Source: Kineothrix alysoides (lineage in GTDB: Bacteria; Bacillota; Clostridia; Lachnospirales; Lachnospiraceae). From it: 64,000 nt of DNA. A model generated the notes under the pieces. The model was not told the DNA's origin. It did no database searches and saw only the letters and a list, made by a program, of their open reading frames with translations. The stretch is from assembly GCF_000732725.1 (NCBI RefSeq), contig NZ_JPNB01000001.1, forward strand, positions 2,232,001 through 2,296,000, in the 5' to 3' direction. Each line of letters opens with the position of its first letter. Position 1 is the first letter of the stretch. This document shows positions 1-64,000 of the stretch, piece after piece. The position numbers and the translations under genes are program-made.

Positions 1-601
1 AGAAACGAGATGCTCTTCCTGCCTCAATCTTAGCCTGCCCCATAATCTCAGTTACAGAGGCGGCAAAAGCCAAAGAGGTATCCTTTAAAAGGCCGATAAA
101 AAAGTTGGCAAACACTGGAAGTGCAACCTTTACCGCCTGCGGCAGTACGATCCGGACCATAGCTTGAGTGGTATTCATCCCAACCGAGTATGCAGATTCT
201 AACTGCCCCTTATCCACGGAAATAATTGCCGCACGAATGGATTCTGTTAAATAGGCACCGGCACTGACCGAAAAAGCCACCAGCATAAAAACCATGGCCG
301 GTACCCTTGAAACATCAAAGGAAGTTCCGAATTTCTGATTAACAATCCTTAATAAAATAGGGACACCATAGTAGAACAGTAAGATTTGTACAATCAGGGG
401 TGTCCCTCTAAAGAAGGACACATACAATCCTGTAAAAAATCGCAGCACAGGAACCCTGTAAATCTTAATTAACGCTCCAATTAATCCAATAAAAAGCCCG
501 ATAATAAATGAAACGACCGCAAGTGTCAGCGTATAAGGAATTCCCCTGAGAATATCCGGGATAATCTCTATCATGAACTCCACATCAAATATTTTTCCCA
601 T
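1..601 (-). CDS. Amino-acid ABC transporter permease (partial, 3' end outside window)
   Basis: Inner-membrane permease of a polar amino-acid uptake system of the HisM/GlnP type. An open frame begins with ATG at 599-601 (first residues MGKIFDVEFMIEIIP) and runs to the left edge without a stop, giving about 200 visible residues. Several hydrophobic membrane segments can be seen, including one near residues 24-45. The cytoplasmic loop that contacts the ATPase follows further on, around the residues GMNTTQAMVRIVLPQA, which fits the family EAA-type motif. It starts two bases after the TAG stop of the substrate-binding protein, so the two are co-transcribed and probably translationally coupled. The C-terminus and the expected ATPase gene would lie to the left of the window. 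The exact amino acid transported cannot be read from the sequence. Confidence 0.9.
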   Translation of the reverse strand, partial: MGKIFDVEFMIEIIPDILRGIPYTLTLAVVSFIIGLFIGLIGALIKIYRVPVLRFFTGLYVSFFRGTPLIVQILLFYYGVPILLRIVNQKFGTSFDVSRVPAMVFMLVAFSVSAGAYLTESIRAAIISVDKGQLESAYSVGMNTTQAMVRIVLPQAVKVALPVFANFFIGLLKDTSLAFAASVTEIMGQAKIEAGRASRF

Positions 602-603
602 TA

Positions 604-1530
604 CTATTTACCCTGTGGTGTATAATCAGCCCCAAACCATTCAGTTGAGAACTTTGATAATTCTCCGCTTTCAATTAGTTGTCCCAGTGCTGTGTCTATT
701 TTCTCCTGAAGAGTCTTTCCGAGCTCATCCTGTTTAAAAATAAAGTAAACCGGGGTTTCTGAAAGCCGTTCGCCGACAGGTTCTACATCAAGGCCCTGAA
801 TCTCTGCTTTGCTGATTGCAACAGCGGGATCATTTAATGTTGCATCGATTTTTCCATTTACGATTTCCTGAAGGAGAGTTGTAATGTCCTCTTCATAATA
901 TACAAGTGTTAAAGAATTCCCATTTTCTTCATTCCATTTTTCCGCTTCAATATTATGTGCATCTCCAACCGTAAGGCCGATTTTCTTTCCGACCAAATCC
1001 TCAAATCCGTTAATATCGGTTCTTCCCTTTTTTACAATCAGCTGATTCACAGCAGTATGATAAGGATTCTCTGTCAGATAATATTTTTGTCTGCGTTCGT
1101 CTGTGCCTGATATCTGATTCGCAAGCATCTGGAATTTATCAGAATCCAGTCCTACAAATAATGACTCCCATGGCCCTGTAGTAAATTCAAAATGAAGGCT
1201 GGGATCTACCTCTTCCACCTTACGAAGAACTTCAATATCATATCCTGTCAGATAGTCGTTTTCATCTACATAGCTAAAAGGACTGTATGTACCCATCGTT
1301 CCTACTGAAACTGTAATCACTTCATCCACTGCTGCCTGCGAGACGGCTTCCGCCTCTCCACTTTCTTTCGCTTGCGTCTCAATATCTTTCGCTTCTGACT
1401 CATTTACAGCTTCCGTTCCGGATACTTCTTCCGCACTTTTTGCGGCTGTTTCGCTCTCCGCTTTCCCGCATCCTCCGAATACTCCTGCCATAGCAATTAA
1501 TAATGCTCCTAAAACAATCTTCTTTTTCAT
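604..1530 (-). CDS. Amino-acid ABC transporter substrate-binding lipoprotein
   Basis: Extracellular binding protein of the SBP family 3 type, partner of the adjacent permease. The N-terminus is a lipoprotein signal: basic MKKKIV, a hydrophobic stretch, then a lipobox ending in GGC at residue 21 from the chosen start. A linker of about 50 residues rich in E, A and S follows and probably spans the cell wall. The mature domain carries family features such as GYDIEVLRKVEE and later a GKKIGLTVGD segment. A start seven codons upstream is possible, but AGGAG lies eight bases before the ATG at 1530, so I take that one. It sits between the SDR gene and the permease. The ligand is probably a polar amino acid or cystine and is not determinable here. 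Confidence 0.9.
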   Translation of the reverse strand: MKKKIVLGALLIAMAGVFGGCGKAESETAAKSAEEVSGTEAVNESEAKDIETQAKESGEAEAVSQAAVDEVITVSVGTMGTYSPFSYVDENDYLTGYDIEVLRKVEEVDPSLHFEFTTGPWESLFVGLDSDKFQMLANQISGTDERRQKYYLTENPYHTAVNQLIVKKGRTDINGFEDLVGKKIGLTVGDAHNIEAEKWNEENGNSLTLVYYEEDITTLLQEIVNGKIDATLNDPAVAISKAEIQGLDVEPVGERLSETPVYFIFKQDELGKTLQEKIDTALGQLIESGELSKFSTEWFGADYTPQGK

Positions 1531-1586
1531 AATCTTTTCTCCTCGTTTCATAGTTTCATAAAAGTTCTCTGTTTGTTCTATCGATA

Positions 1587-2393
1587 TTATCTTGTAAGCA
1601 GTCCGGCATCCAACACAAACTGACTTCCGGTTATATACCTCGCTTTATCGCTTGCAAGAAACTTCACGGACTCCACCACATCTTCTGTTTCCACCCATGG
1701 CACCGGAAGAAGATTTCCTGCGGAACGCTCTGCAATTTCTAACGGAGTAGAACCTTCCATCTGAGCAAGCCCGTCATTCATAGGCGTATTGACCCCTGTT
1801 GGATGGAGCGTGACAACACGGATTCCATGTGCTGCCAGTTCAATCGCCTGTGATCTTGCCAGACCGATAAGCCCATGCTTAGATGCCGCATAATGGCTCA
1901 TTCTGTTCATTCCCCTTAAACCGGCGATTGATGAATTATAAATAATTACACCGCTGCCTTGTTCGATCATATGGGGGATAACATGTTTGGAAACAAGCCA
2001 TCCTCCCTTAAGATTAATATCGATCATAGCATCCCACTGCTCCAGCGTAAGCTCATACGAATAGCCGTAAGCAGCAATTCCCGCATTGCTGAAAAGAATG
2101 TCAATTCTTCCAAATTCCTTTATTCCTCTTGAAACAGCCTCCTTAACATCTTCTTCCTTTCGTACATCACCACCAAAAATTATAATTTCTGCGCCTAACT
2201 TTTCTACCTCTCCTTTTAACTTTTCCAAGTCCTCATTTGATGACTTGTTATATGCAGGATAAGATATCCTTTCCCCCAAATCAAAAGCAATGATATTTGC
2301 CCCCTCTTTCGCAAAGCCTAAGGCAACTGCCCTTCCTTGCCCCTTCGCAGCTCCGGTAATAAAAACTGTTTTTCCTTCGAATTCTCTTGCCAT
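1587..2393 (-). CDS. SDR-family NAD(P)-dependent oxidoreductase
   Basis: Short-chain dehydrogenase/reductase of 268 residues, the usual size for a classical SDR. The Rossmann motif TGAAKGQGR is at residues 14-22, NAG follows the fourth strand, the catalytic Ser lies in IYNSSIAG, and the Tyr/Lys pair lies in YAASKHG. Between beta-2 and alpha-3 there is an extra stretch around SYPAYNKSSNEDLEKL. That insertion resembles the subfamily called mycofactocin-coupled SDRs, which are thought to hold their nicotinamide cofactor tightly. No mycofactocin genes are visible here, so the resemblance may only reflect a related branch. The gene is first in an operon with the amino-acid transporter (36-base gap). 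The substrate is unknown, probably a secondary alcohol or ketone. Confidence 0.88.
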   Translation of the reverse strand: MAREFEGKTVFITGAAKGQGRAVALGFAKEGANIIAFDLGERISYPAYNKSSNEDLEKLKGEVEKLGAEIIIFGGDVRKEEDVKEAVSRGIKEFGRIDILFSNAGIAAYGYSYELTLEQWDAMIDINLKGGWLVSKHVIPHMIEQGSGVIIYNSSIAGLRGMNRMSHYAASKHGLIGLARSQAIELAAHGIRVVTLHPTGVNTPMNDGLAQMEGSTPLEIAERSAGNLLPVPWVETEDVVESVKFLASDKARYITGSQFVLDAGLLTR

Positions 2394-2470
2394 TTCTACT
2401 CTCCTTGAGATTCTGATTTGTTTTTCTCGTATGTGTTTTATTCGCTTTATTTCATAGTAATTATATATGT

Positions 2471-2500
2471 ATTATATGCCCCGTGTATTAATAATGCTAA
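2471..2500 (-). promoter_or_regulatory. Candidate promoter of the SDR/amino-acid transporter operon
   Basis: On the minus strand a perfect TATAAT lies at 2471-2476. TTAGCA (four of six consensus bases) lies 18 bases upstream at 2495-2500. It is 78 bases before the SDR start codon. The -35 match is weak, so the call rests mainly on the -10 box and its position. Confidence 0.4.
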
Positions 2501-2515
2501 TTCATAAAAATTATT

Positions 2516-2544
2516 GCTGGTTATTCATTATTCTTATAACCAGC
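2516..2544. promoter_or_regulatory. Perfect 9-bp inverted repeat upstream of the SDR promoter
   Basis: GCTGGTTAT at 2516-2524 is repeated in inverted form as ATAACCAGC at 2536-2544, with 11 bases between the arms. It lies just upstream of the candidate -35 box of the SDR operon. It could be an operator for a dimeric regulator or a short RNA hairpin. There is no T-run on either side, so it is not a terminator. Confidence 0.4.
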
Positions 2545-2663
2545 TCCTTAAGATTCCAAACACTATGTACGAAGTTCGAGATTCAATTCTTAATTAAGCC
2601 CGAACCTCAAGCCAACCTCATGTGTTGACAAAGTTGCTTAAAATGGATTGGAAGCAAATAGTA

Positions 2664-2704
2664 AGAGCCGATAACTGTGAATAAATTCACACGTTAGCGG
2701 CTCT
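2664..2704. terminator. Long imperfect hairpin downstream of the M23 peptidase gene
   Basis: AGAGCCGATAACTGTGAA (2664-2681) pairs with TTCACACGTTAGCGGCTCT (2686-2704), with one mismatch, one bulge and a TAAA loop. It lies about 70 bases beyond the M23 peptidase stop codon. A uridine run is weak in both directions, so this is a plausible 3'-end structure but not a textbook intrinsic terminator. The rest of the 2394-2771 gap shows only the promoter elements listed separately. Confidence 0.5.
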
Positions 2705-2771
2705 GAGTCTTTAATGTTTATTGTCCATACATCTTATCGTCTGGCTCTGTGATAATTGAAGTCTTTAATTG

Positions 2772-3485
2772 TTATACTATTGTTTCGATTGCCTGATTAT
2801 GAAACCTTATTCTATCTTTTGCTGTGGGAATACTATTGCTTATTGCCTGCCACTCACCATTTTGGAATACTTCATATTGTTTAAATGCACAAGGCAATCC
2901 CTTTGCCGTCGCTATATCGCTGCTGTCCATAAGCTGAAAATGCAAATGTGGGGCAAAAGAATTACCGGAATGACCAACTTTGCCGATAACTTCACCTTTT
3001 TTTACATTCTGACCAACTGTAACTCGAACAGACCCCGTTTGAAGATGGACTACGGCTGCATATACATTCTCGCCACATTCCATAATAATATAGTTTCCGG
3101 CAACTGATCGGACGTCGTCCTTTTGGGGATTGAAATGATGAGCATTCTTATTCGCATTAGACAGATCTGAAATGAAATTCGTTCGTTCTCTTTCCTCATA
3201 ACCATCTTTTGCCTGGACAACAACCCCATCGCAAGGCGCGTATACTTCCCGACCCCAACAGTAATATTCATTTATGGGAATCCCCAAAAGAAGATATTGC
3301 AGCAAGCTGCCACGATAGGCGGGCCAGCCCTTTCTTTTCCAATCCACTTGTATAAAGTCATAAGCATATCTCGTTCCTAATTTATTTGTGCCATGACTGG
3401 GAATTTTCGTCCCTGGAGTATTTGGAGAAAGCCATTCTCCCCTCAAGGGAAACTCTACAATTATCGGCTCACGTTTATCAAGCAT
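2772..3485 (-). CDS. M23-family (LytM-type) metallopeptidase
   Basis: Zinc peptidase-like protein of 237 residues related to the LytM/peptidoglycan DD-endopeptidase fold. The metal ligands expected for the family are visible: an early His (SHGT, residue 32) with Asp a dozen residues later (YAYDF), and the C-terminal HLHF motif. The beta-hairpin segments VYAPCDGVV and GEVIGKVGHSGNS are typical. No signal peptide or membrane segment is present, so secretion is not obvious. Cytoplasmic members of this family exist, often with unassigned roles. The start at 3485 is supported by AAGGGGG a few bases upstream. It stands alone, with 67 bases to the rubrerythrin fusion on its 5' side and a hairpin behind it. 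Confidence 0.85.
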   Translation of the reverse strand: MLDKREPIIVEFPLRGEWLSPNTPGTKIPSHGTNKLGTRYAYDFIQVDWKRKGWPAYRGSLLQYLLLGIPINEYYCWGREVYAPCDGVVVQAKDGYEERERTNFISDLSNANKNAHHFNPQKDDVRSVAGNYIIMECGENVYAAVVHLQTGSVRVTVGQNVKKGEVIGKVGHSGNSFAPHLHFQLMDSSDIATAKGLPCAFKQYEVFQNGEWQAISNSIPTAKDRIRFHNQAIETIV

Positions 3486-3552
3486 CTCATCCCCCTTATC
3501 TGACGATTCTTTATCTGCATTGTTTCACACAACAAGTGCTACCAGGGCAAGC

Positions 3553-4722
3553 TTAATAATTTTCTTTTCTCACTTCAAAGAAACTCTGGCTCATACCGCA
3601 TACCGGGCATACTTCCGGAGCTTTCCTGCCCATTACGAGATGTCCGCATACACGGCATTCCCACATGCATTCTTCCCCTTTTTCAAATACCTTTTGCATC
3701 TCTACATTCTTAAGAAGGGCACGATATCGTTCTTCGTGAGACTTCTCAATTGCACCCACCCTACGGAATTTTTCAGCCAGTTCAGGGAAGCCTTCCGCGT
3801 CGGCATCTTTAGCAAAGCGATCATACATATCGGTCCACTCATAATTCTCGCCCTCTGCTGCTGCAAGAAGATTATCTGTAGTTTTACCGAGATGGCCTAA
3901 TTCCTGAAACCATACTCTTGCATGTTCCTGCTCATTTCTGGCGGTCTTTAAGAAAAGTTCCGATAACTGATCATAACCCTCCTGACCGGCAATATTTGCA
4001 AAATAGGTATACTTGTTTCTTGCCTGACTCTCTCCTGCAAAAGCCTCTTGTAAATTTTTCTCTGTCTTTGTGCCTGCGTAGATATTATCTGTATTCGCAT
4101 CCTCTATTTTTTCAAATTTTGAGGCCGGTTGTTTACATACAGGACATCTGAAATCTTCTGTCATAGGTCCTTCATTAATATATCCACATACTGTACAACG
4201 CCATTTTTCCATAGTTTTATTCTCCTTTTTCTCTTTTTTACGGTTTAATAATAAAATCAATTCTTCTACCACTACCTTGGGAAAATCCTCCGGTTGGCTC
4301 TCCTCTAAAAAACTATGTAAAAGTTCTCCGGCCGGGGCACCTTGTGGTAATAAATATCCGGATTCTCTTAATATATCTTCTGCCATAATGCGATTTGATT
4401 TTGCTATGGCCGTCGCAAATTGCTTTTCAACAGGGCTATCTGTAACAGCTGCAATCCCTAAAGCCGCTTTTTCCTGATTGGTTTTACTCTCAGCTAATTT
4501 AGTCATAGCATTTATAACTCTATCTGTTTTATCCTGTTGTGCCGGGTATTCCTCCGGTATCATAACAATAGCATGGGACGGGCAGGCATTCGCACATGCA
4601 CTGCATCCAATACACTTTGAAGCGTCTATCTGACCGGTCTCGGTATCAGTAGCCCCTGTAGGACATACATAAAGGCAAAGACAATCCTTTGTGCAACGAT
4701 CGATATTTCTTACTGCATGCAT
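3553..4722 (-). CDS. Ferredoxin-rubrerythrin fusion protein
   Basis: A 389-residue redox protein joining two units normally encoded apart. Residues 1-55 form a 4Fe-4S domain: [12 protein letters not shown] and [13 protein letters not shown] helical linker covers about 56-165. From about residue 170 a complete rubrerythrin begins at MEKWRC. It has an N-terminal CTVCG/CPVCK ribbon, a ferritin-like di-iron four-helix domain with GESQARNKY and NEQEHA, and a C-terminal CRVCG/CPVCG rubredoxin domain. Rubrerythrins reduce hydrogen peroxide in anaerobes, and the ferredoxin part could deliver electrons directly. An AGGAG lies eight bases before the internal ATG of the rubrerythrin part (about 4210), so a separate rubrerythrin may also be made. 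It follows the two-ribbon rubredoxin gene by six bases, so the two form an oxygen-defence operon. Confidence 0.88.
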
Positions 4723-4728
4723 ATAACG

Positions 4729-5394
4729 CTACCCCCTTTCTACTTTCGTTATTTTCTTATTAGGCACTTTACATACCGGACAAATCTCCGGCGGGGTATC
4801 TCCTACATACACAAATCCACATATTTCACATACATAGATATTTGTATTTTCCAGCATAGAATCTTTTTCCTGTTCATATCTTGTGATTAGGGAATTCAGC
4901 ATTCTGGTTACCTTCTCACTCCATACAAGCGCTCTCTTGGCTCCTCTGTCCGGTTTTTCATCAGCTATGATATTGGCAGTTACATAATCTTTTTCCAAAT
5001 CATCCTGGATCTTACTTAACAGTACTTCAAAAGATTGTCCCGTAATCATGCCGCCTTTTTGCTTATAATAATCGGATAATTGCCAGAATAATTCTGCCTC
5101 TCTCGACAGATATTGCTTTTCGCAGCCCTTCGCCAGATTAGAGCACAATGCGCTCAGCTCTGCAAAATTCAGCTCACGGGCCTCCTCCTCTTCAAAAGAA
5201 GCAGGTATAACCCCCTTTGCTGCTTCCTTCCCTTCTGCCTGCTCTTTAAAATCAGATTTCGCTGCCCCGCATAAAGGGCAAGTCCAATCCTCCGGCAGGT
5301 CATTCCATTTTGTCCCCAACGCAATTCCAGCTTCCGGAATACCCTTGGCCTCATCATATATGTACCCGCATATGGTACACACATATTTCTTCAT
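4729..5394 (-). CDS. Rubredoxin with extra C-terminal zinc-ribbon/rubredoxin domain
   Basis: Electron-transfer protein, probably the partner of the rubrerythrin fusion downstream. The first 50 residues are a classical rubredoxin: [10 protein letters not shown], then [12 protein letters not shown] charged helical region of about 130 residues follows, with an [19 protein letters not shown] stretch. The C-terminus is a second, shorter metal ribbon, [11 protein letters not shown] and CPVCKVPN. The start at 5394 is set by AGGAGG seven to eight bases upstream. A start 22 codons earlier would add a lysine-rich leader with no homology to rubredoxin. The helical middle may be a remnant or variant of a ferritin-like domain, which I could not prove. 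The upstream 240 bases hold only AT-rich repeats of TATTCAT-like units and no clear promoter. Confidence 0.88.
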
Positions 5395-5701
5395 GCCATT
5401 TACCTCCTTCTCTTTGTTGTAATAAATACATTCCTTCTTCTCATTCGTATGTAAGCTCATAAAATTTTAGTAATCTTCTGCAAAGAAAATTTACTGAAAT
5501 AACCTTACCACCATTATAGGTATGCATTAATAATCATATATTCATATTCATTATATATGCCTATTCATTATGTATGCATATCCATTAATATAACTGTTAT
5601 CATTTTAATTCTAATTATAGGTAAATGAATTTATTTTTCTGTGAGCAAGTCACAAATAAACAAAGAAAATACTCACAAAGCGGGCAGCCTCTTTTCAATT
5701 G

Positions 5702-6061
5702 CTATGACTTTGCATATAATTTCAGTCCGACCAATAAGCATCCTTGAATATAGGGGAGATTATTTTGATTTAAATATTCTAATAGTTCTGCACTTTCGGC
5801 TCCGGGCTGTATTACGATACATTTATACTGTTTATTGCATTCTTTTATTAGTTGTAATCCCTTTACCGGATTGATACACAAATCAATAATATCGATGTCC
5901 TCCGGTATTTCATTTATTGATGCCAGCTCTTTCCCTACTGCATGTACTTCATATCCATGCTCAATCAAATTATTCTTTATTTTATATGCATATTTTTCTT
6001 CATTTATCGTGTCTCCAACGACCGCAAATATATTTTCCTGCATGATTTCTTTTAAATCCAT
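5702..6061 (-). CDS. CoA-binding domain protein (YccU-like)
   Basis: A single-domain protein of 119 residues with the Rossmann-like CoA-binding_2 fold. The N-terminal segment IFAVVGDTINEEKYAYKI matches the family pattern of a strand followed by a phosphate-binding loop. DIDIIDLCINP and CIVIQPGAES match the conserved middle, and the final LPYIQGCLLVGLK fits the family end. Members bind CoA or related acyl-adenylates in vitro, and their physiological role is unsettled. It stands alone between the rubredoxin genes and the chemoreceptor. It has its own upstream gap of about 460 bases, so it is probably monocistronic. Confidence 0.8.
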   Translation of the reverse strand: MDLKEIMQENIFAVVGDTINEEKYAYKIKNNLIEHGYEVHAVGKELASINEIPEDIDIIDLCINPVKGLQLIKECNKQYKCIVIQPGAESAELLEYLNQNNLPYIQGCLLVGLKLYAKS

Positions 6062-6521
6062 TTATACGCCTCCTATGTAACTGATTTTTTTAACTTTGTT
6101 AACATCACCATTATGTAGTACGTAAATTTATTATTTTTAGTATATCGGAGAATAACATTTTTACCTATTTATTTGTTGTATTTTTTATGTTGCTGACTCT
6201 GAAAATTATTGATAATTACTGCTTTTACATCTTCCGGCGTCGTTTCGTCCCCTTTTCGTATCGATATAAAACTTTTCCTCGTATCCGTCTTTTTCTATTT
6301 GTACAGTATCTTATTTTATCATAACTTACTTCCTGCCGTCTATTTTTATTATAATTGCCATTTGCATCGTCATACAACAATTGAAAGCGCAAAAGACACC
6401 ATACCGATTTGCACACCGCCCGTTAAATGCCGGGTTACAGCATGCATAATCTATATGATGTCTTTCAAATAGTATGGTGGTTTCTGATTTTTCCTGACAT
6501 AAATATTCGTCAGACATAGTC
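6062..6521. other. Intergenic stretch with no recognised gene
   Basis: About 460 bases between the CoA-binding protein and the chemoreceptor. It is AT-rich. Open frames here are short, lack convincing ribosome sites and read like chance frames. The CACCATAC near 6400 and GTATGGTG near 6474 form distant inverted segments that might pair in RNA, but I see no known riboswitch consensus. The left 100 bases probably carry the promoter of the CoA-binding gene. Confidence 0.4.
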
Positions 6522-8540
6522 TTATAGGCTAAACAATTGAATTGCTTCCTCCAGAACTTTTGCATCAGCCGACAGTTCCAATGCCGAATAATTCAAGACT
6601 TTGGCACATTCCATCTGTCTGCAGGAAGTCTGGTTTACTTCCCCGGCAGCTGCCGCAGTTTGCTGGGATATTGCCGAAATGCTTTGAATTGCATCCAGCG
6701 TATCCTCCTTCGCCTCCTCTATTCCTTTTACCTCACAGAAAATATCCTCAAGATTATTAGCCAGCTTGCCAACATATTGGCTAATACTTTCGAATAATCC
6801 TACTGCCTTCTGCAATGTCTCCTCCTGGGATTTTACAATATGCTCCGCTTGTCCGGCAGAGGTAGCCGTACTTCGGGTTCTTGTTTCAATTTCACTGATA
6901 ATTTCCTGAACCTTTGCCGCCGCACTTACCGACTGCTCAGCCAACTTTCTTATCTGATCCGCTACTACCGAGAATCCTCTTCCCGCTTCTCCTGCTCTGG
7001 CTGCCTCGATAGATGCATTCAGGGAAAGCAGACTGGTCTGTTCCGCAATATCATTAATAATTCCCACAAAATCAACGATACAATGGGATTGCTTTTCCAG
7101 GGCTTCAATCTCATCTATAACAGTCTGCGTTATCCCGGAAGTATCCCTTGATTTTCTGTCCAGCTCGTCAATAATGATGATACCGTCCCGAATAAAGTCT
7201 TTCGTTTGATTTGCAATCCGTTCAATCTGGCTGGTATTTGAATAAACCTGTTCAATTTTTTCGGACAGGTTGGTCATCTGATGCAAACAGGCCTGAGCAT
7301 CCGTGGCTTGTCTTGTTACCCCCTGTTCAATTTCATCAATGGAAAAAGATATCTCTGCTGCCGTTCCTAAAAGATTATTGGAGGTATCCGATAGCTCTTC
7401 TGCCGATTCGCTTACCTTCGCCACAACTGCCTCTACTTTTCTGATCAGATTCCGCATGCCGGAAACCATATCCTCCAGGCCTCCGTACAAAATCAAAAAT
7501 TCATCCTTCCGTTTCGTCCTAAACTCCGCCGTCAGGTTTCCCTGGGCAGTCAGTGAAATATTTCTTACCAGATCCTTAATTGTCTTTCCGATTCCTGCTG
7601 CTATGATAGTTCCTATCACAGCAGCAAGAATACAGGCGATAGTCACAAAAATTATATTGAGCTGTTTTATCTCGTCTGCCTGTTTTATGATGCTTGTTTT
7701 TGGTACAAGAGCGCAAACCATCGCACCCGTTCCACCAATTTTGCTATATAAATATAGATACTCGTTTCCATCGAATGTTTCATAGAAAGATCCGTTCACA
7801 TCTTCTGACTCGAGAGAATTTTGGTAATAAGGCAGCTGACAAAATACTTCTGTTTCATCAGTCCCGGCCAGGATTTCTCTTCCATCCCCGCTTACAAAGC
7901 CTACAATACTGCCACTCCCCATATCTATTCCGCTAATGGCATTCATAATTATTTCTCGCGAAATATCCAATATGAGATATCCCTTCCCATAAGTCATCTT
8001 ACTGACTACTGCTGAAGCATAGCTATCAGAGTCCGTTCCCGTTTCTTCGTCCAGCTGTTTATGTTCTCCAACCCACATATAGATGCCCGGTTCCGCATTT
8101 ATCTTTATTCCCATGTCCGATTCCGCAAATGCTTTATAGGTATTCTTTGGAAGTGTGAGGCCTGTGGAAATGGCTTCTCCTACATCGCTGAAAACATATA
8201 CTTCCTCAATGAACAAATTGGTTTCTTTTAAAATCTTTATATCCTTTTTTAATGCCCGTAAAGTTATTGTATTTTCCAATGAGTCTTCTTTATTGCTTCT
8301 CTTATAATAATACTGTACATTACCGGAAAGCATGAATTCAACCGCTTTATCCGACACAGATTTCATACCAAGTCCAAGGTAATCGCTGACTGCATTTAAT
8401 GTGTTTGCAGTGCTTCTTTCATAATTGGCTATAATTGCATCGGAGGATTTTTTATATGACACTACCCCCAAGATAACCATCATAATAATTGGAACGGAAA
8501 AGGCTGCCACAAGTTTATTTTTTATTTTAATTTTATTCAT
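6522..8540 (-). CDS. Methyl-accepting chemotaxis protein
   Basis: Transmembrane chemoreceptor of about 672 residues. TM1 is at about residues 11-30, and an extracellular sensor of Cache type spans about 35-290. TM2 is near 293-315, followed by a HAMP domain ([20 protein letters not shown]) and a long coiled-coil signalling domain. The hairpin tip carries the conserved [20 protein letters not shown] stretch that binds CheA and CheW. The start is taken at the second ATG because AGGAG lies seven bases upstream of it. It is the last gene of the sugar operon, only 18-24 bases after beta-phosphoglucomutase. That position suggests chemotaxis towards the sugar taken up by the ABC transporter, or towards its binding protein. 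There is no pentapeptide methyltransferase-docking tail. Confidence 0.93.
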
Positions 8541-8564
8541 AGCCATTCTCCTTAAAGCGAGGTT

Positions 8565-9218
8565 TCACATTAGTACAATCCCAAGCAAATCATTAAAATT
8601 CTTTAAGTGATAATCTGCAAGCTTTAATTCCATCTCATCTCCGATGCCGGCGCAGTCCATTCCACCGGCTATAGCTGCATCCACTCCCGCAGCCGCATCC
8701 TCCACTACCAGGCAATCCTCCTTTGGTATATTAAGATATTCACTGGCCATAAGAAAGACTTCCGGGTCAGGTTTAGATCTGGTTATATTATTTCCATCGG
8801 AAATAGCATCAAAATATCCTCCCAGTCCGATTTGTTTTAAAATAAAGCCGGCATTTTTGCTGGATGAACCAATAGCCAGCTTGATTCCGGCTCCCCTGAG
8901 AATATTTAATGTCTGTCTTACCTGATTGCTCAAATCTCCCGGTCCCATATTTTCCAGCAGCTTCTTATATATGTTGTTTTTTTCCTCTGCCAGGTATTGC
9001 TTTTCCGAATCCGTCAGAGCTGCTCCCATATTTCCTTCCAGAATAATCTCCAGACTTTTCATACGGCTTACTCCTCTGAGCCGGTTATTGATCGTTTCAT
9101 CAAAATAAATATCCATTCTATCCGCCAGCGCTTTCCACGCCTGATAATGATATGCATCTGTATGGCAGATCACACCGTCCAAGTCGAAAATAACTGCTTT
9201 ATATTTCACCGTCTCCAC
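8565..9218 (-). CDS. pgmB: Beta-phosphoglucomutase
   Basis: HAD-superfamily phosphomutase of 217 residues that converts beta-glucose 1-phosphate to glucose 6-phosphate. The nucleophile and acid aspartates are D12 and D14 in FDLDGVICHTDAYH, a signature specific to beta-PGM. The cap contains RLRGVSRMKSLE, which positions the phosphosugar. Motif II is IGSSSKN, and motif III/IV is KPDPEVF with VVEDAAAGVDAA. It lies 23 bases downstream of a GH65 phosphorylase gene. Inverting GH65 phosphorylases release beta-glucose 1-phosphate, so the two enzymes form one pathway into glycolysis. Confidence 0.95.
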   Translation of the reverse strand: METVKYKAVIFDLDGVICHTDAYHYQAWKALADRMDIYFDETINNRLRGVSRMKSLEIILEGNMGAALTDSEKQYLAEEKNNIYKKLLENMGPGDLSNQVRQTLNILRGAGIKLAIGSSSKNAGFILKQIGLGGYFDAISDGNNITRSKPDPEVFLMASEYLNIPKEDCLVVEDAAAGVDAAIAGGMDCAGIGDEMELKLADYHLKNFNDLLGIVLM

Positions 9219-9241
9219 CCAGTCCTTTTTCTGTTTGTTAT

Positions 9242-11545
9242 CTATCTTTCTACTTCTTCAGTAAGAATAATAGTGTCCTGCAATAAATACTCTTTTCCGT
9301 ATATCCAGATTTGTTTCGCTTCTCCGCTTAATAAGGAAAATGTGCTCGTTCCTCTTTTTACCTGTACCATGATTTTACTGCCTTCATATTTTATCTTAAA
9401 ACGGTATCCCTCCCATTGCTCAGGCAATAACGGTGCCAGAAACAGACCTTCCTCTTTCAGTCTAAGTCCCGCAAAACCGTAAACGATCGCCATGTAGTTC
9501 CCGCCCATATTGGCAGTATGTATTCCATCTCTTGTATTTTTATGTATATTAAAGAGATCCAGCTTGGCGGAATTTCCAAGATAATTATAAGCCTTCTCTT
9601 TCATCCCTAATTTAGAGGCTACAATGCTGTAAATACAAGTAGATAAGGAAGAGTCATGAGTCGTAATTTTTTCATAATATTCAAAGGATTTTTGGATTGT
9701 TTCAATGGATTGTGCATCTTCAAAAATAAAGTGCGCCATTACCGTATCCGCCTGCTTGCAAACCTGATGGCGGTATAAATAGAGCGGGTGATAATGCAGC
9801 AGCAACGGAAATTTCTCCTTAGGAGTATTTCCTATGTTCCACCTGGCCTTTGATAAGAAGGAATCGTCCTGAGGATTTATTCCATATTCTTCGTCATAAG
9901 GCAGGTACATGCACTCTGCCGCCGTTTCCATCTCTTTTATCTCAGCTTCTGTCATCTGCAATTTATTCGCGACCTTATCCACAGCTCCATTTTCCTTTAA
10001 CAGATAATAAAATCTGGATGCCCATCTCATATTATACTGCGCAGATACATTCGTATAATAATTGTTATTTACCACACATGTATATTCATCCGGCCCCGTA
10101 ACATCATTGATGTAAAAATTACCTTTATGATAATTTCCTACATCCAGCCATAATCTTGCTGTTTCAAAAATAATCTCCGCACCTTTTTGTGCAATAAATT
10201 CCAAATCCTTTGTTGCCAGATAATAAGCAACTATCGAGTGGGCAATGTCACCGTTAATATGATACTGGGCGGAACCGGATGGAAAATAACCGGAGCATTC
10301 TTTCCCCATAATGGTTCTCCATGGGTATAAAACACCCCTGTTATGACCCAATATCCTTGCATTTTCACGAGCACCCTCCATAGTCCCATACCGGTACTCA
10401 ATCAGATTTTTTGCAATATCCGGATTGGTAAGAATAAAAAATGGCTGAATGTACATTTCCGTATCCCAGAAATAATGCCCCTCATAACCTTCTCCGCTTA
10501 ATCCTTTGGCTGTTATGTTACTGTAGCGGTCTTTTCCCACCGATTGAATCAACTGATACAGATTAAACCGGACTGCCAGACAGAGATCATCATCCCCGTA
10601 AATTTCCAAATCACAATTATCCCAGTATTCCTCCAGATAATCCTTCTGGCGCTCATACCAGGCTGCGAGATTGACGGAAACAGCCTTAGCCATTTCTTTC
10701 CTGGCATGCAGCTCTACATCTTCACAGCGGATGGAGTCACTGAATACCGTATACTTAGTTAAGGTTACCGTTCTTTCCTTCTCTATATCTGCTTTCAGAC
10801 TATGGATTACGAGGAAACCGTTCACGTCTATTTCGGATACAGCTTCTCTAAATAAAGGACCTTCTCCTGTGAGAATATTCTTAACGCCGGTACATACAGA
10901 CAGCCCCGACCTTGCCGTTCTCGCTTTTATATAAGAAGCCTCCTGCGCTATCCGCACATCAAAAGGATAAAGATTTTTTACACTTTCGCTTGCTACCCTG
11001 GGATCCTCCGGGTTACTGTAATTCATTACTTCTCCGTTATGGAAAGAAATAAATTCAATCTTCCCGGTAAAATTCAGAGCTTTTACCATATATTCTATGG
11101 TAAATAGAGACTTCTGGAAAAAGGAGGTCATTCTTTTTATGAGGATTTCTATTTCCTTTCCTTTCGGAGACCGCCAAATAACCTTTCTTCCCGCATATCC
11201 CTCCAGCATATTGAGCCATCGTCTGCTCTCTAAAACCGTTCCGGTAAACATACTGAATTCTTCTCCATCCACCAGCAGCTTTACACCCTGGGAATCCGCA
11301 ACGTTTAATATGGTTTGCTTTTCTTCTATAAAACCATATAACTTTTCCGCCTGCTTCATTTCGGCAATATCATAAAATCCATTTATATAAGTTCCCCTGA
11401 TGGTATCATACCCCTGCGGGTATCCTTCTTCGTAATTTGCTCTTACCCCGACATATCCATTTGATGTATGAAATATTGTCTCATTTAACAGCAAATCATC
11501 ATTTTGGTTGCTTAAGCCGCGAATTTCGTATATCATTTTTTCCAT
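9242..11545 (-). CDS. Glycoside hydrolase family 65 disaccharide phosphorylase
   Basis: Cytoplasmic inverting phosphorylase of 767 residues that splits an alpha-glucoside with phosphate into beta-glucose 1-phosphate and a sugar. The (alpha/alpha)6 barrel holds the general acid Glu487 in GPDEYTCVVNNNYYTN. The substrate loop WDTEMYIQPFF and the KQADTVMAHF segment are characteristic of GH65. The N-terminal beta-sandwich begins with the nucleotide-free LNETIFHTSNGYVGVRANYEEG region. GH65 includes maltose, trehalose, kojibiose and nigerose phosphorylases. The sequence alone does not let me choose between them. It lies between the sugar permeases and pgmB. That order, together with the LacI gene, indicates a dedicated alpha-glucoside utilisation operon. 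Confidence 0.93.
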   Translation of the reverse strand: MEKMIYEIRGLSNQNDDLLLNETIFHTSNGYVGVRANYEEGYPQGYDTIRGTYINGFYDIAEMKQAEKLYGFIEEKQTILNVADSQGVKLLVDGEEFSMFTGTVLESRRWLNMLEGYAGRKVIWRSPKGKEIEILIKRMTSFFQKSLFTIEYMVKALNFTGKIEFISFHNGEVMNYSNPEDPRVASESVKNLYPFDVRIAQEASYIKARTARSGLSVCTGVKNILTGEGPLFREAVSEIDVNGFLVIHSLKADIEKERTVTLTKYTVFSDSIRCEDVELHARKEMAKAVSVNLAAWYERQKDYLEEYWDNCDLEIYGDDDLCLAVRFNLYQLIQSVGKDRYSNITAKGLSGEGYEGHYFWDTEMYIQPFFILTNPDIAKNLIEYRYGTMEGARENARILGHNRGVLYPWRTIMGKECSGYFPSGSAQYHINGDIAHSIVAYYLATKDLEFIAQKGAEIIFETARLWLDVGNYHKGNFYINDVTGPDEYTCVVNNNYYTNVSAQYNMRWASRFYYLLKENGAVDKVANKLQMTEAEIKEMETAAECMYLPYDEEYGINPQDDSFLSKARWNIGNTPKEKFPLLLHYHPLYLYRHQVCKQADTVMAHFIFEDAQSIETIQKSFEYYEKITTHDSSLSTCIYSIVASKLGMKEKAYNYLGNSAKLDLFNIHKNTRDGIHTANMGGNYMAIVYGFAGLRLKEEGLFLAPLLPEQWEGYRFKIKYEGSKIMVQVKRGTSTFSLLSGEAKQIWIYGKEYLLQDTIILTEEVER

Positions 11546-11566
11546 TTCTTTCTCTCTCCTAACCGA

Positions 11567-12421
11567 TTATTTCACCGCACCGGCTGCAACGCCCTTAATG
11601 ATGTACTTCTGCGCACACAGATAAAAAATAATGACGGGGATAATAGTCAGCATCAGTCCTGCCATAGCCATATTCCATTGTCTGGTAAATTGCCCGAAGA
11701 AAGAAAACGTAGATAGCGGAATCGTTCGAAGGGCTTTGCTGGAAACAACTAGGGACGGAAGCAAATAATCATTCCAAATCCAAATTACATCCAGAATCAT
11801 AACGGTAACCGTAGTGGGTTTTAACATAGGAAATACAATCTTCCAGAACACTCCAAATTTACTGCAGCCATCAATGGTCGCTGCCTCTTCCAGAGAAATC
11901 GGGATTGATTTTACAAATCCGTGATATAAAAATACTGCCATACTTGCGCCAAACCCTACGTTCATATAAATCAGCCCCCCTAAGGTATTCAGCATGGGAA
12001 TATGCAGATTATCTCTAATCCATCCCATAGTCTGCATAAGCGGCATCATAAGGGTCTGGAAAGGAATCAGCATGGTAGATACAAATACCATAAAAATTAT
12101 TCTGCTGAACCTACCATCACTCCTTACAAGCATCCATGCCGTCATAGAAGACAGTACCACAATAACAGTAATGGAAATTGCAGTTACGAGGAACGAATTG
12201 ATAAATGCTCCGGTAAAGTTCATTTTTGTCATGGCTTCCGCATAATACTTAAAATTCAGCTCATTGGGAAGCGCTAAAACATTTTCATATAATTCCGCAC
12301 GGTTCTTAAAGGAATTGATCAATACAATAAAAACGGGATACAGATAAAATACACATATTACCAAGAAAAGAAGCTCTCCTGCCATTTTCCCCAGTTTTCC
12401 TAATTTGTATGAGCCGCTCAT
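11567..12421 (-). CDS. Carbohydrate ABC transporter permease (MalG-type)
   Basis: Inner-membrane permease of 284 residues from the CUT1 sugar-import family. Six hydrophobic segments are visible, from LLFLVICVFYLYPVFIVLI near the N-terminus to IIPVIIFYLCAQKYI near the C-terminus. The ATPase-coupling loop is EEAATIDGCSKFGVFWKIVFPMLKP, the EAA motif of MalG proteins. It overlaps the upstream permease gene by four bases (ATGA-type coupling). No ATPase gene is in this operon. CUT1 systems of Gram-positive bacteria commonly share one MsmK-type ATPase encoded elsewhere. Confidence 0.93.
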   Translation of the reverse strand: MSGSYKLGKLGKMAGELLFLVICVFYLYPVFIVLINSFKNRAELYENVLALPNELNFKYYAEAMTKMNFTGAFINSFLVTAISITVIVVLSSMTAWMLVRSDGRFSRIIFMVFVSTMLIPFQTLMMPLMQTMGWIRDNLHIPMLNTLGGLIYMNVGFGASMAVFLYHGFVKSIPISLEEAATIDGCSKFGVFWKIVFPMLKPTTVTVMILDVIWIWNDYLLPSLVVSSKALRTIPLSTFSFFGQFTRQWNMAMAGLMLTIIPVIIFYLCAQKYIIKGVAAGAVK

Positions 12422-13296
12422 TGCATAGTCACCTCCCTCTTCTTCGTTATGGACACCTGAATTAATGTGACTATTCCAACAACAATGAAGAATAAAATTG
12501 CCTTTGCCTGACCATATCCATAATGATTCAAGGAAAAAATCTCATTATAGATATTCATTGCAAACATCTCCGTAGCCTGGCTGGGACCACCTCCTGTCAG
12601 AGACAGGTTTACATCGAAGATTTTAAAGCAGTTGGACAGTGTCATAAACAGGCAAATGGTAAAGGAAGGCATGATAAGCGGAAACTTAATTCTAAACAGC
12701 GTATCGAAAAATCCCGCGCCATCCACCCGGGCCGCCTCAATCACATCACCGGGAATGCCTTGAATTCCCGTTATATAAATAATCATAATATATCCTGCCA
12801 TTTGCCAAGTAGCTACAATAATAAGGGCCGCTAAAGCAAAATTGGGATTTAAAAGCCAGTTAAAGAAGATTTTATTCCAACCGGTTATTTCTCCAATTTT
12901 TGAAAATGCATCCGTAAAAATAAACTTCCAGATATATCCTAGTATTAAACCTCCAATCAGATAGGGCATAAAAAGCATTGTTCTTGCTATATTTCTTGTT
13001 TTTAGTTCGCTCGTGACAATTAGTGCAAATGTTAATCCCAGTACATTTATAAATATAATCGCAACGACAGTAAAAATTATCGTATGCTTTGCTGAATCCA
13101 TAAATCTTATATCTGTAAATAACTGTTTATAATTGTCCAGACCGACAAAAACCTTTGGATTAAGCCCTATGCCGTCCCAGGAGAAAAAAGAGTACCCTAT
13201 ACCAATGATAAATGGAATGATTACAACCGTTGTAAATATAAATACCAAAGGTAACACAAACAGTGCATACCAAGCCTTATCGGTTCTCTTCTTCAT
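12418..13296 (-). CDS. Carbohydrate ABC transporter permease (MalF-type)
   Basis: Permease of 292 residues, partner of the MalG-type protein. It has six hydrophobic segments, with the first at YALFVLPLVFIFTTVVII. The EAA coupling loop is present as VIEAARVDGAGFFDTLFRIKFP. The length matches short MalF proteins of Firmicutes that lack the enteric periplasmic insertion. It lies 98 bases downstream of the binding-protein gene. That gap carries an 18-bp hairpin, probably lowering permease expression relative to the binding protein. Confidence 0.93.
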   Translation of the reverse strand: MKKRTDKAWYALFVLPLVFIFTTVVIIPFIIGIGYSFFSWDGIGLNPKVFVGLDNYKQLFTDIRFMDSAKHTIIFTVVAIIFINVLGLTFALIVTSELKTRNIARTMLFMPYLIGGLILGYIWKFIFTDAFSKIGEITGWNKIFFNWLLNPNFALAALIIVATWQMAGYIMIIYITGIQGIPGDVIEAARVDGAGFFDTLFRIKFPLIMPSFTICLFMTLSNCFKIFDVNLSLTGGGPSQATEMFAMNIYNEIFSLNHYGYGQAKAILFFIVVGIVTLIQVSITKKREVTMQ

Positions 13297-13336
13297 CGTC
13301 CCACCTCCATTTCGTAATTTATTTACTCTTTTATTT

Positions 13337-13385
13337 CATTGCAGGAATCCGGCAATCCTAACCCTTGTGCCGTATTCCTGCAATG
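13337..13385 (-). terminator. Intercistronic hairpin between binding protein and permease genes
   Basis: CATTGCAGGAATCCGGCA (13337-13354) pairs with TGCCGTATTCCTGCAATG (13368-13385). The stem is 18 bp with one mismatch and a 13-base loop. No uridine run follows on the minus strand. The likely role is therefore stabilising the upstream mRNA or partial attenuation, which is common between sugar-binding protein and permease genes. Confidence 0.6.
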
Positions 13386-13394
13386 CGAAATTAA

Positions 13395-14723
13395 TTATTT
13401 ACCTGCAGTTACAAATGCTTCGTTTAACTCAGCCAGGAATTCTTCTCCTGTCATATCCGTAGTGAAAAACTTCTCTGCTACCGGAACTAAGTTAACATCT
13501 ACAATTCCTGCCGGCCAATATGTATTCATAGGCCATCCAATGGTCTTTCCTTCCGCCGTATATTCCGCAACGGACTGGGAAAGCGGATCTGCACTGACAC
13601 TTTCCATTGTAGTCAGAACCGGAATAAAACCGAATTCATCTATCAGATATTTCTGCCCTATTTCACTTGTATATACCCATTCAAGGAATTGTTTACCTGC
13701 AAGCTGTTCCGCTTCCGAAGCTTGTGAGTTCACATACCAGCAAGCAGGTACGCTAACTGCCAGCTTATCATTTCCGCTAATAGGCAGTGGCATGATTCCC
13801 ATGTCAAAGTTTACGTCATAATCTGCGAACATACCATAACACCAGTTGCCTTGATGGATGGATGCACTTTTACCGGTTGCAAAATCACCAGTTTCTCTAT
13901 CATAAGTGATTTCCAACGGATTGTTTGTATTATCTCTGACTGCTTCCATAAGCCTTGCAAATTCCTGGAAATCTTCTGAATCCTGTAATTTCACTTCTCC
14001 GTTAACAACTTGCTGTACGAATGCACCCGGATCCGACTGTAATGCAAATGGTGTATTCAAAATATGACCAATCAAAAAATAACTTTCCTGAGATAAACTA
14101 AATCCATTGATTCCTGCTGCCTTCTGATCCTTCAGCATCTGGATGAAAGCATCGGTAGTTGTTATCTCTGCCGGATTAATCAGGTCTTTATTATAAACAA
14201 CTCCAAATCCTTCAACAGTATATGGAATACCTACTACTTTGCCATCTTTCTCATCGGCCATATTAGCCGCAATATCCTTTACAAAAGACAAATCACCCAA
14301 ATCCGCTAAATATGAGATGAGGTCATCGGACTCGCTCCCGGGTGCCAGAGAAAATACGGTAGGTCCTTGATTATTGCTTAATTTAATCTTTAACTGCTGC
14401 ACATAATCGTCCCCTGTCGTACCCCAAACTTCTACCTCAACACCAGTCTCCTTTCCATATTCCTCACACAGTGCTTCCAGTTGATCCATTATCTCTACTT
14501 TAGACTGAAACACAACAATTTTTTTCGCTGCCTCAACTGTGTCTGCGGCAGATTCTGTTTCCGTTGCCGCAGTTCCGCTGCTATCCGCGGCGGATTCTGT
14601 CGCTGCCTTCTCCGTTGTTTTGTTACTGGCAGCCGTATCTGATGCTTTTCCGCAACCGGAAACCATTAAGCCTGCAGTTAGGGTTATCGCCAGTAAAATA
14701 CTGATAATTTTTTTCTTTCTCAT
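13395..14723 (-). CDS. Carbohydrate ABC transporter substrate-binding lipoprotein
   Basis: Extracellular sugar-binding protein of 442 residues (SBP family 1). The lipoprotein signal is MRKKKIISILLAITLTAG with the lipobox LMVSGC, cleaved before Cys. A low-complexity S/T/A/E spacer of about 40 residues follows. The folded domain starts at KKIVVFQSKVEIMDQLEALCEEY. A QGNWCYGMFADYDVNFDMGIMP region and the C-terminal EFLAELNEAF fit the family. It is the first structural gene of the sugar operon, behind a good promoter. The bound sugar is presumably the disaccharide cleaved by the GH65 enzyme of the same operon. Confidence 0.93.
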   Translation of the reverse strand: MRKKKIISILLAITLTAGLMVSGCGKASDTAASNKTTEKAATESAADSSGTAATETESAADTVEAAKKIVVFQSKVEIMDQLEALCEEYGKETGVEVEVWGTTGDDYVQQLKIKLSNNQGPTVFSLAPGSESDDLISYLADLGDLSFVKDIAANMADEKDGKVVGIPYTVEGFGVVYNKDLINPAEITTTDAFIQMLKDQKAAGINGFSLSQESYFLIGHILNTPFALQSDPGAFVQQVVNGEVKLQDSEDFQEFARLMEAVRDNTNNPLEITYDRETGDFATGKSASIHQGNWCYGMFADYDVNFDMGIMPLPISGNDKLAVSVPACWYVNSQASEAEQLAGKQFLEWVYTSEIGQKYLIDEFGFIPVLTTMESVSADPLSQSVAEYTAEGKTIGWPMNTYWPAGIVDVNLVPVAEKFFTTDMTGEEFLAELNEAFVTAGK

Positions 14724-14763
14724 AAATACCTCTCCTTTGCTTGTTATAAATTGTTACACCTAT

Positions 14764-14793
14764 ATGTTATCTTCTGTATGTCATATCTGTCAA
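14764..14793 (-). promoter_or_regulatory. Promoter of the alpha-glucoside operon
   Basis: On the minus strand a perfect TTGACA lies at 14788-14793 and TAACAT at 14764-14769, separated by 18 bases. It sits about 40 bases upstream of the binding-protein start codon. No unmistakable LacI-family palindrome overlaps it, so the operator of the neighbouring regulator could not be assigned. Confidence 0.65.
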
Positions 14794-14843
14794 CAAACCT
14801 TGATTTTCTGTATTTTTTTTATGCATACTGCATATCTATATAT

Positions 14844-14885
14844 AAAAAAAAGCACAAACAACAAGTCTGAATTGTTATTTGTGCT
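14844..14885 (-). terminator. Intrinsic terminator of the lacI-type gene
   Basis: AGCACAAACAACAA (14851-14864) pairs with TTGTTATTTGTGCT (14872-14885), 14 bp with one mismatch and a 7-base loop. On the minus strand it is followed by eight uridines (14844-14851). It lies about 32 bases beyond the regulator stop codon and separates the regulator from the sugar operon. Confidence 0.85.
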
Positions 14886-14916
14886 ATAACTCAAGTAAAA
14901 TATTTTACTAATTTTA

Positions 14917-15900
14917 CTATATCTTTTTACTTTTGAATTCTAAAACGCTGCTTCTCCATTTAATTTTTGCCGGTATCATAAAAGGTTCCGTATTCATTTC
15001 TCCCCGAATATTTTCAATTAAATATCTGGCTGCCATAAATCCTCTTTCATAATTAGGTATGGATATCGTAGTCAGCCCCATTGCACCGGCAAGATCACAA
15101 TCATCAAAACCGGTTATGGCAATGTCTGCAGGCACATTGAGTCCATAAGAGTTAAATGCTTTTATGGCACCTATCGCCATATTATCGTTGGCGCATACTA
15201 ATATTTCAGGCATCATCTGAGTGGAGACCATAATCTTGGCAGCACTATAGCCGCTCTTTTCTTTATAGTCACCCTTAAAATAGAATTTTTGGCGAAACGG
15301 TATTTTGTCTTCTTCCAAAGCATCCTTGAATGCCTCATAACGCTCCTTATTATCCGTTGTATATTCCGGACCTCCTAAAAAGCCAAACTTACGGTATCCT
15401 CTTTGAACCAAACCATGCACCATTTCCTTCATCGGATCATAATTATTTACCACCACACTTTTGATGCAGCGGTGATCCAGCATCCTGTCCAGCACTACAA
15501 TAGGATAGTTTGGGTTTGCCACACTCAGCAGCACATTATCTTTCATCATCTTATCCAGTATAATGCATCCCCGGCTCAAGTTATTTCTCATATACTTTTC
15601 ACCAGATTTGTTGGTACATATAATCAAATCAAAATCATTATCATTTACATAATCGCTGATTCCCTTCATGATTTTCAAATAAAAACTTCTGTCAAAATCA
15701 CTGAAATTGAACATAATCGTGTTATTATTTCCAACTTTTAGAGCACGTCCGGTCACACTGGGGTAATATGACAATTCTCTGCATATATTCAACACTCTTT
15801 CTCTGGTTGCCTCACTGACATTCTTCTTCCCATTCAACACATTGGAAATCGTCGATACGGAGGTTCCGGCTTCTCTGGCTATATCCTTTATCCCAACCAT
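14917..15900 (-). CDS. LacI-family transcriptional regulator
   Basis: DNA-binding regulator of 327 residues. The N-terminal helix-turn-helix is the standard LacI form: IKDIAREAGTSVSTISNVLN, followed by the hinge helix YYPSVTGRALKVGNN. The remainder is a periplasmic-binding-protein-like effector domain. It includes CANDNMAIGAIKAFNSYGL and ITGFDDCDLAG, which match the family's domain interface. It is encoded immediately upstream of the GH65/ABC operon in the same direction, so it most likely controls that operon in response to the sugar or a phosphorylated product. Its own terminator separates the two transcripts. Confidence 0.93.
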   Translation of the reverse strand: MVGIKDIAREAGTSVSTISNVLNGKKNVSEATRERVLNICRELSYYPSVTGRALKVGNNNTIMFNFSDFDRSFYLKIMKGISDYVNDNDFDLIICTNKSGEKYMRNNLSRGCIILDKMMKDNVLLSVANPNYPIVVLDRMLDHRCIKSVVVNNYDPMKEMVHGLVQRGYRKFGFLGGPEYTTDNKERYEAFKDALEEDKIPFRQKFYFKGDYKEKSGYSAAKIMVSTQMMPEILVCANDNMAIGAIKAFNSYGLNVPADIAITGFDDCDLAGAMGLTTISIPNYERGFMAARYLIENIRGEMNTEPFMIPAKIKWRSSVLEFKSKKI

Positions 15901-15956
15901 CTTTGTCTCCTTTCTTCCCCTTTAACGACATGCAACCCAGTCTTTCTTTGTATTTA

Positions 15957-15985
15957 ATATTACATATTTTATCTCAAAAATACAA
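15957..15985 (-). promoter_or_regulatory. Promoter of the lacI-type gene
   Basis: On the minus strand TTGTAT (15980-15985) and TAATAT (15957-15962) are separated by 17 bases, about 57 bases before the regulator start codon. Spacing is ideal and each box matches four to five of six consensus bases. Confidence 0.5.
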
Positions 15986-16174
15986 TACAGTCTTACAAAT
16001 CAACTATATATCTTTCCTATTGATTTCCCATACTCCCGTTAAAATGGAAGATACCACGACAGTTACTGATGGATTATTTGGCACAATGTGTGACATATGT
16101 TTGACAAACTGACAGCTGGTCTGGTCGCAACTAAGTGTATTTGATTTTTGTTTCTTACACTCGATATGAAGCTG

Positions 16175-16227
16175 CAAGGTTCAGATGATACTGGTCACCC
16201 TTCATCAGAACCTTGTCTGATTTTTTG
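16175..16227 (+). terminator. Orphan terminator-like hairpin with T-run on the plus strand
   Basis: CAAGGTTCAGATGA (16175-16188) pairs with TCATCAGAACCTTG (16202-16215), 14 bp with one mismatch. It is followed five bases later by six T on the plus strand. No plus-strand gene ends here. It may be the end of an unannotated small RNA or a remnant of a lost gene. Short minus-strand frames over 16155-16370 have no recognisable homology and I do not annotate them. Confidence 0.45.
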
Positions 16228-16462
16228 TTTCCGGTAGCGTGAAAATTTATCCCTCTACTTATCAGCCGAAAAACAAGGGGGCACTCTTTCATGAAATTAT
16301 TTTTTATATACACAGCTCCTAACAATATATCTCTGCGAATAAAGAAGCACATAAAGAATAGACCTAACATTAATCCCTGTTTTCCAAAATTCTTTCTTTT
16401 CCAGTATCCCGTATACTGATTGTATACAATGAAATCATCAGGTATTATTAATCAAACTGCTT

Positions 16463-16770
16463 TCAAGTCATTGACCTAAAACCCGAGGGCCTTGATCTTC
16501 CGTTAAAAATTTTTCCTATATCATGAAGTTTCTTTACATATTCCTTCATTCCTTCTCTTGATATCTTTCCCAGAATAAAGGAAGGTCTTCCGTTTCCAAA
16601 TATATTTTCATTAGGACTTCCGTAAACTTCATTTACCTCTGGAGTAGATGAAAATACATCTAATAAATCCAGGCTCCAGTTTGTTCCTACCGATCTCAAT
16701 GACACCGTTTTGTCCCAGCTTTTCTTTTATATGATTTAGTAAGTTCTGATTGCACTGTACCTTATTTATC
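16463..16770 (-). pseudogene. Decayed fragment resembling a U32-family peptidase N-terminus
   Basis: Read on the minus strand, one frame gives LLNHIKEKLGQNGVIEIG. After a shift of frame the next gives GTNWSLDLLDVF, then EVYGSPNENIFGNGRPSF and ISREGMKEYVKKLHDIGKIFN, before diverging at NGRSRPSGFRSMT. The pattern of a gly-rich GRPSF segment followed by an amphipathic helix ending in IGKIFN is like the start of U32-family or related radical-SAM-associated proteins. A frame change and the abrupt end show that it is not a working gene. Family assignment is from memory of the motif and is tentative. The remainder of 16371-16905 shows nothing else I can support. Confidence 0.4.
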
Positions 16771-16905
16771 AGCACAAATAATTCCGCGATATATTAATCA
16801 ATTTATTTTTGTTGCTTCATAACCTTTGTGAACGAAAAGGCTTAGACCTGCTTTTAGAATAATAAAATGCGAATTAAAAGTAACCGCCAAATAAAAAAAT
16901 GTATA

Positions 16906-16946
16906 GAAAAACCGCCACCTTTTTGATATTTTAATAGGTTAGCGGT
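16906..16946 (-). terminator. Intrinsic terminator at the distal end of the biosynthetic cluster
   Basis: On the minus strand ACCGCTAACCT (16936-16946) pairs imperfectly with AGGTGGCGGT (16911-16920) and is followed by a run of five uridines, then a second U-rich stretch. It lies about 50 bases after the phosphopantetheinyl transferase stop codon and closes the cluster transcript. Confidence 0.75.
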
Positions 16947-16997
16947 CAACAGCAGCGTTTTTGAATAATGCCAGTACTGAGCGATTGTATAAATAAT

Positions 16998-17696
16998 CTA
17001 TTGAAAGACTACTCGGATATCATTAATCGTTAAACTTTCAATAGTATGGCAAAAATTATTTTTTTTTGAACAGACAGATAACTTATATTCTTTATCTATA
17101 GGATACTGCTTAAAATAAAATTCGGTATCGCTTGTTTCTTTTACCTTAAAACCATCTTCTGACTTAACAACAGAAAATTTATTGAGGGGCATAGAAAACC
17201 CTATTCCCAGCGCCTTAATGTATGCTTCCTTCAAAGACCAAATGTCATAGAAGCCTTGAAGTCTATCATTTACCTTTAAAGACAGCAAATAATCATTTTC
17301 CTCTTTGGTAAAAAAACGTTCCGCAATAGATAGTTCTATACTTTCAATTTCTTGTACATCTATACCCACAACAGAATTATTAATGACACAAACAACCCAA
17401 TCTCCGGAATGAGACACATTAAAATATATTTTACCGCATTCAGATACAAAAGGTTTCCCATATTCGTTCTCAGTAATTTTAATCTCATCATTCCTCAAAC
17501 CAAAGTTTTTTATAATTGCATACCTGGACAAGAGGCAGCCGAAAAGCGAACGCTGCCTGTCTTCCCAAAATCGATACCGCAGAATTCGTTCCTGATAATC
17601 CAAGTCTACCAACTTTAACAGTTCCTCATATAACGTGTCTGACAGGCGTATCCGACTGTTCACCGAATATATCTTCATACTGTGATTACCACTCAT
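16998..17696 (-). CDS. 4'-phosphopantetheinyl transferase (Sfp type)
   Basis: Transfers the phosphopantetheine arm of CoA to the serine of carrier-protein domains, here presumably the six ACP/PCP domains of the cluster megasynthases. It has 232 residues, the length typical for Sfp. Motifs are FNVSHSGDWVVCV, the Mg-binding GIDVQEIE, and WSLKEAYIKALGIGF with the catalytic Glu and Lys. Two starts are possible. The ATG at 17696 has no clear ribosome site, and an ATG six codons in (17678, MKIYSVNS) has GAGTGG upstream. It is the last gene of the cluster, followed by a terminator. A TATAAT-like box around 17728-17733 may give it some independent transcription. Confidence 0.93.
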   Translation of the reverse strand: MSGNHSMKIYSVNSRIRLSDTLYEELLKLVDLDYQERILRYRFWEDRQRSLFGCLLSRYAIIKNFGLRNDEIKITENEYGKPFVSECGKIYFNVSHSGDWVVCVINNSVVGIDVQEIESIELSIAERFFTKEENDYLLSLKVNDRLQGFYDIWSLKEAYIKALGIGFSMPLNKFSVVKSEDGFKVKETSDTEFYFKQYPIDKEYKLSVCSKKNNFCHTIESLTINDIRVVFQ

Positions 17697-17798
17697 TCAT
17701 AAATTATGCTTACCGCTTAGCATTATATTTTATGCTTTTGCAATGTAAGTACTTAGGAAAATTGTTCTATCGTTGTTTGGCGAAATAAAAATAATCAT

Positions 17799-18191
17799 TT
17801 AAGTTTCTCTTTTTACTACAAATAACTCTTGATTGTTTTTCACGAAATCTCCCTCATGAATATTAATGTCCCGTATGAATCCATCAACATTGGAACTTAT
17901 ACTTATCTCCATTTTCATGGATTCGAGGCTTGCTATTTTTTCTCCTTTTTTCACTATCTGTCCATTCTTAACAATGATATTCAGAATTTTTCCCTGCATC
18001 GGGCTGTAAATCGTTTCCGTATTATTATCATCGATAAAATGAAAATCCGGCAATATATCCTCCATTGATACTTCTTTTACCATATCGCTCATTTCTATAT
18101 TTTCTTTTTCAACCTCTGCTTCACAGCACACGCCATTGTCAGAAACATCAACACAATATTCTTTATCTCCCAAAACTATTCTATATTTCAT
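17799..18191 (-). CDS. Biotin carboxyl carrier protein (transcarboxylase 1.3S-like)
   Basis: Biotinylated carrier of 130 residues. The C-terminal biotinyl domain has YSPMQGKILNIIVKNGQ and the biotin-attachment motif ESMKMEI, with the target lysine at about residue 93. The N-terminal 55 residues resemble the short lead domain of oxaloacetate decarboxylase gamma or transcarboxylase 1.3S chains. I place the start at 18191 because AGGAG lies exactly eight bases upstream. The nominal GTG three codons earlier overlaps the ribosome site. It follows the 5S-like gene by about 50 bases. No biotin carboxylase gene accompanies it, so carboxyl transfer from a keto acid is more likely than ATP-dependent carboxylation. 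Confidence 0.92.
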   Translation of the reverse strand: MKYRIVLGDKEYCVDVSDNGVCCEAEVEKENIEMSDMVKEVSMEDILPDFHFIDDNNTETIYSPMQGKILNIIVKNGQIVKKGEKIASLESMKMEISISSNVDGFIRDINIHEGDFVKNNQELFVVKRET

Positions 18192-18242
18192 GTTTTCCAC
18201 TCCTTTACCCTCTTAATTTACAATAAAAAAAGAAGCCAAGAT

Positions 18243-19751
18243 TTATCTTCCAACCTCGTTCAGCGCATTTATAGTCAGTGCCTCCACGGATGACCGTGTT
18301 TTATATGCAATAATTGATAGGATAATTGCCATTATCTTCCCGTCTGTCTTGTCTAAAATATCATCCCCAATCAGGTCATCATCTTTTTGCATTTCACAAA
18401 TACTATAGAAATACTTATTATCCCTATCCTTAAAGAAATCACTTGCCAGAGCTGGAAACATTATCGATGTCAGGATATCACTCCTGCTGATTTCTGACAT
18501 CTTACATCTTTCCTTAACGGCCTCATAAGCCGGAGGAATTGTAACAGATAACCTTTTAGAAGAAAAACCGGTAGTATTCGCTAACTTATACATTAGATCT
18601 TGATTCACTTTTCCGGGAGGTATACCATATTCACCCCTGAAATATGATTTCACTTCATCAATAACTTGTTTATATCGTTCTCCTAACAGTACATTTATTG
18701 TTGCCTGAGTTCCTATCATCTGGCTAATCGGTGTCACTAAGGGCGGATAACCCAGATCCTTCCTTATTCTGATAACCTCATCCTCCACTTCGGATATTCT
18801 CTCTTCTGCATTCTGTATCCTTAACTGCGAAAGGAGATTCGAGTACATTCCGCCCGGAATTTGATTTTTAATCGTCCGGGGGTGTGTCATAAGGGTCTGA
18901 GGCAATAGTGTTCCTGCTTTTATTTCCGATTCCATTACTCTTTCAAAATGTTCGTTTATGAGCTGCACCCTATCTATATCTATGCTTACTTTTCTCCCTG
19001 ATTCCGTAGCTGTACGGCAAATCACCTCCGTCGCGGGCTGAGAGGTTCCCCCGGAAAAACTTGAGACAGCCGTATCTACTATATCAACACCTGCCTCAAT
19101 CGCCTTCAAATATGTCATATATGCATATCCTGTACTGCAATGGGAATGCAAAACAATGGGTACCCTGATACAACTTTTCAACTCTTTTATCAGCTCAAAT
19201 GCAACGGATGGCAATAATATTCCTGACATATCTTTAATACATACCGAATCTGCCCCCATATTTTCCATTTGCCTTGCCAATAAAATATAGTTATCAATGC
19301 TATGGACCGGACTGACTGTATAACAGATCGTACACGAAGCATGAGCCCCGTTCTTAATAGTTTCATTGACTGCAACTTCTATATTTCTGATATCATTCAT
19401 AGCATCAAATATACGTATGATATCTATCCCTTTTTCTATTGAATTATATACAAACTTTCGTACTACATCGTCAGAATAATGCCTATATCCCAATAAGCTC
19501 TGTCCCCTGAGCAGCATCTGCAATTTTGTATTAGGCATTTTCTTTCTTATGTATTTCAATCTTTCCCATGGATCTTCACGAAGATACCGAATACAGGAAT
19601 CGAAAACTGCACCTCCCCAACATTCCACCGAATAATATCCCGCCTGATCCATTTCCGGTAAAATATCTTCAAATTGATTCCTTGTCATTCTGGTTGCAAT
19701 CAGCGATTGATTGGCATCGCGCAAGACAGTTTCTGTTATTTTCAGCTCCAT
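18243..19751 (-). CDS. Oxaloacetate decarboxylase alpha / transcarboxylase 5S-like subunit
   Basis: A 502-residue protein of the HMGL-like TIM-barrel carboxyltransferase family with a PYC/OADA C-terminal domain. The metal site residues are D12 (TVLRDANQS) and the pair H202/H204 (LHSHCSTG). The carbamylated lysine is K173 (CIKDMSGILL). This barrel exchanges CO2 between oxaloacetate and biotin. The cluster also contains a biotinyl carrier and a 12S-like acyl-CoA carboxyltransferase, but no membrane OadB-type pump. The three together match methylmalonyl-CoA carboxytransferase of propionibacteria. The likely job is to make malonyl-CoA (or methylmalonyl-CoA) for the polyketide step at the expense of oxaloacetate rather than ATP. 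Confidence 0.9.
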   Translation of the reverse strand: MELKITETVLRDANQSLIATRMTRNQFEDILPEMDQAGYYSVECWGGAVFDSCIRYLREDPWERLKYIRKKMPNTKLQMLLRGQSLLGYRHYSDDVVRKFVYNSIEKGIDIIRIFDAMNDIRNIEVAVNETIKNGAHASCTICYTVSPVHSIDNYILLARQMENMGADSVCIKDMSGILLPSVAFELIKELKSCIRVPIVLHSHCSTGYAYMTYLKAIEAGVDIVDTAVSSFSGGTSQPATEVICRTATESGRKVSIDIDRVQLINEHFERVMESEIKAGTLLPQTLMTHPRTIKNQIPGGMYSNLLSQLRIQNAEERISEVEDEVIRIRKDLGYPPLVTPISQMIGTQATINVLLGERYKQVIDEVKSYFRGEYGIPPGKVNQDLMYKLANTTGFSSKRLSVTIPPAYEAVKERCKMSEISRSDILTSIMFPALASDFFKDRDNKYFYSICEMQKDDDLIGDDILDKTDGKIMAIILSIIAYKTRSSVEALTINALNEVGR

Positions 19752-19767
19752 TCAGACACCTCCAAAA

Positions 19768-21243
19768 TCATAAAGGAATATTACTGTGCTTTTTCAAAAT
19801 ACGATTCGTTTCTTTTTCTCTTTGCAAAGAACATAGATCATACGATATCCTATGACGGATTTCCTCCGGCCTTATCACATCGTCAACGTAACCGCAATTC
19901 AGCCCTTGCGTTGCATTCATATATTTCAGCTTATATTCTTCCATTTTATTTTGAAAAATATATTGATATTTCTCCCCGTCATCCTTACACTCTTTTAGCT
20001 CTTTTGCATATAATATTTCCGTCGCTCCTTCTGCTCCCATTACTGCGATTTCCGCACCTGGCAGCGCATACACATAATCCGCCCCCAAATGTTTGCTTCC
20101 CATCGCTATATACGCGCCGCCATATGCTTTCCTTACAACGATCGTAATCTTAATGCTTGTTGCTTCTGCATATGCAAACAGCAATTTAGCTCCATGTCTG
20201 ATAATTCCGTTATGTTCTTGTTCTAATCCCGGTAAATATCCCGGTGTATCCACAAATGTGATGACCGGAATATTAAATGAATCGCAAAAGCGTATGAATC
20301 TGGCTCCTTTATCACTTGAATCGCAATCCAAAGCACCCCCATTATTCATTGGCTGATTTGCTATGATCCCAACTGTTTCTCCGCATATTTGGGCAAATCC
20401 CACTACCAACGAGCCTGCATAATCCGTATGAATTTCAAAAAAACTGCTTGAATCAACACATTGCAAAAGCAGTTTTTTTATGTCATAAGGTATCTGAGGC
20501 TCTTTTGGCAACACTGGTTTCCAATCCACAGGTTGTCCCAGTAAAGAGATATCTGCTTTCTTAACACTTCCTCCATACCAGGAAGGAAGCATGTCGATCA
20601 AACTGCGCACTTTCTGAAAACACATCTTTTCACTGCTGCAAACTACATGCGCAACTCCTGAAACTCTGGAATGGACATTTGCACCGCCTAATTCTTCCGC
20701 CATACATATTTCACCCGTAATCTTTTCGATTACTTTAGGTCCGGTAATATACATATTACTAATTGAATTCACGCAGAAAATAAAATCACTGATTGCCGGA
20801 GAATAAGAAGCAGCTCCTGCACATGGCCCCAGCACCATGGAAAGCTGCGGTATGTATCCGGAAGCTCGCGTATTGGCATACATCATCTCCCCGCAGCCCG
20901 CCAAAGATTTTATTCCTTCGTTAATTCTCGCACCCCCGGAATCATAGATTCCAACGACCGGACATTTATTTTCAATAGCCATATTAATAATATGCGCTAT
21001 TTTTTCACCATGACAAAGTCCAATGGAGCCACCATGTATCGTAAAATCCTGAGAAAAGGAAAAAACACATTTTCCATTGACTAACCCTCTTCCTGTTATT
21101 ACACCATCATACTCGTATCTGCCTTTTTCATCTTTCCTATTGCCGCCGATTTCAAAAAATGTATCCCTGTCAAACAATAACTTCAAACGTTCTATCGCAT
21201 GATACTTCTTTTTCTCATGCTGCATTTGAATATTATAATCCAT
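19768..21243 (-). CDS. Acyl-CoA carboxyltransferase subunit (12S / PccB / MmdA-like)
   Basis: Carboxyltransferase of 491 residues that moves the carboxyl group from biotin to an acyl-CoA. It has two crotonase-like halves. The N-terminal half includes the oxyanion-hole loop YDSGGARINEG and FSQDFTIHGGSIG. The C-terminal half includes FVDTPGYLPGLEQEHNGIIRHG and AYGGAYIAMGSKHLGADY. Such subunits serve acetyl-, propionyl- or methylmalonyl-CoA, and I cannot read the acyl preference with certainty. It begins four bases after agrB ends, so signalling and precursor-supply genes share a transcript. With the 5S-like and biotin-carrier genes it forms a transcarboxylase-like trio. Confidence 0.92.
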   Translation of the reverse strand: MDYNIQMQHEKKKYHAIERLKLLFDRDTFFEIGGNRKDEKGRYEYDGVITGRGLVNGKCVFSFSQDFTIHGGSIGLCHGEKIAHIINMAIENKCPVVGIYDSGGARINEGIKSLAGCGEMMYANTRASGYIPQLSMVLGPCAGAASYSPAISDFIFCVNSISNMYITGPKVIEKITGEICMAEELGGANVHSRVSGVAHVVCSSEKMCFQKVRSLIDMLPSWYGGSVKKADISLLGQPVDWKPVLPKEPQIPYDIKKLLLQCVDSSSFFEIHTDYAGSLVVGFAQICGETVGIIANQPMNNGGALDCDSSDKGARFIRFCDSFNIPVITFVDTPGYLPGLEQEHNGIIRHGAKLLFAYAEATSIKITIVVRKAYGGAYIAMGSKHLGADYVYALPGAEIAVMGAEGATEILYAKELKECKDDGEKYQYIFQNKMEEYKLKYMNATQGLNCGYVDDVIRPEEIRHRISYDLCSLQREKETNRILKKHSNIPL

Positions 21244-21247
21244 GGTT

Positions 21248-21859
21248 TTATCCCCTCAGTTTTCTATGTACAAGGCCACCATATCCTTTTCTTTTTAAAT
21301 ACACAGCAAGTAAAGAAACCGCCTGTACAACATGTGCCATTACAATCACCAAACCAAATTTATTCATTTCAAAAAAGCAAAAAAATATGAGTGCCAAAAA
21401 TAATTCTATTATCAAAATGAATCGAATATATTTTTTATATGCTTGCTTTTCTTTATCGCTCAATTTTTTTGCATCGCTTTGTATTGGCGCCAAAAGTAAT
21501 ATGACAACAGCACAAATCACTTCTATGATAAGAACAGGCATATAACCCATAACTAAGTGGAATCCCTTGGCAACGAGTACGATAGCTGCTACAATTATGT
21601 TAGACAATATGATACATATCCATCCTTCAGAAGCATGATAACCGCCGCAATAACTTCTCAAAGGTATAAACATCATCAAAAACAGAGCTACACTTGTTAA
21701 TTCTCTCGAAATTAACCCAATTATTATAGCTATAATAATATTTATCATGACCTCTAACACCAGTGTATAACCGTACTGGTATACACTGGTGTCTTCTTCA
21801 GAAATCATTCCGTTTTCAATCTGTTTGTTAAGAATACAATGAACAACTTTTAAGATCAT
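21248..21859 (-). CDS. agrB: AgrB-type autoinducer peptide processing membrane protease
   Basis: Integral membrane cysteine protease of 203 residues that trims the AgrD C-terminus and closes its thiolactone ring. The catalytic pair is H75 and C82 in YHASEGWIC. The seven-residue spacing equals that of the His77/Cys84 pair known in the Staphylococcus enzyme. The arginine-containing RSYCGGYHA motif precedes it, and four or more hydrophobic segments surround it. Its ATG overlaps the agrD stop codon (TAATG), so translation is coupled. The order agrD-agrB is the reverse of staphylococcal agrBD. The kinase and regulator genes are not adjacent but lie about 34 kb upstream at the head of the cluster. 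Confidence 0.93.
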   Translation of the reverse strand: MILKVVHCILNKQIENGMISEEDTSVYQYGYTLVLEVMINIIIAIIIGLISRELTSVALFLMMFIPLRSYCGGYHASEGWICIILSNIIVAAIVLVAKGFHLVMGYMPVLIIEVICAVVILLLAPIQSDAKKLSDKEKQAYKKYIRFILIIELFLALIFFCFFEMNKFGLVIVMAHVVQAVSLLAVYLKRKGYGGLVHRKLRG

Positions 21860-22014
21860 TATTGAACCCTTTTAAACTTGTTTGCCGCTTCCGGAAATTC
21901 AGGTTGATGAAATGCCCAAATACAACATACATTTGCCGTATGTACTACCAGCATAAGCGCAAAGCAATTCATAACACCGAGCATTCTGCATACAACATTT
22001 TTTTTCGTTTTCAT
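21859..22014 (-). CDS. agrD: AgrD-type cyclic autoinducer peptide precursor
   Basis: A 51-residue pre-peptide. The N-terminal part is basic then hydrophobic (MKTKKNVVCRMLGVMN, then CFALMLVVHTA), the membrane anchor of AgrD proteins. The core is NVCCIWAFHQPEFPE, followed by the charged tail AANKFKRVQ. In clostridial AgrD the ring residues directly precede an HQPxxP motif; Clostridium perfringens has CLWFT before HQPEEP. By that alignment the ring here is Cys31-Ile-Trp-Ala-Phe35, with a possible exocyclic tail ending in Cys30. The ATG has GGAGG eight bases upstream, and the stop codon overlaps the agrB start. Upstream lies a promoter block shared with the main biosynthetic operon. Confidence 0.88.
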   Translation of the reverse strand: MKTKKNVVCRMLGVMNCFALMLVVHTANVCCIWAFHQPEFPEAANKFKRVQ

Positions 22015-22045
22015 ACAATATACCTCCATGCTTTTTTCGTCATTC

Positions 22046-22110
22046 TACATTTATCTGCATAAATATACAATGCTACTGGCAATTTTTGTAATTTGAAAGA
22101 CAGTTTTTGT
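22046..22110 (-). promoter_or_regulatory. Predicted LytTR operator/promoter of agrDB
   Basis: On the minus strand two direct repeats, ACAAAAACTG (22101-22110) and ACAAAAATTG (22080-22089), are 21 bp apart, two turns of the helix. Downstream lie GCCA, CATTGT and AGATAAATGTA (22046-22056). The same elements, in the same order and at the same distances, occur before the nitrilase gene at 55985-56049. LytTR regulators such as AgrA bind paired direct repeats of this kind. Core -35/-10 boxes are weak (TTGCCA, 17 bases, TGCAGA), which is usual for promoters that need the activator. Confidence 0.7.
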
Positions 22111-22160
22111 ATTTTATACTTCCGGTATAGCAAAAAACTTTATTCCATTTATACGCATGC

Positions 22161-22838
22161 TTAACAAAACTTTACTGTGACCGTTCCATTTGATGTCTTC
22201 AAATCCATCTTTTTATCTCCGTATTTACAATCGTCAGGTATCTGTACGTTTGCATTCATTGTTTTTGCACGTACTTGAAAATCATCCGGAATTCCATAAA
22301 CCGTGCAATCAATTGATGCGTTAGAAGTCTTACATCTCATCTCCCCGTCAAAAAGAATTTTTTCAGCATTAATATATGCATTAAAGGTTTTAAGTGTAAT
22401 ATCGCTTTGGGAGATAACATTCATGATTCTGATAGGACCATTGTTCGTTTTTACAAATATACTGTTCGCCTTGCAATCATAAATGTCTACATTACTGTTA
22501 TTTGTTAGTAAATTTAAATTTCCTGTCACTCCTTTTTCAATATATATATTTTTATTCTTTGTTTTTATTTCAATATCCAGCAAATCATTCTCGGGTACTT
22601 TCAGAATCAGTTCTTTTGTCTCTCTGCCCCAGTTTAATATATGCCGGTGCCATTTAACTTTCTTCTTAATTTCTAGAATACCACTGTTTAACGAAGTGCT
22701 GTAGCTTTCTCCATCTTCATCATATAAATTAATATATATTTTGCTATCCGGAGACTGAAGTAGCCTGACCACAGTGTTAAAATCATGAACTGTAATTTTT
22801 TTCACATCATTTATTAAATAACTTTTAGTTTGATACAT
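22161..22838 (-). CDS. DUF4097-family beta-repeat protein
   Basis: A 225-residue protein made of short beta-strand repeats, for example DIEIKTKNKNIYIEKG, NLNLLTNNSNVDIYDCKA and MRCKTSNASIDCTV. This is the pattern of the DUF4097 putative-adhesin fold (right-handed beta-helix). No signal peptide or membrane segment is evident, so it is probably cytoplasmic or membrane-associated through the neighbouring transporter. DUF4097 genes are often found next to ABC transporters of the antimicrobial-peptide type. Here the gene ends a four-gene stretch with the ATPase and permease, with only 16 bases between. Its function is unknown, and a role in self-protection from the lipopeptide is an inference from position. 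Confidence 0.75.
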   Translation of the reverse strand: MYQTKSYLINDVKKITVHDFNTVVRLLQSPDSKIYINLYDEDGESYSTSLNSGILEIKKKVKWHRHILNWGRETKELILKVPENDLLDIEIKTKNKNIYIEKGVTGNLNLLTNNSNVDIYDCKANSIFVKTNNGPIRIMNVISQSDITLKTFNAYINAEKILFDGEMRCKTSNASIDCTVYGIPDDFQVRAKTMNANVQIPDDCKYGDKKMDLKTSNGTVTVKFC

Positions 22839-22854
22839 GGCTCCCCCTTATTTA

Positions 22855-23547
22855 TCATGCATTTAAAATGATACCATCCTTCATCGAAATAATTTTCTGT
22901 CCATATTCCGCTGCTTTATTTGAATGTGTGACCTGAATAATCGTTGTATTTTTTTCCTTATTAATTCTTCTAAACAAATCCATTATCTGTATTCCTGACT
23001 TGCTGTCCAGATTACCGATCGGTTCATCTGCCAAAATAATATCAGGATCGGTAATCAATGTGCGTGCTATCGCTACCCTCTGCTGCTGTCCGCCGGATAA
23101 TTCCCTGGGGGTAAAATCCTTTCTGTCAGTAAGTCCGACAAAGTTCAGAATGTCCTTTAATTTGTCCTGAAAGTTTAAAACTTTTTTACCATCCATAACA
23201 ATTGGTAATAATATATTTTCGCTGACGGTTAAATTCGGTATGAGATTATAAAATTGAAAAATAAACCCTAATTTATTCCGTCTGACCGATCCCTTTTCTT
23301 TATCTGTCATTTTTCCAAAGCTTTTTCCTTCGATCAATACCTCTCCGCTATTCGGTGTGTCAAGTCCTCCCAGAATATATAATAATGTGCTTTTTCCACA
23401 ACCGGAAGGACCCATAATAGAAATAAATTCTCCTTGTCCTACGGATAAATTCAGATTCTTTAAAATCTGAAATTCTTCTTTGCCTATCTGATACATCTTA
23501 CTGATCCCTCTGGCATCAATCGCTTTTTTATTTTCATTATTATTCAT
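22855..23547 (-). CDS. ABC transporter ATP-binding protein (MacB/LolD type)
   Basis: ATPase of 230 residues. Walker A is GPSGCGKST, the signature is LSGGQQQR, Walker B is [13 protein letters not shown], and the H-loop is VTHSNKA. The [17 protein letters not shown] segment is typical of the LolD/MacB/FtsE group that drives FtsX-like permeases. It overlaps the permease gene by eight bases. The system is more likely to act in export, resistance or envelope extraction than in uptake. Confidence 0.94.
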
Positions 23548-26005
23548 ACTTAAGCTCCTTTACAATATTCATTTCACCAATTTTTTTGATTGGACCTATA
23601 ACCGTCAGCGATAATATAATAAATATTGCAGCCATTATACCGATCATAATTGACGGATTCAGATTGAAATCAATGATAAGCCCCAATCCGTTTGTAAATT
23701 TAGGGATACTCATAACTATAGGTACGCTGAGCAGGACAATCGTAATTATTATTCCCACATATGAAGCAACGGTTTCCCATATGAGCATGCTCTTTAATTG
23801 ATGCATATCCATACACACACTATATAAAGTCGCAAATTCTTTTTTCCTCTGTATAAATGAAACGATCAGATTACTCGATATCCCGATAATGATCACGCAG
23901 CCGCATAAAATAACTGATGCTATTAATATTCCTAAAATGGTATTTACTGTCGCTACCTGCTGTGAAAGAAATTCTTCTGCTGTCATGACGGAAATATCTG
24001 TATCAACATAATCTTCCGCTATTTGGTCCGATATCATTTCCGGATTGGACTGCGTAATAGCAAGGATGCGTTCCGGAACTTCATCAAAGATTCTTTTATA
24101 ATTATCCAGACTGATACCGACAAACACCCTGTCTGTTGTTCCTTTGGAACAATCCCATATATCTGCAACAACAAAATCCGCAGCCTTAGTTGTTTTTTTG
24201 TCGTCGTAATAAAGCTTTATTTTATCCCCTACCTTGATGTTCTGGACACGGGCCCAATATTGATCTATGACAATTCCATTTTTTATCTTTGATAATTTGG
24301 CATCCAGATCCGTTCCGTTATAACGCAGTGCTTTCATATATTGATTAAGCTCAGAAAACTTATCTATTCCGTAAACTCTGCAATATCCGTTTGCATAATC
24401 TCCATATGCCATTACTTCATAGGATTCATATGCACCCGACACTCCCTGATAAGAAGCAATGTCCTCTTCGCTTACGTTCTCATCCCCATTCAATATGGCG
24501 ATCATATCAAAACCATAAGAATCCAAATCCATCTGCGCCGTGTTGGCAATCCCATTAATGATCGTTGCAATAATCATGAATATCATACTGATGACTACAA
24601 TCATACTGCTGTTATTTCTGATGAAACGATTATTTTTCAAATTATTGATACCTAATTCTGCGCTTCCGTTAAGCAGATGGGCTTTATTAAATAGTCCCAG
24701 TATTTTTACCAGTATAAACTGTACAAGAAATACCCCTCCTGCAATCAAAGCACTGATTCCAAGCAAGCCTATGATAAAATTATCCTTCTGGTTAAAAAAA
24801 TATAACAGCAGGCTAATTTCAAAGGCAACGATCGTCTTTGTCAAATAGTTACTTTTTCTTATTTCTTTACTGTCATCCACGCGTAATACTACATCTTTCA
24901 AGTTCTTCTTACTGACCCTTTTTACACTTACTAAAGCAACTGCAGGAGGGAGAAAAATACCGATGCCTGACGCGATAACGAAATACCATGTGTTAAAAGA
25001 AACGGCTGTCCTTACACCATATTCTTTATATTGATTAAATAAGTCCGCTACATAGGGCAGCCCTGCCATACCCGCAATAATACCGATCGCAGTTCCAATG
25101 AAACCATATGCCATGAATTCCATTAACAAAACCTTTTCTATTTTTACCTGATCCGTACCGATGCTCCTGAACGTTCCGATAATTGGGATTCTGTCTGTTA
25201 CAATGACTTCGGCAATTGACGATATGATATATCCGCCAACCAAAATTATTATACACAAAACAATCAGCATGGAACTGCTTACCGTCTGCATCTGAAAATG
25301 CAGATTATCATATTCCTCTCCGGCGGCTATTGACAAGTCTTTATTTTCTAATCTTAATTTTTCAACGGCATCCGTTGTATCTCCGGCGGCTTTCAATCTC
25401 AGCTTTGAAATCATATTTTCCGTCCCAAGAATTCCGTTTGCATCATCAAGGCTTATCAACAACTGAATATTTCCTTTTTCTTCATAAAAAGTTTTATTGC
25501 TTTCACCTATTGCGGCTACCGTAAATTCATGCGGTTGGGAATGAACGTATACCGTAACCGTATCACCGGTATTTAAGCGATACTCTTTCGATGTCTTTGC
25601 GCTTATAACGCATTCTCCTCTTTGAAGTTCCTTCACATTATTCAATAAATTGACGGAACCCATATTAATATATTCCTGTATATCTACCCCGCGTATATCT
25701 GCCTTTAAGCTCTTACCATTTGCTATAAATTTTCCATAAAGAGTCAGTATGCGTTCTATCTTTTCGACTGTAACTCCCCCGTAATTTACTTGATTTTCAT
25801 TAAAATCACTTTGACCTTCCATTGTTATATTCGCGTCGCCGATCGACGCACGATATACACTTTCATACGTTCCTTCCACTACCTGTTGTAAATTTAATGT
25901 AATAATAGAAACGCAGGAAGCCAATACCACAATGACGAGTACAATGGCGCTCCGTACCTTGTTTTCAAATATATTCCGAACTATATATTTCGATAATATT
26001 AACAC
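23540..26005 (-). CDS. FtsX-like ABC transporter permease (MacB-type, large)
   Basis: Permease of 821 residues. An N-terminal membrane segment (IVLVIVVLASCVSIITLNL) precedes a large MacB-like extracellular domain with LKADIRGVDIQEYINMGSVN. Then come three membrane segments around ISSIAEVIVTD-type FtsX sequence, further segments, a second extracellular domain and a final FtsX block. The double layout is that of the long permeases of antimicrobial-peptide transporters. It starts with GTG at 26005, supported by GGAGG seven bases upstream. The start overlaps the end of a 14-codon leader frame. In the cluster it is likely a self-resistance or export device for the lipopeptide. Confidence 0.9.
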   Translation of the reverse strand: MLILSKYIVRNIFENKVRSAIVLVIVVLASCVSIITLNLQQVVEGTYESVYRASIGDANITMEGQSDFNENQVNYGGVTVEKIERILTLYGKFIANGKSLKADIRGVDIQEYINMGSVNLLNNVKELQRGECVISAKTSKEYRLNTGDTVTVYVHSQPHEFTVAAIGESNKTFYEEKGNIQLLISLDDANGILGTENMISKLRLKAAGDTTDAVEKLRLENKDLSIAAGEEYDNLHFQMQTVSSSMLIVLCIIILVGGYIISSIAEVIVTDRIPIIGTFRSIGTDQVKIEKVLLMEFMAYGFIGTAIGIIAGMAGLPYVADLFNQYKEYGVRTAVSFNTWYFVIASGIGIFLPPAVALVSVKRVSKKNLKDVVLRVDDSKEIRKSNYLTKTIVAFEISLLLYFFNQKDNFIIGLLGISALIAGGVFLVQFILVKILGLFNKAHLLNGSAELGINNLKNNRFIRNNSSMIVVISMIFMIIATIINGIANTAQMDLDSYGFDMIAILNGDENVSEEDIASYQGVSGAYESYEVMAYGDYANGYCRVYGIDKFSELNQYMKALRYNGTDLDAKLSKIKNGIVIDQYWARVQNIKVGDKIKLYYDDKKTTKAADFVVADIWDCSKGTTDRVFVGISLDNYKRIFDEVPERILAITQSNPEMISDQIAEDYVDTDISVMTAEEFLSQQVATVNTILGILIASVILCGCVIIIGISSNLIVSFIQRKKEFATLYSVCMDMHQLKSMLIWETVASYVGIIITIVLLSVPIVMSIPKFTNGLGLIIDFNLNPSIMIGIMAAIFIILSLTVIGPIKKIGEMNIVKELKYE

Positions 26006-26043
26006 CTTTTGTCCTCCGTTTTCCTATTTTTACATTTTACCAT
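25999..26043 (-). CDS. 14-codon leader ORF overlapping the permease start
   Basis: ATG at 26041-26043 with GGAGG six bases upstream opens a frame of 14 codons, MVKCKNRKTEDKRC. It ends with TAA overlapping the permease GTG by seven bases. The peptide is highly charged (seven K/R). The strong ribosome site and the overlap suggest translational coupling of the permease to a leader peptide. There is no homology to judge by, and chance cannot be excluded. Confidence 0.35.
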   Translation of the reverse strand: MVKCKNRKTEDKRC

Positions 26044-26068
26044 GAAAATTCCTCCTTTATTTTGCTGT

Positions 26069-26098
26069 TATATATATAAGTGAGGCAATATCTGTAAA
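26069..26098 (-). promoter_or_regulatory. Candidate internal promoter of the ABC transporter genes
   Basis: On the minus strand TTTACA (26093-26098) and TATATA (26069-26074) are 18 bases apart, directly after the exporter stop codon. It would give the transporter expression independent of the biosynthetic operon. AT-rich surroundings make chance matches likely. Confidence 0.35.
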
Positions 26099-26101
26099 AC
26101 G

Positions 26102-27373
26102 TTACAGGTTTTCTATATCTTTTACAAAAAATCCTTTAATTTGTTTATTACAAACGGCAAAGGTGCTTACTAATAATACAATAATACTGGATAAAACTAT
26201 TCCGGATTCAATATTGATCTTCTCAATCAAAAATCCATACAGCCATATTCCTATAGGTGCCGCGATTGTTATACAGCAGACAACTACTCCATAAATACTT
26301 GCACGAATATTTTCCGGAACAGAGATTTGCAGATAGGTTAGCAGAGGGATATTTATAATACTGTTCAAGGTTCCTCCGACCAGCAAAACCGCACTAAATA
26401 TAATTGCACCTAATATTACGGAATTATTTATTTTTCCAAGCAATAAAGGCGCTGCCCAAAATAAGATGACAATTCCCTGAACCTGTAATAAGCTAAAAAT
26501 CCTTTTTGTAACTTTGGATTGGACTGCCTTAACGGAAACAACTAATGCACCCGCTATTATACCCAGAGACCAAACTCCCTGGACCACCCCATATTGAGTA
26601 GATGACAGCATCATAATTTTATATCCTAAAAAGGGTAATACTACCGAGGTCAGAGGGATGGAAACGAAATTAATGGCTAATACAATCAAGAGCAGATAGA
26701 AAATAACTTTTTCTTTCCTTATATAAGCAAAAACATTATTTAAATTCTTGCGGTAACTATCTCCGCTTACAATTTCATTTTCAAAATAAACCAAGCCTAT
26801 TTCTACCAGCGCGGCAAGAAAATATACTATCGTAATAATTCCAACCAACAGCTTGAAGTCCATCACGGTATAAAAAACACCGCCCAATACCGGCCCTAAG
26901 ATGTTAACGATCGCGCCGATTCCCTGATAGCTTGAGTTCATCTGCATTACTTTTTCCTTTTGAAAGAAATTGGGAATTGCTGAATATATAGTGATGGAAA
27001 AGACCGACTGAACCGTACTGATGAGCATAGAATACAATATTAATATTCCAATACCGTTTAAATTTCCCATCAGCATACTTAATAACAGAAACATGATTAA
27101 GCCGCTTAATAAATCACAAATAATGATAATTTTCTTTTTATCACTTTTATCAATCAAAACACCCGCAAAAATGTTTACAAAAATACCCGGAACCATACCT
27201 ATTGCCAATACAGTAGAAAACATGGTTGCTGATCCTGTCGTATCCAATATGTATAGGCTCAGGGCAAATTTAAAAATTGAACTGCCCAGCTCAGAAGCAA
27301 TACGCCCGAACATAAAGCATATTGAATTTCTTAAAACACTTGTATCTTTTTGAAACGTTCTTATATTATCCAT
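26102..27373 (-). CDS. MFS transporter, probable lipopeptide exporter
   Basis: Membrane protein of about 423 residues with roughly twelve hydrophobic segments. The MFS loop signature is present between helices 2 and 3 as GVLIDKSDKKKIIIICDLLSG. The overall type is that of MFS_3/EntS-like drug and siderophore exporters. I take the ATG at 27373 (MDNIRTFQKD) because GGAGG lies five bases upstream. The first ATG, seven codons earlier, has no such site. It directly follows the free-standing C-domain gene and ends the biosynthetic operon, which suggests export of the product. Confidence 0.88.
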   Translation of the reverse strand: MDNIRTFQKDTSVLRNSICFMFGRIASELGSSIFKFALSLYILDTTGSATMFSTVLAIGMVPGIFVNIFAGVLIDKSDKKKIIIICDLLSGLIMFLLLSMLMGNLNGIGILILYSMLISTVQSVFSITIYSAIPNFFQKEKVMQMNSSYQGIGAIVNILGPVLGGVFYTVMDFKLLVGIITIVYFLAALVEIGLVYFENEIVSGDSYRKNLNNVFAYIRKEKVIFYLLLIVLAINFVSIPLTSVVLPFLGYKIMMLSSTQYGVVQGVWSLGIIAGALVVSVKAVQSKVTKRIFSLLQVQGIVILFWAAPLLLGKINNSVILGAIIFSAVLLVGGTLNSIINIPLLTYLQISVPENIRASIYGVVVCCITIAAPIGIWLYGFLIEKINIESGIVLSSIIVLLVSTFAVCNKQIKGFFVKDIENL

Positions 27374-27399
27374 TTTATCCTCCAATTCATTCATTCGGT

Positions 27400-28698
27400 T
27401 TATGATATCAAATCCATTTGTGAATCTAATACACTGCTGCTTAAATCATTTGACAAATTACATTTAATGTGAAGTACATCGTCCCATATAAGTGCGGTAA
27501 ACAAAATTGTCCTCTCAGAGTTGTTTTTACTTATGCTATTAATATTTTTGTCAAACTCTTCATTATTTTGCACTTCACCAATAAAGTTAAATAAAATTTT
27601 TATCATCTTATAGCATTCCGATAGGTATTTTGTGACTTTTTCAAATCCTTTCGGTGACCATTCCTTCGTTAAAAACATAAGAAAATTAATATTCTTTTCT
27701 CTTTTAATGTTCAACAGGTTCATTAATCCGGAAATATTTTCTCTATTTTTGCTATCATAAACAACAGGAACAAAATCGATAAATAAACCTATTAAATCCA
27801 TATAAACATTATTTTCATAGATGCGTCCCATGTTTACCATAAATAACGGAACCTGCGTCATATATAAATACTTTTTACATATATCTGATATAATTTCGAC
27901 TGACTGAGTAAACGGGTCTTTATCTACCGATAGATGACATTCATAATATTCAGGCAATATTATGTGTTTTTGTGCATTAAGTGAAATGTTCATATTTATC
28001 ATGCGCTGGTAGAACTCACCAATTTTAAACATTGTGATCAGTTCATTTTCTTTAATATTTACCGGTCCTTTTCTCATTTGCTTTAAGTATGAGGAATATT
28101 CTGTTGTTATGACTTGATTTATTTTACCTTTTTGCAGCAGCTCCTCATAAAAACAAAATAAGTTTTCCAGTAATATATTCGCACTCATTGCATCGAATAT
28201 GATATGGCACATCGGCGCCATTATAATAAAGCTTTCCTTCGTATCTCTAATAATACAGATTCGATATTTTATCGTATTCAGAAGCTTGTACTCATGCAAA
28301 TACACTTTTTCAATACATTCATTTATTATTCTTTCTCTGGAGTTCTCCGGATAAGCGGTAATATCCACGATAGGAATCCTTATATTGTCATTAAATTGAT
28401 GTACCTGCCATTTATATGTATTCGCTTCCTTAATCAAACAACTTCTTAAAAACCCCTGCTGCTCAATCAAACAATTAAATGCCAGATTCAATGCTTTTTC
28501 ATCCAGCTCTAACTCTATCCTTTTGCAAAAGCCCGAATAGTCGGGGTTGTCCAGATAAATACTTTGAGCGGGTCCCAGTTCATGATAACCAATTATAGGC
28601 ATATGAAGTATTTGATCAGAAAAATATATATTTTGCTCTAATAGTGAATTTATTATCTGCGAAAAGTCTTCCTGTATTTCCGTATATTTTTTCTTCAT
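27400..28698 (-). CDS. Free-standing NRPS condensation-domain protein
   Basis: A 432-residue single C-domain-like protein. The active-site region reads CHIIFDA in place of HHxxxDG. The catalytic second His and the Asp are kept, but the first His and the Gly are changed. The C domain of the neighbouring NRPS also has Ala for Gly, so that change need not mean inactivity. Expected family segments occur, such as SCLIKEANTYKWQVH and NFIGEVQNNEE. The preceding NRPS ends in a PCP with no thioesterase. This protein could therefore catalyse release, by cyclisation or transfer to a free nucleophile, or an acyl transfer. It is nine bases downstream of that NRPS. Confidence 0.8.
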   Translation of the reverse strand: MKKKYTEIQEDFSQIINSLLEQNIYFSDQILHMPIIGYHELGPAQSIYLDNPDYSGFCKRIELELDEKALNLAFNCLIEQQGFLRSCLIKEANTYKWQVHQFNDNIRIPIVDITAYPENSRERIINECIEKVYLHEYKLLNTIKYRICIIRDTKESFIIMAPMCHIIFDAMSANILLENLFCFYEELLQKGKINQVITTEYSSYLKQMRKGPVNIKENELITMFKIGEFYQRMINMNISLNAQKHIILPEYYECHLSVDKDPFTQSVEIISDICKKYLYMTQVPLFMVNMGRIYENNVYMDLIGLFIDFVPVVYDSKNRENISGLMNLLNIKREKNINFLMFLTKEWSPKGFEKVTKYLSECYKMIKILFNFIGEVQNNEEFDKNINSISKNNSERTILFTALIWDDVLHIKCNLSNDLSSSVLDSQMDLIS

Positions 28699-28707
28699 TT
28701 CTCCTCC

Positions 28708-31700
28708 TTATATTAAATTTAAATCAGAAATACTTTTTATTGTTTGCCGCGAATAAATATCGGATACCTTAATATCGAATCCTGCTTCCTTCGATTTTGA
28801 AATAATCTGAATAACGTTTAGGGAATGTCCCCCAATTTCAAAGAAATTATCGTCAATTCCAATATCTTCTCTCTTCAGGACCTCTTTCCATATCTGCAGC
28901 AAATGCATTTCATTACTGTTTCTGGGTGAAGCCTTATCCGTTATCTCTAATTCATCCTCAATATAGGAATCAAGCAGCTTTCGTTTATCTATTTTCCCGC
29001 CTGCTGTGACTGGTATATGTTCCACACGCATCACATAGGAAGGTATCATATAAGAAGGAAGCTCTTGTTTCAGATAGTTTAGCAAATCCCCTTTCTTTAC
29101 TTTTTCATTACCGGCATAAAATGCATATAATTCATCTGTATCGCTCTTTGCGACGACTGAGTCTGTGATTCCCTGATACATCCGGATTCGGGCCTCCACC
29201 TGACCTATCTCTATTCTGAATCCCCTTATTTTCACCTGTTCATCGCATCTGCCGAGTATCTCGATATTTCCTTCTTCATTCCATAAAACCTGATCGCCTG
29301 TTCTATACATCCTTTGTCCGGAAACTGCAACAAATTTTTCTCCGGAAAGTTCTTCATTATTTAAATATCCTGCCCCCACTCCGACACCGCCTACATATAG
29401 TTCCCCGGGAATTCCAATAGGACAAATGTCCCTATTCTCATTCAAAATAGTACAGAGTGTATTTTTTATCGGCTTTCCAATATTGCTTGCATTTTTATCA
29501 TTTACAATATTTAGAGTCGCGCATATGGTAGTCTCCGTCGGTCCATATGCATTAATGAAAATCCGGTCTTTATTCCATTTCTCCAAAAGTTCCTCGGAAC
29601 AGTTTTCTCCTGCCGATACGACCACCCTTAGTTCTGAAAGCTTTTCGGGATCTATTATTCTTAGCAGGGATGGAGTTAACGTTGCTATATTAATATTTTC
29701 ATCCCGCAGAAATAAATCGATTTCATCCCTCTGCTTTCCGTTACGGTCTAATATACAAAGCGTTCCTCCGTTGAGTAAGGTTGTAAATATCTCCCACACC
29801 GACATATCGAAGCTTAAAGATGAAAACTGCAGAACCCGGGCTTTACTCTTGATTCTCATTACGCTTCCCATACTTTGGGCAACGTTAACCAGACCTTTAT
29901 GCTTTAGCATAACCCCTTTCGGTACACCTGTTGTTCCGGATGTATAAATAATATACGCCAAATCCTCTTCATTATGGCAGCCATCCGTACACGCTTTCTT
30001 TGTTCCTTCTGCCTTCTCCTGCAGTACAGCATCATACTTCACGATTTCTGTGCCGCCCTTTTGCCTGTCTCTTATTTGTTCCAATACGTCATTTATATTG
30101 TTATCTTTGCTTTCTTCTGAAATTAAGATCTTCATTCTGCTATCATTTACCATAGACTCTATCAGCTTCGGCGGATAATATCCCACACCGACAGGCAAAT
30201 AAACGGCACCTGCCTTTAATATACCCAACATGGCTATTATGGCATTATGTATCTTATTCATGTAAATACCTACGATATCCCCCCTCCGGATACCTTTAGT
30301 ACTTAAATATTCTGCCAGATCCTCGGCCTTCGTATATAGCTCTCCATAGGTCATGATTTGTTTTACATTTTCTTCATCATAATACTCTATTGCGGTAATA
30401 TCTGCGTTTTCCCGGCTGCACCGATCGAACATTGCATCAACCGTTCCAAATCCCGAGTTCTGATCTATGTTTCCCATGAATTCAAAAATACTCTTCTTTT
30501 CTCCTTCATCAAGCATCTCCATATCTTCAATGCCTGCTTCCGGGCATGTCAGACAGTTGATCAACAAGGTCCTGAAACGCTGCGCAAAACGACATATCGT
30601 TTTTTCTTTGAATAATCCTGTCTTGTACTCTATTCCAAACGAAAAAGCATGATCTGCCTCTGTAACATGAAGACAAAAATCAAATCTGGCATTCTCTATT
30701 TTTAATTTAATAGGGGTAAATTCCAAATTCTCGAGCTTTATTTGCTGCCTGCTCTCATTTTGAAAATCGAATACGAAATCAAATAGAGGATTTCTTCCTG
30801 CCTCATATTGGATATTTAATTGTTCCACCAGCAGATTAAATGCATACTCTTGATTTTCGTATGCCTCAACTGCCGTATTCTTAATCACATCCAAGAAGTC
30901 TGAAAAGCTGATTTTTCTTTTAAATGTATTATGTAAAGCTAACGTATTGATAAATGGTCCTATAATATTGTTTTCTTCCGGCCTCATTCTGCCTGCGGCA
31001 ACCGTTCCTACGGTAATATCATTCTGCCCGGTGTAACGGTAAAGTAATAAAACATAAATTGCAAGAAACAGCAAATTAGGGGTGATACAATTCTTTGCGG
31101 CAAAATCATATGCCATTTCAGAAAGTTCACTTGCCATATCGAAATAAATCAACCTGCCCTTATTACTATTGGACTTCCTTCTTTCATAATCTGTTTTAAA
31201 GTTAAGAAGCGGCGGTATTTCTTTAAAAGCATCCAGCCAATACTTCTCTTGTTTTAAATATGACTCCCTTTTGCGATATCTTATACTCCAATCACAATAA
31301 TCATCATACTGAATTTCCGCTTTTTCCGTCTCTGTTCCCGCATACGCATCCGTAATCTGTTTAATCATGATTTCCATGGATATAGCGTCTCCGATAATAT
31401 GATGGATATCTACTGCAAACAGATGTCTGTCTCCCGCCCGCATTAATGCTCCTCGAATTAATGGTGCATTTTCCAGGTCAAAAGGCCGGATAAAACTCTC
31501 CACATATTGTCCGGCATCCTTTTCTTCCATATTGCCGGATATAAGTGAGAAATCGATATCTTCTACTATCTCCTGTTGAATTTCATTGTTGTTCTGTACA
31601 AACTTTACACGAAGCGTAACGTTATTGCTGATAACTTTTTTTATTGCATTCTCCAATTTTTCCTTATCGATCTTCCCTGTTACCCAATAAGCGGCAGGCA

Positions 31701-33609
31701 TATTATATACCGTAGATTCCATATCGGAGCGCCACAAGGCGTACATTCTTTTTTGTGTATCTGAAAGAGGGAATACATTCCCCCGGTTAATATGGCGAAT
31801 TTTTTCTTCCTCTGCCCCTTTTTCCCGTTTTTCAATAATTGCTGCCAGATTTTCAATCGTTGCATTTGAAAAAATTTCAGATAAAGACAATTCCACATCA
31901 AATTCCCTGTTTATTCTTGTAATCATGGTCATAATATTTAAAGAATGACCGCCGATATGCAGAAAATTCTGATCTACTCCAACCTCATTGATTTCCAATA
32001 TATCTTTCCAGATATCGGCCATTTTCGCTTCAATATCATTAGAGGGTTTCTTCAAATCATTTTTAAGTTCTGCCTTATAATTCTCCAAAGCTTGATAGTC
32101 CATCTTACCGTTAGACAGCAGCGGCATTTCTTGCAATCCAATGTATAAAACAGGGATAATATTATCGTTCATTCTGGCATTCAAGAAGTTTTTAAGTTCT
32201 TCTTGATCTATGGCCTCATCTGCCGTATAAAATGCCGCCATAATTTTATCCGCATTATCCTTCTGCTTCATTACAACTGCCGCATTTCTGATGCCGTTAA
32301 ATTCTGTCATATGCTTTTCTATTTCACTTAATTCGACACGAATACCCCTGATTTTGACTTGTCTGTCAATTCTTCCGTGAAACTCAATATTTCCGTCGTT
32401 AAGAACCTTCCCCAGATCACCTGTCTTATATAAAATATCGGAGTCACCATTTGAATACGGGTTCGTGATAAAGCATCCTGCATTTAAGTCCTTATTGTAA
32501 TATCCTAAAGACCTGTAAGGCGTTCTGATATATATCTCCCCAATCGTTCCTTTGGGACGTACCTTTTGGTGTTCATCCAATATAATGACTGCCGCGCCTT
32601 TCATCGGCACACCGATAGGAACACTGCCTCTTTCAATATCTCTGCTGCTGATTACATGATACATTTTTATCATTGTCGTCTCTGTAGCACCATACATATT
32701 GACCAAGGTTATTCTCTCACCGAAAATGCCGTACCATTCTTTTAATGCTTTTATATTTAATTTTTCGCCTGCCATCAGAACATATTTCAGTTCCTTAAAA
32801 TCATCCTTTGACGGCTTGTTTTCAACCATTGCATGAAATATGCCAGGCGTACAATGTATGTGAGTTACCTTCATGCTATTGATCCATGAAACCAGCTTGT
32901 TTATATTCAGCACACCTTCTTTATTCTCCGGTATTGCAACCGTTCCCCCGGTGAGAAGGGCTGCAAAAATATCCCTCAGTATCGGATCATGTCCTGGTGT
33001 TGTCAACTGACTGACTACAGCATTTTCCCATCCGGAAAATGTTTCCGTCTCCCATTCGATGAAATGTCTTAAAGATTTGTTGCATCCTATAATCGCTTTT
33101 GGTTTTCCTGTCGAACCGGATGTATAGAATATGTAAATGGGGTCATCCGGAGTATATAAAGCCTCATTATACTCCGATTTAATTACTTTCCTGTCATTTC
33201 GATCCATTTCATCAATAATCAATATCTGATTTTCTTCCGCATTCTTGCCAATGATACCGGCAACTCTGTCATAATTAGTTCTATCGGTAATAATCAATCT
33301 GCCATCAATTTCTTCGTACATATTTTTTAATCGATTATCGGGAATATCCGTATCAAAGGGTACAAATATAAACGCGCCTTTCAGACAGGCTATTATTGAC
33401 AGAAGCAAATCAGTTCTCTTTTCCATAAACAGAATAATCTGATCCGATTTTTTTAATCCTTTTTTATGCAATTGCTCTAATATCATATCCGAATGATTAT
33501 TCACTTCCTCATATGACATTTTTTCATCTCCGCAGACATAAGCCTGCCGACTGCTGTATTCCTGCAGCTTTTCATACATTATCTGCTGAAAGATCAATTT
33601 TTCACTCAT
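28708..33609 (-). CDS. Non-ribosomal peptide synthetase, A-PCP-C-A-PCP
   Basis: Two-module synthetase of 1633 residues. A1 is at about 1-505, PCP1 serine at 556 (GGHSLN), C at about 608-1045 (HHIIGDA near 735), A2 at about 1060-1540 and PCP2 serine at 1596. It starts with an A domain and so needs the C domain at the end of the 4427-residue protein. A1 has GHDPILRDIF in place of the usual FDxSVWE. My reading of its pocket is D-P-R-H-L-A-M-M-I-K, like the alpha-aminoadipate code of Lys2-type enzymes, so an acidic side chain is likely. A2 reads D-M-W-T-V-A-A-I-C-K, one residue from known Phe codes. There is no epimerase and no thioesterase. It adds residues two and three of the predicted tripeptide. 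Confidence 0.95.
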   Translation of the reverse strand: MSEKLIFQQIMYEKLQEYSSRQAYVCGDEKMSYEEVNNHSDMILEQLHKKGLKKSDQIILFMEKRTDLLLSIIACLKGAFIFVPFDTDIPDNRLKNMYEEIDGRLIITDRTNYDRVAGIIGKNAEENQILIIDEMDRNDRKVIKSEYNEALYTPDDPIYIFYTSGSTGKPKAIIGCNKSLRHFIEWETETFSGWENAVVSQLTTPGHDPILRDIFAALLTGGTVAIPENKEGVLNINKLVSWINSMKVTHIHCTPGIFHAMVENKPSKDDFKELKYVLMAGEKLNIKALKEWYGIFGERITLVNMYGATETTMIKMYHVISSRDIERGSVPIGVPMKGAAVIILDEHQKVRPKGTIGEIYIRTPYRSLGYYNKDLNAGCFITNPYSNGDSDILYKTGDLGKVLNDGNIEFHGRIDRQVKIRGIRVELSEIEKHMTEFNGIRNAAVVMKQKDNADKIMAAFYTADEAIDQEELKNFLNARMNDNIIPVLYIGLQEMPLLSNGKMDYQALENYKAELKNDLKKPSNDIEAKMADIWKDILEINEVGVDQNFLHIGGHSLNIMTMITRINREFDVELSLSEIFSNATIENLAAIIEKREKGAEEEKIRHINRGNVFPLSDTQKRMYALWRSDMESTVYNMPAAYWVTGKIDKEKLENAIKKVISNNVTLRVKFVQNNNEIQQEIVEDIDFSLISGNMEEKDAGQYVESFIRPFDLENAPLIRGALMRAGDRHLFAVDIHHIIGDAISMEIMIKQITDAYAGTETEKAEIQYDDYCDWSIRYRKRESYLKQEKYWLDAFKEIPPLLNFKTDYERRKSNSNKGRLIYFDMASELSEMAYDFAAKNCITPNLLFLAIYVLLLYRYTGQNDITVGTVAAGRMRPEENNIIGPFINTLALHNTFKRKISFSDFLDVIKNTAVEAYENQEYAFNLLVEQLNIQYEAGRNPLFDFVFDFQNESRQQIKLENLEFTPIKLKIENARFDFCLHVTEADHAFSFGIEYKTGLFKEKTICRFAQRFRTLLINCLTCPEAGIEDMEMLDEGEKKSIFEFMGNIDQNSGFGTVDAMFDRCSRENADITAIEYYDEENVKQIMTYGELYTKAEDLAEYLSTKGIRRGDIVGIYMNKIHNAIIAMLGILKAGAVYLPVGVGYYPPKLIESMVNDSRMKILISEESKDNNINDVLEQIRDRQKGGTEIVKYDAVLQEKAEGTKKACTDGCHNEEDLAYIIYTSGTTGVPKGVMLKHKGLVNVAQSMGSVMRIKSKARVLQFSSLSFDMSVWEIFTTLLNGGTLCILDRNGKQRDEIDLFLRDENINIATLTPSLLRIIDPEKLSELRVVVSAGENCSEELLEKWNKDRIFINAYGPTETTICATLNIVNDKNASNIGKPIKNTLCTILNENRDICPIGIPGELYVGGVGVGAGYLNNEELSGEKFVAVSGQRMYRTGDQVLWNEEGNIEILGRCDEQVKIRGFRIEIGQVEARIRMYQGITDSVVAKSDTDELYAFYAGNEKVKKGDLLNYLKQELPSYMIPSYVMRVEHIPVTAGGKIDKRKLLDSYIEDELEITDKASPRNSNEMHLLQIWKEVLKREDIGIDDNFFEIGGHSLNVIQIISKSKEAGFDIKVSDIYSRQTIKSISDLNLI

Positions 33610-33621
33610 TTTTCTTCTCTC

Positions 33622-35484
33622 CTAACCAACCATTTTATACTTGTCCAACAACATTTCTGTAGTTAACACAATCATAAGAAAATCGCTGTCATATGGTACA
33701 TTTAATTTAAAATCCGGCTGTAAATATAATTTTTTCAACTCCTCAACCTTTTCGGGGTTAAAAATTCCATGCCTCTTTATTCTCTCAAAAGAAAGAATAT
33801 CTTCTACAAATTCACGGTCAGATTTTAATATTTCCGAACTGCCCGGCGCCGTAAAGGCAAACTTAGGCCTTTTGAGAATTTCTTCCGGGACGTACTTTTT
33901 TGCCGCTCTTTTCAGCACATATTTTTCATCAAAATCCTTAAGCTTTATAAAAGGCGGCATTTTAAGAACAAAGCTAATGACATCTTTATCTAAAAACGGA
34001 AATCTTGCTTCGACAGAATGTGAAAAAGCCATTCTATCTCCATGATCCCCAAGTAAATGGTCAGCCATCCGTAGCTTAAAATCTATGTACGATCTTTTAT
34101 GCAATAAATCCACGTTTTGAATTTTATTTTTATCTATAATAGAATGATTAAGGCAGTTGATGTCATGAAAGACAGCGTTTACTTCACCGGAATAAATTTC
34201 TCTTTTTATCTTTTCATACGCATAAAAATTGATTTCATATAAGAAGTCGGAATCTCCCCATACTTTATCCCTCCATAATTGCTCCTTTTCCCAATCATCT
34301 GTCTTTTGTCTTGGACTCATTTGGTTGAACTTATCAAAACGATATCCTATATATCCTCCGAATAGTTCATCAGCCCCTTCCCCTGTCAATATTACTTTGA
34401 TTCCCTTCGCATGAGCCATTTCGGCTAATTTCATCGTCGCTATGTTATAGGACTCTTTCAGCGAACATTCTGCATGATATACTGCTCTGTTCAGCCCGCC
34501 GACCAGGTCACACAAGCCAAGATTATATTCATTGTGACGTGTATTTACATTGCTCGCCATCAATCTTTGATATTTACCTTCCGAAATATCCCGGTCTGAG
34601 AAATCGATGGAAAAGGATTCCTTTTTATCCGTATCTATTTGATTGATTTTTCCTGCTATAACGGAGGAATCCAATCCGCCGCTGACATAAAATCCCACCG
34701 GTACATCGGCTTGCAGCCTATACTTTACTGCCTTGGTCAAAAGTTCATCCAGCCTTTCCACGTAATAATCTTCTTTTTCCTCATGCTCGAGTTCCCTATT
34801 TTCAGGATATAATACATCCCAATACTCTTCGATCCTGAAGTTCGTATAATCCTTAATAATAATGCGGTGTCCCGGTTTCAGGCTGAAAATTCCCTGAAAC
34901 ATAGTCCGGGGACTTATTAAGCCGGGAAAAGTCATGATTTGGTCCAAACCTGTAATATCCAATTTTCTCATCACTGCGGGATGCTCTATAATCGCCTTGA
35001 TCTCGGAACCAAAAATAAACAAACCATCTGTAATCGTATAGAAAAATGGAGCAATTCCCACATGATCCCGTGCACATATTATCTCATTCTTCAATCGGTC
35101 AAATAAGAAAAATGCAAATTGGCCATTCAACTTTTCTATAAACTCGACCCCATATTCCTCATAAAGATGGATGATACATTCACAGTCACTTCTCGTTCTG
35201 AAACGATGTCCCTTTGCTTCCAACTCCTGAGTCAGTTCCTTATAGTTATATATCTCACCGTTACATATAGTAAAAATAGATTCACTTTCATTAAATATAG
35301 GCTGCATACCATTATCGATATCAATAATGCTTAATCGATTAAATCCTATTCCCAGATTCCTTTCTATTTTTTCTGCAGATGCATCAGGGCCCCGGTGTGC
35401 CAGCTTTTCATTCATGCACTTAAGAATATCGCCGTCTATCCTATCTCTTTGCTGCATGTCAAAGACTCCACATATACCACACAT
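33622..35484 (-). CDS. asnB: Glutamine-hydrolysing asparagine synthetase-like protein
   Basis: A 620-residue amidotransferase. Cys2 follows the initiator Met (MCGICGVFD) and is the class II glutaminase nucleophile. The ammonia goes to an ATP-pyrophosphatase domain with the PP-loop SGGLDSSV and later GEGADELFGGY. The full length and both active sites look intact. In secondary-metabolite clusters such enzymes supply Asn or amidate a carboxyl of the product. Because the first A domain of the neighbouring NRPS seems to select an acidic residue, amidation of a side chain or free carboxyl is possible. It lies between the broken racemase and that NRPS with gaps of 6 and 12 bases. Confidence 0.92.
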   Translation of the reverse strand: MCGICGVFDMQQRDRIDGDILKCMNEKLAHRGPDASAEKIERNLGIGFNRLSIIDIDNGMQPIFNESESIFTICNGEIYNYKELTQELEAKGHRFRTRSDCECIIHLYEEYGVEFIEKLNGQFAFFLFDRLKNEIICARDHVGIAPFFYTITDGLFIFGSEIKAIIEHPAVMRKLDITGLDQIMTFPGLISPRTMFQGIFSLKPGHRIIIKDYTNFRIEEYWDVLYPENRELEHEEKEDYYVERLDELLTKAVKYRLQADVPVGFYVSGGLDSSVIAGKINQIDTDKKESFSIDFSDRDISEGKYQRLMASNVNTRHNEYNLGLCDLVGGLNRAVYHAECSLKESYNIATMKLAEMAHAKGIKVILTGEGADELFGGYIGYRFDKFNQMSPRQKTDDWEKEQLWRDKVWGDSDFLYEINFYAYEKIKREIYSGEVNAVFHDINCLNHSIIDKNKIQNVDLLHKRSYIDFKLRMADHLLGDHGDRMAFSHSVEARFPFLDKDVISFVLKMPPFIKLKDFDEKYVLKRAAKKYVPEEILKRPKFAFTAPGSSEILKSDREFVEDILSFERIKRHGIFNPEKVEELKKLYLQPDFKLNVPYDSDFLMIVLTTEMLLDKYKMVG

Positions 35485-35490
35485 TCTTTT

Positions 35491-36279
35491 TCACCCTTTC
35501 TCACTTCTGTCCTGTAACTTACATAGTTTCTTTTTATCCGCTTCCCTTACCAATGCTCTCGCCAAAATATAGGACGTATCGATTACCGGAATATCATCAA
35601 TCTGATTTATATCAATTGCAAGCTGCAGTTCAGTACAGGCTAATACAATCATGTCAATGCCTGAATCCTGCATCTTCCGAATACAGTCCAAGATGTGATT
35701 TCTTGCAATATCCGAGACTTTTACTCCATTTGCCTTAATTCCATATTTGTGATTATATATTGCTTTCTAAATCTTATGGTATTGATCATACTCACTTGGA
35801 AATACGGCATCATATCCTGCTTCTGTCAAGGATTCCCTATATAAGCCGGATATGTACGTGCCCAAGGATGACAACACGCCGACTCTCTTTACCTCAGGGT
35901 AATAATTGGTTATAAATTTTATTACTTCATCCACCATGTTGATTAGAACGACTTTGCTCTTTCTCTCTCTCAGGTCATTGCTTATCACACTCATAATAGG
36001 CAGAGCATGAGCCGTATTACATGGGATGCCAATTATATTGGCACCCGCATTTTCTAATTCTTTGATTATTTCAATTATTTCATAAGCCGGATTAACTTTG
36101 GTTTTTCCCAACAGATAACTGCTCCTGTCCGGAATGTCGCATGGACGTGAAATCATTATTAACGGTAAATGATCTTGATCCTTATTGGCTATGGTATTCA
36201 AAAACACTTTTTCTGCCGTATCCATGCTTGCATATGGTCCCAAACCTCCGACTATCCCAATAGTATTTGATTTAGACAT
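35491..36279 (-). pseudogene. Aspartate/glutamate racemase with an in-frame amber codon
   Basis: PLP-independent amino-acid racemase of 262 codons interrupted once. Residues 1-170 carry IGIVGGLGPYASMDT and the first catalytic Cys87 (GIPCNTAH). Codon 171 is TAG (35767-35769). The same frame then continues without change through KAIYNHKYGIKANGVKV to the second catalytic Cys215 (VLACTEL) and a normal end. No frameshift is present. A change from CAG (Gln) by one C-to-T step would explain it. The truncated product lacks the second catalytic cysteine and should be inactive unless the amber is read through. Intact, it would supply D-Asp or D-Glu, which fits its place between the megasynthase and the asparagine synthetase. 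A sequencing error is the main alternative. Confidence 0.85.
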
Positions 36280-36290
36280 AGTTCCCCCTT

Positions 36291-39200
36291 TTATAAAGCA
36301 ACCATAAAATCATTCAGCAAATCTTCCATTTCTTCTCCGTCTGCCAGCGCTATATCCCCATATATGATTTGATGATCATTTATTAACTGTTCCATGACTC
36401 TTGTCAGATATCCTTTTATTGAATCGAGTAAATTCATATCACAGGTATTCCCATTATAGATAATATTAAATTCGTATCCATCCTCTTTTGGCTCAACAAT
36501 AAATGTTAAATTAAATATGGTTTGTTCAAATTCAGTTACTTTATTAAGCACAAACCCCAGCTTGTCCTTATCTGAGAGACGATTTCGATAATTATTATAA
36601 TTCGCATAATTTTCAAAGCTGAACATATTATCAAATAATTCGCCTTTTATCATACATAAGGATTGTATCTGTGCTAACGAAAGATAAGAATACTGATTAT
36701 GTTTTTCCATATCATCCTGAATGGTTTTGGCTATTTCAACCAGCGAGGCCTCATACGGCAGCCGTATTCTAAGCGGCAAAGTATTGATAAATAATCCGAC
36801 CACACTTTCTACATTCATTATTTCCGGGCTTCTGCCGGATACAACAACGCCATAAACAACTTCCTCTTTTCCGGAATATTTTCCGAGTATTATTCCCCAT
36901 AGTGCCTGAAATAAGGCAGCCATGGTAATTCTCGAATCACCCGCAATTTTTTTCAGCATCTCAATGCAGGAATTATCAACGGCAAATCTATATTCCTCCC
37001 GTTTAAAGTCTTTTACCTCTGCCGCCAAAGGATCTTTGGTTTGACTCCCCCCATGATAACCCTGTAAATAATTTTTCCAATACTTTAAAGCAGCCTGTTC
37101 ATTTCTGCTCTTAATCCATTCCGCGTATACCGAATAGGAGGGGGCTGCCGGAAGCAATACAGTCTCCCCTTTCAGCATTCCCGTATAGATATTTACCAGT
37201 TCTTCCAATATGAGATCAATACACCATCCGTCCATCAATATATGATGGAAGCTCCAGACAAGATAATTCATATTATTTCGAGCTTTGAGCAGAAACATCC
37301 GCATTGGTACTTCCTCGTCAATCGAAAAACCGTTCGCAATATCGGATTTGCAAAAATCAAGAAGGTAACTCTTCAGATCATCTTTACTTCCGGTAATATC
37401 CAAACCTTGAATTTTAAAACGGTATTCTTTTAATACAATTTGCTGCGGTTGGCTGCAATCCTCATAGTTATAGCAGGATCTTAAGGCATCGTGGCGGTCT
37501 ATGATCATCTGAAAGCTCTTTTCCAGCAACTCCGTCCTGACTTGTCCTTCCAGTTCAAGCATCACCTGCTCGAAGTAAATACTCGAACCGGGATTCATGC
37601 GCTGATCAAATATCATTCCCTTTTGCATCGGGGGAAGCTCATTAATTTGTTCTATATTATTCTCGTATTTATTAAGCAGCCGTTGAAGTTCTTCTATACT
37701 GATCACTTTGTTTTTATAGTCGGAAGGTGTGTTTATGGTTTTCTTTTGCTTTTTACAGTGCTGTACTATTCCATCCAATTCTCCCGAAAATGCTAATGCA
37801 AGAAATTGAATAATTTCGTCCTTGATAACCGCACCATTATACGTAATGCTTACCTTCAATACGTCGTCTTGTACAATTGCATCAAAGCTTATAAGGTGAT
37901 GTCTCTCTTGCTTTTCAGAACAGGTTTTTCCGTAATTAAATTCAACCACTCGTATCTGATCAGTATCCTTCCCCTTACTGATATGTCCTAAAAAGTTAAA
38001 TACGATGTCAGGCTTCGTTCCCTTCAGTTTTACAGCTTTGTCCGAATATTGAAGCAGACCGTACCCAATACCGTTCTTTGGCACTTTTCTGAACCTTTCT
38101 TTGATATTGATGATCGCGTCCTTTATATTTTCCACTTCATTGCTGTACACACCAAAAGGATATTGTGAAGTAAACCAGCCTATGGTCCTTACAACATTAA
38201 TATCAGAACTGATCTCTTCTCTGCCGTGGCTTTCAACATCTATCAAATAATCATTTTTACCAAATGTCTTTGTTAATGCCCTGGCAAAAGCCGCAAATAA
38301 AATTTCCTGCGTGTTCGTTCCATATATCTTATTTATTTTATATAAGACATCTCCGGTTTTCTCTTTCCCTATTTCCGTTTCATATTTTGTTTCATCTTTT
38401 ATTGAACCATATTCCGCCTCTCCTACTGTCAGCGATTTATATTTATGGCTCACAGTCTGTTCCCAATACTTCTTTTCCTGCAATACCTGATAGGATCCCG
38501 CATATTTTTTTAATGCCTTGGCCCACGACTTAAAAGACGTTGTTTTCTGAGGAAATTTATATTCCTTTTCACAGACAGCGGCATCATAAGCTTCCGCAAG
38601 ATCCTCCAGCAGAATGCGCCAGGATACACCATCGATGACCAGATGATGAATCGCTATGAAAAGGTAGTCTGTATCTTTGCTATGATATAGTTTCGCTTTG
38701 ACCATCTGCCCGCTCTTTAATTGAAACGACCGCTGAAGATTGTTTGAGTCATCACAGATATATTGCAGACAATCCGCTTCTTGCGTAATATCCTCATATG
38801 CAAGTACTTCCTGCCTTTCATTAAAGCCTTCCATATTCTGCAATAGCCCATTTTTCCCTATTTCAAAAGATGTCCGCAGCGCATCATGATGCTCTATCAA
38901 TTCACGCATCACCTTTTCCAAACACTCTGCCTGAAAGCCATGTTTATTTTCCAGCAAGACCGTTTGATTAAAATGCTCTCTGTCTATTGTTATGTTCTCT
39001 ACAAACCACTTTTGGATCGGAGTACAATCAACCTCACCCGTAACAATCTGCTGAGAGGAATATACTTCTATACTCTTCATACATAATGCCATTTCACGTA
39101 CCGTCTGTTTATGCATAATATCACTGATCGCTATTTCTATCCCCTGCTGTCTGCACAATGCTACTATCTGAATAGCTTTGATAGAATCCCCGCCAATCTC

Positions 39201-42200
39201 AAAAAAGTTTTGGTCTGCAAACACCTTATCAATACCTAATACCCGCTCCCATATCCCGCACAAAAAGACTTCATTCTCTGTTTCAGGCTGTATACCTGCC
39301 GGACTATCACTAAATTGAGTCCTGTATTCCAACAGAATTTTCCTATCTGCTTTTCCAACCGATGTATACGGTATCTGCTTGATCTGCAACATGTAAGCAG
39401 GAACCATGTAATCAGGAAGAAGCTGCCTGAGATATTGCTTCACTTCCTCCGGCCTCATCTCACAGTCTGCCGTATAATAAGCATACAGATCAAAATTATT
39501 CTGTTTGTTTAACTCCGCTAGAACTACACAATTGCTTATTTTTTCATGTTCCAATATTCGGTTTTCAACTTCCCCCAGCTCTACTCTATAGCCTCTTATT
39601 TTTATTTGAGAATCATTTCTTCCAATAAAATCAATTGCTCCGTCTTTTGTCCATTTTCCCATGTCACCTGTTTTATAAAGCCTGTCTCCGGCTACGTATG
39701 GATTAGATACAAAACTTATATTCGTTTTTTCTTCATCTTTCAGATAGCCTTCCGTTAACCGGTCACCCCCAATATATATTTCACCTTCCGTCTCTATCGG
39801 CCGTAAATTCATATGCCTGTCCAAGATATATATACTGCTTCCGCAGACGGCCTTTCCTATCGTTATATTTTCAGTCTCACGTAAATTACGTTTTATCGTT
39901 GTAACCACTGTGTTTTCAGTAGGTCCATATTCATTGACAAGTTCTATGGCCGGATTAAGTGCTTTACAGTCTCCGACTAATTTCCTTGTCACCCTCTCTC
40001 CTGCCAGAGTGACATATTTTAACGATTCCAGTTCCTCCTTACGGGCAAGTGATAACAACGCACTAAATAATGTAGGTACCGCTATGAAATGTGTAACCTT
40101 TTCAGTTTGAACAGCATGTAAGATGCTCAGCGGATCCTTCATGTGCTCCTGATCCAGCAGTATTAATCTGGAACCGCATATGATTGGAGTTAATGCGCTT
40201 GTCAGAAATCCGTCAAATGCATAGCTGAATAATTGGAGGATACTGTCTTCCTTATTGAAACCATATTCCTGTTTTCGCCAACTGATTGTCTTGCCGATAC
40301 TTTGATGCGTGATTTGTACACCCTTCGGAGTTCCTGTCGTACCGGAAGTAAATATTGTGTATGCAATACTGCTGCCGTCAATAAGATCTTCCAGATTGCT
40401 TCCATCCTCTACCTGCTCCAACCCGCTTATATCGATTATTTCACAAGCACATATCTCACTCAACTGATGGAGCTTTTTATTCACATGTTCCATTTCATGT
40501 GTTAAAATAAATTTCGTATCCGTTATACCCATCATGTATTTTATACGGTCTGCCGGAAGTTCCGGATATAGCGGCAAGTATGCAGCGCCCGCCTTAAATA
40601 CTGCCAATAAGGCAATTATCAATTCTAATGAGCTTTCAAAAAAAATACCCACCGACGTACCTTCTCCAATACCTTTTTGACGCAATATCCTGGCGAGCTT
40701 ATTCGACTTTTCATTTAGCTCCTGATAATTCAAATTTTCTTCTCTCGCTCTGCTGCCTTCATAATTCTTTATATAAGTAACAGCCGTCTCTAACGGAGTA
40801 TCTTCAGCCTGTTTCTCAAATAGTGTTTTGATTACGTCATTTTTCTGCTCGGGTGCCTTTATACATAAGGTATTTAAAATTTTATGCTCCTCTTCTTTTG
40901 TCAGCATGCTTATTTCCATTACCCGTCTGTTTTTATCGGCGGCTAAGTTTGTTAATGTTTCAATATATCTGTCCGTAAAAATACGTATATCTTTTTCACA
41001 ATATAAATTTTTATCATAATCGATGATAAACTTGAGCTTTCCGTTATCCGTCATATAGTTAAATGCAATGTCGAAATCAACCTCTTTAGCCTTTGTTTCA
41101 AAGACTTCATATTGCACCCCATATATGCTGATAATATCTTCCAAATTACTTTGCATGGAAAACAGATAATTGGTAAGCGGGTTTTTAATTCCATCTCTTT
41201 CAAGATGCAGTTCATTAATTAAAGCATCCGCCGGATAATCCTGATTATTCATTGCGCCAATTACTTTTTGCTTTACATTATCCAGAAAATCGCATACCAT
41301 CTGTTCTCCATCTACCTCATTTCTTATATATAAGGTATTCACAAACATTCCAATCAGATTTTCCGTTTCCGAAGTACATCTGCTGTCACAAGGTACTGCT
41401 GTTATAATTTCATTTGTGTTTCCGTATCTGGAAAGCAGAATCTGGTACGCCGCAAACATTACCATGAATTCGGAACATTCCTGCATTTTTGCAAACTTTT
41501 TAACTTCGTCGGACAGCCCTTCCTTTGCATATGCAATAACGGTATTACTATTATCGATATCTCCTTTTTCACCATCTGAATTTCTAAAGGGTAATATTAA
41601 TTTTGTAATTTCCATGCAATATTCGTTCATCCAATAACTTTTTTGCCGGTTATATTGTTCCGTCAACATCATCCGGTTTGCGTGGACCGCAAAATCCTTA
41701 TATGTAATTGGCAGCGGTTCCATCCGTTTTCCTTGATATCTTTGGATTAATTCATTCAAAAAGATCATTGAAGAAGTACCGTCTGCGACGATATGGTGCA
41801 TGATACAGGCTAAAATCATCCGTTCATCAGGCAGACTGATCATCAATACACGCATCAAATATCCCTTTTCAAGATCAAAGGGCAAATTATAATAATCGAT
41901 ACATTTTTCCGCTTCTTCCAATGAATCCGCCCTCAAATCATAAACTTCAACATCTCTCTTTTCATTGACTTTTTGATAAACATCTTGCCCTGTCATATAA
42001 AAAGAGGATTGTAAAATATCATGTCTATCGGCGATTTTATTTATGCATTCGCTTAATCTTATTTTATCTGTCCCTTCATTTATCAAGATCGCGCCGCAAA
42101 TATTGTTTTTGGTAGATTGGGGATCGAGCATAGAGCTTATAAATATTTCTTTTTGACCGGAAGTAACCGGATAATATTCTCTGTATGGGGTTCTTTCTAT

Positions 42201-45200
42201 TTTCACCGTATTTCCGGCATCTCCAATGCTATCCAGATATTTGCCCAGGGATTGAATGGTACGGCATCGGAATAGTTCCTGCCAGTCCGGTAATATTTCA
42301 AACTGCTCCGCTACCTTTCCCCGAAGCAGAGACAATTTTAATGAGTTGCCCCCAATAGTAAAGAAATCTTCCGTTATGCTGCGGACACTCTTCCCCAGAA
42401 TATCCTTCCATATATTCCATAATATTTTTTCTGTCTGACTTTGCGGCAATATAATGCTTCCCGCAACTCTTTCATTTAACAATTTTTCAGTTCTATCCAG
42501 CCGAAAATCCCGCTCAATCAAAAAGCCGTCTAATCCTTCTGCTACATCTTCCATCATTTCCCGGAAGCAGCTTATCCACTCTTCAATCAGTCCGCCATCG
42601 AACATCTGCGGATTATATTTGAATTGAATATCCAATTCAGAGTTGATTTGCATAATATTAACAAATATACTATTACTACTTATTTTAGGGAGCTGCGTTC
42701 CGATTTCCGTCTTGCACTTATCAAACAATGGTACGAATACTTTATCCAAGTTAAATACAATATCAATATCAGGAACTTTACTGATATCTAATCCTTCGAC
42801 CAAATTTGATAATGAATATTTCTGATATCTGTTAATCTCTAAAAATGCATTTTTTACCCTTTGCATATGTTCTGAAAATGTGACTTGTTCTTCGACATTA
42901 ATGCATAAAGGTAAAATGCTGTCGCACATTCCAATCAGTGAATAGCCTTCACAGCAGCTTTGGTCGGCAAAAGGTATTCCTACGATTACCGTTCCTCTCG
43001 CTGTAAGCCTGTGAAGATACCATACAAATATCGAAAGCAGCATTGTAAACAAAGTATTTCCATTCTTTTTGGCCAGTTGGTCGAGCTGATTGGCTGCTCC
43101 CTCATTTATTTTAAATGAATAAATAGCTTCAGGGGCGATTCTATCCCCATTCATCTGGATAGAACGCGGGAGTATCGCTCTTTCTTGTATCGAACTGAAT
43201 TTATCTCTCCAGAACAATACCGCCTCTTCTTTTTCCGGTAAATACAGCACCTTTCTTTTCCACTCCAGGTATTCAACAAACTGCATGGAATCCCCAGCCT
43301 TCTGTTTGAAATCATTTGCAAAGGCTGTATAAGCTTCGGCCAGCTCATTGATAAATACGTTCATTGACCATCCGTCAATCATAATATGATGACAAACAAA
43401 TAATAGCTTAAACTTTTCAACTCCGGTTTTTACTATGGCCAGCCTGTATAATGGAGCCTTATCCAATTCAAACGGTCTGCTTACTTCGTCCGATAAATAA
43501 GAGTCCAGCCGGGGGCCTTCCTCCATTTCAATATAATCCGGAACAACACACGCTTTACTTTGATAAATCAGCCGCCCTTTTTCTATATCCACTGCCATAC
43601 TTAATGCGTCATGCTGTTTGTGCACTGTACTGATTGCTTTTTCAAGAGCTTCCTTGACCAAGTTTCCCGATAGGTTCAATACAACAGATTCATTGCAGCA
43701 CAGCGAGACATCGCATGACATAGAAATGCCATCTGAAATTTCTCTCTGCGCATCAGTAAGGGGATACTCACTAACTATAGTTTTTTTTTTCGAAGATTCT
43801 AAAAAGCCGTTTTCTCTCAGTTCATAAATTGCTTCATAAATTGCATCTTCAATATTTTCAATATCCTGCTCCGTATGTGCCGACGAAAAGAAGCAGTTGC
43901 GTCCTTCCCAAATATACACTCCCTTACTTACAAGAACATAATAGAAGAGTTCCAAGTCCCCATTTAACACGAACCTGAATAAAGATCCAAAACAGACCAT
44001 GTGAATCGGAACACCTTCGTTTGCAAAAAAATCATTCATTTTATTTACAAACTTTTCTGTTTTTTGGTTAATTCCATTTTGTATATTCTCTTCCGCTAAT
44101 TTTGTCAATACTGCATCTGCAGCTGCCATAGCCATCGGGTGATGGCAGAAGGTACCTGCAACAAAGGTTCTTATTTCCTCATTAGGCGGACAGGAATGAT
44201 CGCCAAAGCTCCAATAGCCTCCATCAATACTGTCCATAAATTTTGACTTTCCGGCTACCACTCCAATGGGCATACCTCCACCTATTATTTTTCCATAGGT
44301 CGCAAGATCTGCTGTTACACCATACCATTCCTGCGCACCGCCATTACATATTCTGAAGCCTGTGATAACCTCATCAAAAATAAGCGCGCATTTACCTTCT
44401 TCTGTTATTTCGCGTAACTTTTTTATAAACTCAACAGGTCTGAAATCCGGTCGCCTGCTCTGGACCGGCTCCACCATGACAGCAGCTATCTCTTCCATAT
44501 GATTCTTAATGAAAGTCAAGCTTTCTTCGGTACCATAGTTTAATACATAAATGTCATTTACCATATTGTTCAATATTCCCGGCGCCATAGTCATAGTATC
44601 CGTTTCATCCATACCTTGAACACCTAGCACACCATCAAACGTACCATGGTAGGAGCCGGCAAAAATAACCGCCTTATCTCGTCTGGTTACCGCTCTGGCA
44701 ATTCTTAAAGCCACCATATCCGCTTCCGTTCCGGAATTATAAAATGCTACTCGTTCCACACCCGTCATCGTACAGATTTTTTCTGCTACTCTACCTGCAA
44801 GATGCGACATCGGTCCTAATGAAAAGCCTTCCTTCAGCTGTTTCTCCAATGCGTCCGTAACAAACTCCGGATTATGTCCAAACAAATTAACCCCGAATCC
44901 CATTGTTAAATCTATATATTCATTTCCGTCAACATCCCATATTTTTGACCCTTTGGCCCGGGGAGAAACTAATTGATAAACCATTTCCTTGAATATAGGT
45001 CTAAAGCCTGCAACATTTCTATTGTTTGCATAAACTTTTCTATAATTCTGGATATCATTCTTACTTCCGGCGGTTTTCGTACAATATTTTTCGATCAAAC
45101 GCTGAATATACGCTTCTTGTCTATCCGTCATATCCTCGTGCACGGCAAAATTTAATCTTTGATAAGGCCTGTACTGAACAACCTTGCCGCTCTTTTTTGG

Positions 45201-48200
45201 CAGGGCCATATTTTTAGCCTTCGGAGAAATATTATTTTCCTTATCTATTGCCTTTGAAACATCGCCAACGGTATTATCGTTGTAAAATTCCGCATTGTTC
45301 AATAAGGATAATTGCATTCTCATAATGTCTAACTGCTTATCAATAATCGTTTTAGCGTTCCCGTCGGCCATGATATTGCTATACGTCCGGCCTGTTGTAT
45401 CCTTTTGCTTTATCTCATTTAAACTATTCGCGCTATAGTCATTATTATCTTTTAAGCTTTCTTCCTTCTCACCTTCGTCAATGCTGTTGCTCTGCAAATA
45501 TTCCGCAAGCTTTGCAACGGATGACAATCCGTTAAATAAGTCATTCACAGGTATATCGATCTTATAAATATTTCTGACGGAATTCTTAATCTGCATCAGT
45601 CCCATCGAATCGATACCCATGCTGATAAACTGTTCATTGATATCAACATCCTGTTCCTTTAATCCGGAAACACTGCATACCATGCTAACAATTCTGCCCT
45701 TAACAGAACTAAAATTACCATCTCTTTTCTGAACTTCGTCCGACATTTCCATACCTCTATCTTCAATAATGTCAATCCAGCATCTGTGTTTTTCAAAACA
45801 ATATGTGGGAATGCTTATTTTTGAATATACTTCTCCGCTGTAAACCTTGCCCCAGCTTATCGGAGCTCCCTGCACATAATAACGGGCAAGCTTTGTATAA
45901 GATTTTTCATCCGCTTCATTATTCTCAAGCGTAACATTTAACTGTTCCGCTTCCTGTGCCAGTCTCGCCCTTTCATCACGGGTGATTTCATAATCTCTAG
46001 TCTTAATACCATCATTATTGATCACCTTATGTATACCGTAATAAATCAGTTCGTTTTCTTCACTCTTTCTTTTTTCCAAAAACTTACCCAGTTTATTCAA
46101 TAGTTCTTCATTGTCATGTACTACGATAGCAAGACGATATTCAAAATGCTTTCTTCTGCTGGTGGACATATAGCATATATTCTCAATTTTTTCTGCTGCA
46201 CCCTCTTCCTGCAGGTAATAAGTATATTCTTTTGCAAGATTGATAAGCGCCTTTTCCGTTTTTGCAGAAATGGTAAAAATATTGCATTTTCGTTTTATGC
46301 CGAGATCTCTTTTTTCATGGCCTTCGAGTACGACATGACAATTTGTACCGCTAAATCCAAACGAGCTGATTCCACATTTGAAATCTTTACCTTTTTCGGA
46401 ACAAGATTGTAATTTATCCGCAATATAAACAGGAGAACCGCTTATCTTGATTCTCTCATTAATTTTTTTAAAATGAACTAACGGTGGTATCATTCCATAT
46501 CGTTCCATTAATACAACCTTAATCAAACTTGCGATACCTGCCGCTTCAAAAAGATGACCTATATTTGATTTTACGGAACCGACCGCACAGAATTCTTTCT
46601 TGTCCGTATATCGTCCCAATGCCCTGCTTATACCTTCAATTTCAATCGGATCTCCCAGCTTCGTCCCCGTACCATGTGCTTCAATATAATTTAACGCGGC
46701 CGGATCTATTTTGGCATCTTTCCATGCGTTACATAACAGTTCCGTTTGGGAAAGGCTATTCGGGGCCGTTATCCCGGCTGTTTTTCCGTCTTGATTGACT
46801 GCACTCCCTTTAATTACCGCATAGATATTGTCATGATCTTTTTGGGCCTGCTCCAAAGATTTCAGAATGACAACGCCAACGCCTTCTCCGCAGCCGGTTC
46901 CATCCGAACTGTCATCAAAAGCTTTTGCTCTGCAATCGGATGCTTCAATTCCTATTTTAGTTTTGACCGGAAGCAGATTTACTCTTACTCCACCTGCTGC
47001 AGCCATATCGCATTCACCGTTTTGTATCGCCTTGCATGCAATGTGCACGGCCGTCAAGGAAGAAGAACATGCCGTATCAATGGTAACGGAAGGCCCTTTT
47101 AAATCGAGAGCGTATGAAACTCTTCCCGATATCATAGAATACAAATTTCCTACCGCATAATCCGAATGATTATCTCTTATAGAAAGCGAAACCAGCCGTT
47201 CATAGTCAAATATGGATTTTGATGCTCCGACATACACTCCAATTTTATTATCTACACCCTCATCCGTGATATAACCCGAATCCTCCAGTGCCTTATATGC
47301 ACTTTGAAGAAACAGCCGCTGACAGGGATTTAATAATTCCGCTTCCTTTGGCATAATTTTAAAGAAAGAGTAGTCAAACCCTGCGATTTCATCCAGGTAA
47401 CCTCCTTCTACCAGCTCTTTTTCCGTAAAATCTTTTGCTATAGCATGGATATAATTCTTAACGTCGTTCCTGCGTCCTTCCGGATATTCCCCAATACAGT
47501 CAATTCCGGCTTTCAGGTTCATCCAATATTCTTTTGCGTTGCCGGCACCGGGAAATCTGCAATCTAAACCAATTATTGCTATATCTTGTTTATTTTTGTC
47601 TTCCTTATCCTCCTCCGACGCTGTTTCCTTCCTTACCCCTGCCAAATCATGAAGATAGCGTGCAAGCTGCTGGACTGTAGAATAAGAAAAAATATCTGAT
47701 ACCGTAACTGTTGCGTTAAATTTCTCCTTGATCACTTCAGCAATCTTAATCAATTGCAATGACGAAAATCCTGCCGCAAAAAAACTGTCTTCCACATCTA
47801 ATGCAACGCTATCATCAATCTGGCTGAATATTTTCAGCAGTTCATTTTCGATTGGTGTAACATCATTATCTGCCTGTATTGCCTTTTCCTGTCGTTGCGT
47901 ATCATAAAATTTAAATTCATTGTTTTCAAAACGTTTCTTCAATTCATTTCGCTTAATTTTTCCCGAATCAGTCTTGGGGATAGCCTCTATCTGTGTTATA
48001 AAATCGACCTTCCAAATACCATGGGAATTTAAGGTAACTTTAATCTCATCCGCCAATTTCATAAATTCGTTATCTTCCATCGCATCTTCAATAAAGACAG
48101 CAATACTGTCTTCTTTTGTATTTCTATTGTATACCCCACTGGCAGCAACCTTACCCGGTTTAACTCCCTCTACCCGCTCACAAAGCCGTTCAATGTCATT

Positions 48201-49574
48201 CGGATAATAATTCTGTCCGTTAATCAATATTAATTCTTTTGCACGTCCTGTAATGATCAGTCCCCCATTTCTTAAAAAACCGATATCACCTGTTTTTAAC
48301 CAGCCATCCGGAGCAAACATTTCATTTGTAGCTGCGGAATCGTTATAATATCCCCGCATTACGGTTTTTCCGCGCACTTGAATATGTCCGATTCGATCCT
48401 CTCCCAAATCGGAATTATCATCATCACAAATTCTTAATTCACAAGATGGCAAAGCACTTCCCACGTCCACAAATGTAATCGTATTATTATTAACTTCCGT
48501 GACTTCCCGGATTTTTTCTCCTATATTAATCTGATTTCTGTCTAAATTAATGCCGGTAAAGTTCTTTTCGATATCTAACACGGTAATAACTACCGTTGCT
48601 TCTGTCATTCCGTATCCGGGGTAAATTACATTTTCTTTTAAGCCATAGCACTGCATTGTTTTAATAAATGCCTGACACGCCTGCGCATCAATTGGTTCCG
48701 CTCCATTCCAGATAATCCGGATGGACGATAAATCCCAATCAAAATTACCCTTTGCCGCGATAGACATCAAATATTTGAATCCAAAGTTAGGGGATGCTGT
48801 AACAGAAGGGTGATACTTGCTCACTTTATCCATATAGCAAACAGGATTATACACGAACAGTGACTTTGGCATAATGTATTGTTCTAAGCCCTTGACCAGA
48901 GGAAGGATATGCATAACAATTAATCCCAAATTATGTGTCAGCGGAAGCCAGCTCATCAGCGTATCACTATCTGTTAATTTTTCCTTTTCCGCAACACCTT
49001 CCACAACAAGCATGATATTTTCATGTGTAATCTCCGCTCCTTTAGGCGCCCCGGTTGAACCTGATGAAAATTGAATCATTGCGATATCCGTCGGCTCTGC
49101 GTTAATGATTTTACCAACCTTTTCTTCCGCAAGAAGCTTCTTTGAGTCAATAAATTTTTCCGTCGCCAATTCAGCCTTCTGAGGATATTCCCTCTCCAGA
49201 TATCTCCTATAGTTCTGAAATGCCTGCTCATTGCTGACAATATATGGATTCTCGACTTTTTCCCATATATTATAAAAAAGCAGATAATTTTCATCAGATG
49301 CTGCCGTTGCTATAGGAACAGGTATTATCCCGCCTAAAATACATGCCCAAAAAATATGTATAAAATCATCGACTTCCTCCAATTGAAAAATAAGCTTATC
49401 TCCTTTTGACATTCCCATTTTCTGCAGTCCGTATAAGCATTTACATGAAGCGGCATATACTTCACTATAGCTTTCATTGTATTCCGTTTCGCTATTCGTA
49501 ATATAAGTGATTCCTCGATCCTGTTTCTGTGCCGTATAAGTAAATGAACTAACTAAATCAACATATTTTTTCAT
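36291..49574 (-). CDS. Hybrid PKS-NRPS megasynthase, MycA-like (AL-ACP-KS-ACP-AMT-C-PCP-C-A-PCP-E-C)
   Basis: A 4427-residue enzyme. Domains in order: acyl-AMP ligase 1-560, ACP serine 605, KS 664-1085 with active Cys836, an AT-less linker, ACP serine 1323, PLP aminotransferase 1469-1920 with Lys1762, C1 1935-2360 (HHIMIDG near 2061), PCP serine 2411, C2 2465-2890 (HHIVADG 2593), A 2915-3410, PCP serine 3464, E 3515-3960 (HHLVIDG 3643), C3 3975-4415 (HHILMDG 4110). This is the order known for the loading enzyme of mycosubtilin/iturin lipopeptides. It should activate a fatty acid, extend it with malonate, convert the beta-ketone to a beta-amine and add one D-amino acid. The terminal C passes the chain to the next protein. 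It overlaps the acyltransferase gene by 17 bases. The frame is intact throughout. Confidence 0.95.
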   Translation of the reverse strand: MKKYVDLVSSFTYTAQKQDRGITYITNSETEYNESYSEVYAASCKCLYGLQKMGMSKGDKLIFQLEEVDDFIHIFWACILGGIIPVPIATAASDENYLLFYNIWEKVENPYIVSNEQAFQNYRRYLEREYPQKAELATEKFIDSKKLLAEEKVGKIINAEPTDIAMIQFSSGSTGAPKGAEITHENIMLVVEGVAEKEKLTDSDTLMSWLPLTHNLGLIVMHILPLVKGLEQYIMPKSLFVYNPVCYMDKVSKYHPSVTASPNFGFKYLMSIAAKGNFDWDLSSIRIIWNGAEPIDAQACQAFIKTMQCYGLKENVIYPGYGMTEATVVITVLDIEKNFTGINLDRNQINIGEKIREVTEVNNNTITFVDVGSALPSCELRICDDDNSDLGEDRIGHIQVRGKTVMRGYYNDSAATNEMFAPDGWLKTGDIGFLRNGGLIITGRAKELILINGQNYYPNDIERLCERVEGVKPGKVAASGVYNRNTKEDSIAVFIEDAMEDNEFMKLADEIKVTLNSHGIWKVDFITQIEAIPKTDSGKIKRNELKKRFENNEFKFYDTQRQEKAIQADNDVTPIENELLKIFSQIDDSVALDVEDSFFAAGFSSLQLIKIAEVIKEKFNATVTVSDIFSYSTVQQLARYLHDLAGVRKETASEEDKEDKNKQDIAIIGLDCRFPGAGNAKEYWMNLKAGIDCIGEYPEGRRNDVKNYIHAIAKDFTEKELVEGGYLDEIAGFDYSFFKIMPKEAELLNPCQRLFLQSAYKALEDSGYITDEGVDNKIGVYVGASKSIFDYERLVSLSIRDNHSDYAVGNLYSMISGRVSYALDLKGPSVTIDTACSSSLTAVHIACKAIQNGECDMAAAGGVRVNLLPVKTKIGIEASDCRAKAFDDSSDGTGCGEGVGVVILKSLEQAQKDHDNIYAVIKGSAVNQDGKTAGITAPNSLSQTELLCNAWKDAKIDPAALNYIEAHGTGTKLGDPIEIEGISRALGRYTDKKEFCAVGSVKSNIGHLFEAAGIASLIKVVLMERYGMIPPLVHFKKINERIKISGSPVYIADKLQSCSEKGKDFKCGISSFGFSGTNCHVVLEGHEKRDLGIKRKCNIFTISAKTEKALINLAKEYTYYLQEEGAAEKIENICYMSTSRRKHFEYRLAIVVHDNEELLNKLGKFLEKRKSEENELIYYGIHKVINNDGIKTRDYEITRDERARLAQEAEQLNVTLENNEADEKSYTKLARYYVQGAPISWGKVYSGEVYSKISIPTYCFEKHRCWIDIIEDRGMEMSDEVQKRDGNFSSVKGRIVSMVCSVSGLKEQDVDINEQFISMGIDSMGLMQIKNSVRNIYKIDIPVNDLFNGLSSVAKLAEYLQSNSIDEGEKEESLKDNNDYSANSLNEIKQKDTTGRTYSNIMADGNAKTIIDKQLDIMRMQLSLLNNAEFYNDNTVGDVSKAIDKENNISPKAKNMALPKKSGKVVQYRPYQRLNFAVHEDMTDRQEAYIQRLIEKYCTKTAGSKNDIQNYRKVYANNRNVAGFRPIFKEMVYQLVSPRAKGSKIWDVDGNEYIDLTMGFGVNLFGHNPEFVTDALEKQLKEGFSLGPMSHLAGRVAEKICTMTGVERVAFYNSGTEADMVALRIARAVTRRDKAVIFAGSYHGTFDGVLGVQGMDETDTMTMAPGILNNMVNDIYVLNYGTEESLTFIKNHMEEIAAVMVEPVQSRRPDFRPVEFIKKLREITEEGKCALIFDEVITGFRICNGGAQEWYGVTADLATYGKIIGGGMPIGVVAGKSKFMDSIDGGYWSFGDHSCPPNEEIRTFVAGTFCHHPMAMAAADAVLTKLAEENIQNGINQKTEKFVNKMNDFFANEGVPIHMVCFGSLFRFVLNGDLELFYYVLVSKGVYIWEGRNCFFSSAHTEQDIENIEDAIYEAIYELRENGFLESSKKKTIVSEYPLTDAQREISDGISMSCDVSLCCNESVVLNLSGNLVKEALEKAISTVHKQHDALSMAVDIEKGRLIYQSKACVVPDYIEMEEGPRLDSYLSDEVSRPFELDKAPLYRLAIVKTGVEKFKLLFVCHHIMIDGWSMNVFINELAEAYTAFANDFKQKAGDSMQFVEYLEWKRKVLYLPEKEEAVLFWRDKFSSIQERAILPRSIQMNGDRIAPEAIYSFKINEGAANQLDQLAKKNGNTLFTMLLSIFVWYLHRLTARGTVIVGIPFADQSCCEGYSLIGMCDSILPLCINVEEQVTFSEHMQRVKNAFLEINRYQKYSLSNLVEGLDISKVPDIDIVFNLDKVFVPLFDKCKTEIGTQLPKISSNSIFVNIMQINSELDIQFKYNPQMFDGGLIEEWISCFREMMEDVAEGLDGFLIERDFRLDRTEKLLNERVAGSIILPQSQTEKILWNIWKDILGKSVRSITEDFFTIGGNSLKLSLLRGKVAEQFEILPDWQELFRCRTIQSLGKYLDSIGDAGNTVKIERTPYREYYPVTSGQKEIFISSMLDPQSTKNNICGAILINEGTDKIRLSECINKIADRHDILQSSFYMTGQDVYQKVNEKRDVEVYDLRADSLEEAEKCIDYYNLPFDLEKGYLMRVLMISLPDERMILACIMHHIVADGTSSMIFLNELIQRYQGKRMEPLPITYKDFAVHANRMMLTEQYNRQKSYWMNEYCMEITKLILPFRNSDGEKGDIDNSNTVIAYAKEGLSDEVKKFAKMQECSEFMVMFAAYQILLSRYGNTNEIITAVPCDSRCTSETENLIGMFVNTLYIRNEVDGEQMVCDFLDNVKQKVIGAMNNQDYPADALINELHLERDGIKNPLTNYLFSMQSNLEDIISIYGVQYEVFETKAKEVDFDIAFNYMTDNGKLKFIIDYDKNLYCEKDIRIFTDRYIETLTNLAADKNRRVMEISMLTKEEEHKILNTLCIKAPEQKNDVIKTLFEKQAEDTPLETAVTYIKNYEGSRAREENLNYQELNEKSNKLARILRQKGIGEGTSVGIFFESSLELIIALLAVFKAGAAYLPLYPELPADRIKYMMGITDTKFILTHEMEHVNKKLHQLSEICACEIIDISGLEQVEDGSNLEDLIDGSSIAYTIFTSGTTGTPKGVQITHQSIGKTISWRKQEYGFNKEDSILQLFSYAFDGFLTSALTPIICGSRLILLDQEHMKDPLSILHAVQTEKVTHFIAVPTLFSALLSLARKEELESLKYVTLAGERVTRKLVGDCKALNPAIELVNEYGPTENTVVTTIKRNLRETENITIGKAVCGSSIYILDRHMNLRPIETEGEIYIGGDRLTEGYLKDEEKTNISFVSNPYVAGDRLYKTGDMGKWTKDGAIDFIGRNDSQIKIRGYRVELGEVENRILEHEKISNCVVLAELNKQNNFDLYAYYTADCEMRPEEVKQYLRQLLPDYMVPAYMLQIKQIPYTSVGKADRKILLEYRTQFSDSPAGIQPETENEVFLCGIWERVLGIDKVFADQNFFEIGGDSIKAIQIVALCRQQGIEIAISDIMHKQTVREMALCMKSIEVYSSQQIVTGEVDCTPIQKWFVENITIDREHFNQTVLLENKHGFQAECLEKVMRELIEHHDALRTSFEIGKNGLLQNMEGFNERQEVLAYEDITQEADCLQYICDDSNNLQRSFQLKSGQMVKAKLYHSKDTDYLFIAIHHLVIDGVSWRILLEDLAEAYDAAVCEKEYKFPQKTTSFKSWAKALKKYAGSYQVLQEKKYWEQTVSHKYKSLTVGEAEYGSIKDETKYETEIGKEKTGDVLYKINKIYGTNTQEILFAAFARALTKTFGKNDYLIDVESHGREEISSDINVVRTIGWFTSQYPFGVYSNEVENIKDAIINIKERFRKVPKNGIGYGLLQYSDKAVKLKGTKPDIVFNFLGHISKGKDTDQIRVVEFNYGKTCSEKQERHHLISFDAIVQDDVLKVSITYNGAVIKDEIIQFLALAFSGELDGIVQHCKKQKKTINTPSDYKNKVISIEELQRLLNKYENNIEQINELPPMQKGMIFDQRMNPGSSIYFEQVMLELEGQVRTELLEKSFQMIIDRHDALRSCYNYEDCSQPQQIVLKEYRFKIQGLDITGSKDDLKSYLLDFCKSDIANGFSIDEEVPMRMFLLKARNNMNYLVWSFHHILMDGWCIDLILEELVNIYTGMLKGETVLLPAAPSYSVYAEWIKSRNEQAALKYWKNYLQGYHGGSQTKDPLAAEVKDFKREEYRFAVDNSCIEMLKKIAGDSRITMAALFQALWGIILGKYSGKEEVVYGVVVSGRSPEIMNVESVVGLFINTLPLRIRLPYEASLVEIAKTIQDDMEKHNQYSYLSLAQIQSLCMIKGELFDNMFSFENYANYNNYRNRLSDKDKLGFVLNKVTEFEQTIFNLTFIVEPKEDGYEFNIIYNGNTCDMNLLDSIKGYLTRVMEQLINDHQIIYGDIALADGEEMEDLLNDFMVAL
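37695..40832 (-). other. Megasynthase A-PCP-E module, predicted D-Tyr
   Basis: Aligning the A domain to GrsA, I read the pocket as D-G-T-I-T-A-E-V-V-K, one position from a known Tyr code (D-G-T-I-T-A-E-V-A-K). The PCP has GGDSIK, the form usual before an epimerase. The next domain has HHLVIDGVSWRIL and NFLGHISKGK, typical of E. A D-tyrosyl residue next to the beta-amino acid is therefore predicted. Confidence 0.75.
43815..45170 (-). other. Megasynthase aminotransferase domain
   Basis: Class III, GSA-aminomutase-like PLP domain between ACP2 and C1. Visible features are YNSGTEADMVALR, FAGSYHGTFDG, IFDEVITGFR and the Schiff-base lysine in YGKIIGGGMPIG. In MycA this domain aminates the ACP-bound beta-ketoacyl chain using glutamine as donor, giving a beta-amino fatty acid. 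Donor use here is inferred. Confidence 0.87.
46320..47585 (-). other. Megasynthase ketosynthase domain (no cis acyltransferase follows)
   Basis: Catalytic triad: Cys836 in DTACSSSLTAVH, His in EAHGTGT and His in KSNIGHLFEAAG. After GTNCHVVLE there is only a linker of about 190 residues, with YVQGAPISW and a final IPTYCFEKHRCW, the normal flanks of an acyltransferase whose body is missing. The extender must come from the acyltransferase encoded immediately upstream. Confidence 0.88.
47640..49574 (-). other. Megasynthase loading region: fatty acyl-AMP ligase and ACP1
   Basis: The acyl-adenylating domain has the P-loop SSGSTGAPKGAEITHEN, the GYGMTEATV motif, and ends with KTDSGKIKRNELKKR. It adenylates a free fatty acid and transfers it to the ACP at FSSLQLIKI. 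The plan matches fatty acyl-AMP ligases that start lipopeptides without going through CoA. Boundaries are approximate. Confidence 0.85.
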
Positions 49575-50487
49575 TGCCGGTACCTTCCATCTTTAAAATT
49601 TTATCTGCTGATTTTACATTGATTGACGGGTCTTCTCTCTTTAAAATATTGGTCAGCACACATCCCGGACCAACTTCCCAATATTCATCAATATTCATTT
49701 TTTTAAGGTAATCCATTGTTTGTCTCCACTTTACCGTTTTTACCATCTGCCGGCCAAGCAGCGGATATACCTGTGTTTCATCAAAATAAGGTCTTCCGGT
49801 AACATTGGAGAAAACTACCTTCTTCATTTCATGGAACTTGGCATGGCATAATGTTTCATTAAACTCCTTTTGTGCCTCCAACATATAATTCGTATGAAAT
49901 GCACCCAGATTGTTGATCACTTTCCCATGAAATAGGTCCTCTGTTCCTTCTACCAGCCTTTTCACTGCTTTTGAAGAGCCTGCAACAATTTTCTGTTCCT
50001 TACTGTTATCACAAGATAAACTTACAAAATCAATATCATCCGAAAATCTGATGCATTCTTCCATAATCACGTCATTGGAAGCACTTCCCATATTTGCCAT
50101 AGCAAATTTTCCTTCTCCGCCAAACTTCCCCATTACCGTTCCTCTTATCTGAACGAGCTTTACCGCGTCTTCAAAGTTCAGGCATTCCGAGCAAGTTAAT
50201 GCCGCATATTCTCCTATACTATGTCCCGCAAAAAATTGGATAGGGCTTTCTATTTCCCTTTTTACGACATCAAAAATAGCTATGCACAAAACCATAATAC
50301 CTATTTGTGCATACTCTGTTCTCTGGAGCATCTTTTCATCTTGGCAGATGCTATAGACATCTTTATCAATAACCTCCGATGCCCTGTTAAAAATATCTCT
50401 CACGCTTTGATATTGCAGGTAAAAATCCCGCCCCATTCCTTTATATTGAGATGCTTGTCCCGGAAATAACGCCGCTATTCTTTTCAT
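49558..50487 (-). CDS. Trans-acting malonyl-CoA acyltransferase (FabD/FenF-like)
   Basis: Free-standing acyltransferase of 309 residues. It has GQASQYKGMG near the start, the nucleophile Ser90 in GHSIGE, and the AFH motif in NLGAFHT, which in this family goes with malonyl rather than methylmalonyl selection. The megasynthase immediately downstream has a KS but no acyltransferase, so this protein should load malonate on its second ACP. The mycosubtilin cluster has the same arrangement, with a separate transacylase gene before the synthase. It overlaps the thioesterase gene upstream by four bases and the megasynthase gene by 17, so the three are tightly coupled. Confidence 0.93.
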   Translation of the reverse strand: MKRIAALFPGQASQYKGMGRDFYLQYQSVRDIFNRASEVIDKDVYSICQDEKMLQRTEYAQIGIMVLCIAIFDVVKREIESPIQFFAGHSIGEYAALTCSECLNFEDAVKLVQIRGTVMGKFGGEGKFAMANMGSASNDVIMEECIRFSDDIDFVSLSCDNSKEQKIVAGSSKAVKRLVEGTEDLFHGKVINNLGAFHTNYMLEAQKEFNETLCHAKFHEMKKVVFSNVTGRPYFDETQVYPLLGRQMVKTVKWRQTMDYLKKMNIDEYWEVGPGCVLTNILKREDPSINVKSADKILKMEGTGNEKIC

Positions 50488-51239
50488 ATATTTCTTCTCT
50501 TCCGCCTTCGCTTATCATAAAAATAATTATCAACCACTTTATTTATGTTGTTAATAACTTCCGGCCCTTCTTCCTGAATAAAGAAATGGTTTCCGGGAAA
50601 TATAATTTCGCTGTATACACCACTTGTATAAGCCGCCCACTGATTTATCTCACTGCTTTTTAACGTAGTATCATCGCTCCCATACATAACGGTCATATCA
50701 CATTTCAATTTCTCTCTTTTCGGGATCAAATTATATGTTTCAACCAGTTTAAAATCATTTCTTAAAATAGTTAGAAAATACTCGCTGGTCTCCTTGTTGT
50801 CTAAAATTTCCTTTGGTGTTCCTCCGTAGCTCATTACCAGCTCTTTGAGTCTATCCTCTCTTAAATTAGAAAGAACCGTTTCGCTGCCGCAATGCGGAGG
50901 GTTTTTAGCCAAAAAAAAGGTATGGACCAATTCATTCTTCTGATACTGCTGCAGTTTTCCGGCGATTTCAAAGGCTAACAAACTTCCCATGCTGTATCCT
51001 AAAAGTATGACCGGATTTTCGTTTATTTTATCTTTGAGTTTGTTATACAGGTCATCGGCTGCTTCATATATATCCTGATATGGCCTTTCATTTATTCTGG
51101 TACCTCTTCCCGCCAGTTCTATAATCTGTAAATCGATTCTGGAATCCAGCAATCGTCTCCATTTACTGTAAATGTAAGAAGATGCACCGGCATAAGGGAA
51201 ACAAAAAAGCTTAACTTTCTCTTTGAAAATTTCCTCCAT
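50484..51239 (-). CDS. Type II thioesterase
   Basis: Alpha/beta-hydrolase of 251 residues of the GrsT/SrfAD type. It has FCFPYAGASSYIYSKW at the N-terminus, the nucleophile Ser83 in GYSMGS, the Asp in MYGSDDTTLK, and the His in FPGNHFFIQEEG. Type II enzymes hydrolyse misprimed or stalled chains from carrier proteins. Because neither megasynthase carries a cis thioesterase, this enzyme is also one candidate for final product release. It lies two bases after the SGNH-like gene and overlaps the acyltransferase gene. Confidence 0.93.
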   Translation of the reverse strand: MEEIFKEKVKLFCFPYAGASSYIYSKWRRLLDSRIDLQIIELAGRGTRINERPYQDIYEAADDLYNKLKDKINENPVILLGYSMGSLLAFEIAGKLQQYQKNELVHTFFLAKNPPHCGSETVLSNLREDRLKELVMSYGGTPKEILDNKETSEYFLTILRNDFKLVETYNLIPKREKLKCDMTVMYGSDDTTLKSSEINQWAAYTSGVYSEIIFPGNHFFIQEEGPEVINNINKVVDNYFYDKRRRKRRNI

Positions 51240-51241
51240 TT

Positions 51242-53281
51242 TTATTCTCCTGTTAAAATGAACTTGTGAATTTCTCCATAAACAGGAACCAGTTCAGGAA
51301 TAATACCCTTCTCAATTTCCTCTATCACTTTATTTTCTTGAATTCTCATATCTGCATCTAACGAAGGCCATTCAATCCGTATATCATTCATTCCTTCTTT
51401 TACAAACTTCTCACTTATATACACCTTTAATTTATTCCAGCCGCATACGATTTCACTCGAACTTATTTCATGTTCATTAATGAAAATTTTTATTTTCTTC
51501 GGGTTTTTATTTCCATTATTAACCTGGCAAACTAAATATAGATGAATACCCAAGGGGTTCCCTGTTGTAAATGCAAATCCGGTGTTTTTATTGTATGCTG
51601 CCAGGAAGCCATATCTTTTTAATTTTGCCGGGATAGAGGGCCAATTGTACTGTGCTTCTTTCTGCGACAACGAGTTTACATAATAATCCGAATCCAACAA
51701 ATTGACTTCTCCTCGTTCAATTCCGTAGGCACTATTCCTTACTTCCATAATATGCTTCAAGAGATTAGCATCATTTAAAACATCTCCAATAATATTTATC
51801 AATTTACGATCAAGCAGCAGACCTTTATTTTCGGTTAAGTACCGTTGCTCTTGTTCCGATATTATTCCTATATATCCCTCAGCTCTTTTACTCATCCAAA
51901 CCGGTAAGTTTCTGCACTGAAAATCAATGAATGCTTTCATTGTTTCTTTTATCTCCGGCCACTCCCTGAGTGCAGTTTCCAAGTGATATTTAATTATGTC
52001 TTCTTCCTGCCCCCAATGTGCATTATGTATTGCCGAAAGGAAATGTGCGTGACTTTCCGTACTTTTATCAACTATTAAGCCATTATATATGTTCGTGGAA
52101 ATATCTTGACTTAAAATAGAGCTTGCCACCTTCTGCATAAGCAGTTTTATGCCTTTTGATGTCAAATGGCAATAATCCATAAAAAATTCCCTGCCAATCA
52201 CACCGCCTTCACTGCTGAATACATCATGCATATCCACATATCGGATACGATCATTTTTACAGGCTTCATTTTTTAACGCTTTCTGTACCGCAGAAAATGC
52301 CCTGGGCGTACTAACCTTGGGATAAATCATAGTTATGTCTTTAATTTTAATAAAAATTTTTTCTGCTTGATCAACCATTCCCAAATGCTTGTAAGATTCT
52401 GCCAGAGCATACCAAAGTTCAGTACCTGCATATCCTTTGATTTCTTCTGATTCCAGCAATTTAATACAATTTTCATATTCTCCGGCCGCCATCATTGCTT
52501 TGGTTTTTTTCAAAAGCTGATTCCATCTGCCGCAGTCTCCGCCCATCAACCAGTTCGCAGCAATTTCCGGATCCTTCCAATCGTTCAGGTTGAACTCAGG
52601 TATGACGATCACTACCGGAATTCCCTTATCCGTAAAAGCCCTTAACTGTTTATACATCTTTTCAACATTGGCGGCTAAATGAGCATCGCTATACCGCAAT
52701 AATCCGTTCAGACCTTCTTCCCTGATCACTTCGCTGACTTCCAGATTATATTTTTCCCAGATTTTATGAATATCCCAGTTATTCCCGGCAAAAACGACCA
52801 GTACATCGGGTTCCAAAACGGCACTTTCCTCAATCAGGTTTATCAGCATATCGTAACTTAAGTCCGTTCGCGCAAGATCAACCACTTCATATTGACCCGC
52901 ATCCGCATTATTTAAAATACTGTTTAATTCCAAGGCAGGATTATATATAGGATCATAAAAATAGCCGCGTGCCGCAGATTCTCCAATCAATACAACTCTA
53001 TTTCTTCCCTTTTTTGGCGCAATACTCATATTTTTTGCCCAAAAATTAATTTCATCCAACTTACTCTGATCAACGGTAAAGCCTTCCGTATTGCCCTGCG
53101 CATCTCGCTGCCAGATACCGACCTTATCCGACTCTTCCGTTCTTTCTGCTTCTTCCTCATCTCTATAGTTTTGATTTAAATACATCAATGCAATATTTTT
53201 TAATATGCCTTTTTCATCTTTTTGAGCTAAACGGCTCAGTTGCTTCATATACTTTCTTTCCGTATTGCTTGGCCTGTGCAT
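51242..53281 (-). CDS. SGNH/GDSL hydrolase-family protein with TPR-like region
   Basis: About 680 residues. The SGNH blocks can be followed: block I GESAARGYFYDP, a catalytic region with VFAGNNWD (Asn block), and block V DYCHLTSKG with Asp and His. Between blocks there is a helical repeat portion (KAMMAAGEYENCIKLLESEE, then AESYKHLGMVDQAEKIF) that looks like one or two TPRs. The C-terminal 150 residues form a separate domain, perhaps beta-rich. Related proteins occur in polyketide/peptide clusters near carbamoyltransferases, with roles mostly unproved. The start at 53281 is taken from AAGGTGA five bases upstream. An esterase or acyltransferase acting on the lipopeptide is a reasonable guess. 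Confidence 0.75.
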   Translation of the reverse strand: MHRPSNTERKYMKQLSRLAQKDEKGILKNIALMYLNQNYRDEEEAERTEESDKVGIWQRDAQGNTEGFTVDQSKLDEINFWAKNMSIAPKKGRNRVVLIGESAARGYFYDPIYNPALELNSILNNADAGQYEVVDLARTDLSYDMLINLIEESAVLEPDVLVVFAGNNWDIHKIWEKYNLEVSEVIREEGLNGLLRYSDAHLAANVEKMYKQLRAFTDKGIPVVIVIPEFNLNDWKDPEIAANWLMGGDCGRWNQLLKKTKAMMAAGEYENCIKLLESEEIKGYAGTELWYALAESYKHLGMVDQAEKIFIKIKDITMIYPKVSTPRAFSAVQKALKNEACKNDRIRYVDMHDVFSSEGGVIGREFFMDYCHLTSKGIKLLMQKVASSILSQDISTNIYNGLIVDKSTESHAHFLSAIHNAHWGQEEDIIKYHLETALREWPEIKETMKAFIDFQCRNLPVWMSKRAEGYIGIISEQEQRYLTENKGLLLDRKLINIIGDVLNDANLLKHIMEVRNSAYGIERGEVNLLDSDYYVNSLSQKEAQYNWPSIPAKLKRYGFLAAYNKNTGFAFTTGNPLGIHLYLVCQVNNGNKNPKKIKIFINEHEISSSEIVCGWNKLKVYISEKFVKEGMNDIRIEWPSLDADMRIQENKVIEEIEKGIIPELVPVYGEIHKFILTGE

Positions 53282-53308
53282 GTTATTCACCTTCCCCTTT
53301 CACTTTAT

Positions 53309-55096
53309 TTATAGCAACGTATAAACCATACTGTTTACATTTGATTTTTTGATTTTTTCGCGTCCTGCAAAATATAACCATATTTCAGGAATATCTTCTT
53401 TGAGCAATATATAGTCTTCCAAAACAAGCACATCCATCTTCGATCTTATAAAGCATTTAATTGCATCAATAGGAGAACAGACAATAGGTTCTCCCCTCAT
53501 GTTAAAAGAAGTATTTAAAACAAGAGGGCATCCTGTTTTCTCATCAAATTTTTGAATCAATCTGGCATATCTGCCGTTATCCTCTTCCGTAACTGTCTGC
53601 AGACGGCCGGAACCATCTACGTGTGTTATCGCCGGTAATTCCAAATCCGACGTAACTTGGCAGGTCTCCAGCATATATGGAGACTCATAATCTATGCTGA
53701 AATGTTCCTGAACCTTGTGGCTTAATACGGAAGGAGCGAAAGGGCGAAAGCTTTCCCGCAGCTTAACCATGCCGTTAATTCTGTCTCGCATATCCTCTTT
53801 TCTGGGATCCGCTATTATGGATCTTGCGCCCAATGCTCTTGGCCCAAATTCCATTCTTCCATGAAACCAACCGATTACATTCCCGTCGACCAGCTTATCA
53901 CTGACATAATCAAGCATCTCCGCCTCCTTACTTCTGAAATCCAGATAATTAACAGATGCTTCATCCAAGATATTAAGTATATAATCTGAGGAATATTCCG
54001 GTCCGAGATATGCATTTTTAAGAGGCTGTATGTGTCCGCCGAATAATTTTTTGTAAATATATGCTGCTGCACCGATAGCTCCTCCCGCATCACCTGCCGC
54101 CGGCTGTACAAAAACATTCTTAAACGGACCATCCTTATGAAGTTTACCTACCGCCACACAATTAAGAGCTACTCCTCCTGCCAGACAGAGATTATTGCTC
54201 GGATGCTTTTTATAAATATACATGGCTTTTTCAAATAAAAGTTCTTCAATAACCACCTGAATACTTTTTGCCATATCCATATGGAATTGCAAAAGCTTGC
54301 TTTCGGGCGTCCGCCCTTTATATCCGAATAATTCTTCCATTTTTTCCGAGTACATGGCATCATCTGTAACATAGGAGAAATACTCATCTTTTAATTTGAA
54401 ACTGCCATCACGATGTTCTTCGATTATCTGATAAATTTTATCTACCTGATTTGCCTCGCCATATGGCGCAAGCCCCATTACTTTATACTCACCATCATTT
54501 ACTTCAAATCCAAGATAAGACGTGATTGCGCTATATAGAAGACCTATGGAATCCGGAAAATCTACACTTTCAAATATATTAATATCATCCCTGTCCGCAT
54601 AACCATATGTCATGCACTGCCACTCTCCTACGCCATCCACTGTCAGAATATCCGCGTCCTCATATCCTGAAAAATAAAATGAACTGGCACCGTGTGAAAG
54701 ATGATGTTTTATAAAATGTATATCTCCCTGATATCCCAATTTCTCATTGATTTCTCTTTCAAATTTTTTAGAATCGAGTAATATTCCCGCAATTCCCCTC
54801 ATTCTTTCACTGGAATTATTTTTTTGAAGCCCCATCCATATTTGTCTTGAAATCTTATCATATGGTTCTTCATAATATGCTAAAGCATCAACATCCTGCA
54901 CATCCACCCCTGCTGCTTCCAGACAATATCTAAAAGCATTTACCGGCGCCGAAGAATCATGTTTGATTCTTGTAAACCTTTCTTCCTGCGCCGAGGCAAC
55001 TAACTCCCCGTTTTTGATGATACAGCACGATGCATCATGATATCCAAATGAAACCCCTATAATCACATTTTCCTTTTTATCTGGTTTTGTACTCAT
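53309..55096 (-). CDS. NodU/CmcH-family O-carbamoyltransferase
   Basis: A 595-residue enzyme that moves a carbamoyl group from carbamoyl phosphate, through carbamoyl-AMP, to a hydroxyl of the product. The N-terminal Kae1-like domain has IIGVSFGYHDASCCIIKNG and HHLSHGASSFYFSG with metal-binding histidines. The nucleotide region has LAGGVALNCVAVGKL. The C-terminal carbamoyltransferase domain has GWFHGRMEFGPRALGARSI and LNTSFNMRGEPIV. All expected motifs are intact. It is the second gene of the biosynthetic operon, and AGGAG lies six bases before its ATG. The acceptor could be a hydroxyl on the acyl chain or a side chain. Confidence 0.93.
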   Translation of the reverse strand: MSTKPDKKENVIIGVSFGYHDASCCIIKNGELVASAQEERFTRIKHDSSAPVNAFRYCLEAAGVDVQDVDALAYYEEPYDKISRQIWMGLQKNNSSERMRGIAGILLDSKKFEREINEKLGYQGDIHFIKHHLSHGASSFYFSGYEDADILTVDGVGEWQCMTYGYADRDDINIFESVDFPDSIGLLYSAITSYLGFEVNDGEYKVMGLAPYGEANQVDKIYQIIEEHRDGSFKLKDEYFSYVTDDAMYSEKMEELFGYKGRTPESKLLQFHMDMAKSIQVVIEELLFEKAMYIYKKHPSNNLCLAGGVALNCVAVGKLHKDGPFKNVFVQPAAGDAGGAIGAAAYIYKKLFGGHIQPLKNAYLGPEYSSDYILNILDEASVNYLDFRSKEAEMLDYVSDKLVDGNVIGWFHGRMEFGPRALGARSIIADPRKEDMRDRINGMVKLRESFRPFAPSVLSHKVQEHFSIDYESPYMLETCQVTSDLELPAITHVDGSGRLQTVTEEDNGRYARLIQKFDEKTGCPLVLNTSFNMRGEPIVCSPIDAIKCFIRSKMDVLVLEDYILLKEDIPEIWLYFAGREKIKKSNVNSMVYTLL

Positions 55097-55154
55097 TTTT
55101 ATCTCCTCTCATAAGATATTCTTTCACTTTACGCTTCCAGCCCCGCATTATTTA

Positions 55155-55943
55155 TTATGTGATTTTCTCACTTAACAACCGACAGTATAAATCGTTCCTT
55201 CTGTCCCGTTTTATCGGAAATTTGTCTCTGTACACAGAAACATCGTCCTGTATTTCATAAATGAATACTCCATCACCGGACGACAAACATGTAAGAGCCT
55301 GTCCATCGGGCCCGAAAATTACGCTGTCTCCCGAATACACAGTATTATTCTGTATCCCTATACAATTAACACCTATCATATATACTTGGTTTTCAATAGC
55401 CCTGGCTCTCAGTAAGGTCAGCCAATGTTCCCGCCTCTCCTTTGGCCAGTTTGCCGGAACCACAATAAAATGAGCAGAATTTGAAGCATACTGGAACAGT
55501 TCCGGGAAACGTAAATCATAGCAAATAAATGTGGCCAAAAAAATATCATTAACTTTTCCTACTTTTATATGTTCGCCGCCAATATAATATAAATTTTCAT
55601 TGGAATAAGAAAAAGGATGTATTTTTACATAATCATGAACAATTTCACCTTCCGGACTCATGATTGAATAATGATTCTCTCCCTTGCTGTCGTGCTTTCC
55701 TACCCAACCGAAGCCCACATTAATTTGATAATTTTCCGCATAACTTCTAACACTGTCAAAAATAACTTTTTTGTACTCATATACCTTGTTTACATTCATA
55801 GAAAACCCGGTAAAACTCATTTCAGGAAAAAGAGCAAGTTCTGCCTCTTCTCTTTTTGCTTTTAGCAATAATTGTTCTGCATTCTTTAGGTTTTCTTCTA
55901 TCTTTTCAAATTCTATATTTAATTGGCATAATGCTATTTTCAT
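55155..55943 (-). CDS. Carbon-nitrogen hydrolase, omega-amidase-like (nitrilase family)
   Basis: Nitrilase-fold amidase of 262 residues with the triad Glu41 (FPEMSFTG), Lys107 (VKIHPF) and Cys141 (FICYDLRFPELF). The short length and the YDLRFPE context are those of omega-amidase/YafV-type enzymes. These hydrolyse 2-oxoglutaramate, the waste product of glutamine-dependent transaminases. The megasynthase aminotransferase probably uses glutamine, so this enzyme could remove its by-product and pull amination forward. That is an inference. The start at 55943 is chosen for GAGGG seven bases upstream. An upstream start would run into the promoter block. It is the first gene of the main operon. Confidence 0.87.
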   Translation of the reverse strand: MKIALCQLNIEFEKIEENLKNAEQLLLKAKREEAELALFPEMSFTGFSMNVNKVYEYKKVIFDSVRSYAENYQINVGFGWVGKHDSKGENHYSIMSPEGEIVHDYVKIHPFSYSNENLYYIGGEHIKVGKVNDIFLATFICYDLRFPELFQYASNSAHFIVVPANWPKERREHWLTLLRARAIENQVYMIGVNCIGIQNNTVYSGDSVIFGPDGQALTCLSSGDGVFIYEIQDDVSVYRDKFPIKRDRRNDLYCRLLSEKIT

Positions 55944-55984
55944 ATATATACCCTCGTTTGTATGCCTTGTCCTTTTGGGTATTT

Positions 55985-56049
55985 TACATTTATCTATATT
56001 ATTCGACAATGGAGTTGGCGGTTTTTGTAATTTGAGAGGTTATTTTTGC
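55985..56049 (-). promoter_or_regulatory. Predicted LytTR operator/promoter of the main biosynthetic operon
   Basis: On the minus strand GCAAAAATAA (56040-56049) and ACAAAAACCG (56019-56028) are direct repeats 21 bp apart. Then come GCCA, CATTGT and AGATAAATGTA (55985-55995). The repeat-to-block distance of 34 bases equals that before agrD (22046-22110), and the intervening GCCA and CATTGT also align exactly. The core reads CCGCCA, 17 bases, TATAGA, a weak promoter that would need activation. It begins three bases after the terminator of the kinase gene. Confidence 0.72.
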
Positions 56050-56051
56050 AT

Positions 56052-56090
56052 AAAAAAGGATATATATGCTTGCATTACGCATATATATCC
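56052..56090 (-). terminator. Intrinsic terminator of the regulator-kinase operon
   Basis: GGATATATATGC (56058-56069) and GCATATATATCC (56079-56090) form a perfect 12-bp stem with a 9-base loop, followed on the minus strand by six uridines (56052-56057). It lies 28 bases after the kinase stop codon and insulates the biosynthetic promoter from read-through. Confidence 0.88.
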
Positions 56091-56117
56091 ATTCCAGTTT
56101 ACTTTTATAATATCTGT

Positions 56118-57434
56118 TTACTTTATAGGCAAGACTAATATTGCCGTAAATATATCTCCTTCAACAAAACATTCTAAATATCCGTTATACTTCCCGGCAG
56201 TATTTTGTACACTTTGAATACCGATTCCATGAATCTCTTTTTCTTTTTTAGTAGAAACAAAACCACCTTTACTCCTAATAATTTCTCCCGCAAAATTGTT
56301 GGTTATTTTTACTACACAAAAGCCTCCTTCATTTTGCATAAAAATGCGGGTTCTAACATAATGTTCTTTCTCCCCTTGCTGTGCCGCCACAATTGCATTG
56401 TCCAATAAATTTCCTAGCATAGTTATCAAATCCGCATCAGAAACAATATCCGCAAGAGCCCCCGGCTCAACATATATATCAAAGAGAACTCCCACCTTAT
56501 TTGCCTGGGACTCTTTCTCATTTAAAATAGCATTCATAACATGATTTTCACTATATATATTCATTGTATTATTCTCCAATTCTACATGTAATTCTCGAAG
56601 AATATCCAATATGCTTGCATTTTCATTTTTTCTTGCAAGTTCTCCTATCGTCTTTAAATAATGACTTGTATTATGAATAAATTCCTTGTACTTTTCATTG
56701 ATTTCCTGTATTTGATTATAATAGCTTAAATCTGCATCCTGTCTGATTATTATCAACTCTTGTCTCATACTTAAAGACATTTCTTCTGAATATCGGTTAA
56801 ATGCATAGAATATCAGAATGTTTCCAAGTAACATGAGAGCAAAACATGCTGACATAATAACTTTCATCAACGGCCGCTCACTAAAATCTATGCTCGAATA
56901 ATAAGTAAGCAGCATAATACATAAACTTGCTATAGGAACACATAAGTACATTATAAATATTTTGTTATCCATACGATTTCTGGACTTATTGGAAAACTGC
57001 TTTATTATAACGACCAAAATATATGTCAACAGTTTCATGGCAAGCACCTGCCAGGGAATTTCCGATAAGCTAATTATACTCGTCTGTTCTAAAAAATAAG
57101 ACGGTATCTCCAACAATACAACAAATAAAAACTCACAACCCAAAAATATCGAAAATAAAATAATATAATATACCAGCCTATTACCAATACCAGCAGAAAA
57201 CAAAAGACTGGCATATATCCAAAACAGTATTAATGCACCAAACAAATTCGCATATGCATTTACCATCAAATTAAGCCCAAACAGAGAACCTGCAATTATA
57301 AGACTTAAAAAAACAACTTTTCCATATTTCTTAAAAGCTTCTCTCCGCTCAAAAAAATTATCAAAAAAATCAAAAAGTATATAAACTTCTATAATACAAC
57401 TTAACAATAAAACGGCTTTATCCAAATATTCCAT
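56118..57434 (-). CDS. AgrC-like sensor histidine kinase
   Basis: Membrane sensor kinase of 438 residues. The N-terminal 200 residues have about six hydrophobic segments, the usual AgrC receptor layout for cyclic peptides. The phospho-acceptor region contains His254 and His258 (IHNTSHYLKTIGELARK). The C-terminal GHKL ATPase has an N-box in LGNLLDNAIVAAQQ and a shortened GIGIQSV G-box. Its cognate signal is most likely the AgrD peptide encoded in the same cluster. It is 16 bases downstream of the LytTR regulator and followed by a strong terminator. Starting at 57434 is supported by GAGG five bases upstream. Confidence 0.9.
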   Translation of the reverse strand: MEYLDKAVLLLSCIIEVYILFDFFDNFFERREAFKKYGKVVFLSLIIAGSLFGLNLMVNAYANLFGALILFWIYASLLFSAGIGNRLVYYIILFSIFLGCEFLFVVLLEIPSYFLEQTSIISLSEIPWQVLAMKLLTYILVVIIKQFSNKSRNRMDNKIFIMYLCVPIASLCIMLLTYYSSIDFSERPLMKVIMSACFALMLLGNILIFYAFNRYSEEMSLSMRQELIIIRQDADLSYYNQIQEINEKYKEFIHNTSHYLKTIGELARKNENASILDILRELHVELENNTMNIYSENHVMNAILNEKESQANKVGVLFDIYVEPGALADIVSDADLITMLGNLLDNAIVAAQQGEKEHYVRTRIFMQNEGGFCVVKITNNFAGEIIRSKGGFVSTKKEKEIHGIGIQSVQNTAGKYNGYLECFVEGDIFTAILVLPIK

Positions 57435-57450
57435 ATCATCCTCATATATC

Positions 57451-58191
57451 TCAATATTTTTTAGCCATACTTTTAGCTAATTCCATTCTCAGTTCCTTCT
57501 CTTTTGAACGGGCAATCGATAAGATTGTACCATCGGTCAACTCCAGTTCCGTTATTGTTTTTCTCTTGATATATCTCAAATTCACAATATAACTGTTGTG
57601 AGCATATGCAAAGCCGTAATCTTTTAACACGCAATATAATTCGTCAACTCGTTCTTTACATGTTATACTGCTTTCAAAATCATATTTTTTAATATTAGGA
57701 CAAATATATATACTGCTGCCATTTTTGGCAATCGCTATATATAATATTTCCTGCGGTTTTAATTTTACAGTGTTATAATACCAGTTCCCAACAATATACG
57801 GTTCCTCTTTCCGCTCTTTCATCTCTTTTATAATTATTCTCATTTCCTGATTTATGCGGGCATCCGTATAGCTTTTCAACAAATAGCGAAATGGAGCCGA
57901 TTCAAAACATTCCACTGTAGGCCGGCACACACCTGAACAAAACACTAAAATTGATGTAGGAAAACTTTTTCTGAATTGCTTAGCTGTCTCATTTCCATCT
58001 AATTGTCTCATCTGCATATCCAGTATCAGTAAATCGACATTTTCTTGTGCTGTACATCCTTCTATTAGTTCCTCTCCTGAATAATATTCATGGAAAAAAA
58101 CCTCATTTTCATTCAACTCACAATTTAAAATCATCCTTTTCACATACTGCACAAACCTCTTATCGTCATCGCAAATTGCTACATGGTACAT
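57451..58191 (-). CDS. LytTR-family response regulator (AgrA-like)
   Basis: Response regulator of 246 residues. The receiver has the acidic pair CDDD near residue 8 and the phospho-accepting Asp58 in LLILDMQM. The C-terminal LytTR DNA-binding domain (about 145-240) has YYNTVKLKPQEILYIAIAKNGSSIYI and YAHNSYIVNLRYIKR, which are typical. A strong GGAGGGGG ribosome site precedes the ATG. It heads a two-gene operon with the kinase. The paired 21-bp-spaced repeats before the biosynthetic operon and before agrD are its likely binding sites. Confidence 0.93.
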   Translation of the reverse strand: MYHVAICDDDKRFVQYVKRMILNCELNENEVFFHEYYSGEELIEGCTAQENVDLLILDMQMRQLDGNETAKQFRKSFPTSILVFCSGVCRPTVECFESAPFRYLLKSYTDARINQEMRIIIKEMKERKEEPYIVGNWYYNTVKLKPQEILYIAIAKNGSSIYICPNIKKYDFESSITCKERVDELYCVLKDYGFAYAHNSYIVNLRYIKRKTITELELTDGTILSIARSKEKELRMELAKSMAKKY

Positions 58192-58692
58192 AGGTATCCC
58201 CCTCCCTATAAACTCTCTCCATATTTATGTATTTGTGACCATATAGCAAATATTTTAATTGATATATTCTTTTATGTCTATAATTTTGTTTATTTTGTCG
58301 ATATATGCAACAATTTTCCTTCAATTATGAGATTATTTTCCCGAATTCTTATGTGAGATTTCTCTGAACTCCAAAATCTCAAATAACTTTTACCTATTTT
58401 TATTATATTAACACAACTTTTTGTTGTTGAAAACGCTTTTATGTCATAAAGACTAAGAAAATATTCTCTTTTCTCAAAATTATAGATATTTATTCCTTTA
58501 ACTTGTCCACTCAAGGATTGCCGCTACTGAGATATATGCAGAGGTAACCGTTTCTCGAAAAAAGCCAGCCTTAACAAATTTTAATGCAAGAAATCTTATG
58601 ATTATATAATTGCTTAAAGTCAACTGATTTAATTCGGGCGACTTTACTTCTATAAATTTATAATTTTAGAAAGTATTGTCTATAGTTCTTTT
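58192..58692. other. Intergenic stretch between the regulator gene and the S8 peptidase stump
   Basis: About 500 AT-rich bases. The first 80 presumably hold the promoter of the regulator-kinase operon, but no clear pair of boxes stands out. A 74-codon minus-strand frame at 58290-58514 starts with TTG and lacks a ribosome site. Its ending HIRIRENNLIIEG faintly recalls small sporulation proteins of the YabP/YqfC kind. I do not consider that sufficient to call a gene. Confidence 0.35.
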
Positions 58693-58851
58693 TCAAATCG
58701 GCAAACTATCCGCCAAACAAAGCGCCCCATACCCCACCCTCGCATTCGGATAAATCGCCTCTCCCCGTAACGGTCTTGCACCTCTCCTCAAATAAGCCCG
58801 CACCTTCTCCCCGTAAAGATACGGATCATTTCCTTTCACAATCCCCCCTGC
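58693..58851 (-). pseudogene. C-terminal stump of an S8 (subtilisin-family) peptidase
   Basis: The last 52 codons of a minus-strand frame read GIVKGNDPYLYGEKVRAYL, then RGARPLRGEAIYPNARVGYG and ALCLADSLP, ending at a stop. This is the pattern at the C-terminus of clostridial S8 peptidases (GIV-x-GND-P-xx-YG, RGAR, YPN-xx-xGYG). The DNA is also richer in G+C than its surroundings. Residues before this point in the same frame are unrelated, so the gene is broken at about 58845-58851, exactly where the recombinase region begins. The catalytic domain must lie elsewhere or be lost. Confidence 0.6.
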
Positions 58852-58926
58852 TGTCAAGTAATTGCTACGAAGTTTTTGAACACTTTTTGTTCTTTTTTGA
58901 GTCAATTTTCCTAAAAACACATGGTT

Positions 58927-59010
58927 TCGTGTTGTATTATTGTCACTTTTCCACTATTTTTATTATATTATTGCTTCCTTCACTAATGAATCGTGTTACA
59001 TTATTGTCAC
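58927..59010. repeat. Pair of 20-bp direct repeats at the recombinase-side junction
   Basis: TCGTGTTGTATTATTGTCAC (58927-58946) and TCGTGTTACATTATTGTCAC (58991-59010) differ at two positions and are 64 bp apart. They lie between the S8 stump and the last recombinase gene, and the second copy covers that gene's stop codon. They could be recombinase-binding half sites near the element end. Confidence 0.55.
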
Positions 59011-60588
59011 GTCTTTTTGCTCGTCATATCCCTGTTCGCAGAACGTCCAATGGATATCGATACTTTTTTCCTTGTCAATATCTATCCTGTCTATAAATAT
59101 ATCTGCTATATCTTTTGTAAGTATTGTAATACCCGCATAGTTCAAGTATTTCTCATAATCTTTAGAATTAGTTTCCAGCAGAACGGCACAAATTTCCTTT
59201 TGCTTTTCTATTTCTTTCAAAATAGTCTGTTTATTGCAAATCTGCTGTTCCAATTGTCGGCGGTATGCCATATACTCTTCCTTCGTATACTTTCCCATAT
59301 GGTAGTTTTCCAATGCTAAAGCCTTGACCGTTATCAGCTCAGAAATCTCCGCATCAATTTCTTTGGCTTCTCTCTCGTTTCTCTCAAGTACCTTCTTCTG
59401 TGTCTTAAAAACTTCTCTTTTTGTCTCTTCCATATTTACCAGTTCTATAATCTGTTTTCGAATTTCCTGCAACACGACTTCTTCCAAAATCTCATTGCTA
59501 ATACTGTCAGCAATACATTCATTGTCACTGTTCAGTTTTTGATTCTGACAATAATAAAATAGCTTACCACCTGCAAGTTTCATCACTTGTAAATTTCGTT
59601 TACAATATCCACAGTATACTTTTCCTTTCAATGCATATAAGATCGGCTGCCGCTCTACCTTTCTTCTATTCAAGAAGTTTTCCTGTACCTCATAAAATAT
59701 AGATTTGTCAATGATAGGTACATGATGATTTTTAAATACCTTCCATTCTTCTCTTGGCTTTATGATTCTACGAGTTCCTCCTACCTCTTCTTGCATCCAT
59801 TTGTTATAAACCATATTTCCAATATAACTTTCATCTAATAATATGGTTCTTACGGTCCCTGGTTGCCAATATTTACGCTCTTGCTGCAATTCTTTTCGAT
59901 TCTGCTTCTTTCTCAAATTTTTATATTCTAGTGGTGTAAGTATATTATCATCATTTAATTTTTTGCAAATTTGGGTTAGATTTCTTCCCGTTAAAGCCAG
60001 TTCGAATATATGCCGGATTACTTCCGCTTCTTTTGGTACAATTATCAATTCATTGGAATTACTTTCGTTCTTCTTGTACCCAAAAGGAGTGTTTCCAGTT
60101 GCATACTTTCCCTGATTTTTTCTTTCCAACACCGCACTTCTCGTCTTCTCAGAAACATCTTTACAATAAAAATCTGCCATCAGACTTTTAAAACCGATAT
60201 CAATATCTGCCGTCTTTCCCACATAATCTTTACTGTCATAGTGATCCATAATGGAGATAAATCGGATACCCATAAACGGAAAAATCTGCTCCATATAAGT
60301 TCCCAGTTCAATATAGTCTCTCGAAAATCTTGACAGATCTTTTACAATCACGCACCTTACTTCGTTCATCCTTATTTTTTCAAGCAAAGCTTGCATCCCC
60401 GGCCTGTTCATTGTTGTCCCGGAAATGCCATCATCGTAAAACTCACAGTATTCATGGTCGGAAAACTCTCTGTGCTCTGAAAGATATCTTTTAATCAACA
60501 GTCTTTGATTGGTAATGCTATTGCTTTCCACCTTAATATCATCATCTTCTACGGAAAGGCGGTAGTAACCCGCAATCTTATCTTTCGG
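58996..60588 (-). CDS. Large serine recombinase (third of three)
   Basis: Site-specific recombinase of about 530 residues. The N-terminal resolvase domain has the nucleophile Ser in AGYYRLSVEDDD and the VKDLSRFSRDYIELG motif. The recombinase domain has GNTPFGYKKNES, and the zinc ribbon has CGYCKRN with CQNQ...CIA. A long coiled coil follows (QKKVLERNEREAKEIDAEISEL). Of the in-frame starts I choose 60588 because GGAGG lies eight bases upstream, giving a short overlap with the upstream gene. It has a full set of domains and looks intact. It is the gene nearest the S8 junction, as integrases usually are. Confidence 0.92.
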   Translation of the reverse strand, partial: PKDKIAGYYRLSVEDDDIKVESNSITNQRLLIKRYLSEHREFSDHEYCEFYDDGISGTTMNRPGMQALLEKIRMNEVRCVIVKDLSRFSRDYIELGTYMEQIFPFMGIRFISIMDHYDSKDYVGKTADIDIGFKSLMADFYCKDVSEKTRSAVLERKNQGKYATGNTPFGYKKNESNSNELIIVPKEAEVIRHIFELALTGRNLTQICKKLNDDNILTPLEYKNLRKKQNRKELQQERKYWQPGTVRTILLDESYIGNMVYNKWMQEEVGGTRRIIKPREEWKVFKNHHVPIIDKSIFYEVQENFLNRRKVERQPILYALKGKVYCGYCKRNLQVMKLAGGKLFYYCQNQKLNSDNECIADSISNEILEEVVLQEIRKQIIELVNMEETKREVFKTQKKVLERNEREAKEIDAEISELITVKALALENYHMGKYTKEEYMAYRRQLEQQICNKQTILKEIEKQKEICAVLLETNSKDYEKYLNYAGITILTKDIADIFIDRIDIDKEKSIDIHWTFCEQGYDEQKDVTIM

Positions 60589-62257
60589 CATCATATCCAC
60601 CTCCATTGCTAAAACAGAACATAATATCAAGATTTCCATCCGGCGAAACAATTATTTTTTCAACTAACGCTTCTACTAAGTGAATATTTAACTTTTTACA
60701 TCTTTTTGCACTTTGGAGAGAACGCAAATATTTATTCTCTTCCTCCGCCCTTAATTCACTTTTTCGTATCTTCCGTTTTAATTCCTCCAGCCTTTTTTCA
60801 CAGAACTTTTCATATTCTACCTTATTCTCTATAAAACTAAGATACTCTTGCCGATTGATACAATCTTCTTTATATTTCATATACATAGTACCAGCCTGAG
60901 TAATAAGCTTTTGCTTCTCCTGTGTGATTTTTCGCTGTTCTTCACGATAGCCATCTGTTTTCCTCACACATTCCAAGCAGTTCATAGTTGTTAATTTCTT
61001 GGCCGTAAATCCCTGTTTATTCAGTGTCTTCTTAATCTGTTCTGATACAAATTTTTCAATCTGTTCTTCCCTGATATAATTTCTCGAACACTTTCTTTCA
61101 TCAATATAATAAGCGCTCTTGCAGTAATAAGCATAACTTTTCTTTCCATCAATCCTACTTTGATAAGAAACTGCTTTCATTTTTTTTCCACAGTTTTTGC
61201 AATATAGGATATTGCAGAAAATATTCTCTTCTTGAAATGTACTTTTTTCATCCCAATTTTTCTTACTTTTGTTCAAACCCGCATTTACCTTTTCAAACAA
61301 CTCTAATTCTACAATCGGTTCATGACAACTTTCTACGGTAATCCACTCTTTTTCCGTTGTCTGTCTGATTCCTTTCTGTCCTTCCACCAGCATTGACTTA
61401 CTCCGGCATTGTACCAGTCTTCCACAATATACCGGATTAGATAATACTCCTCTAATAACGCTTGGATTCCACTGATGCAGCACCTCACCACTTTTGCAGT
61501 AAACATGCCCATATTTATTGCAGTCGCTGATTCTATGTATCTTTTTTTCATAAAGAGATGATACCATCTCTTTAAAAGATGCTCCATCCTCATAGTTTTG
61601 AAATAAATAACGAACAATTTCAGCACTTTGAGGATTAATCACTAACTTTCGTATCCCATTTATTTTTGATACACCATATCCAAAAGGGGCAAAGCTTCCT
61701 ATATATCCACCACTTTCTGCAGCTATTCTCCTGGATGCTGTTACCCTTATTGAAATATCTTTTGCATACATATCGTTTGCTAGATTTTTAATATTCATTA
61801 CCATTTTTCTTCTTGAAACATCTTCTGACATGGAATCAAAATCATCAGCAACAGCAATAAACCTAACTCCCAAGAACGGGAAAATTTTTTCTATATAATT
61901 ACCTGTCTCCAAATAATCTCTTCCAAATCTTGATAAATCTTTTACAATAATGCAATCCACTACATGGTTTCTAACATCATTCATTAACCGCTTAAATCCT
62001 GCCCTTTCAAAGGATGTTCCGGAAGTACCACGGTCAATATAAACATCATATATTACCATCTCCTGCCTTCTCCCAGCCCTACTATTCAAATCATCAATAT
62101 ATTGTCTAACAATTTCTATTTGGTTTTCAATAGATTCTGATTTTCTATCATTGTGGTCCACTGACAAGCGGCTATATATTCCAACAGAATATGTTATAAT
62201 TGAAGTTCCCTTTATTCTTACTGGTTCCTCCATATATCTTTTCGCTGTCCTTGCCAT
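60578..62257 (-). CDS. Large serine recombinase (second of three)
   Basis: A 559-residue recombinase. The catalytic Ser is in GIYSRLSVDHNDRKS, the resolvase motif is VKDLSRFGRDYLETG, and the recombinase domain has GSFAPFGYGVSKING. Zinc-ribbon cysteines are in YCKNCGKK and CKSAYYIDERKC. A lysine/glutamate coiled coil near 430-530 is typical of large serine integrases. Its ATG follows the stop codon of the first recombinase directly, with the AGGAGGTGA ribosome site inside that gene's end. It overlaps the third gene by about 11 bases. The three proteins may form mixed oligomers or act as integrase and directionality partners. Confidence 0.92.
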   Translation of the reverse strand: MARTAKRYMEEPVRIKGTSIITYSVGIYSRLSVDHNDRKSESIENQIEIVRQYIDDLNSRAGRRQEMVIYDVYIDRGTSGTSFERAGFKRLMNDVRNHVVDCIIVKDLSRFGRDYLETGNYIEKIFPFLGVRFIAVADDFDSMSEDVSRRKMVMNIKNLANDMYAKDISIRVTASRRIAAESGGYIGSFAPFGYGVSKINGIRKLVINPQSAEIVRYLFQNYEDGASFKEMVSSLYEKKIHRISDCNKYGHVYCKSGEVLHQWNPSVIRGVLSNPVYCGRLVQCRSKSMLVEGQKGIRQTTEKEWITVESCHEPIVELELFEKVNAGLNKSKKNWDEKSTFQEENIFCNILYCKNCGKKMKAVSYQSRIDGKKSYAYYCKSAYYIDERKCSRNYIREEQIEKFVSEQIKKTLNKQGFTAKKLTTMNCLECVRKTDGYREEQRKITQEKQKLITQAGTMYMKYKEDCINRQEYLSFIENKVEYEKFCEKRLEELKRKIRKSELRAEEENKYLRSLQSAKRCKKLNIHLVEALVEKIIVSPDGNLDIMFCFSNGGGYDAER

Positions 62258-63913
62258 TTAAATCACCTCCTGTAAAGAGGTCTTTTCGTGACATATTTCC
62301 TGCATAACAGATAATTTATCCATTTCATTTGCAAAACGAAACTCTATTTCCAGCCTTTTGTCCTCATAAACATAAATTTTACTTACTGTTGTTATCAAAA
62401 GTTCTCTGCAAAGTTCAGGTAATTCTAATGTTTCCTTTATTTTTTCAATTTGTGACTTTGCCATAATTCCATTTTGAAACATATCTTTTATAACTTTTTT
62501 CTGTGCCGCAATTACGTTTTCCAGTTCCATACATTTGCTTTCATATAAATTATGAAATTCATCAAATTCCTTCTTATTAATGAGCCCTTCTTTTAAATCA
62601 AGAAACAGGATACTCTTTAAATTATAGTATCTATTGTATTCTGCACGTAATGCCGCTATCTGTGAATCATACTCTACAACCTGTTCATAATTCACATTTA
62701 AACGTTCAAGGTAACTTGAAACTTCTGAATAAGATACCATTATTTCCAAATGCTTTTTTATTTCTTTGAATATAATCCGCTTTAATCGTTCTTCTTCTAT
62801 ACTATGGCGGCTACATCCTAAAGACTTATTTTTTGTCTGACAAATATAATAAACATTCTTTTTTCCTTTATATTTATTTATTCTCTTTATCATTGGAGCC
62901 TTGCAGTCCGCACATATTAGAACTCCACTAAATAGGTTACTCATATCCGTATTTTGGGAAGCTCTTCCATCATATTTTAACAAGTCCTGAACCATCCAAA
63001 ACTCCATATCTGAGACAATGGCCTCATGGGTGTTCTTAACACATATCCACTCTTCCTGAGATTTATCAATCCTTTTCTTTATCTTATAATTTATCTTTTC
63101 TTGTTTCCCTTGAACCATATCTCCTATATAAACCTGATTTACCAAGATACGCTTCACTGATGTTGCCGCCCATTTAGCGGTAGATGCCCCTTCAAATCCT
63201 GTATAATACCTCACTCCAATTGATTTCTTATACTCCATTGGAGACAAAACTCCAGTTACATTTAACTTATCTGCAATTGTCCCCATGCTCATTCCAGCAA
63301 TTTTCCAAGCAAATATTTTTCTAACGATATCTGACGCATACTCATCTACGATCAAACGATTCTTATCATTTGGATTCTTTTGATATCCATAGGCAGTAAA
63401 TGCACTGATACATTTTCCCTCTATACGTTTCATCTTCTGCTGGGACTTTACTTTTATTGATATATCTCTGCAATAACTGTCATTTACAAAATTTTTAACA
63501 GGAAGTATCAAACCTTTGTCAGTCCTATCCGCATATAAACTGTCATAGTTATCCGTAATCGCAATAAAGCGTACATTTAAAGCCGGGAAGGTTTTTTGAA
63601 TAAACCGCCCGGCTTCTATATAATCTCGTCCAAATCTCGATAAATCTTTTACCAGCACACAGTTCACCTTGCCTGCATGAATATCTTCCATCATCCTTCC
63701 GAACTCCGGTCTATCAAAATTCGCTCCAGAGTAACCATCGTCAATATAAATGTCAAATATACGCAGTTCTTCATGATCTTGAATATATGACCTCAACAAA
63801 TCACGCTGGCTGCTGATACTATTACTTTCTATCTTATTCCTGCCATCAATGTCTGTATCATCTTTAGAAAGACGCAGATAAAGGGCAGTATCATAAATAT
63901 CTATTTTGCTCAT
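62258..63913 (-). CDS. Large serine recombinase (first of three)
   Basis: Recombinase of 551 residues from the chosen start. The Ser nucleophile is in ALYLRLSKDDTD, the motif LVKDLSRFGRDYIEAG is present, and the recombinase domain has SAFTAYGYQKNPND. The zinc ribbon has CADCKAP and CQTKNKSLGC. The coiled coil spans about residues 410-500. Start 63913 (MSKIDIYD) is picked because AGGAG lies eight bases upstream. The earlier ATG at 63919 and the frame's first ATG at 63958 lack one. The upstream 40-90 bases carry a three-copy sequence that could hide this ribosome site in RNA. Confidence 0.92.
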   Translation of the reverse strand: MSKIDIYDTALYLRLSKDDTDIDGRNKIESNSISSQRDLLRSYIQDHEELRIFDIYIDDGYSGANFDRPEFGRMMEDIHAGKVNCVLVKDLSRFGRDYIEAGRFIQKTFPALNVRFIAITDNYDSLYADRTDKGLILPVKNFVNDSYCRDISIKVKSQQKMKRIEGKCISAFTAYGYQKNPNDKNRLIVDEYASDIVRKIFAWKIAGMSMGTIADKLNVTGVLSPMEYKKSIGVRYYTGFEGASTAKWAATSVKRILVNQVYIGDMVQGKQEKINYKIKKRIDKSQEEWICVKNTHEAIVSDMEFWMVQDLLKYDGRASQNTDMSNLFSGVLICADCKAPMIKRINKYKGKKNVYYICQTKNKSLGCSRHSIEEERLKRIIFKEIKKHLEIMVSYSEVSSYLERLNVNYEQVVEYDSQIAALRAEYNRYYNLKSILFLDLKEGLINKKEFDEFHNLYESKCMELENVIAAQKKVIKDMFQNGIMAKSQIEKIKETLELPELCRELLITTVSKIYVYEDKRLEIEFRFANEMDKLSVMQEICHEKTSLQEVI

Positions 63914-63922
63914 TTGCATCAC

Positions 63923-64000
63923 TCCTGACTTTTTATTCGCTACTAAGAAGCCACACAAACATTGTGCTAAAGTCAGGATTCCGCTTTCAATCCTGACTTT
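63923..64000 (-). promoter_or_regulatory. Possible RNA switch upstream of the first recombinase gene
   Basis: On the minus strand AAAGTCAGGATT (63989-64000) forms a perfect 12-bp hairpin with AATCCTGACTTT (63969-63980). The ribosome site region repeats AAAGTCAGGA (63923-63932), so the middle segment can pair either with the first arm or with the ribosome site. The two structures exclude each other. Only the pairing potential is seen; function is inferred. Confidence 0.45.

Follow-up and report, generated by a model that had tools for sequence, protein, structure and literature searches.

A compact run of 22 genes on the minus strand (58191 to 16998, about 41 kb, one gene broken) probably constitutes, with a rough probability of 0.6, a single-operon pathway for a short beta-amino lipopeptide that includes a side-chain-linked, amidated residue selected by the second adenylation domain (A2). 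The run lies in the window, i.e., the whole 64,000-nucleotide stretch of Kineothrix alysoides DNA that was analysed. A beta-amino-acyl tripeptide is the best reading of the product, because there are three amino-acid adenylation (A) domains and no other above-cut-off condensation domain in the genome. The host looks like an anaerobe on indirect grounds, as its genome gave no match to COX1 and contains a rubrerythrin gene; to our knowledge, lipopeptides have seldom been described from strict anaerobes. If the reading is right, the operon offers a chemical target of three residues plus a beta-amino cap, a testable rule tying an amidotransferase to an adenylation code across two phyla, and an example of an assembly-line operon with its own quorum peptide and an enzyme for making malonyl.

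Gene content of the run

Neighboring genes overlap by at most 17 bp or are separated by at most 146 bp, with a single exception of 282 bp behind the broken racemase gene, where the racemase reading frame continues. From the head of the run, the genes are:

57451..58191, minus: LytTR response regulator, AgrA-like, heading the run (PF00072 and PF04397)
56118..57434, minus: GHKL histidine kinase, AgrC-like, 16 bp from the regulator (PF14501)
55155..56009, minus: carbon-nitrogen hydrolase, questionably of omega-amidase-like role (PF00795)
53309..55096, minus: NodU/TobZ-type carbamoyltransferase, CarbT (PF02543 and PF16861)
51242..53290, minus: SGNH-type protein with a GESAARG motif and a TPR-like middle (sub-cut-off Pfam SGNH match)
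50484..51239, minus: type II thioesterase (PF00975)
49558..50487, minus: separate malonyl acyltransferase, trans-AT (PF00698; GHSIG motif)
36291..49574, minus: hybrid synthase, 4427 aa (domain matches, motifs, tree)
35767..36279, minus: Asp/Glu racemase with one in-frame stop (PF01177; CuyB model positions 1-151 of 225)
33622..35484, minus: glutamine-dependent AsnB-like amidotransferase with an MCGI start (PF00733, PF13537, and TIGR01536 above cut-off)
28708..33609, minus: second NRPS, 1633 aa, without a thioesterase (TE) domain (domain matches, motifs, tree)
27400..28698, minus: stand-alone divergent condensation (C) domain (CHIIFDA), possible release enzyme (PF00668, 82 bits)
26102..27394, minus: MFS exporter (PF07690)
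23540..26005, minus: ABC exporter permease, FtsX type (PF02687)
22855..23547, minus: ABC exporter ATPase (PF00005)
22161..22838, minus: DUF4097/LiaG-like protein (PF13349)
21859..22014, minus: AgrD precursor peptide, 51 aa (TIGR04223, 38.7 bits, cut-off 19)
21248..21859, minus: AgrB processing protein (PF04647)
19768..21243, minus: biotin-dependent carboxyltransferase, 12S-like (PF01039)
18243..19751, minus: OadA/5S-like carboxyltransferase subunit (PF00682 and PF02436; NF006761 above cut-off)
17799..18200, minus: biotin carrier protein, BCCP, with an ESMKM motif (PF00364)
16998..17696, minus: 4'-phosphopantetheinyl transferase, PPTase (PF01648)

The earlier note had described a directional block with a synthase, a trans-acyltransferase, a second NRPS, tailoring enzymes, exporters, and a PPTase, and all of these were found in this span on one strand. 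The complete Agr set that it had claimed is also there (AgrB, AgrD, the GHKL kinase, and the LytTR regulator), including AgrD, a 51-aa open reading frame that had been implied but not placed. Judging from gene content, AgrB and AgrD together with the kinase/regulator pair would activate the operon once cells become dense. Promoter-like sites in two scanned stretches numbered 59 (55.3 expected) and 58 (39.4 expected). The three biotin-enzyme genes near the end of the run (carboxyltransferase, OadA/5S-like subunit, and BCCP) correspond to a soluble transcarboxylase, with 12S-, 5S-, and 1.3S-like subunits and no membrane beta subunit alongside. A sodium-pumping decarboxylase is ruled out by the absence of OadB from the run, all three OadB matches in the genome lying outside it. 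The transcarboxylase would form malonyl-CoA from oxaloacetate and acetyl-CoA.

Assembly line and its relatives

The 4427-aa synthase contains FAAL, KS, and class-III aminotransferase (AMT) domains, four carrier domains, four PF00668 domains, and one amino-acid A domain. Motifs and the tree resolve the PF00668 domains into three C and one E, giving the order FAAL-ACP-KS-ACP-AMT-C-PCP-C-A1-PCP-E-C with a final C of the DCL type. The 1633-aa NRPS follows the order A2-PCP-C(HHxxxDA)-A3-PCP (two A, two PCP, and one C) and has no TE. The count of three A domains given in the earlier note was thereby borne out (one in the synthase, two in the second NRPS), as were the separate acyltransferase and the MycA-like plan, the latter by the domain order and by an end-to-end match of the AMT to the solved MycA AMT domain (6kfm, 541 bits). 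The KS, AT, and C/E motifs are conserved, and profile comparison aligns the stand-alone C protein with C domains of solved structure (lowest E 1e-14). A PF00668 search of the host's own genome returned seven matches; six were above the cut-off, all six within the run, while the seventh (contig 2, 25 bits) was below it. Extension of the peptide by NRPS genes elsewhere in the genome is ruled out, as no above-cut-off condensation domain lies outside the run.

In the proposed pathway, the FAAL would load a fatty acid, the AT would provide malonyl, and the KS would extend the chain by two carbons, after which the AMT, by analogy with MycA, would convert the beta-keto group to a beta-amine. The chain would then pass to A1 (code DGTITAEVV, Tyr-like), whose predicted Tyr would be made D by the E domain, to A2 (DPRHLAMMI, of the D[AP]RH type), and to A3 (DMWTVAAIC, aromatic-like). 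Either the type II thioesterase or the stand-alone C protein would probably free the finished chain.

The iturin-like plan proposed in the earlier note holds in part. Shared with the iturin family (MycA, BamA) is an AT gene ahead of a FAAL-ACP-KS-ACP-AMT-C-PCP-C-A synthase; the synthase is 34.5% identical to BamA over 3934 columns, and the AMT and post-AMT C domains of the iturin family and the window cluster together. The likeness fails in the number of A domains, the first residue with its E domain, and the lack of a TE. Iturin-family systems have seven A domains and a C-terminal TE that closes the ring, whereas the window has three and its second NRPS ends in a PCP. Its first residue is Tyr-like and A1 is followed by an E domain and a DCL-type C, both missing from BamA; the first module of bacillomycin and iturin specifies Asn and lacks E, with an LCL-type C ending synthase A. 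The AsnB, CarbT, SGNH, transcarboxylase, and Agr genes of the run also set it apart from the iturin family.

Moreover, the plan is not peculiar to Bacillus, contrary to the statement that it was known from there. The synthase of the window belongs to a wider MycA-type group, in which a MycA-type AMT lies behind KS and before C; 79 such loci, spanning many phyla, were kept, and they rule out restriction to Bacillus. Cyanobacteria, Bacteroidota, Pseudomonadota, and Streptomyces all have AMT synthases of the MycA type, as do two other genomes of the window's own class. In the AMT tree, the domain from the window groups with Viridibacillus and Paenibacillus.

No characterized cluster with this gene set, as the earlier note had put it, was found among the titles listed from an open-licence library; a sister, uncharacterized as far as those searches reach, exists on contig 3 of Viridibacillus soli. 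The two have a common core order (AT-synthase-AsnB-NRPS2-C-like-MFS-ABC) and the same domain order, and every C/E domain pairs in the tree with its positional equivalent. The Viridibacillus codes DGTITVEVI, DPRHLALMI, and DAWTVAAVC agree with those of the window at 7, 8, and 7 of 9 positions. Identities range widely (AMT 64%, ABC ATPase 61%, AsnB 58%, NRPS2 42%, MFS 40%, AT 33%, C-like 30%, ABC permease 23%). In the stretches read, the racemase, CarbT, and SGNH genes are present as remnants, none intact, and no Agr or transcarboxylase match was seen; the TE and PPTase genes are on the opposite strand.

The AsnB-like enzyme and the D[AP]RH code

A2 may take an Asp/Glu-like acid via its side-chain carboxylate, the other carboxylate being amidated by the AsnB-like enzyme to yield an isoasparagine-like residue. 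In microcystin synthetases, codes resembling D[AP]RH go with acids joined through the side chain; two microcystin papers scanned for the code contained no D[AP]RH string. ACV synthetase and, in peptidoglycan, RacD/AsnH are further parallels. A D[AP]RH domain accompanies this AsnB subfamily in 6 of 7 clusters (Bacillota and Actinomycetota), the contig of Methylobacter with AsnB showing none, and is absent from all 56 AsnB-less AMT loci that have A domains (none in 114 code rows). The p value of 0.0018 for the link was computed with longer stretches for AsnB clusters than for the others; when all flanks are kept equal, at the length fetched for the AMT loci, only a weak link is left (1/3 versus 0/56, p 0.05).

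AsnB matches passing 1e-100 were present in 3 of 72,556 plasmid records (Streptomyces NBC_01431 and NBC_01216, and Kitasatospora NBC_00039), with a D[AP]RH code nearby in all three, as in the window, and a racemase in two. If the background is set to its upper 95% limit, 2.6% per row, the chance of this co-occurrence is 0.0008, or 0.011 if NBC_01431, the source of the idea, is left out. The CarbT-SGNH pair recurs in NBC_01431 and CarbT in Kitasatospora; in the stretches read, the plasmid clusters differ from the window in having no annotated AMT synthase and in their NRPS and tailoring genes. A plasmid search with the A2 domain gave 89 records, all below 60% identity (best 20 of 89 listed). 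The motif HHxxxDA, found in 6 of 181 C/E domains scanned, follows the D[AP]RH domain in the window and Viridibacillus; as a mark of that position it was rejected and is a hint only, since the corresponding motif reads HHxxxDG in NBC_01431 and no HH motif is present in Alkaliphilus.

Tentatively, the AsnB-like enzyme, the Asp/Glu racemase, and the D[AP]RH A domain, at times with CarbT and SGNH, might form a portable cassette for building a side-chain-linked residue resembling isoasparagine into nonribosomal peptides that otherwise have nothing in common, in Clostridia, Bacilli, and Actinomycetes alike. In this operon the cassette would serve a beta-amino lipo-tripeptide under Agr control, made by an anaerobe with its own malonyl-making transcarboxylase.

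A somewhat doubtful alternative is that A2 uses plain L-Asn (or Asp) via the alpha-carboxylate, with AsnB merely raising the Asn supply and beta-amino-acyl-D-Tyr-Asn-aromatic as the product. Iturins contain both Asn and Tyr, and the AsnB-like enzyme keeps its MCGI start and scores above the TIGR01536 cut-off; however, the three other iturin-like relatives (L044, L045, and L052) show the code DLTKIGEVG, which we take to be the Asn type, and the host genome has other AsnB-type genes. DPRHVSLLAK, tied to Asn-activating domains in one paper, would also fit plain Asn, but the racemase would be left unexplained: its gene sits between the two synthases, adjoining AsnB, and a racemase gene also adjoins AsnB in Viridibacillus, NBC_01216, and Kitasatospora.

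In the PDB, AsnB scores highest against a hydroxyamidotransferase (7ylz, 189 bits), ahead of asparagine synthetase B (1ct9, 162 bits), and the line ends without a TE domain, which would suit capping of the released chain as an amide or hydroxamate, with the A2 substrate unrelated to AsnB; the 6 of 7 clusters in two phyla that combine AsnB with D[AP]RH make this unlikely. Least probable is a decaying cluster with no product, as suggested by the racemase stop codon, the missing TE, and the lack of a KS-to-AMT-spanning match in 15 other genomes of the genus (among the matches listed), since the other 21 genes are open, the motifs of KS, AT, and C/E survive, and Viridibacillus also lost its racemase while retaining the core.

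Several observations speak against side-chain amidation at A2, as preferred here: the weak link at equal flanks, the Methylobacter contig, the broken racemase, the AsnB match to a hydroxyamidotransferase, the varying motif behind D[AP]RH domains, and the disagreement between published labels for such codes. A further one is zeamine from Serratia plymuthica RVH1, where a DPRHLALLAK domain of Zmn16 precedes an HHxxxDA C domain (PMC3547906). DPRHLALLAK is labelled Aad by prediction, whereas DPRHVSLLAK is labelled Asn. The zeamine cluster shares with the window a C-N hydrolase, a stand-alone C protein, and a MycA-like aminotransferase; it differs in its PUFA-synthase polyamine chain, and its gene table, as shown, gives no AsnB despite the Zmn16 code (PMC3547906).

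Possible carbamoylation and the C-N hydrolase

Carbamoylation, anticipated as likely, agrees with the presence of a carbamoyltransferase gene whose PDB matches, led by novobiocin carbamoyltransferase (332 bits) and continuing with GdmN and TobZ, predict an O-carbamoylating enzyme. CarbT is 52% identical to its counterpart in Streptomyces NBC_01431, where, as here, the SGNH gene adjoins it, and the two proteins would attach a carbamoyl-type group. The Pfam SGNH match is weak (20.8 bits, below the cut-off of 27), and a search of 398 genomes of the phylum at 1e-15 recovered the host's own copy as the sole match. The C-N hydrolase is best matched in NCBIfam by PRK10438 (123 bits, below the cut-off of 249) and in the PDB by 3p8k (122 bits), with Nit2 (2w1v) scoring 58 bits.

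Layout and control of the operon

On the minus strand, 22 genes form a single run from 58191 to 16998, in which neighbours overlap by at most 17 bp or stand at most 146 bp apart, except for a gap of 282 bp behind the broken racemase. The gene order by Pfam and NCBIfam is response regulator, histidine kinase, C-N hydrolase, carbamoyltransferase (CarbT, NodU/TobZ-type), weakly SGNH-like protein, type II TE, AT, hybrid synthase, racemase, AsnB (a glutamine-dependent AsnB-like amidotransferase), NRPS, C-like protein, MFS, ABC permease, ABC ATPase, DUF4097, AgrD, AgrB, carboxyltransferase, OadA-like subunit, BCCP, and PPTase. These assignments bear out the earlier note, which had described a directional block with a hybrid synthase, an AT, a second NRPS, tailoring genes, exporters, a PPTase, and an Agr set. 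Terminator-like sites are not above chance in the two stretches scanned, 15900-28800 (3 vs 6.9 expected) and 49500-59100 (3 vs 5.3). AgrD and AgrB overlap by one base within the run, and the kinase and regulator genes lie at its head; Agr signalling would probably feed back on the operon.

Three tandem large serine recombinase genes (58996-63958) directly adjoin the operon head, accompanied by a 20-nt direct repeat (90%) at 58927 and 58991. Together they possibly mark the edge of a mobile element.

Assembly line, supply, and tailoring

The 4427-aa synthase has the domain order FAAL-ACP-KS-ACP-AMT-C-PCP-C-A-PCP-E-C, and the second NRPS the order A-PCP-C-A-PCP. The KS motifs CSS, HGTGT, and NIGH are present, as is GHSIG in the AT. 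The class-III aminotransferase domain (AMT) aligns over its full length with the solved AMT of the mycosubtilin synthase MycA and shares 55-57% identity with three relatives. A tree was built from 18 C and E domains and two C-like proteins; in it, the first C domain groups with those behind the AMT of BamA (a bacillomycin synthetase) and of Viridibacillus soli, the third C/E domain falls among E domains, and the fourth joins the BamB C domains located after an E domain. Alignment to code positions, hand-set from GrsA numbering, gives DGTITAEVV for the adenylation domain A1, DPRHLAMMI for A2, and DMWTVAAIC for A3; by code tables, A1 is predicted to select Tyr and A3 an aromatic residue.

The carboxyltransferase, OadA-like subunit, and BCCP would supply malonyl-CoA. 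No OadB (membrane beta subunit) stands alongside them; the other OadA of the genome is grouped with a different carboxyltransferase, a BCCP, and a protein of 237 aa, and the genome's three OadB matches are elsewhere. By family likeness, the C-N hydrolase might clear alpha-ketoglutaramate arising from AMT use of glutamine. CarbT matches O-carbamoyltransferases. A second FAAL-ACP gene on contig 3 of the same genome (L041:4292-15968), neighboured by 2-hydroxyglutaryl-CoA dehydratase-type, BadF/BcrA-type, methyltransferase, and ABC-type genes, possibly belongs to another lipid-type pathway.

The A2 code, AsnB, and the A2 substrate

Among 182 A-domain rows (179 from fetched loci, some overlapping, and three window seeds), Arg occupies position 239 in ten, all with His at 278. 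These D[AP]RH rows represent six clusters: the window, Viridibacillus, an Alkaliphilus MAG, Streptomyces NBC_01431 (contributing two domains), Streptomyces NBC_01216, and Kitasatospora NBC_00039. AsnB occurs in all six (42-58% identity to the window AsnB, the window's own counted); a seventh AsnB cluster, from Methylobacter, has no D[AP]RH domain in its 40-kb contig. At least one A domain was obtained from 59 of the 79 AMT loci. In 56 of those 59 this AsnB is missing, and the code is absent from all 114 of their rows. With equal flanks, the code occurs in 1/3 AsnB loci vs 0/56 (p 0.05); giving the AsnB clusters longer stretches raises this to 2/3 (p 0.0018), a biased comparison. AsnB passes 1e-100 in three of 72,556 plasmid records; the code turns up in the sequence read from each of them, and in two a racemase adjoins AsnB. 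A zeamine domain, DPRHLALLAK, counts against a strict rule, as no AsnB appears in the zeamine gene table (PMC3547906).

On the Streptomyces NBC_01431 plasmid (L142:8171-13905), asnB, a carbamoyltransferase gene, and an SGNH-like gene lie in a row, close to both D[AP]RH domains and to a gene for lysine 2,3-aminomutase.

The Arg at 239 of A2 suggests a bound carboxylate. ACV synthetase, whose code starts similarly, takes aminoadipate via the side-chain carboxylate, and microcystin synthetases load D-Glu and D-MeAsp in iso linkage. A microcystin paper describes MeAsp as linked by its beta-carboxyl, and the C domain accepting it as grouping with L-donor domains and lacking HHxxxDG. The window C domain behind A2 falls among LCL-type domains, and its motif is HHxxxDA, the form also carried by the first C domain of zeamine Zmn16 (PMC3547906). 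With a racemase and an amidotransferase next to the A2 gene, the best guess for its residue, at roughly one chance in three, is isoasparagine or its D form.

The Asp/Glu racemase (35767-36279, with the gap to 35484) carries a single in-frame stop. Since the Viridibacillus copy, a frame-shifted piece ahead of AsnB, has decayed too, racemase loss seems tolerated in both lines.

Relatives and distribution

The AMT-alignment scan of named genomes confirmed at least 560 relatives, of which 79 loci were kept. The nearest among the matches listed is Viridibacillus soli (64%), whose contig encodes an AT, a 4600-aa synthase with its domains in the same order, AsnB, the second NRPS, a C-like protein, and MFS and ABC genes. 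Its TE-AT interval, a 2.3-kb stretch, retains a match to CarbT residues 12-45 (59%, E 9e-12), followed by one to SGNH residues 660-680 (57%, E 5e-4). From these gene remnants and the racemase piece ahead of AsnB, the common ancestor of the two clusters seems to have carried all three genes, for CarbT, SGNH, and racemase. Among the open-licence titles listed, neither cluster is the subject of a paper. A Paenibacillus plasmid AMT reaches 63%. A tree of 31 AMT domains (window, Paenibacillus plasmid, and 29 hand-picked from the 79 loci) places the window, the plasmid, and Viridibacillus in one group (support 0.95), which also includes, as nearest neighbour of the window, a long-branched Chitinophagales sequence.

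Seven condensation matches were found in the window's own genome, and all six above the cut-off lie in the run. Among the matches listed for the 15 other same-genus genomes, none spans KS to AMT; they are single parts (KS/FabF-like, class-III aminotransferase, ligase, or C). Across 397 family genomes, with at most two candidates scored per genome, the longest foreign match listed covers residues ~4 to 1175, ligase to KS. Four others pass 1e-120 in 398 phylum genomes, two matching the whole KS-to-C query, and 14 others pass 1e-150 in 391 class genomes, two extending into AMT-C; both of the latter have AT, FAAL-KS, and AMT-C. From these searches, the operon looks acquired by this lineage, and beta-amino synthases do occur, if rarely, in other members of the class.

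The loci of these two same-class genomes (L155-L157 and L158) hold further AT, FAAL-KS, AMT-C synthases. No AsnB match occurs in the AMT synthase loci of the first genome, whose codes are DGFFLGVVY, DAWTIAAIC, and DTESIGSVC.
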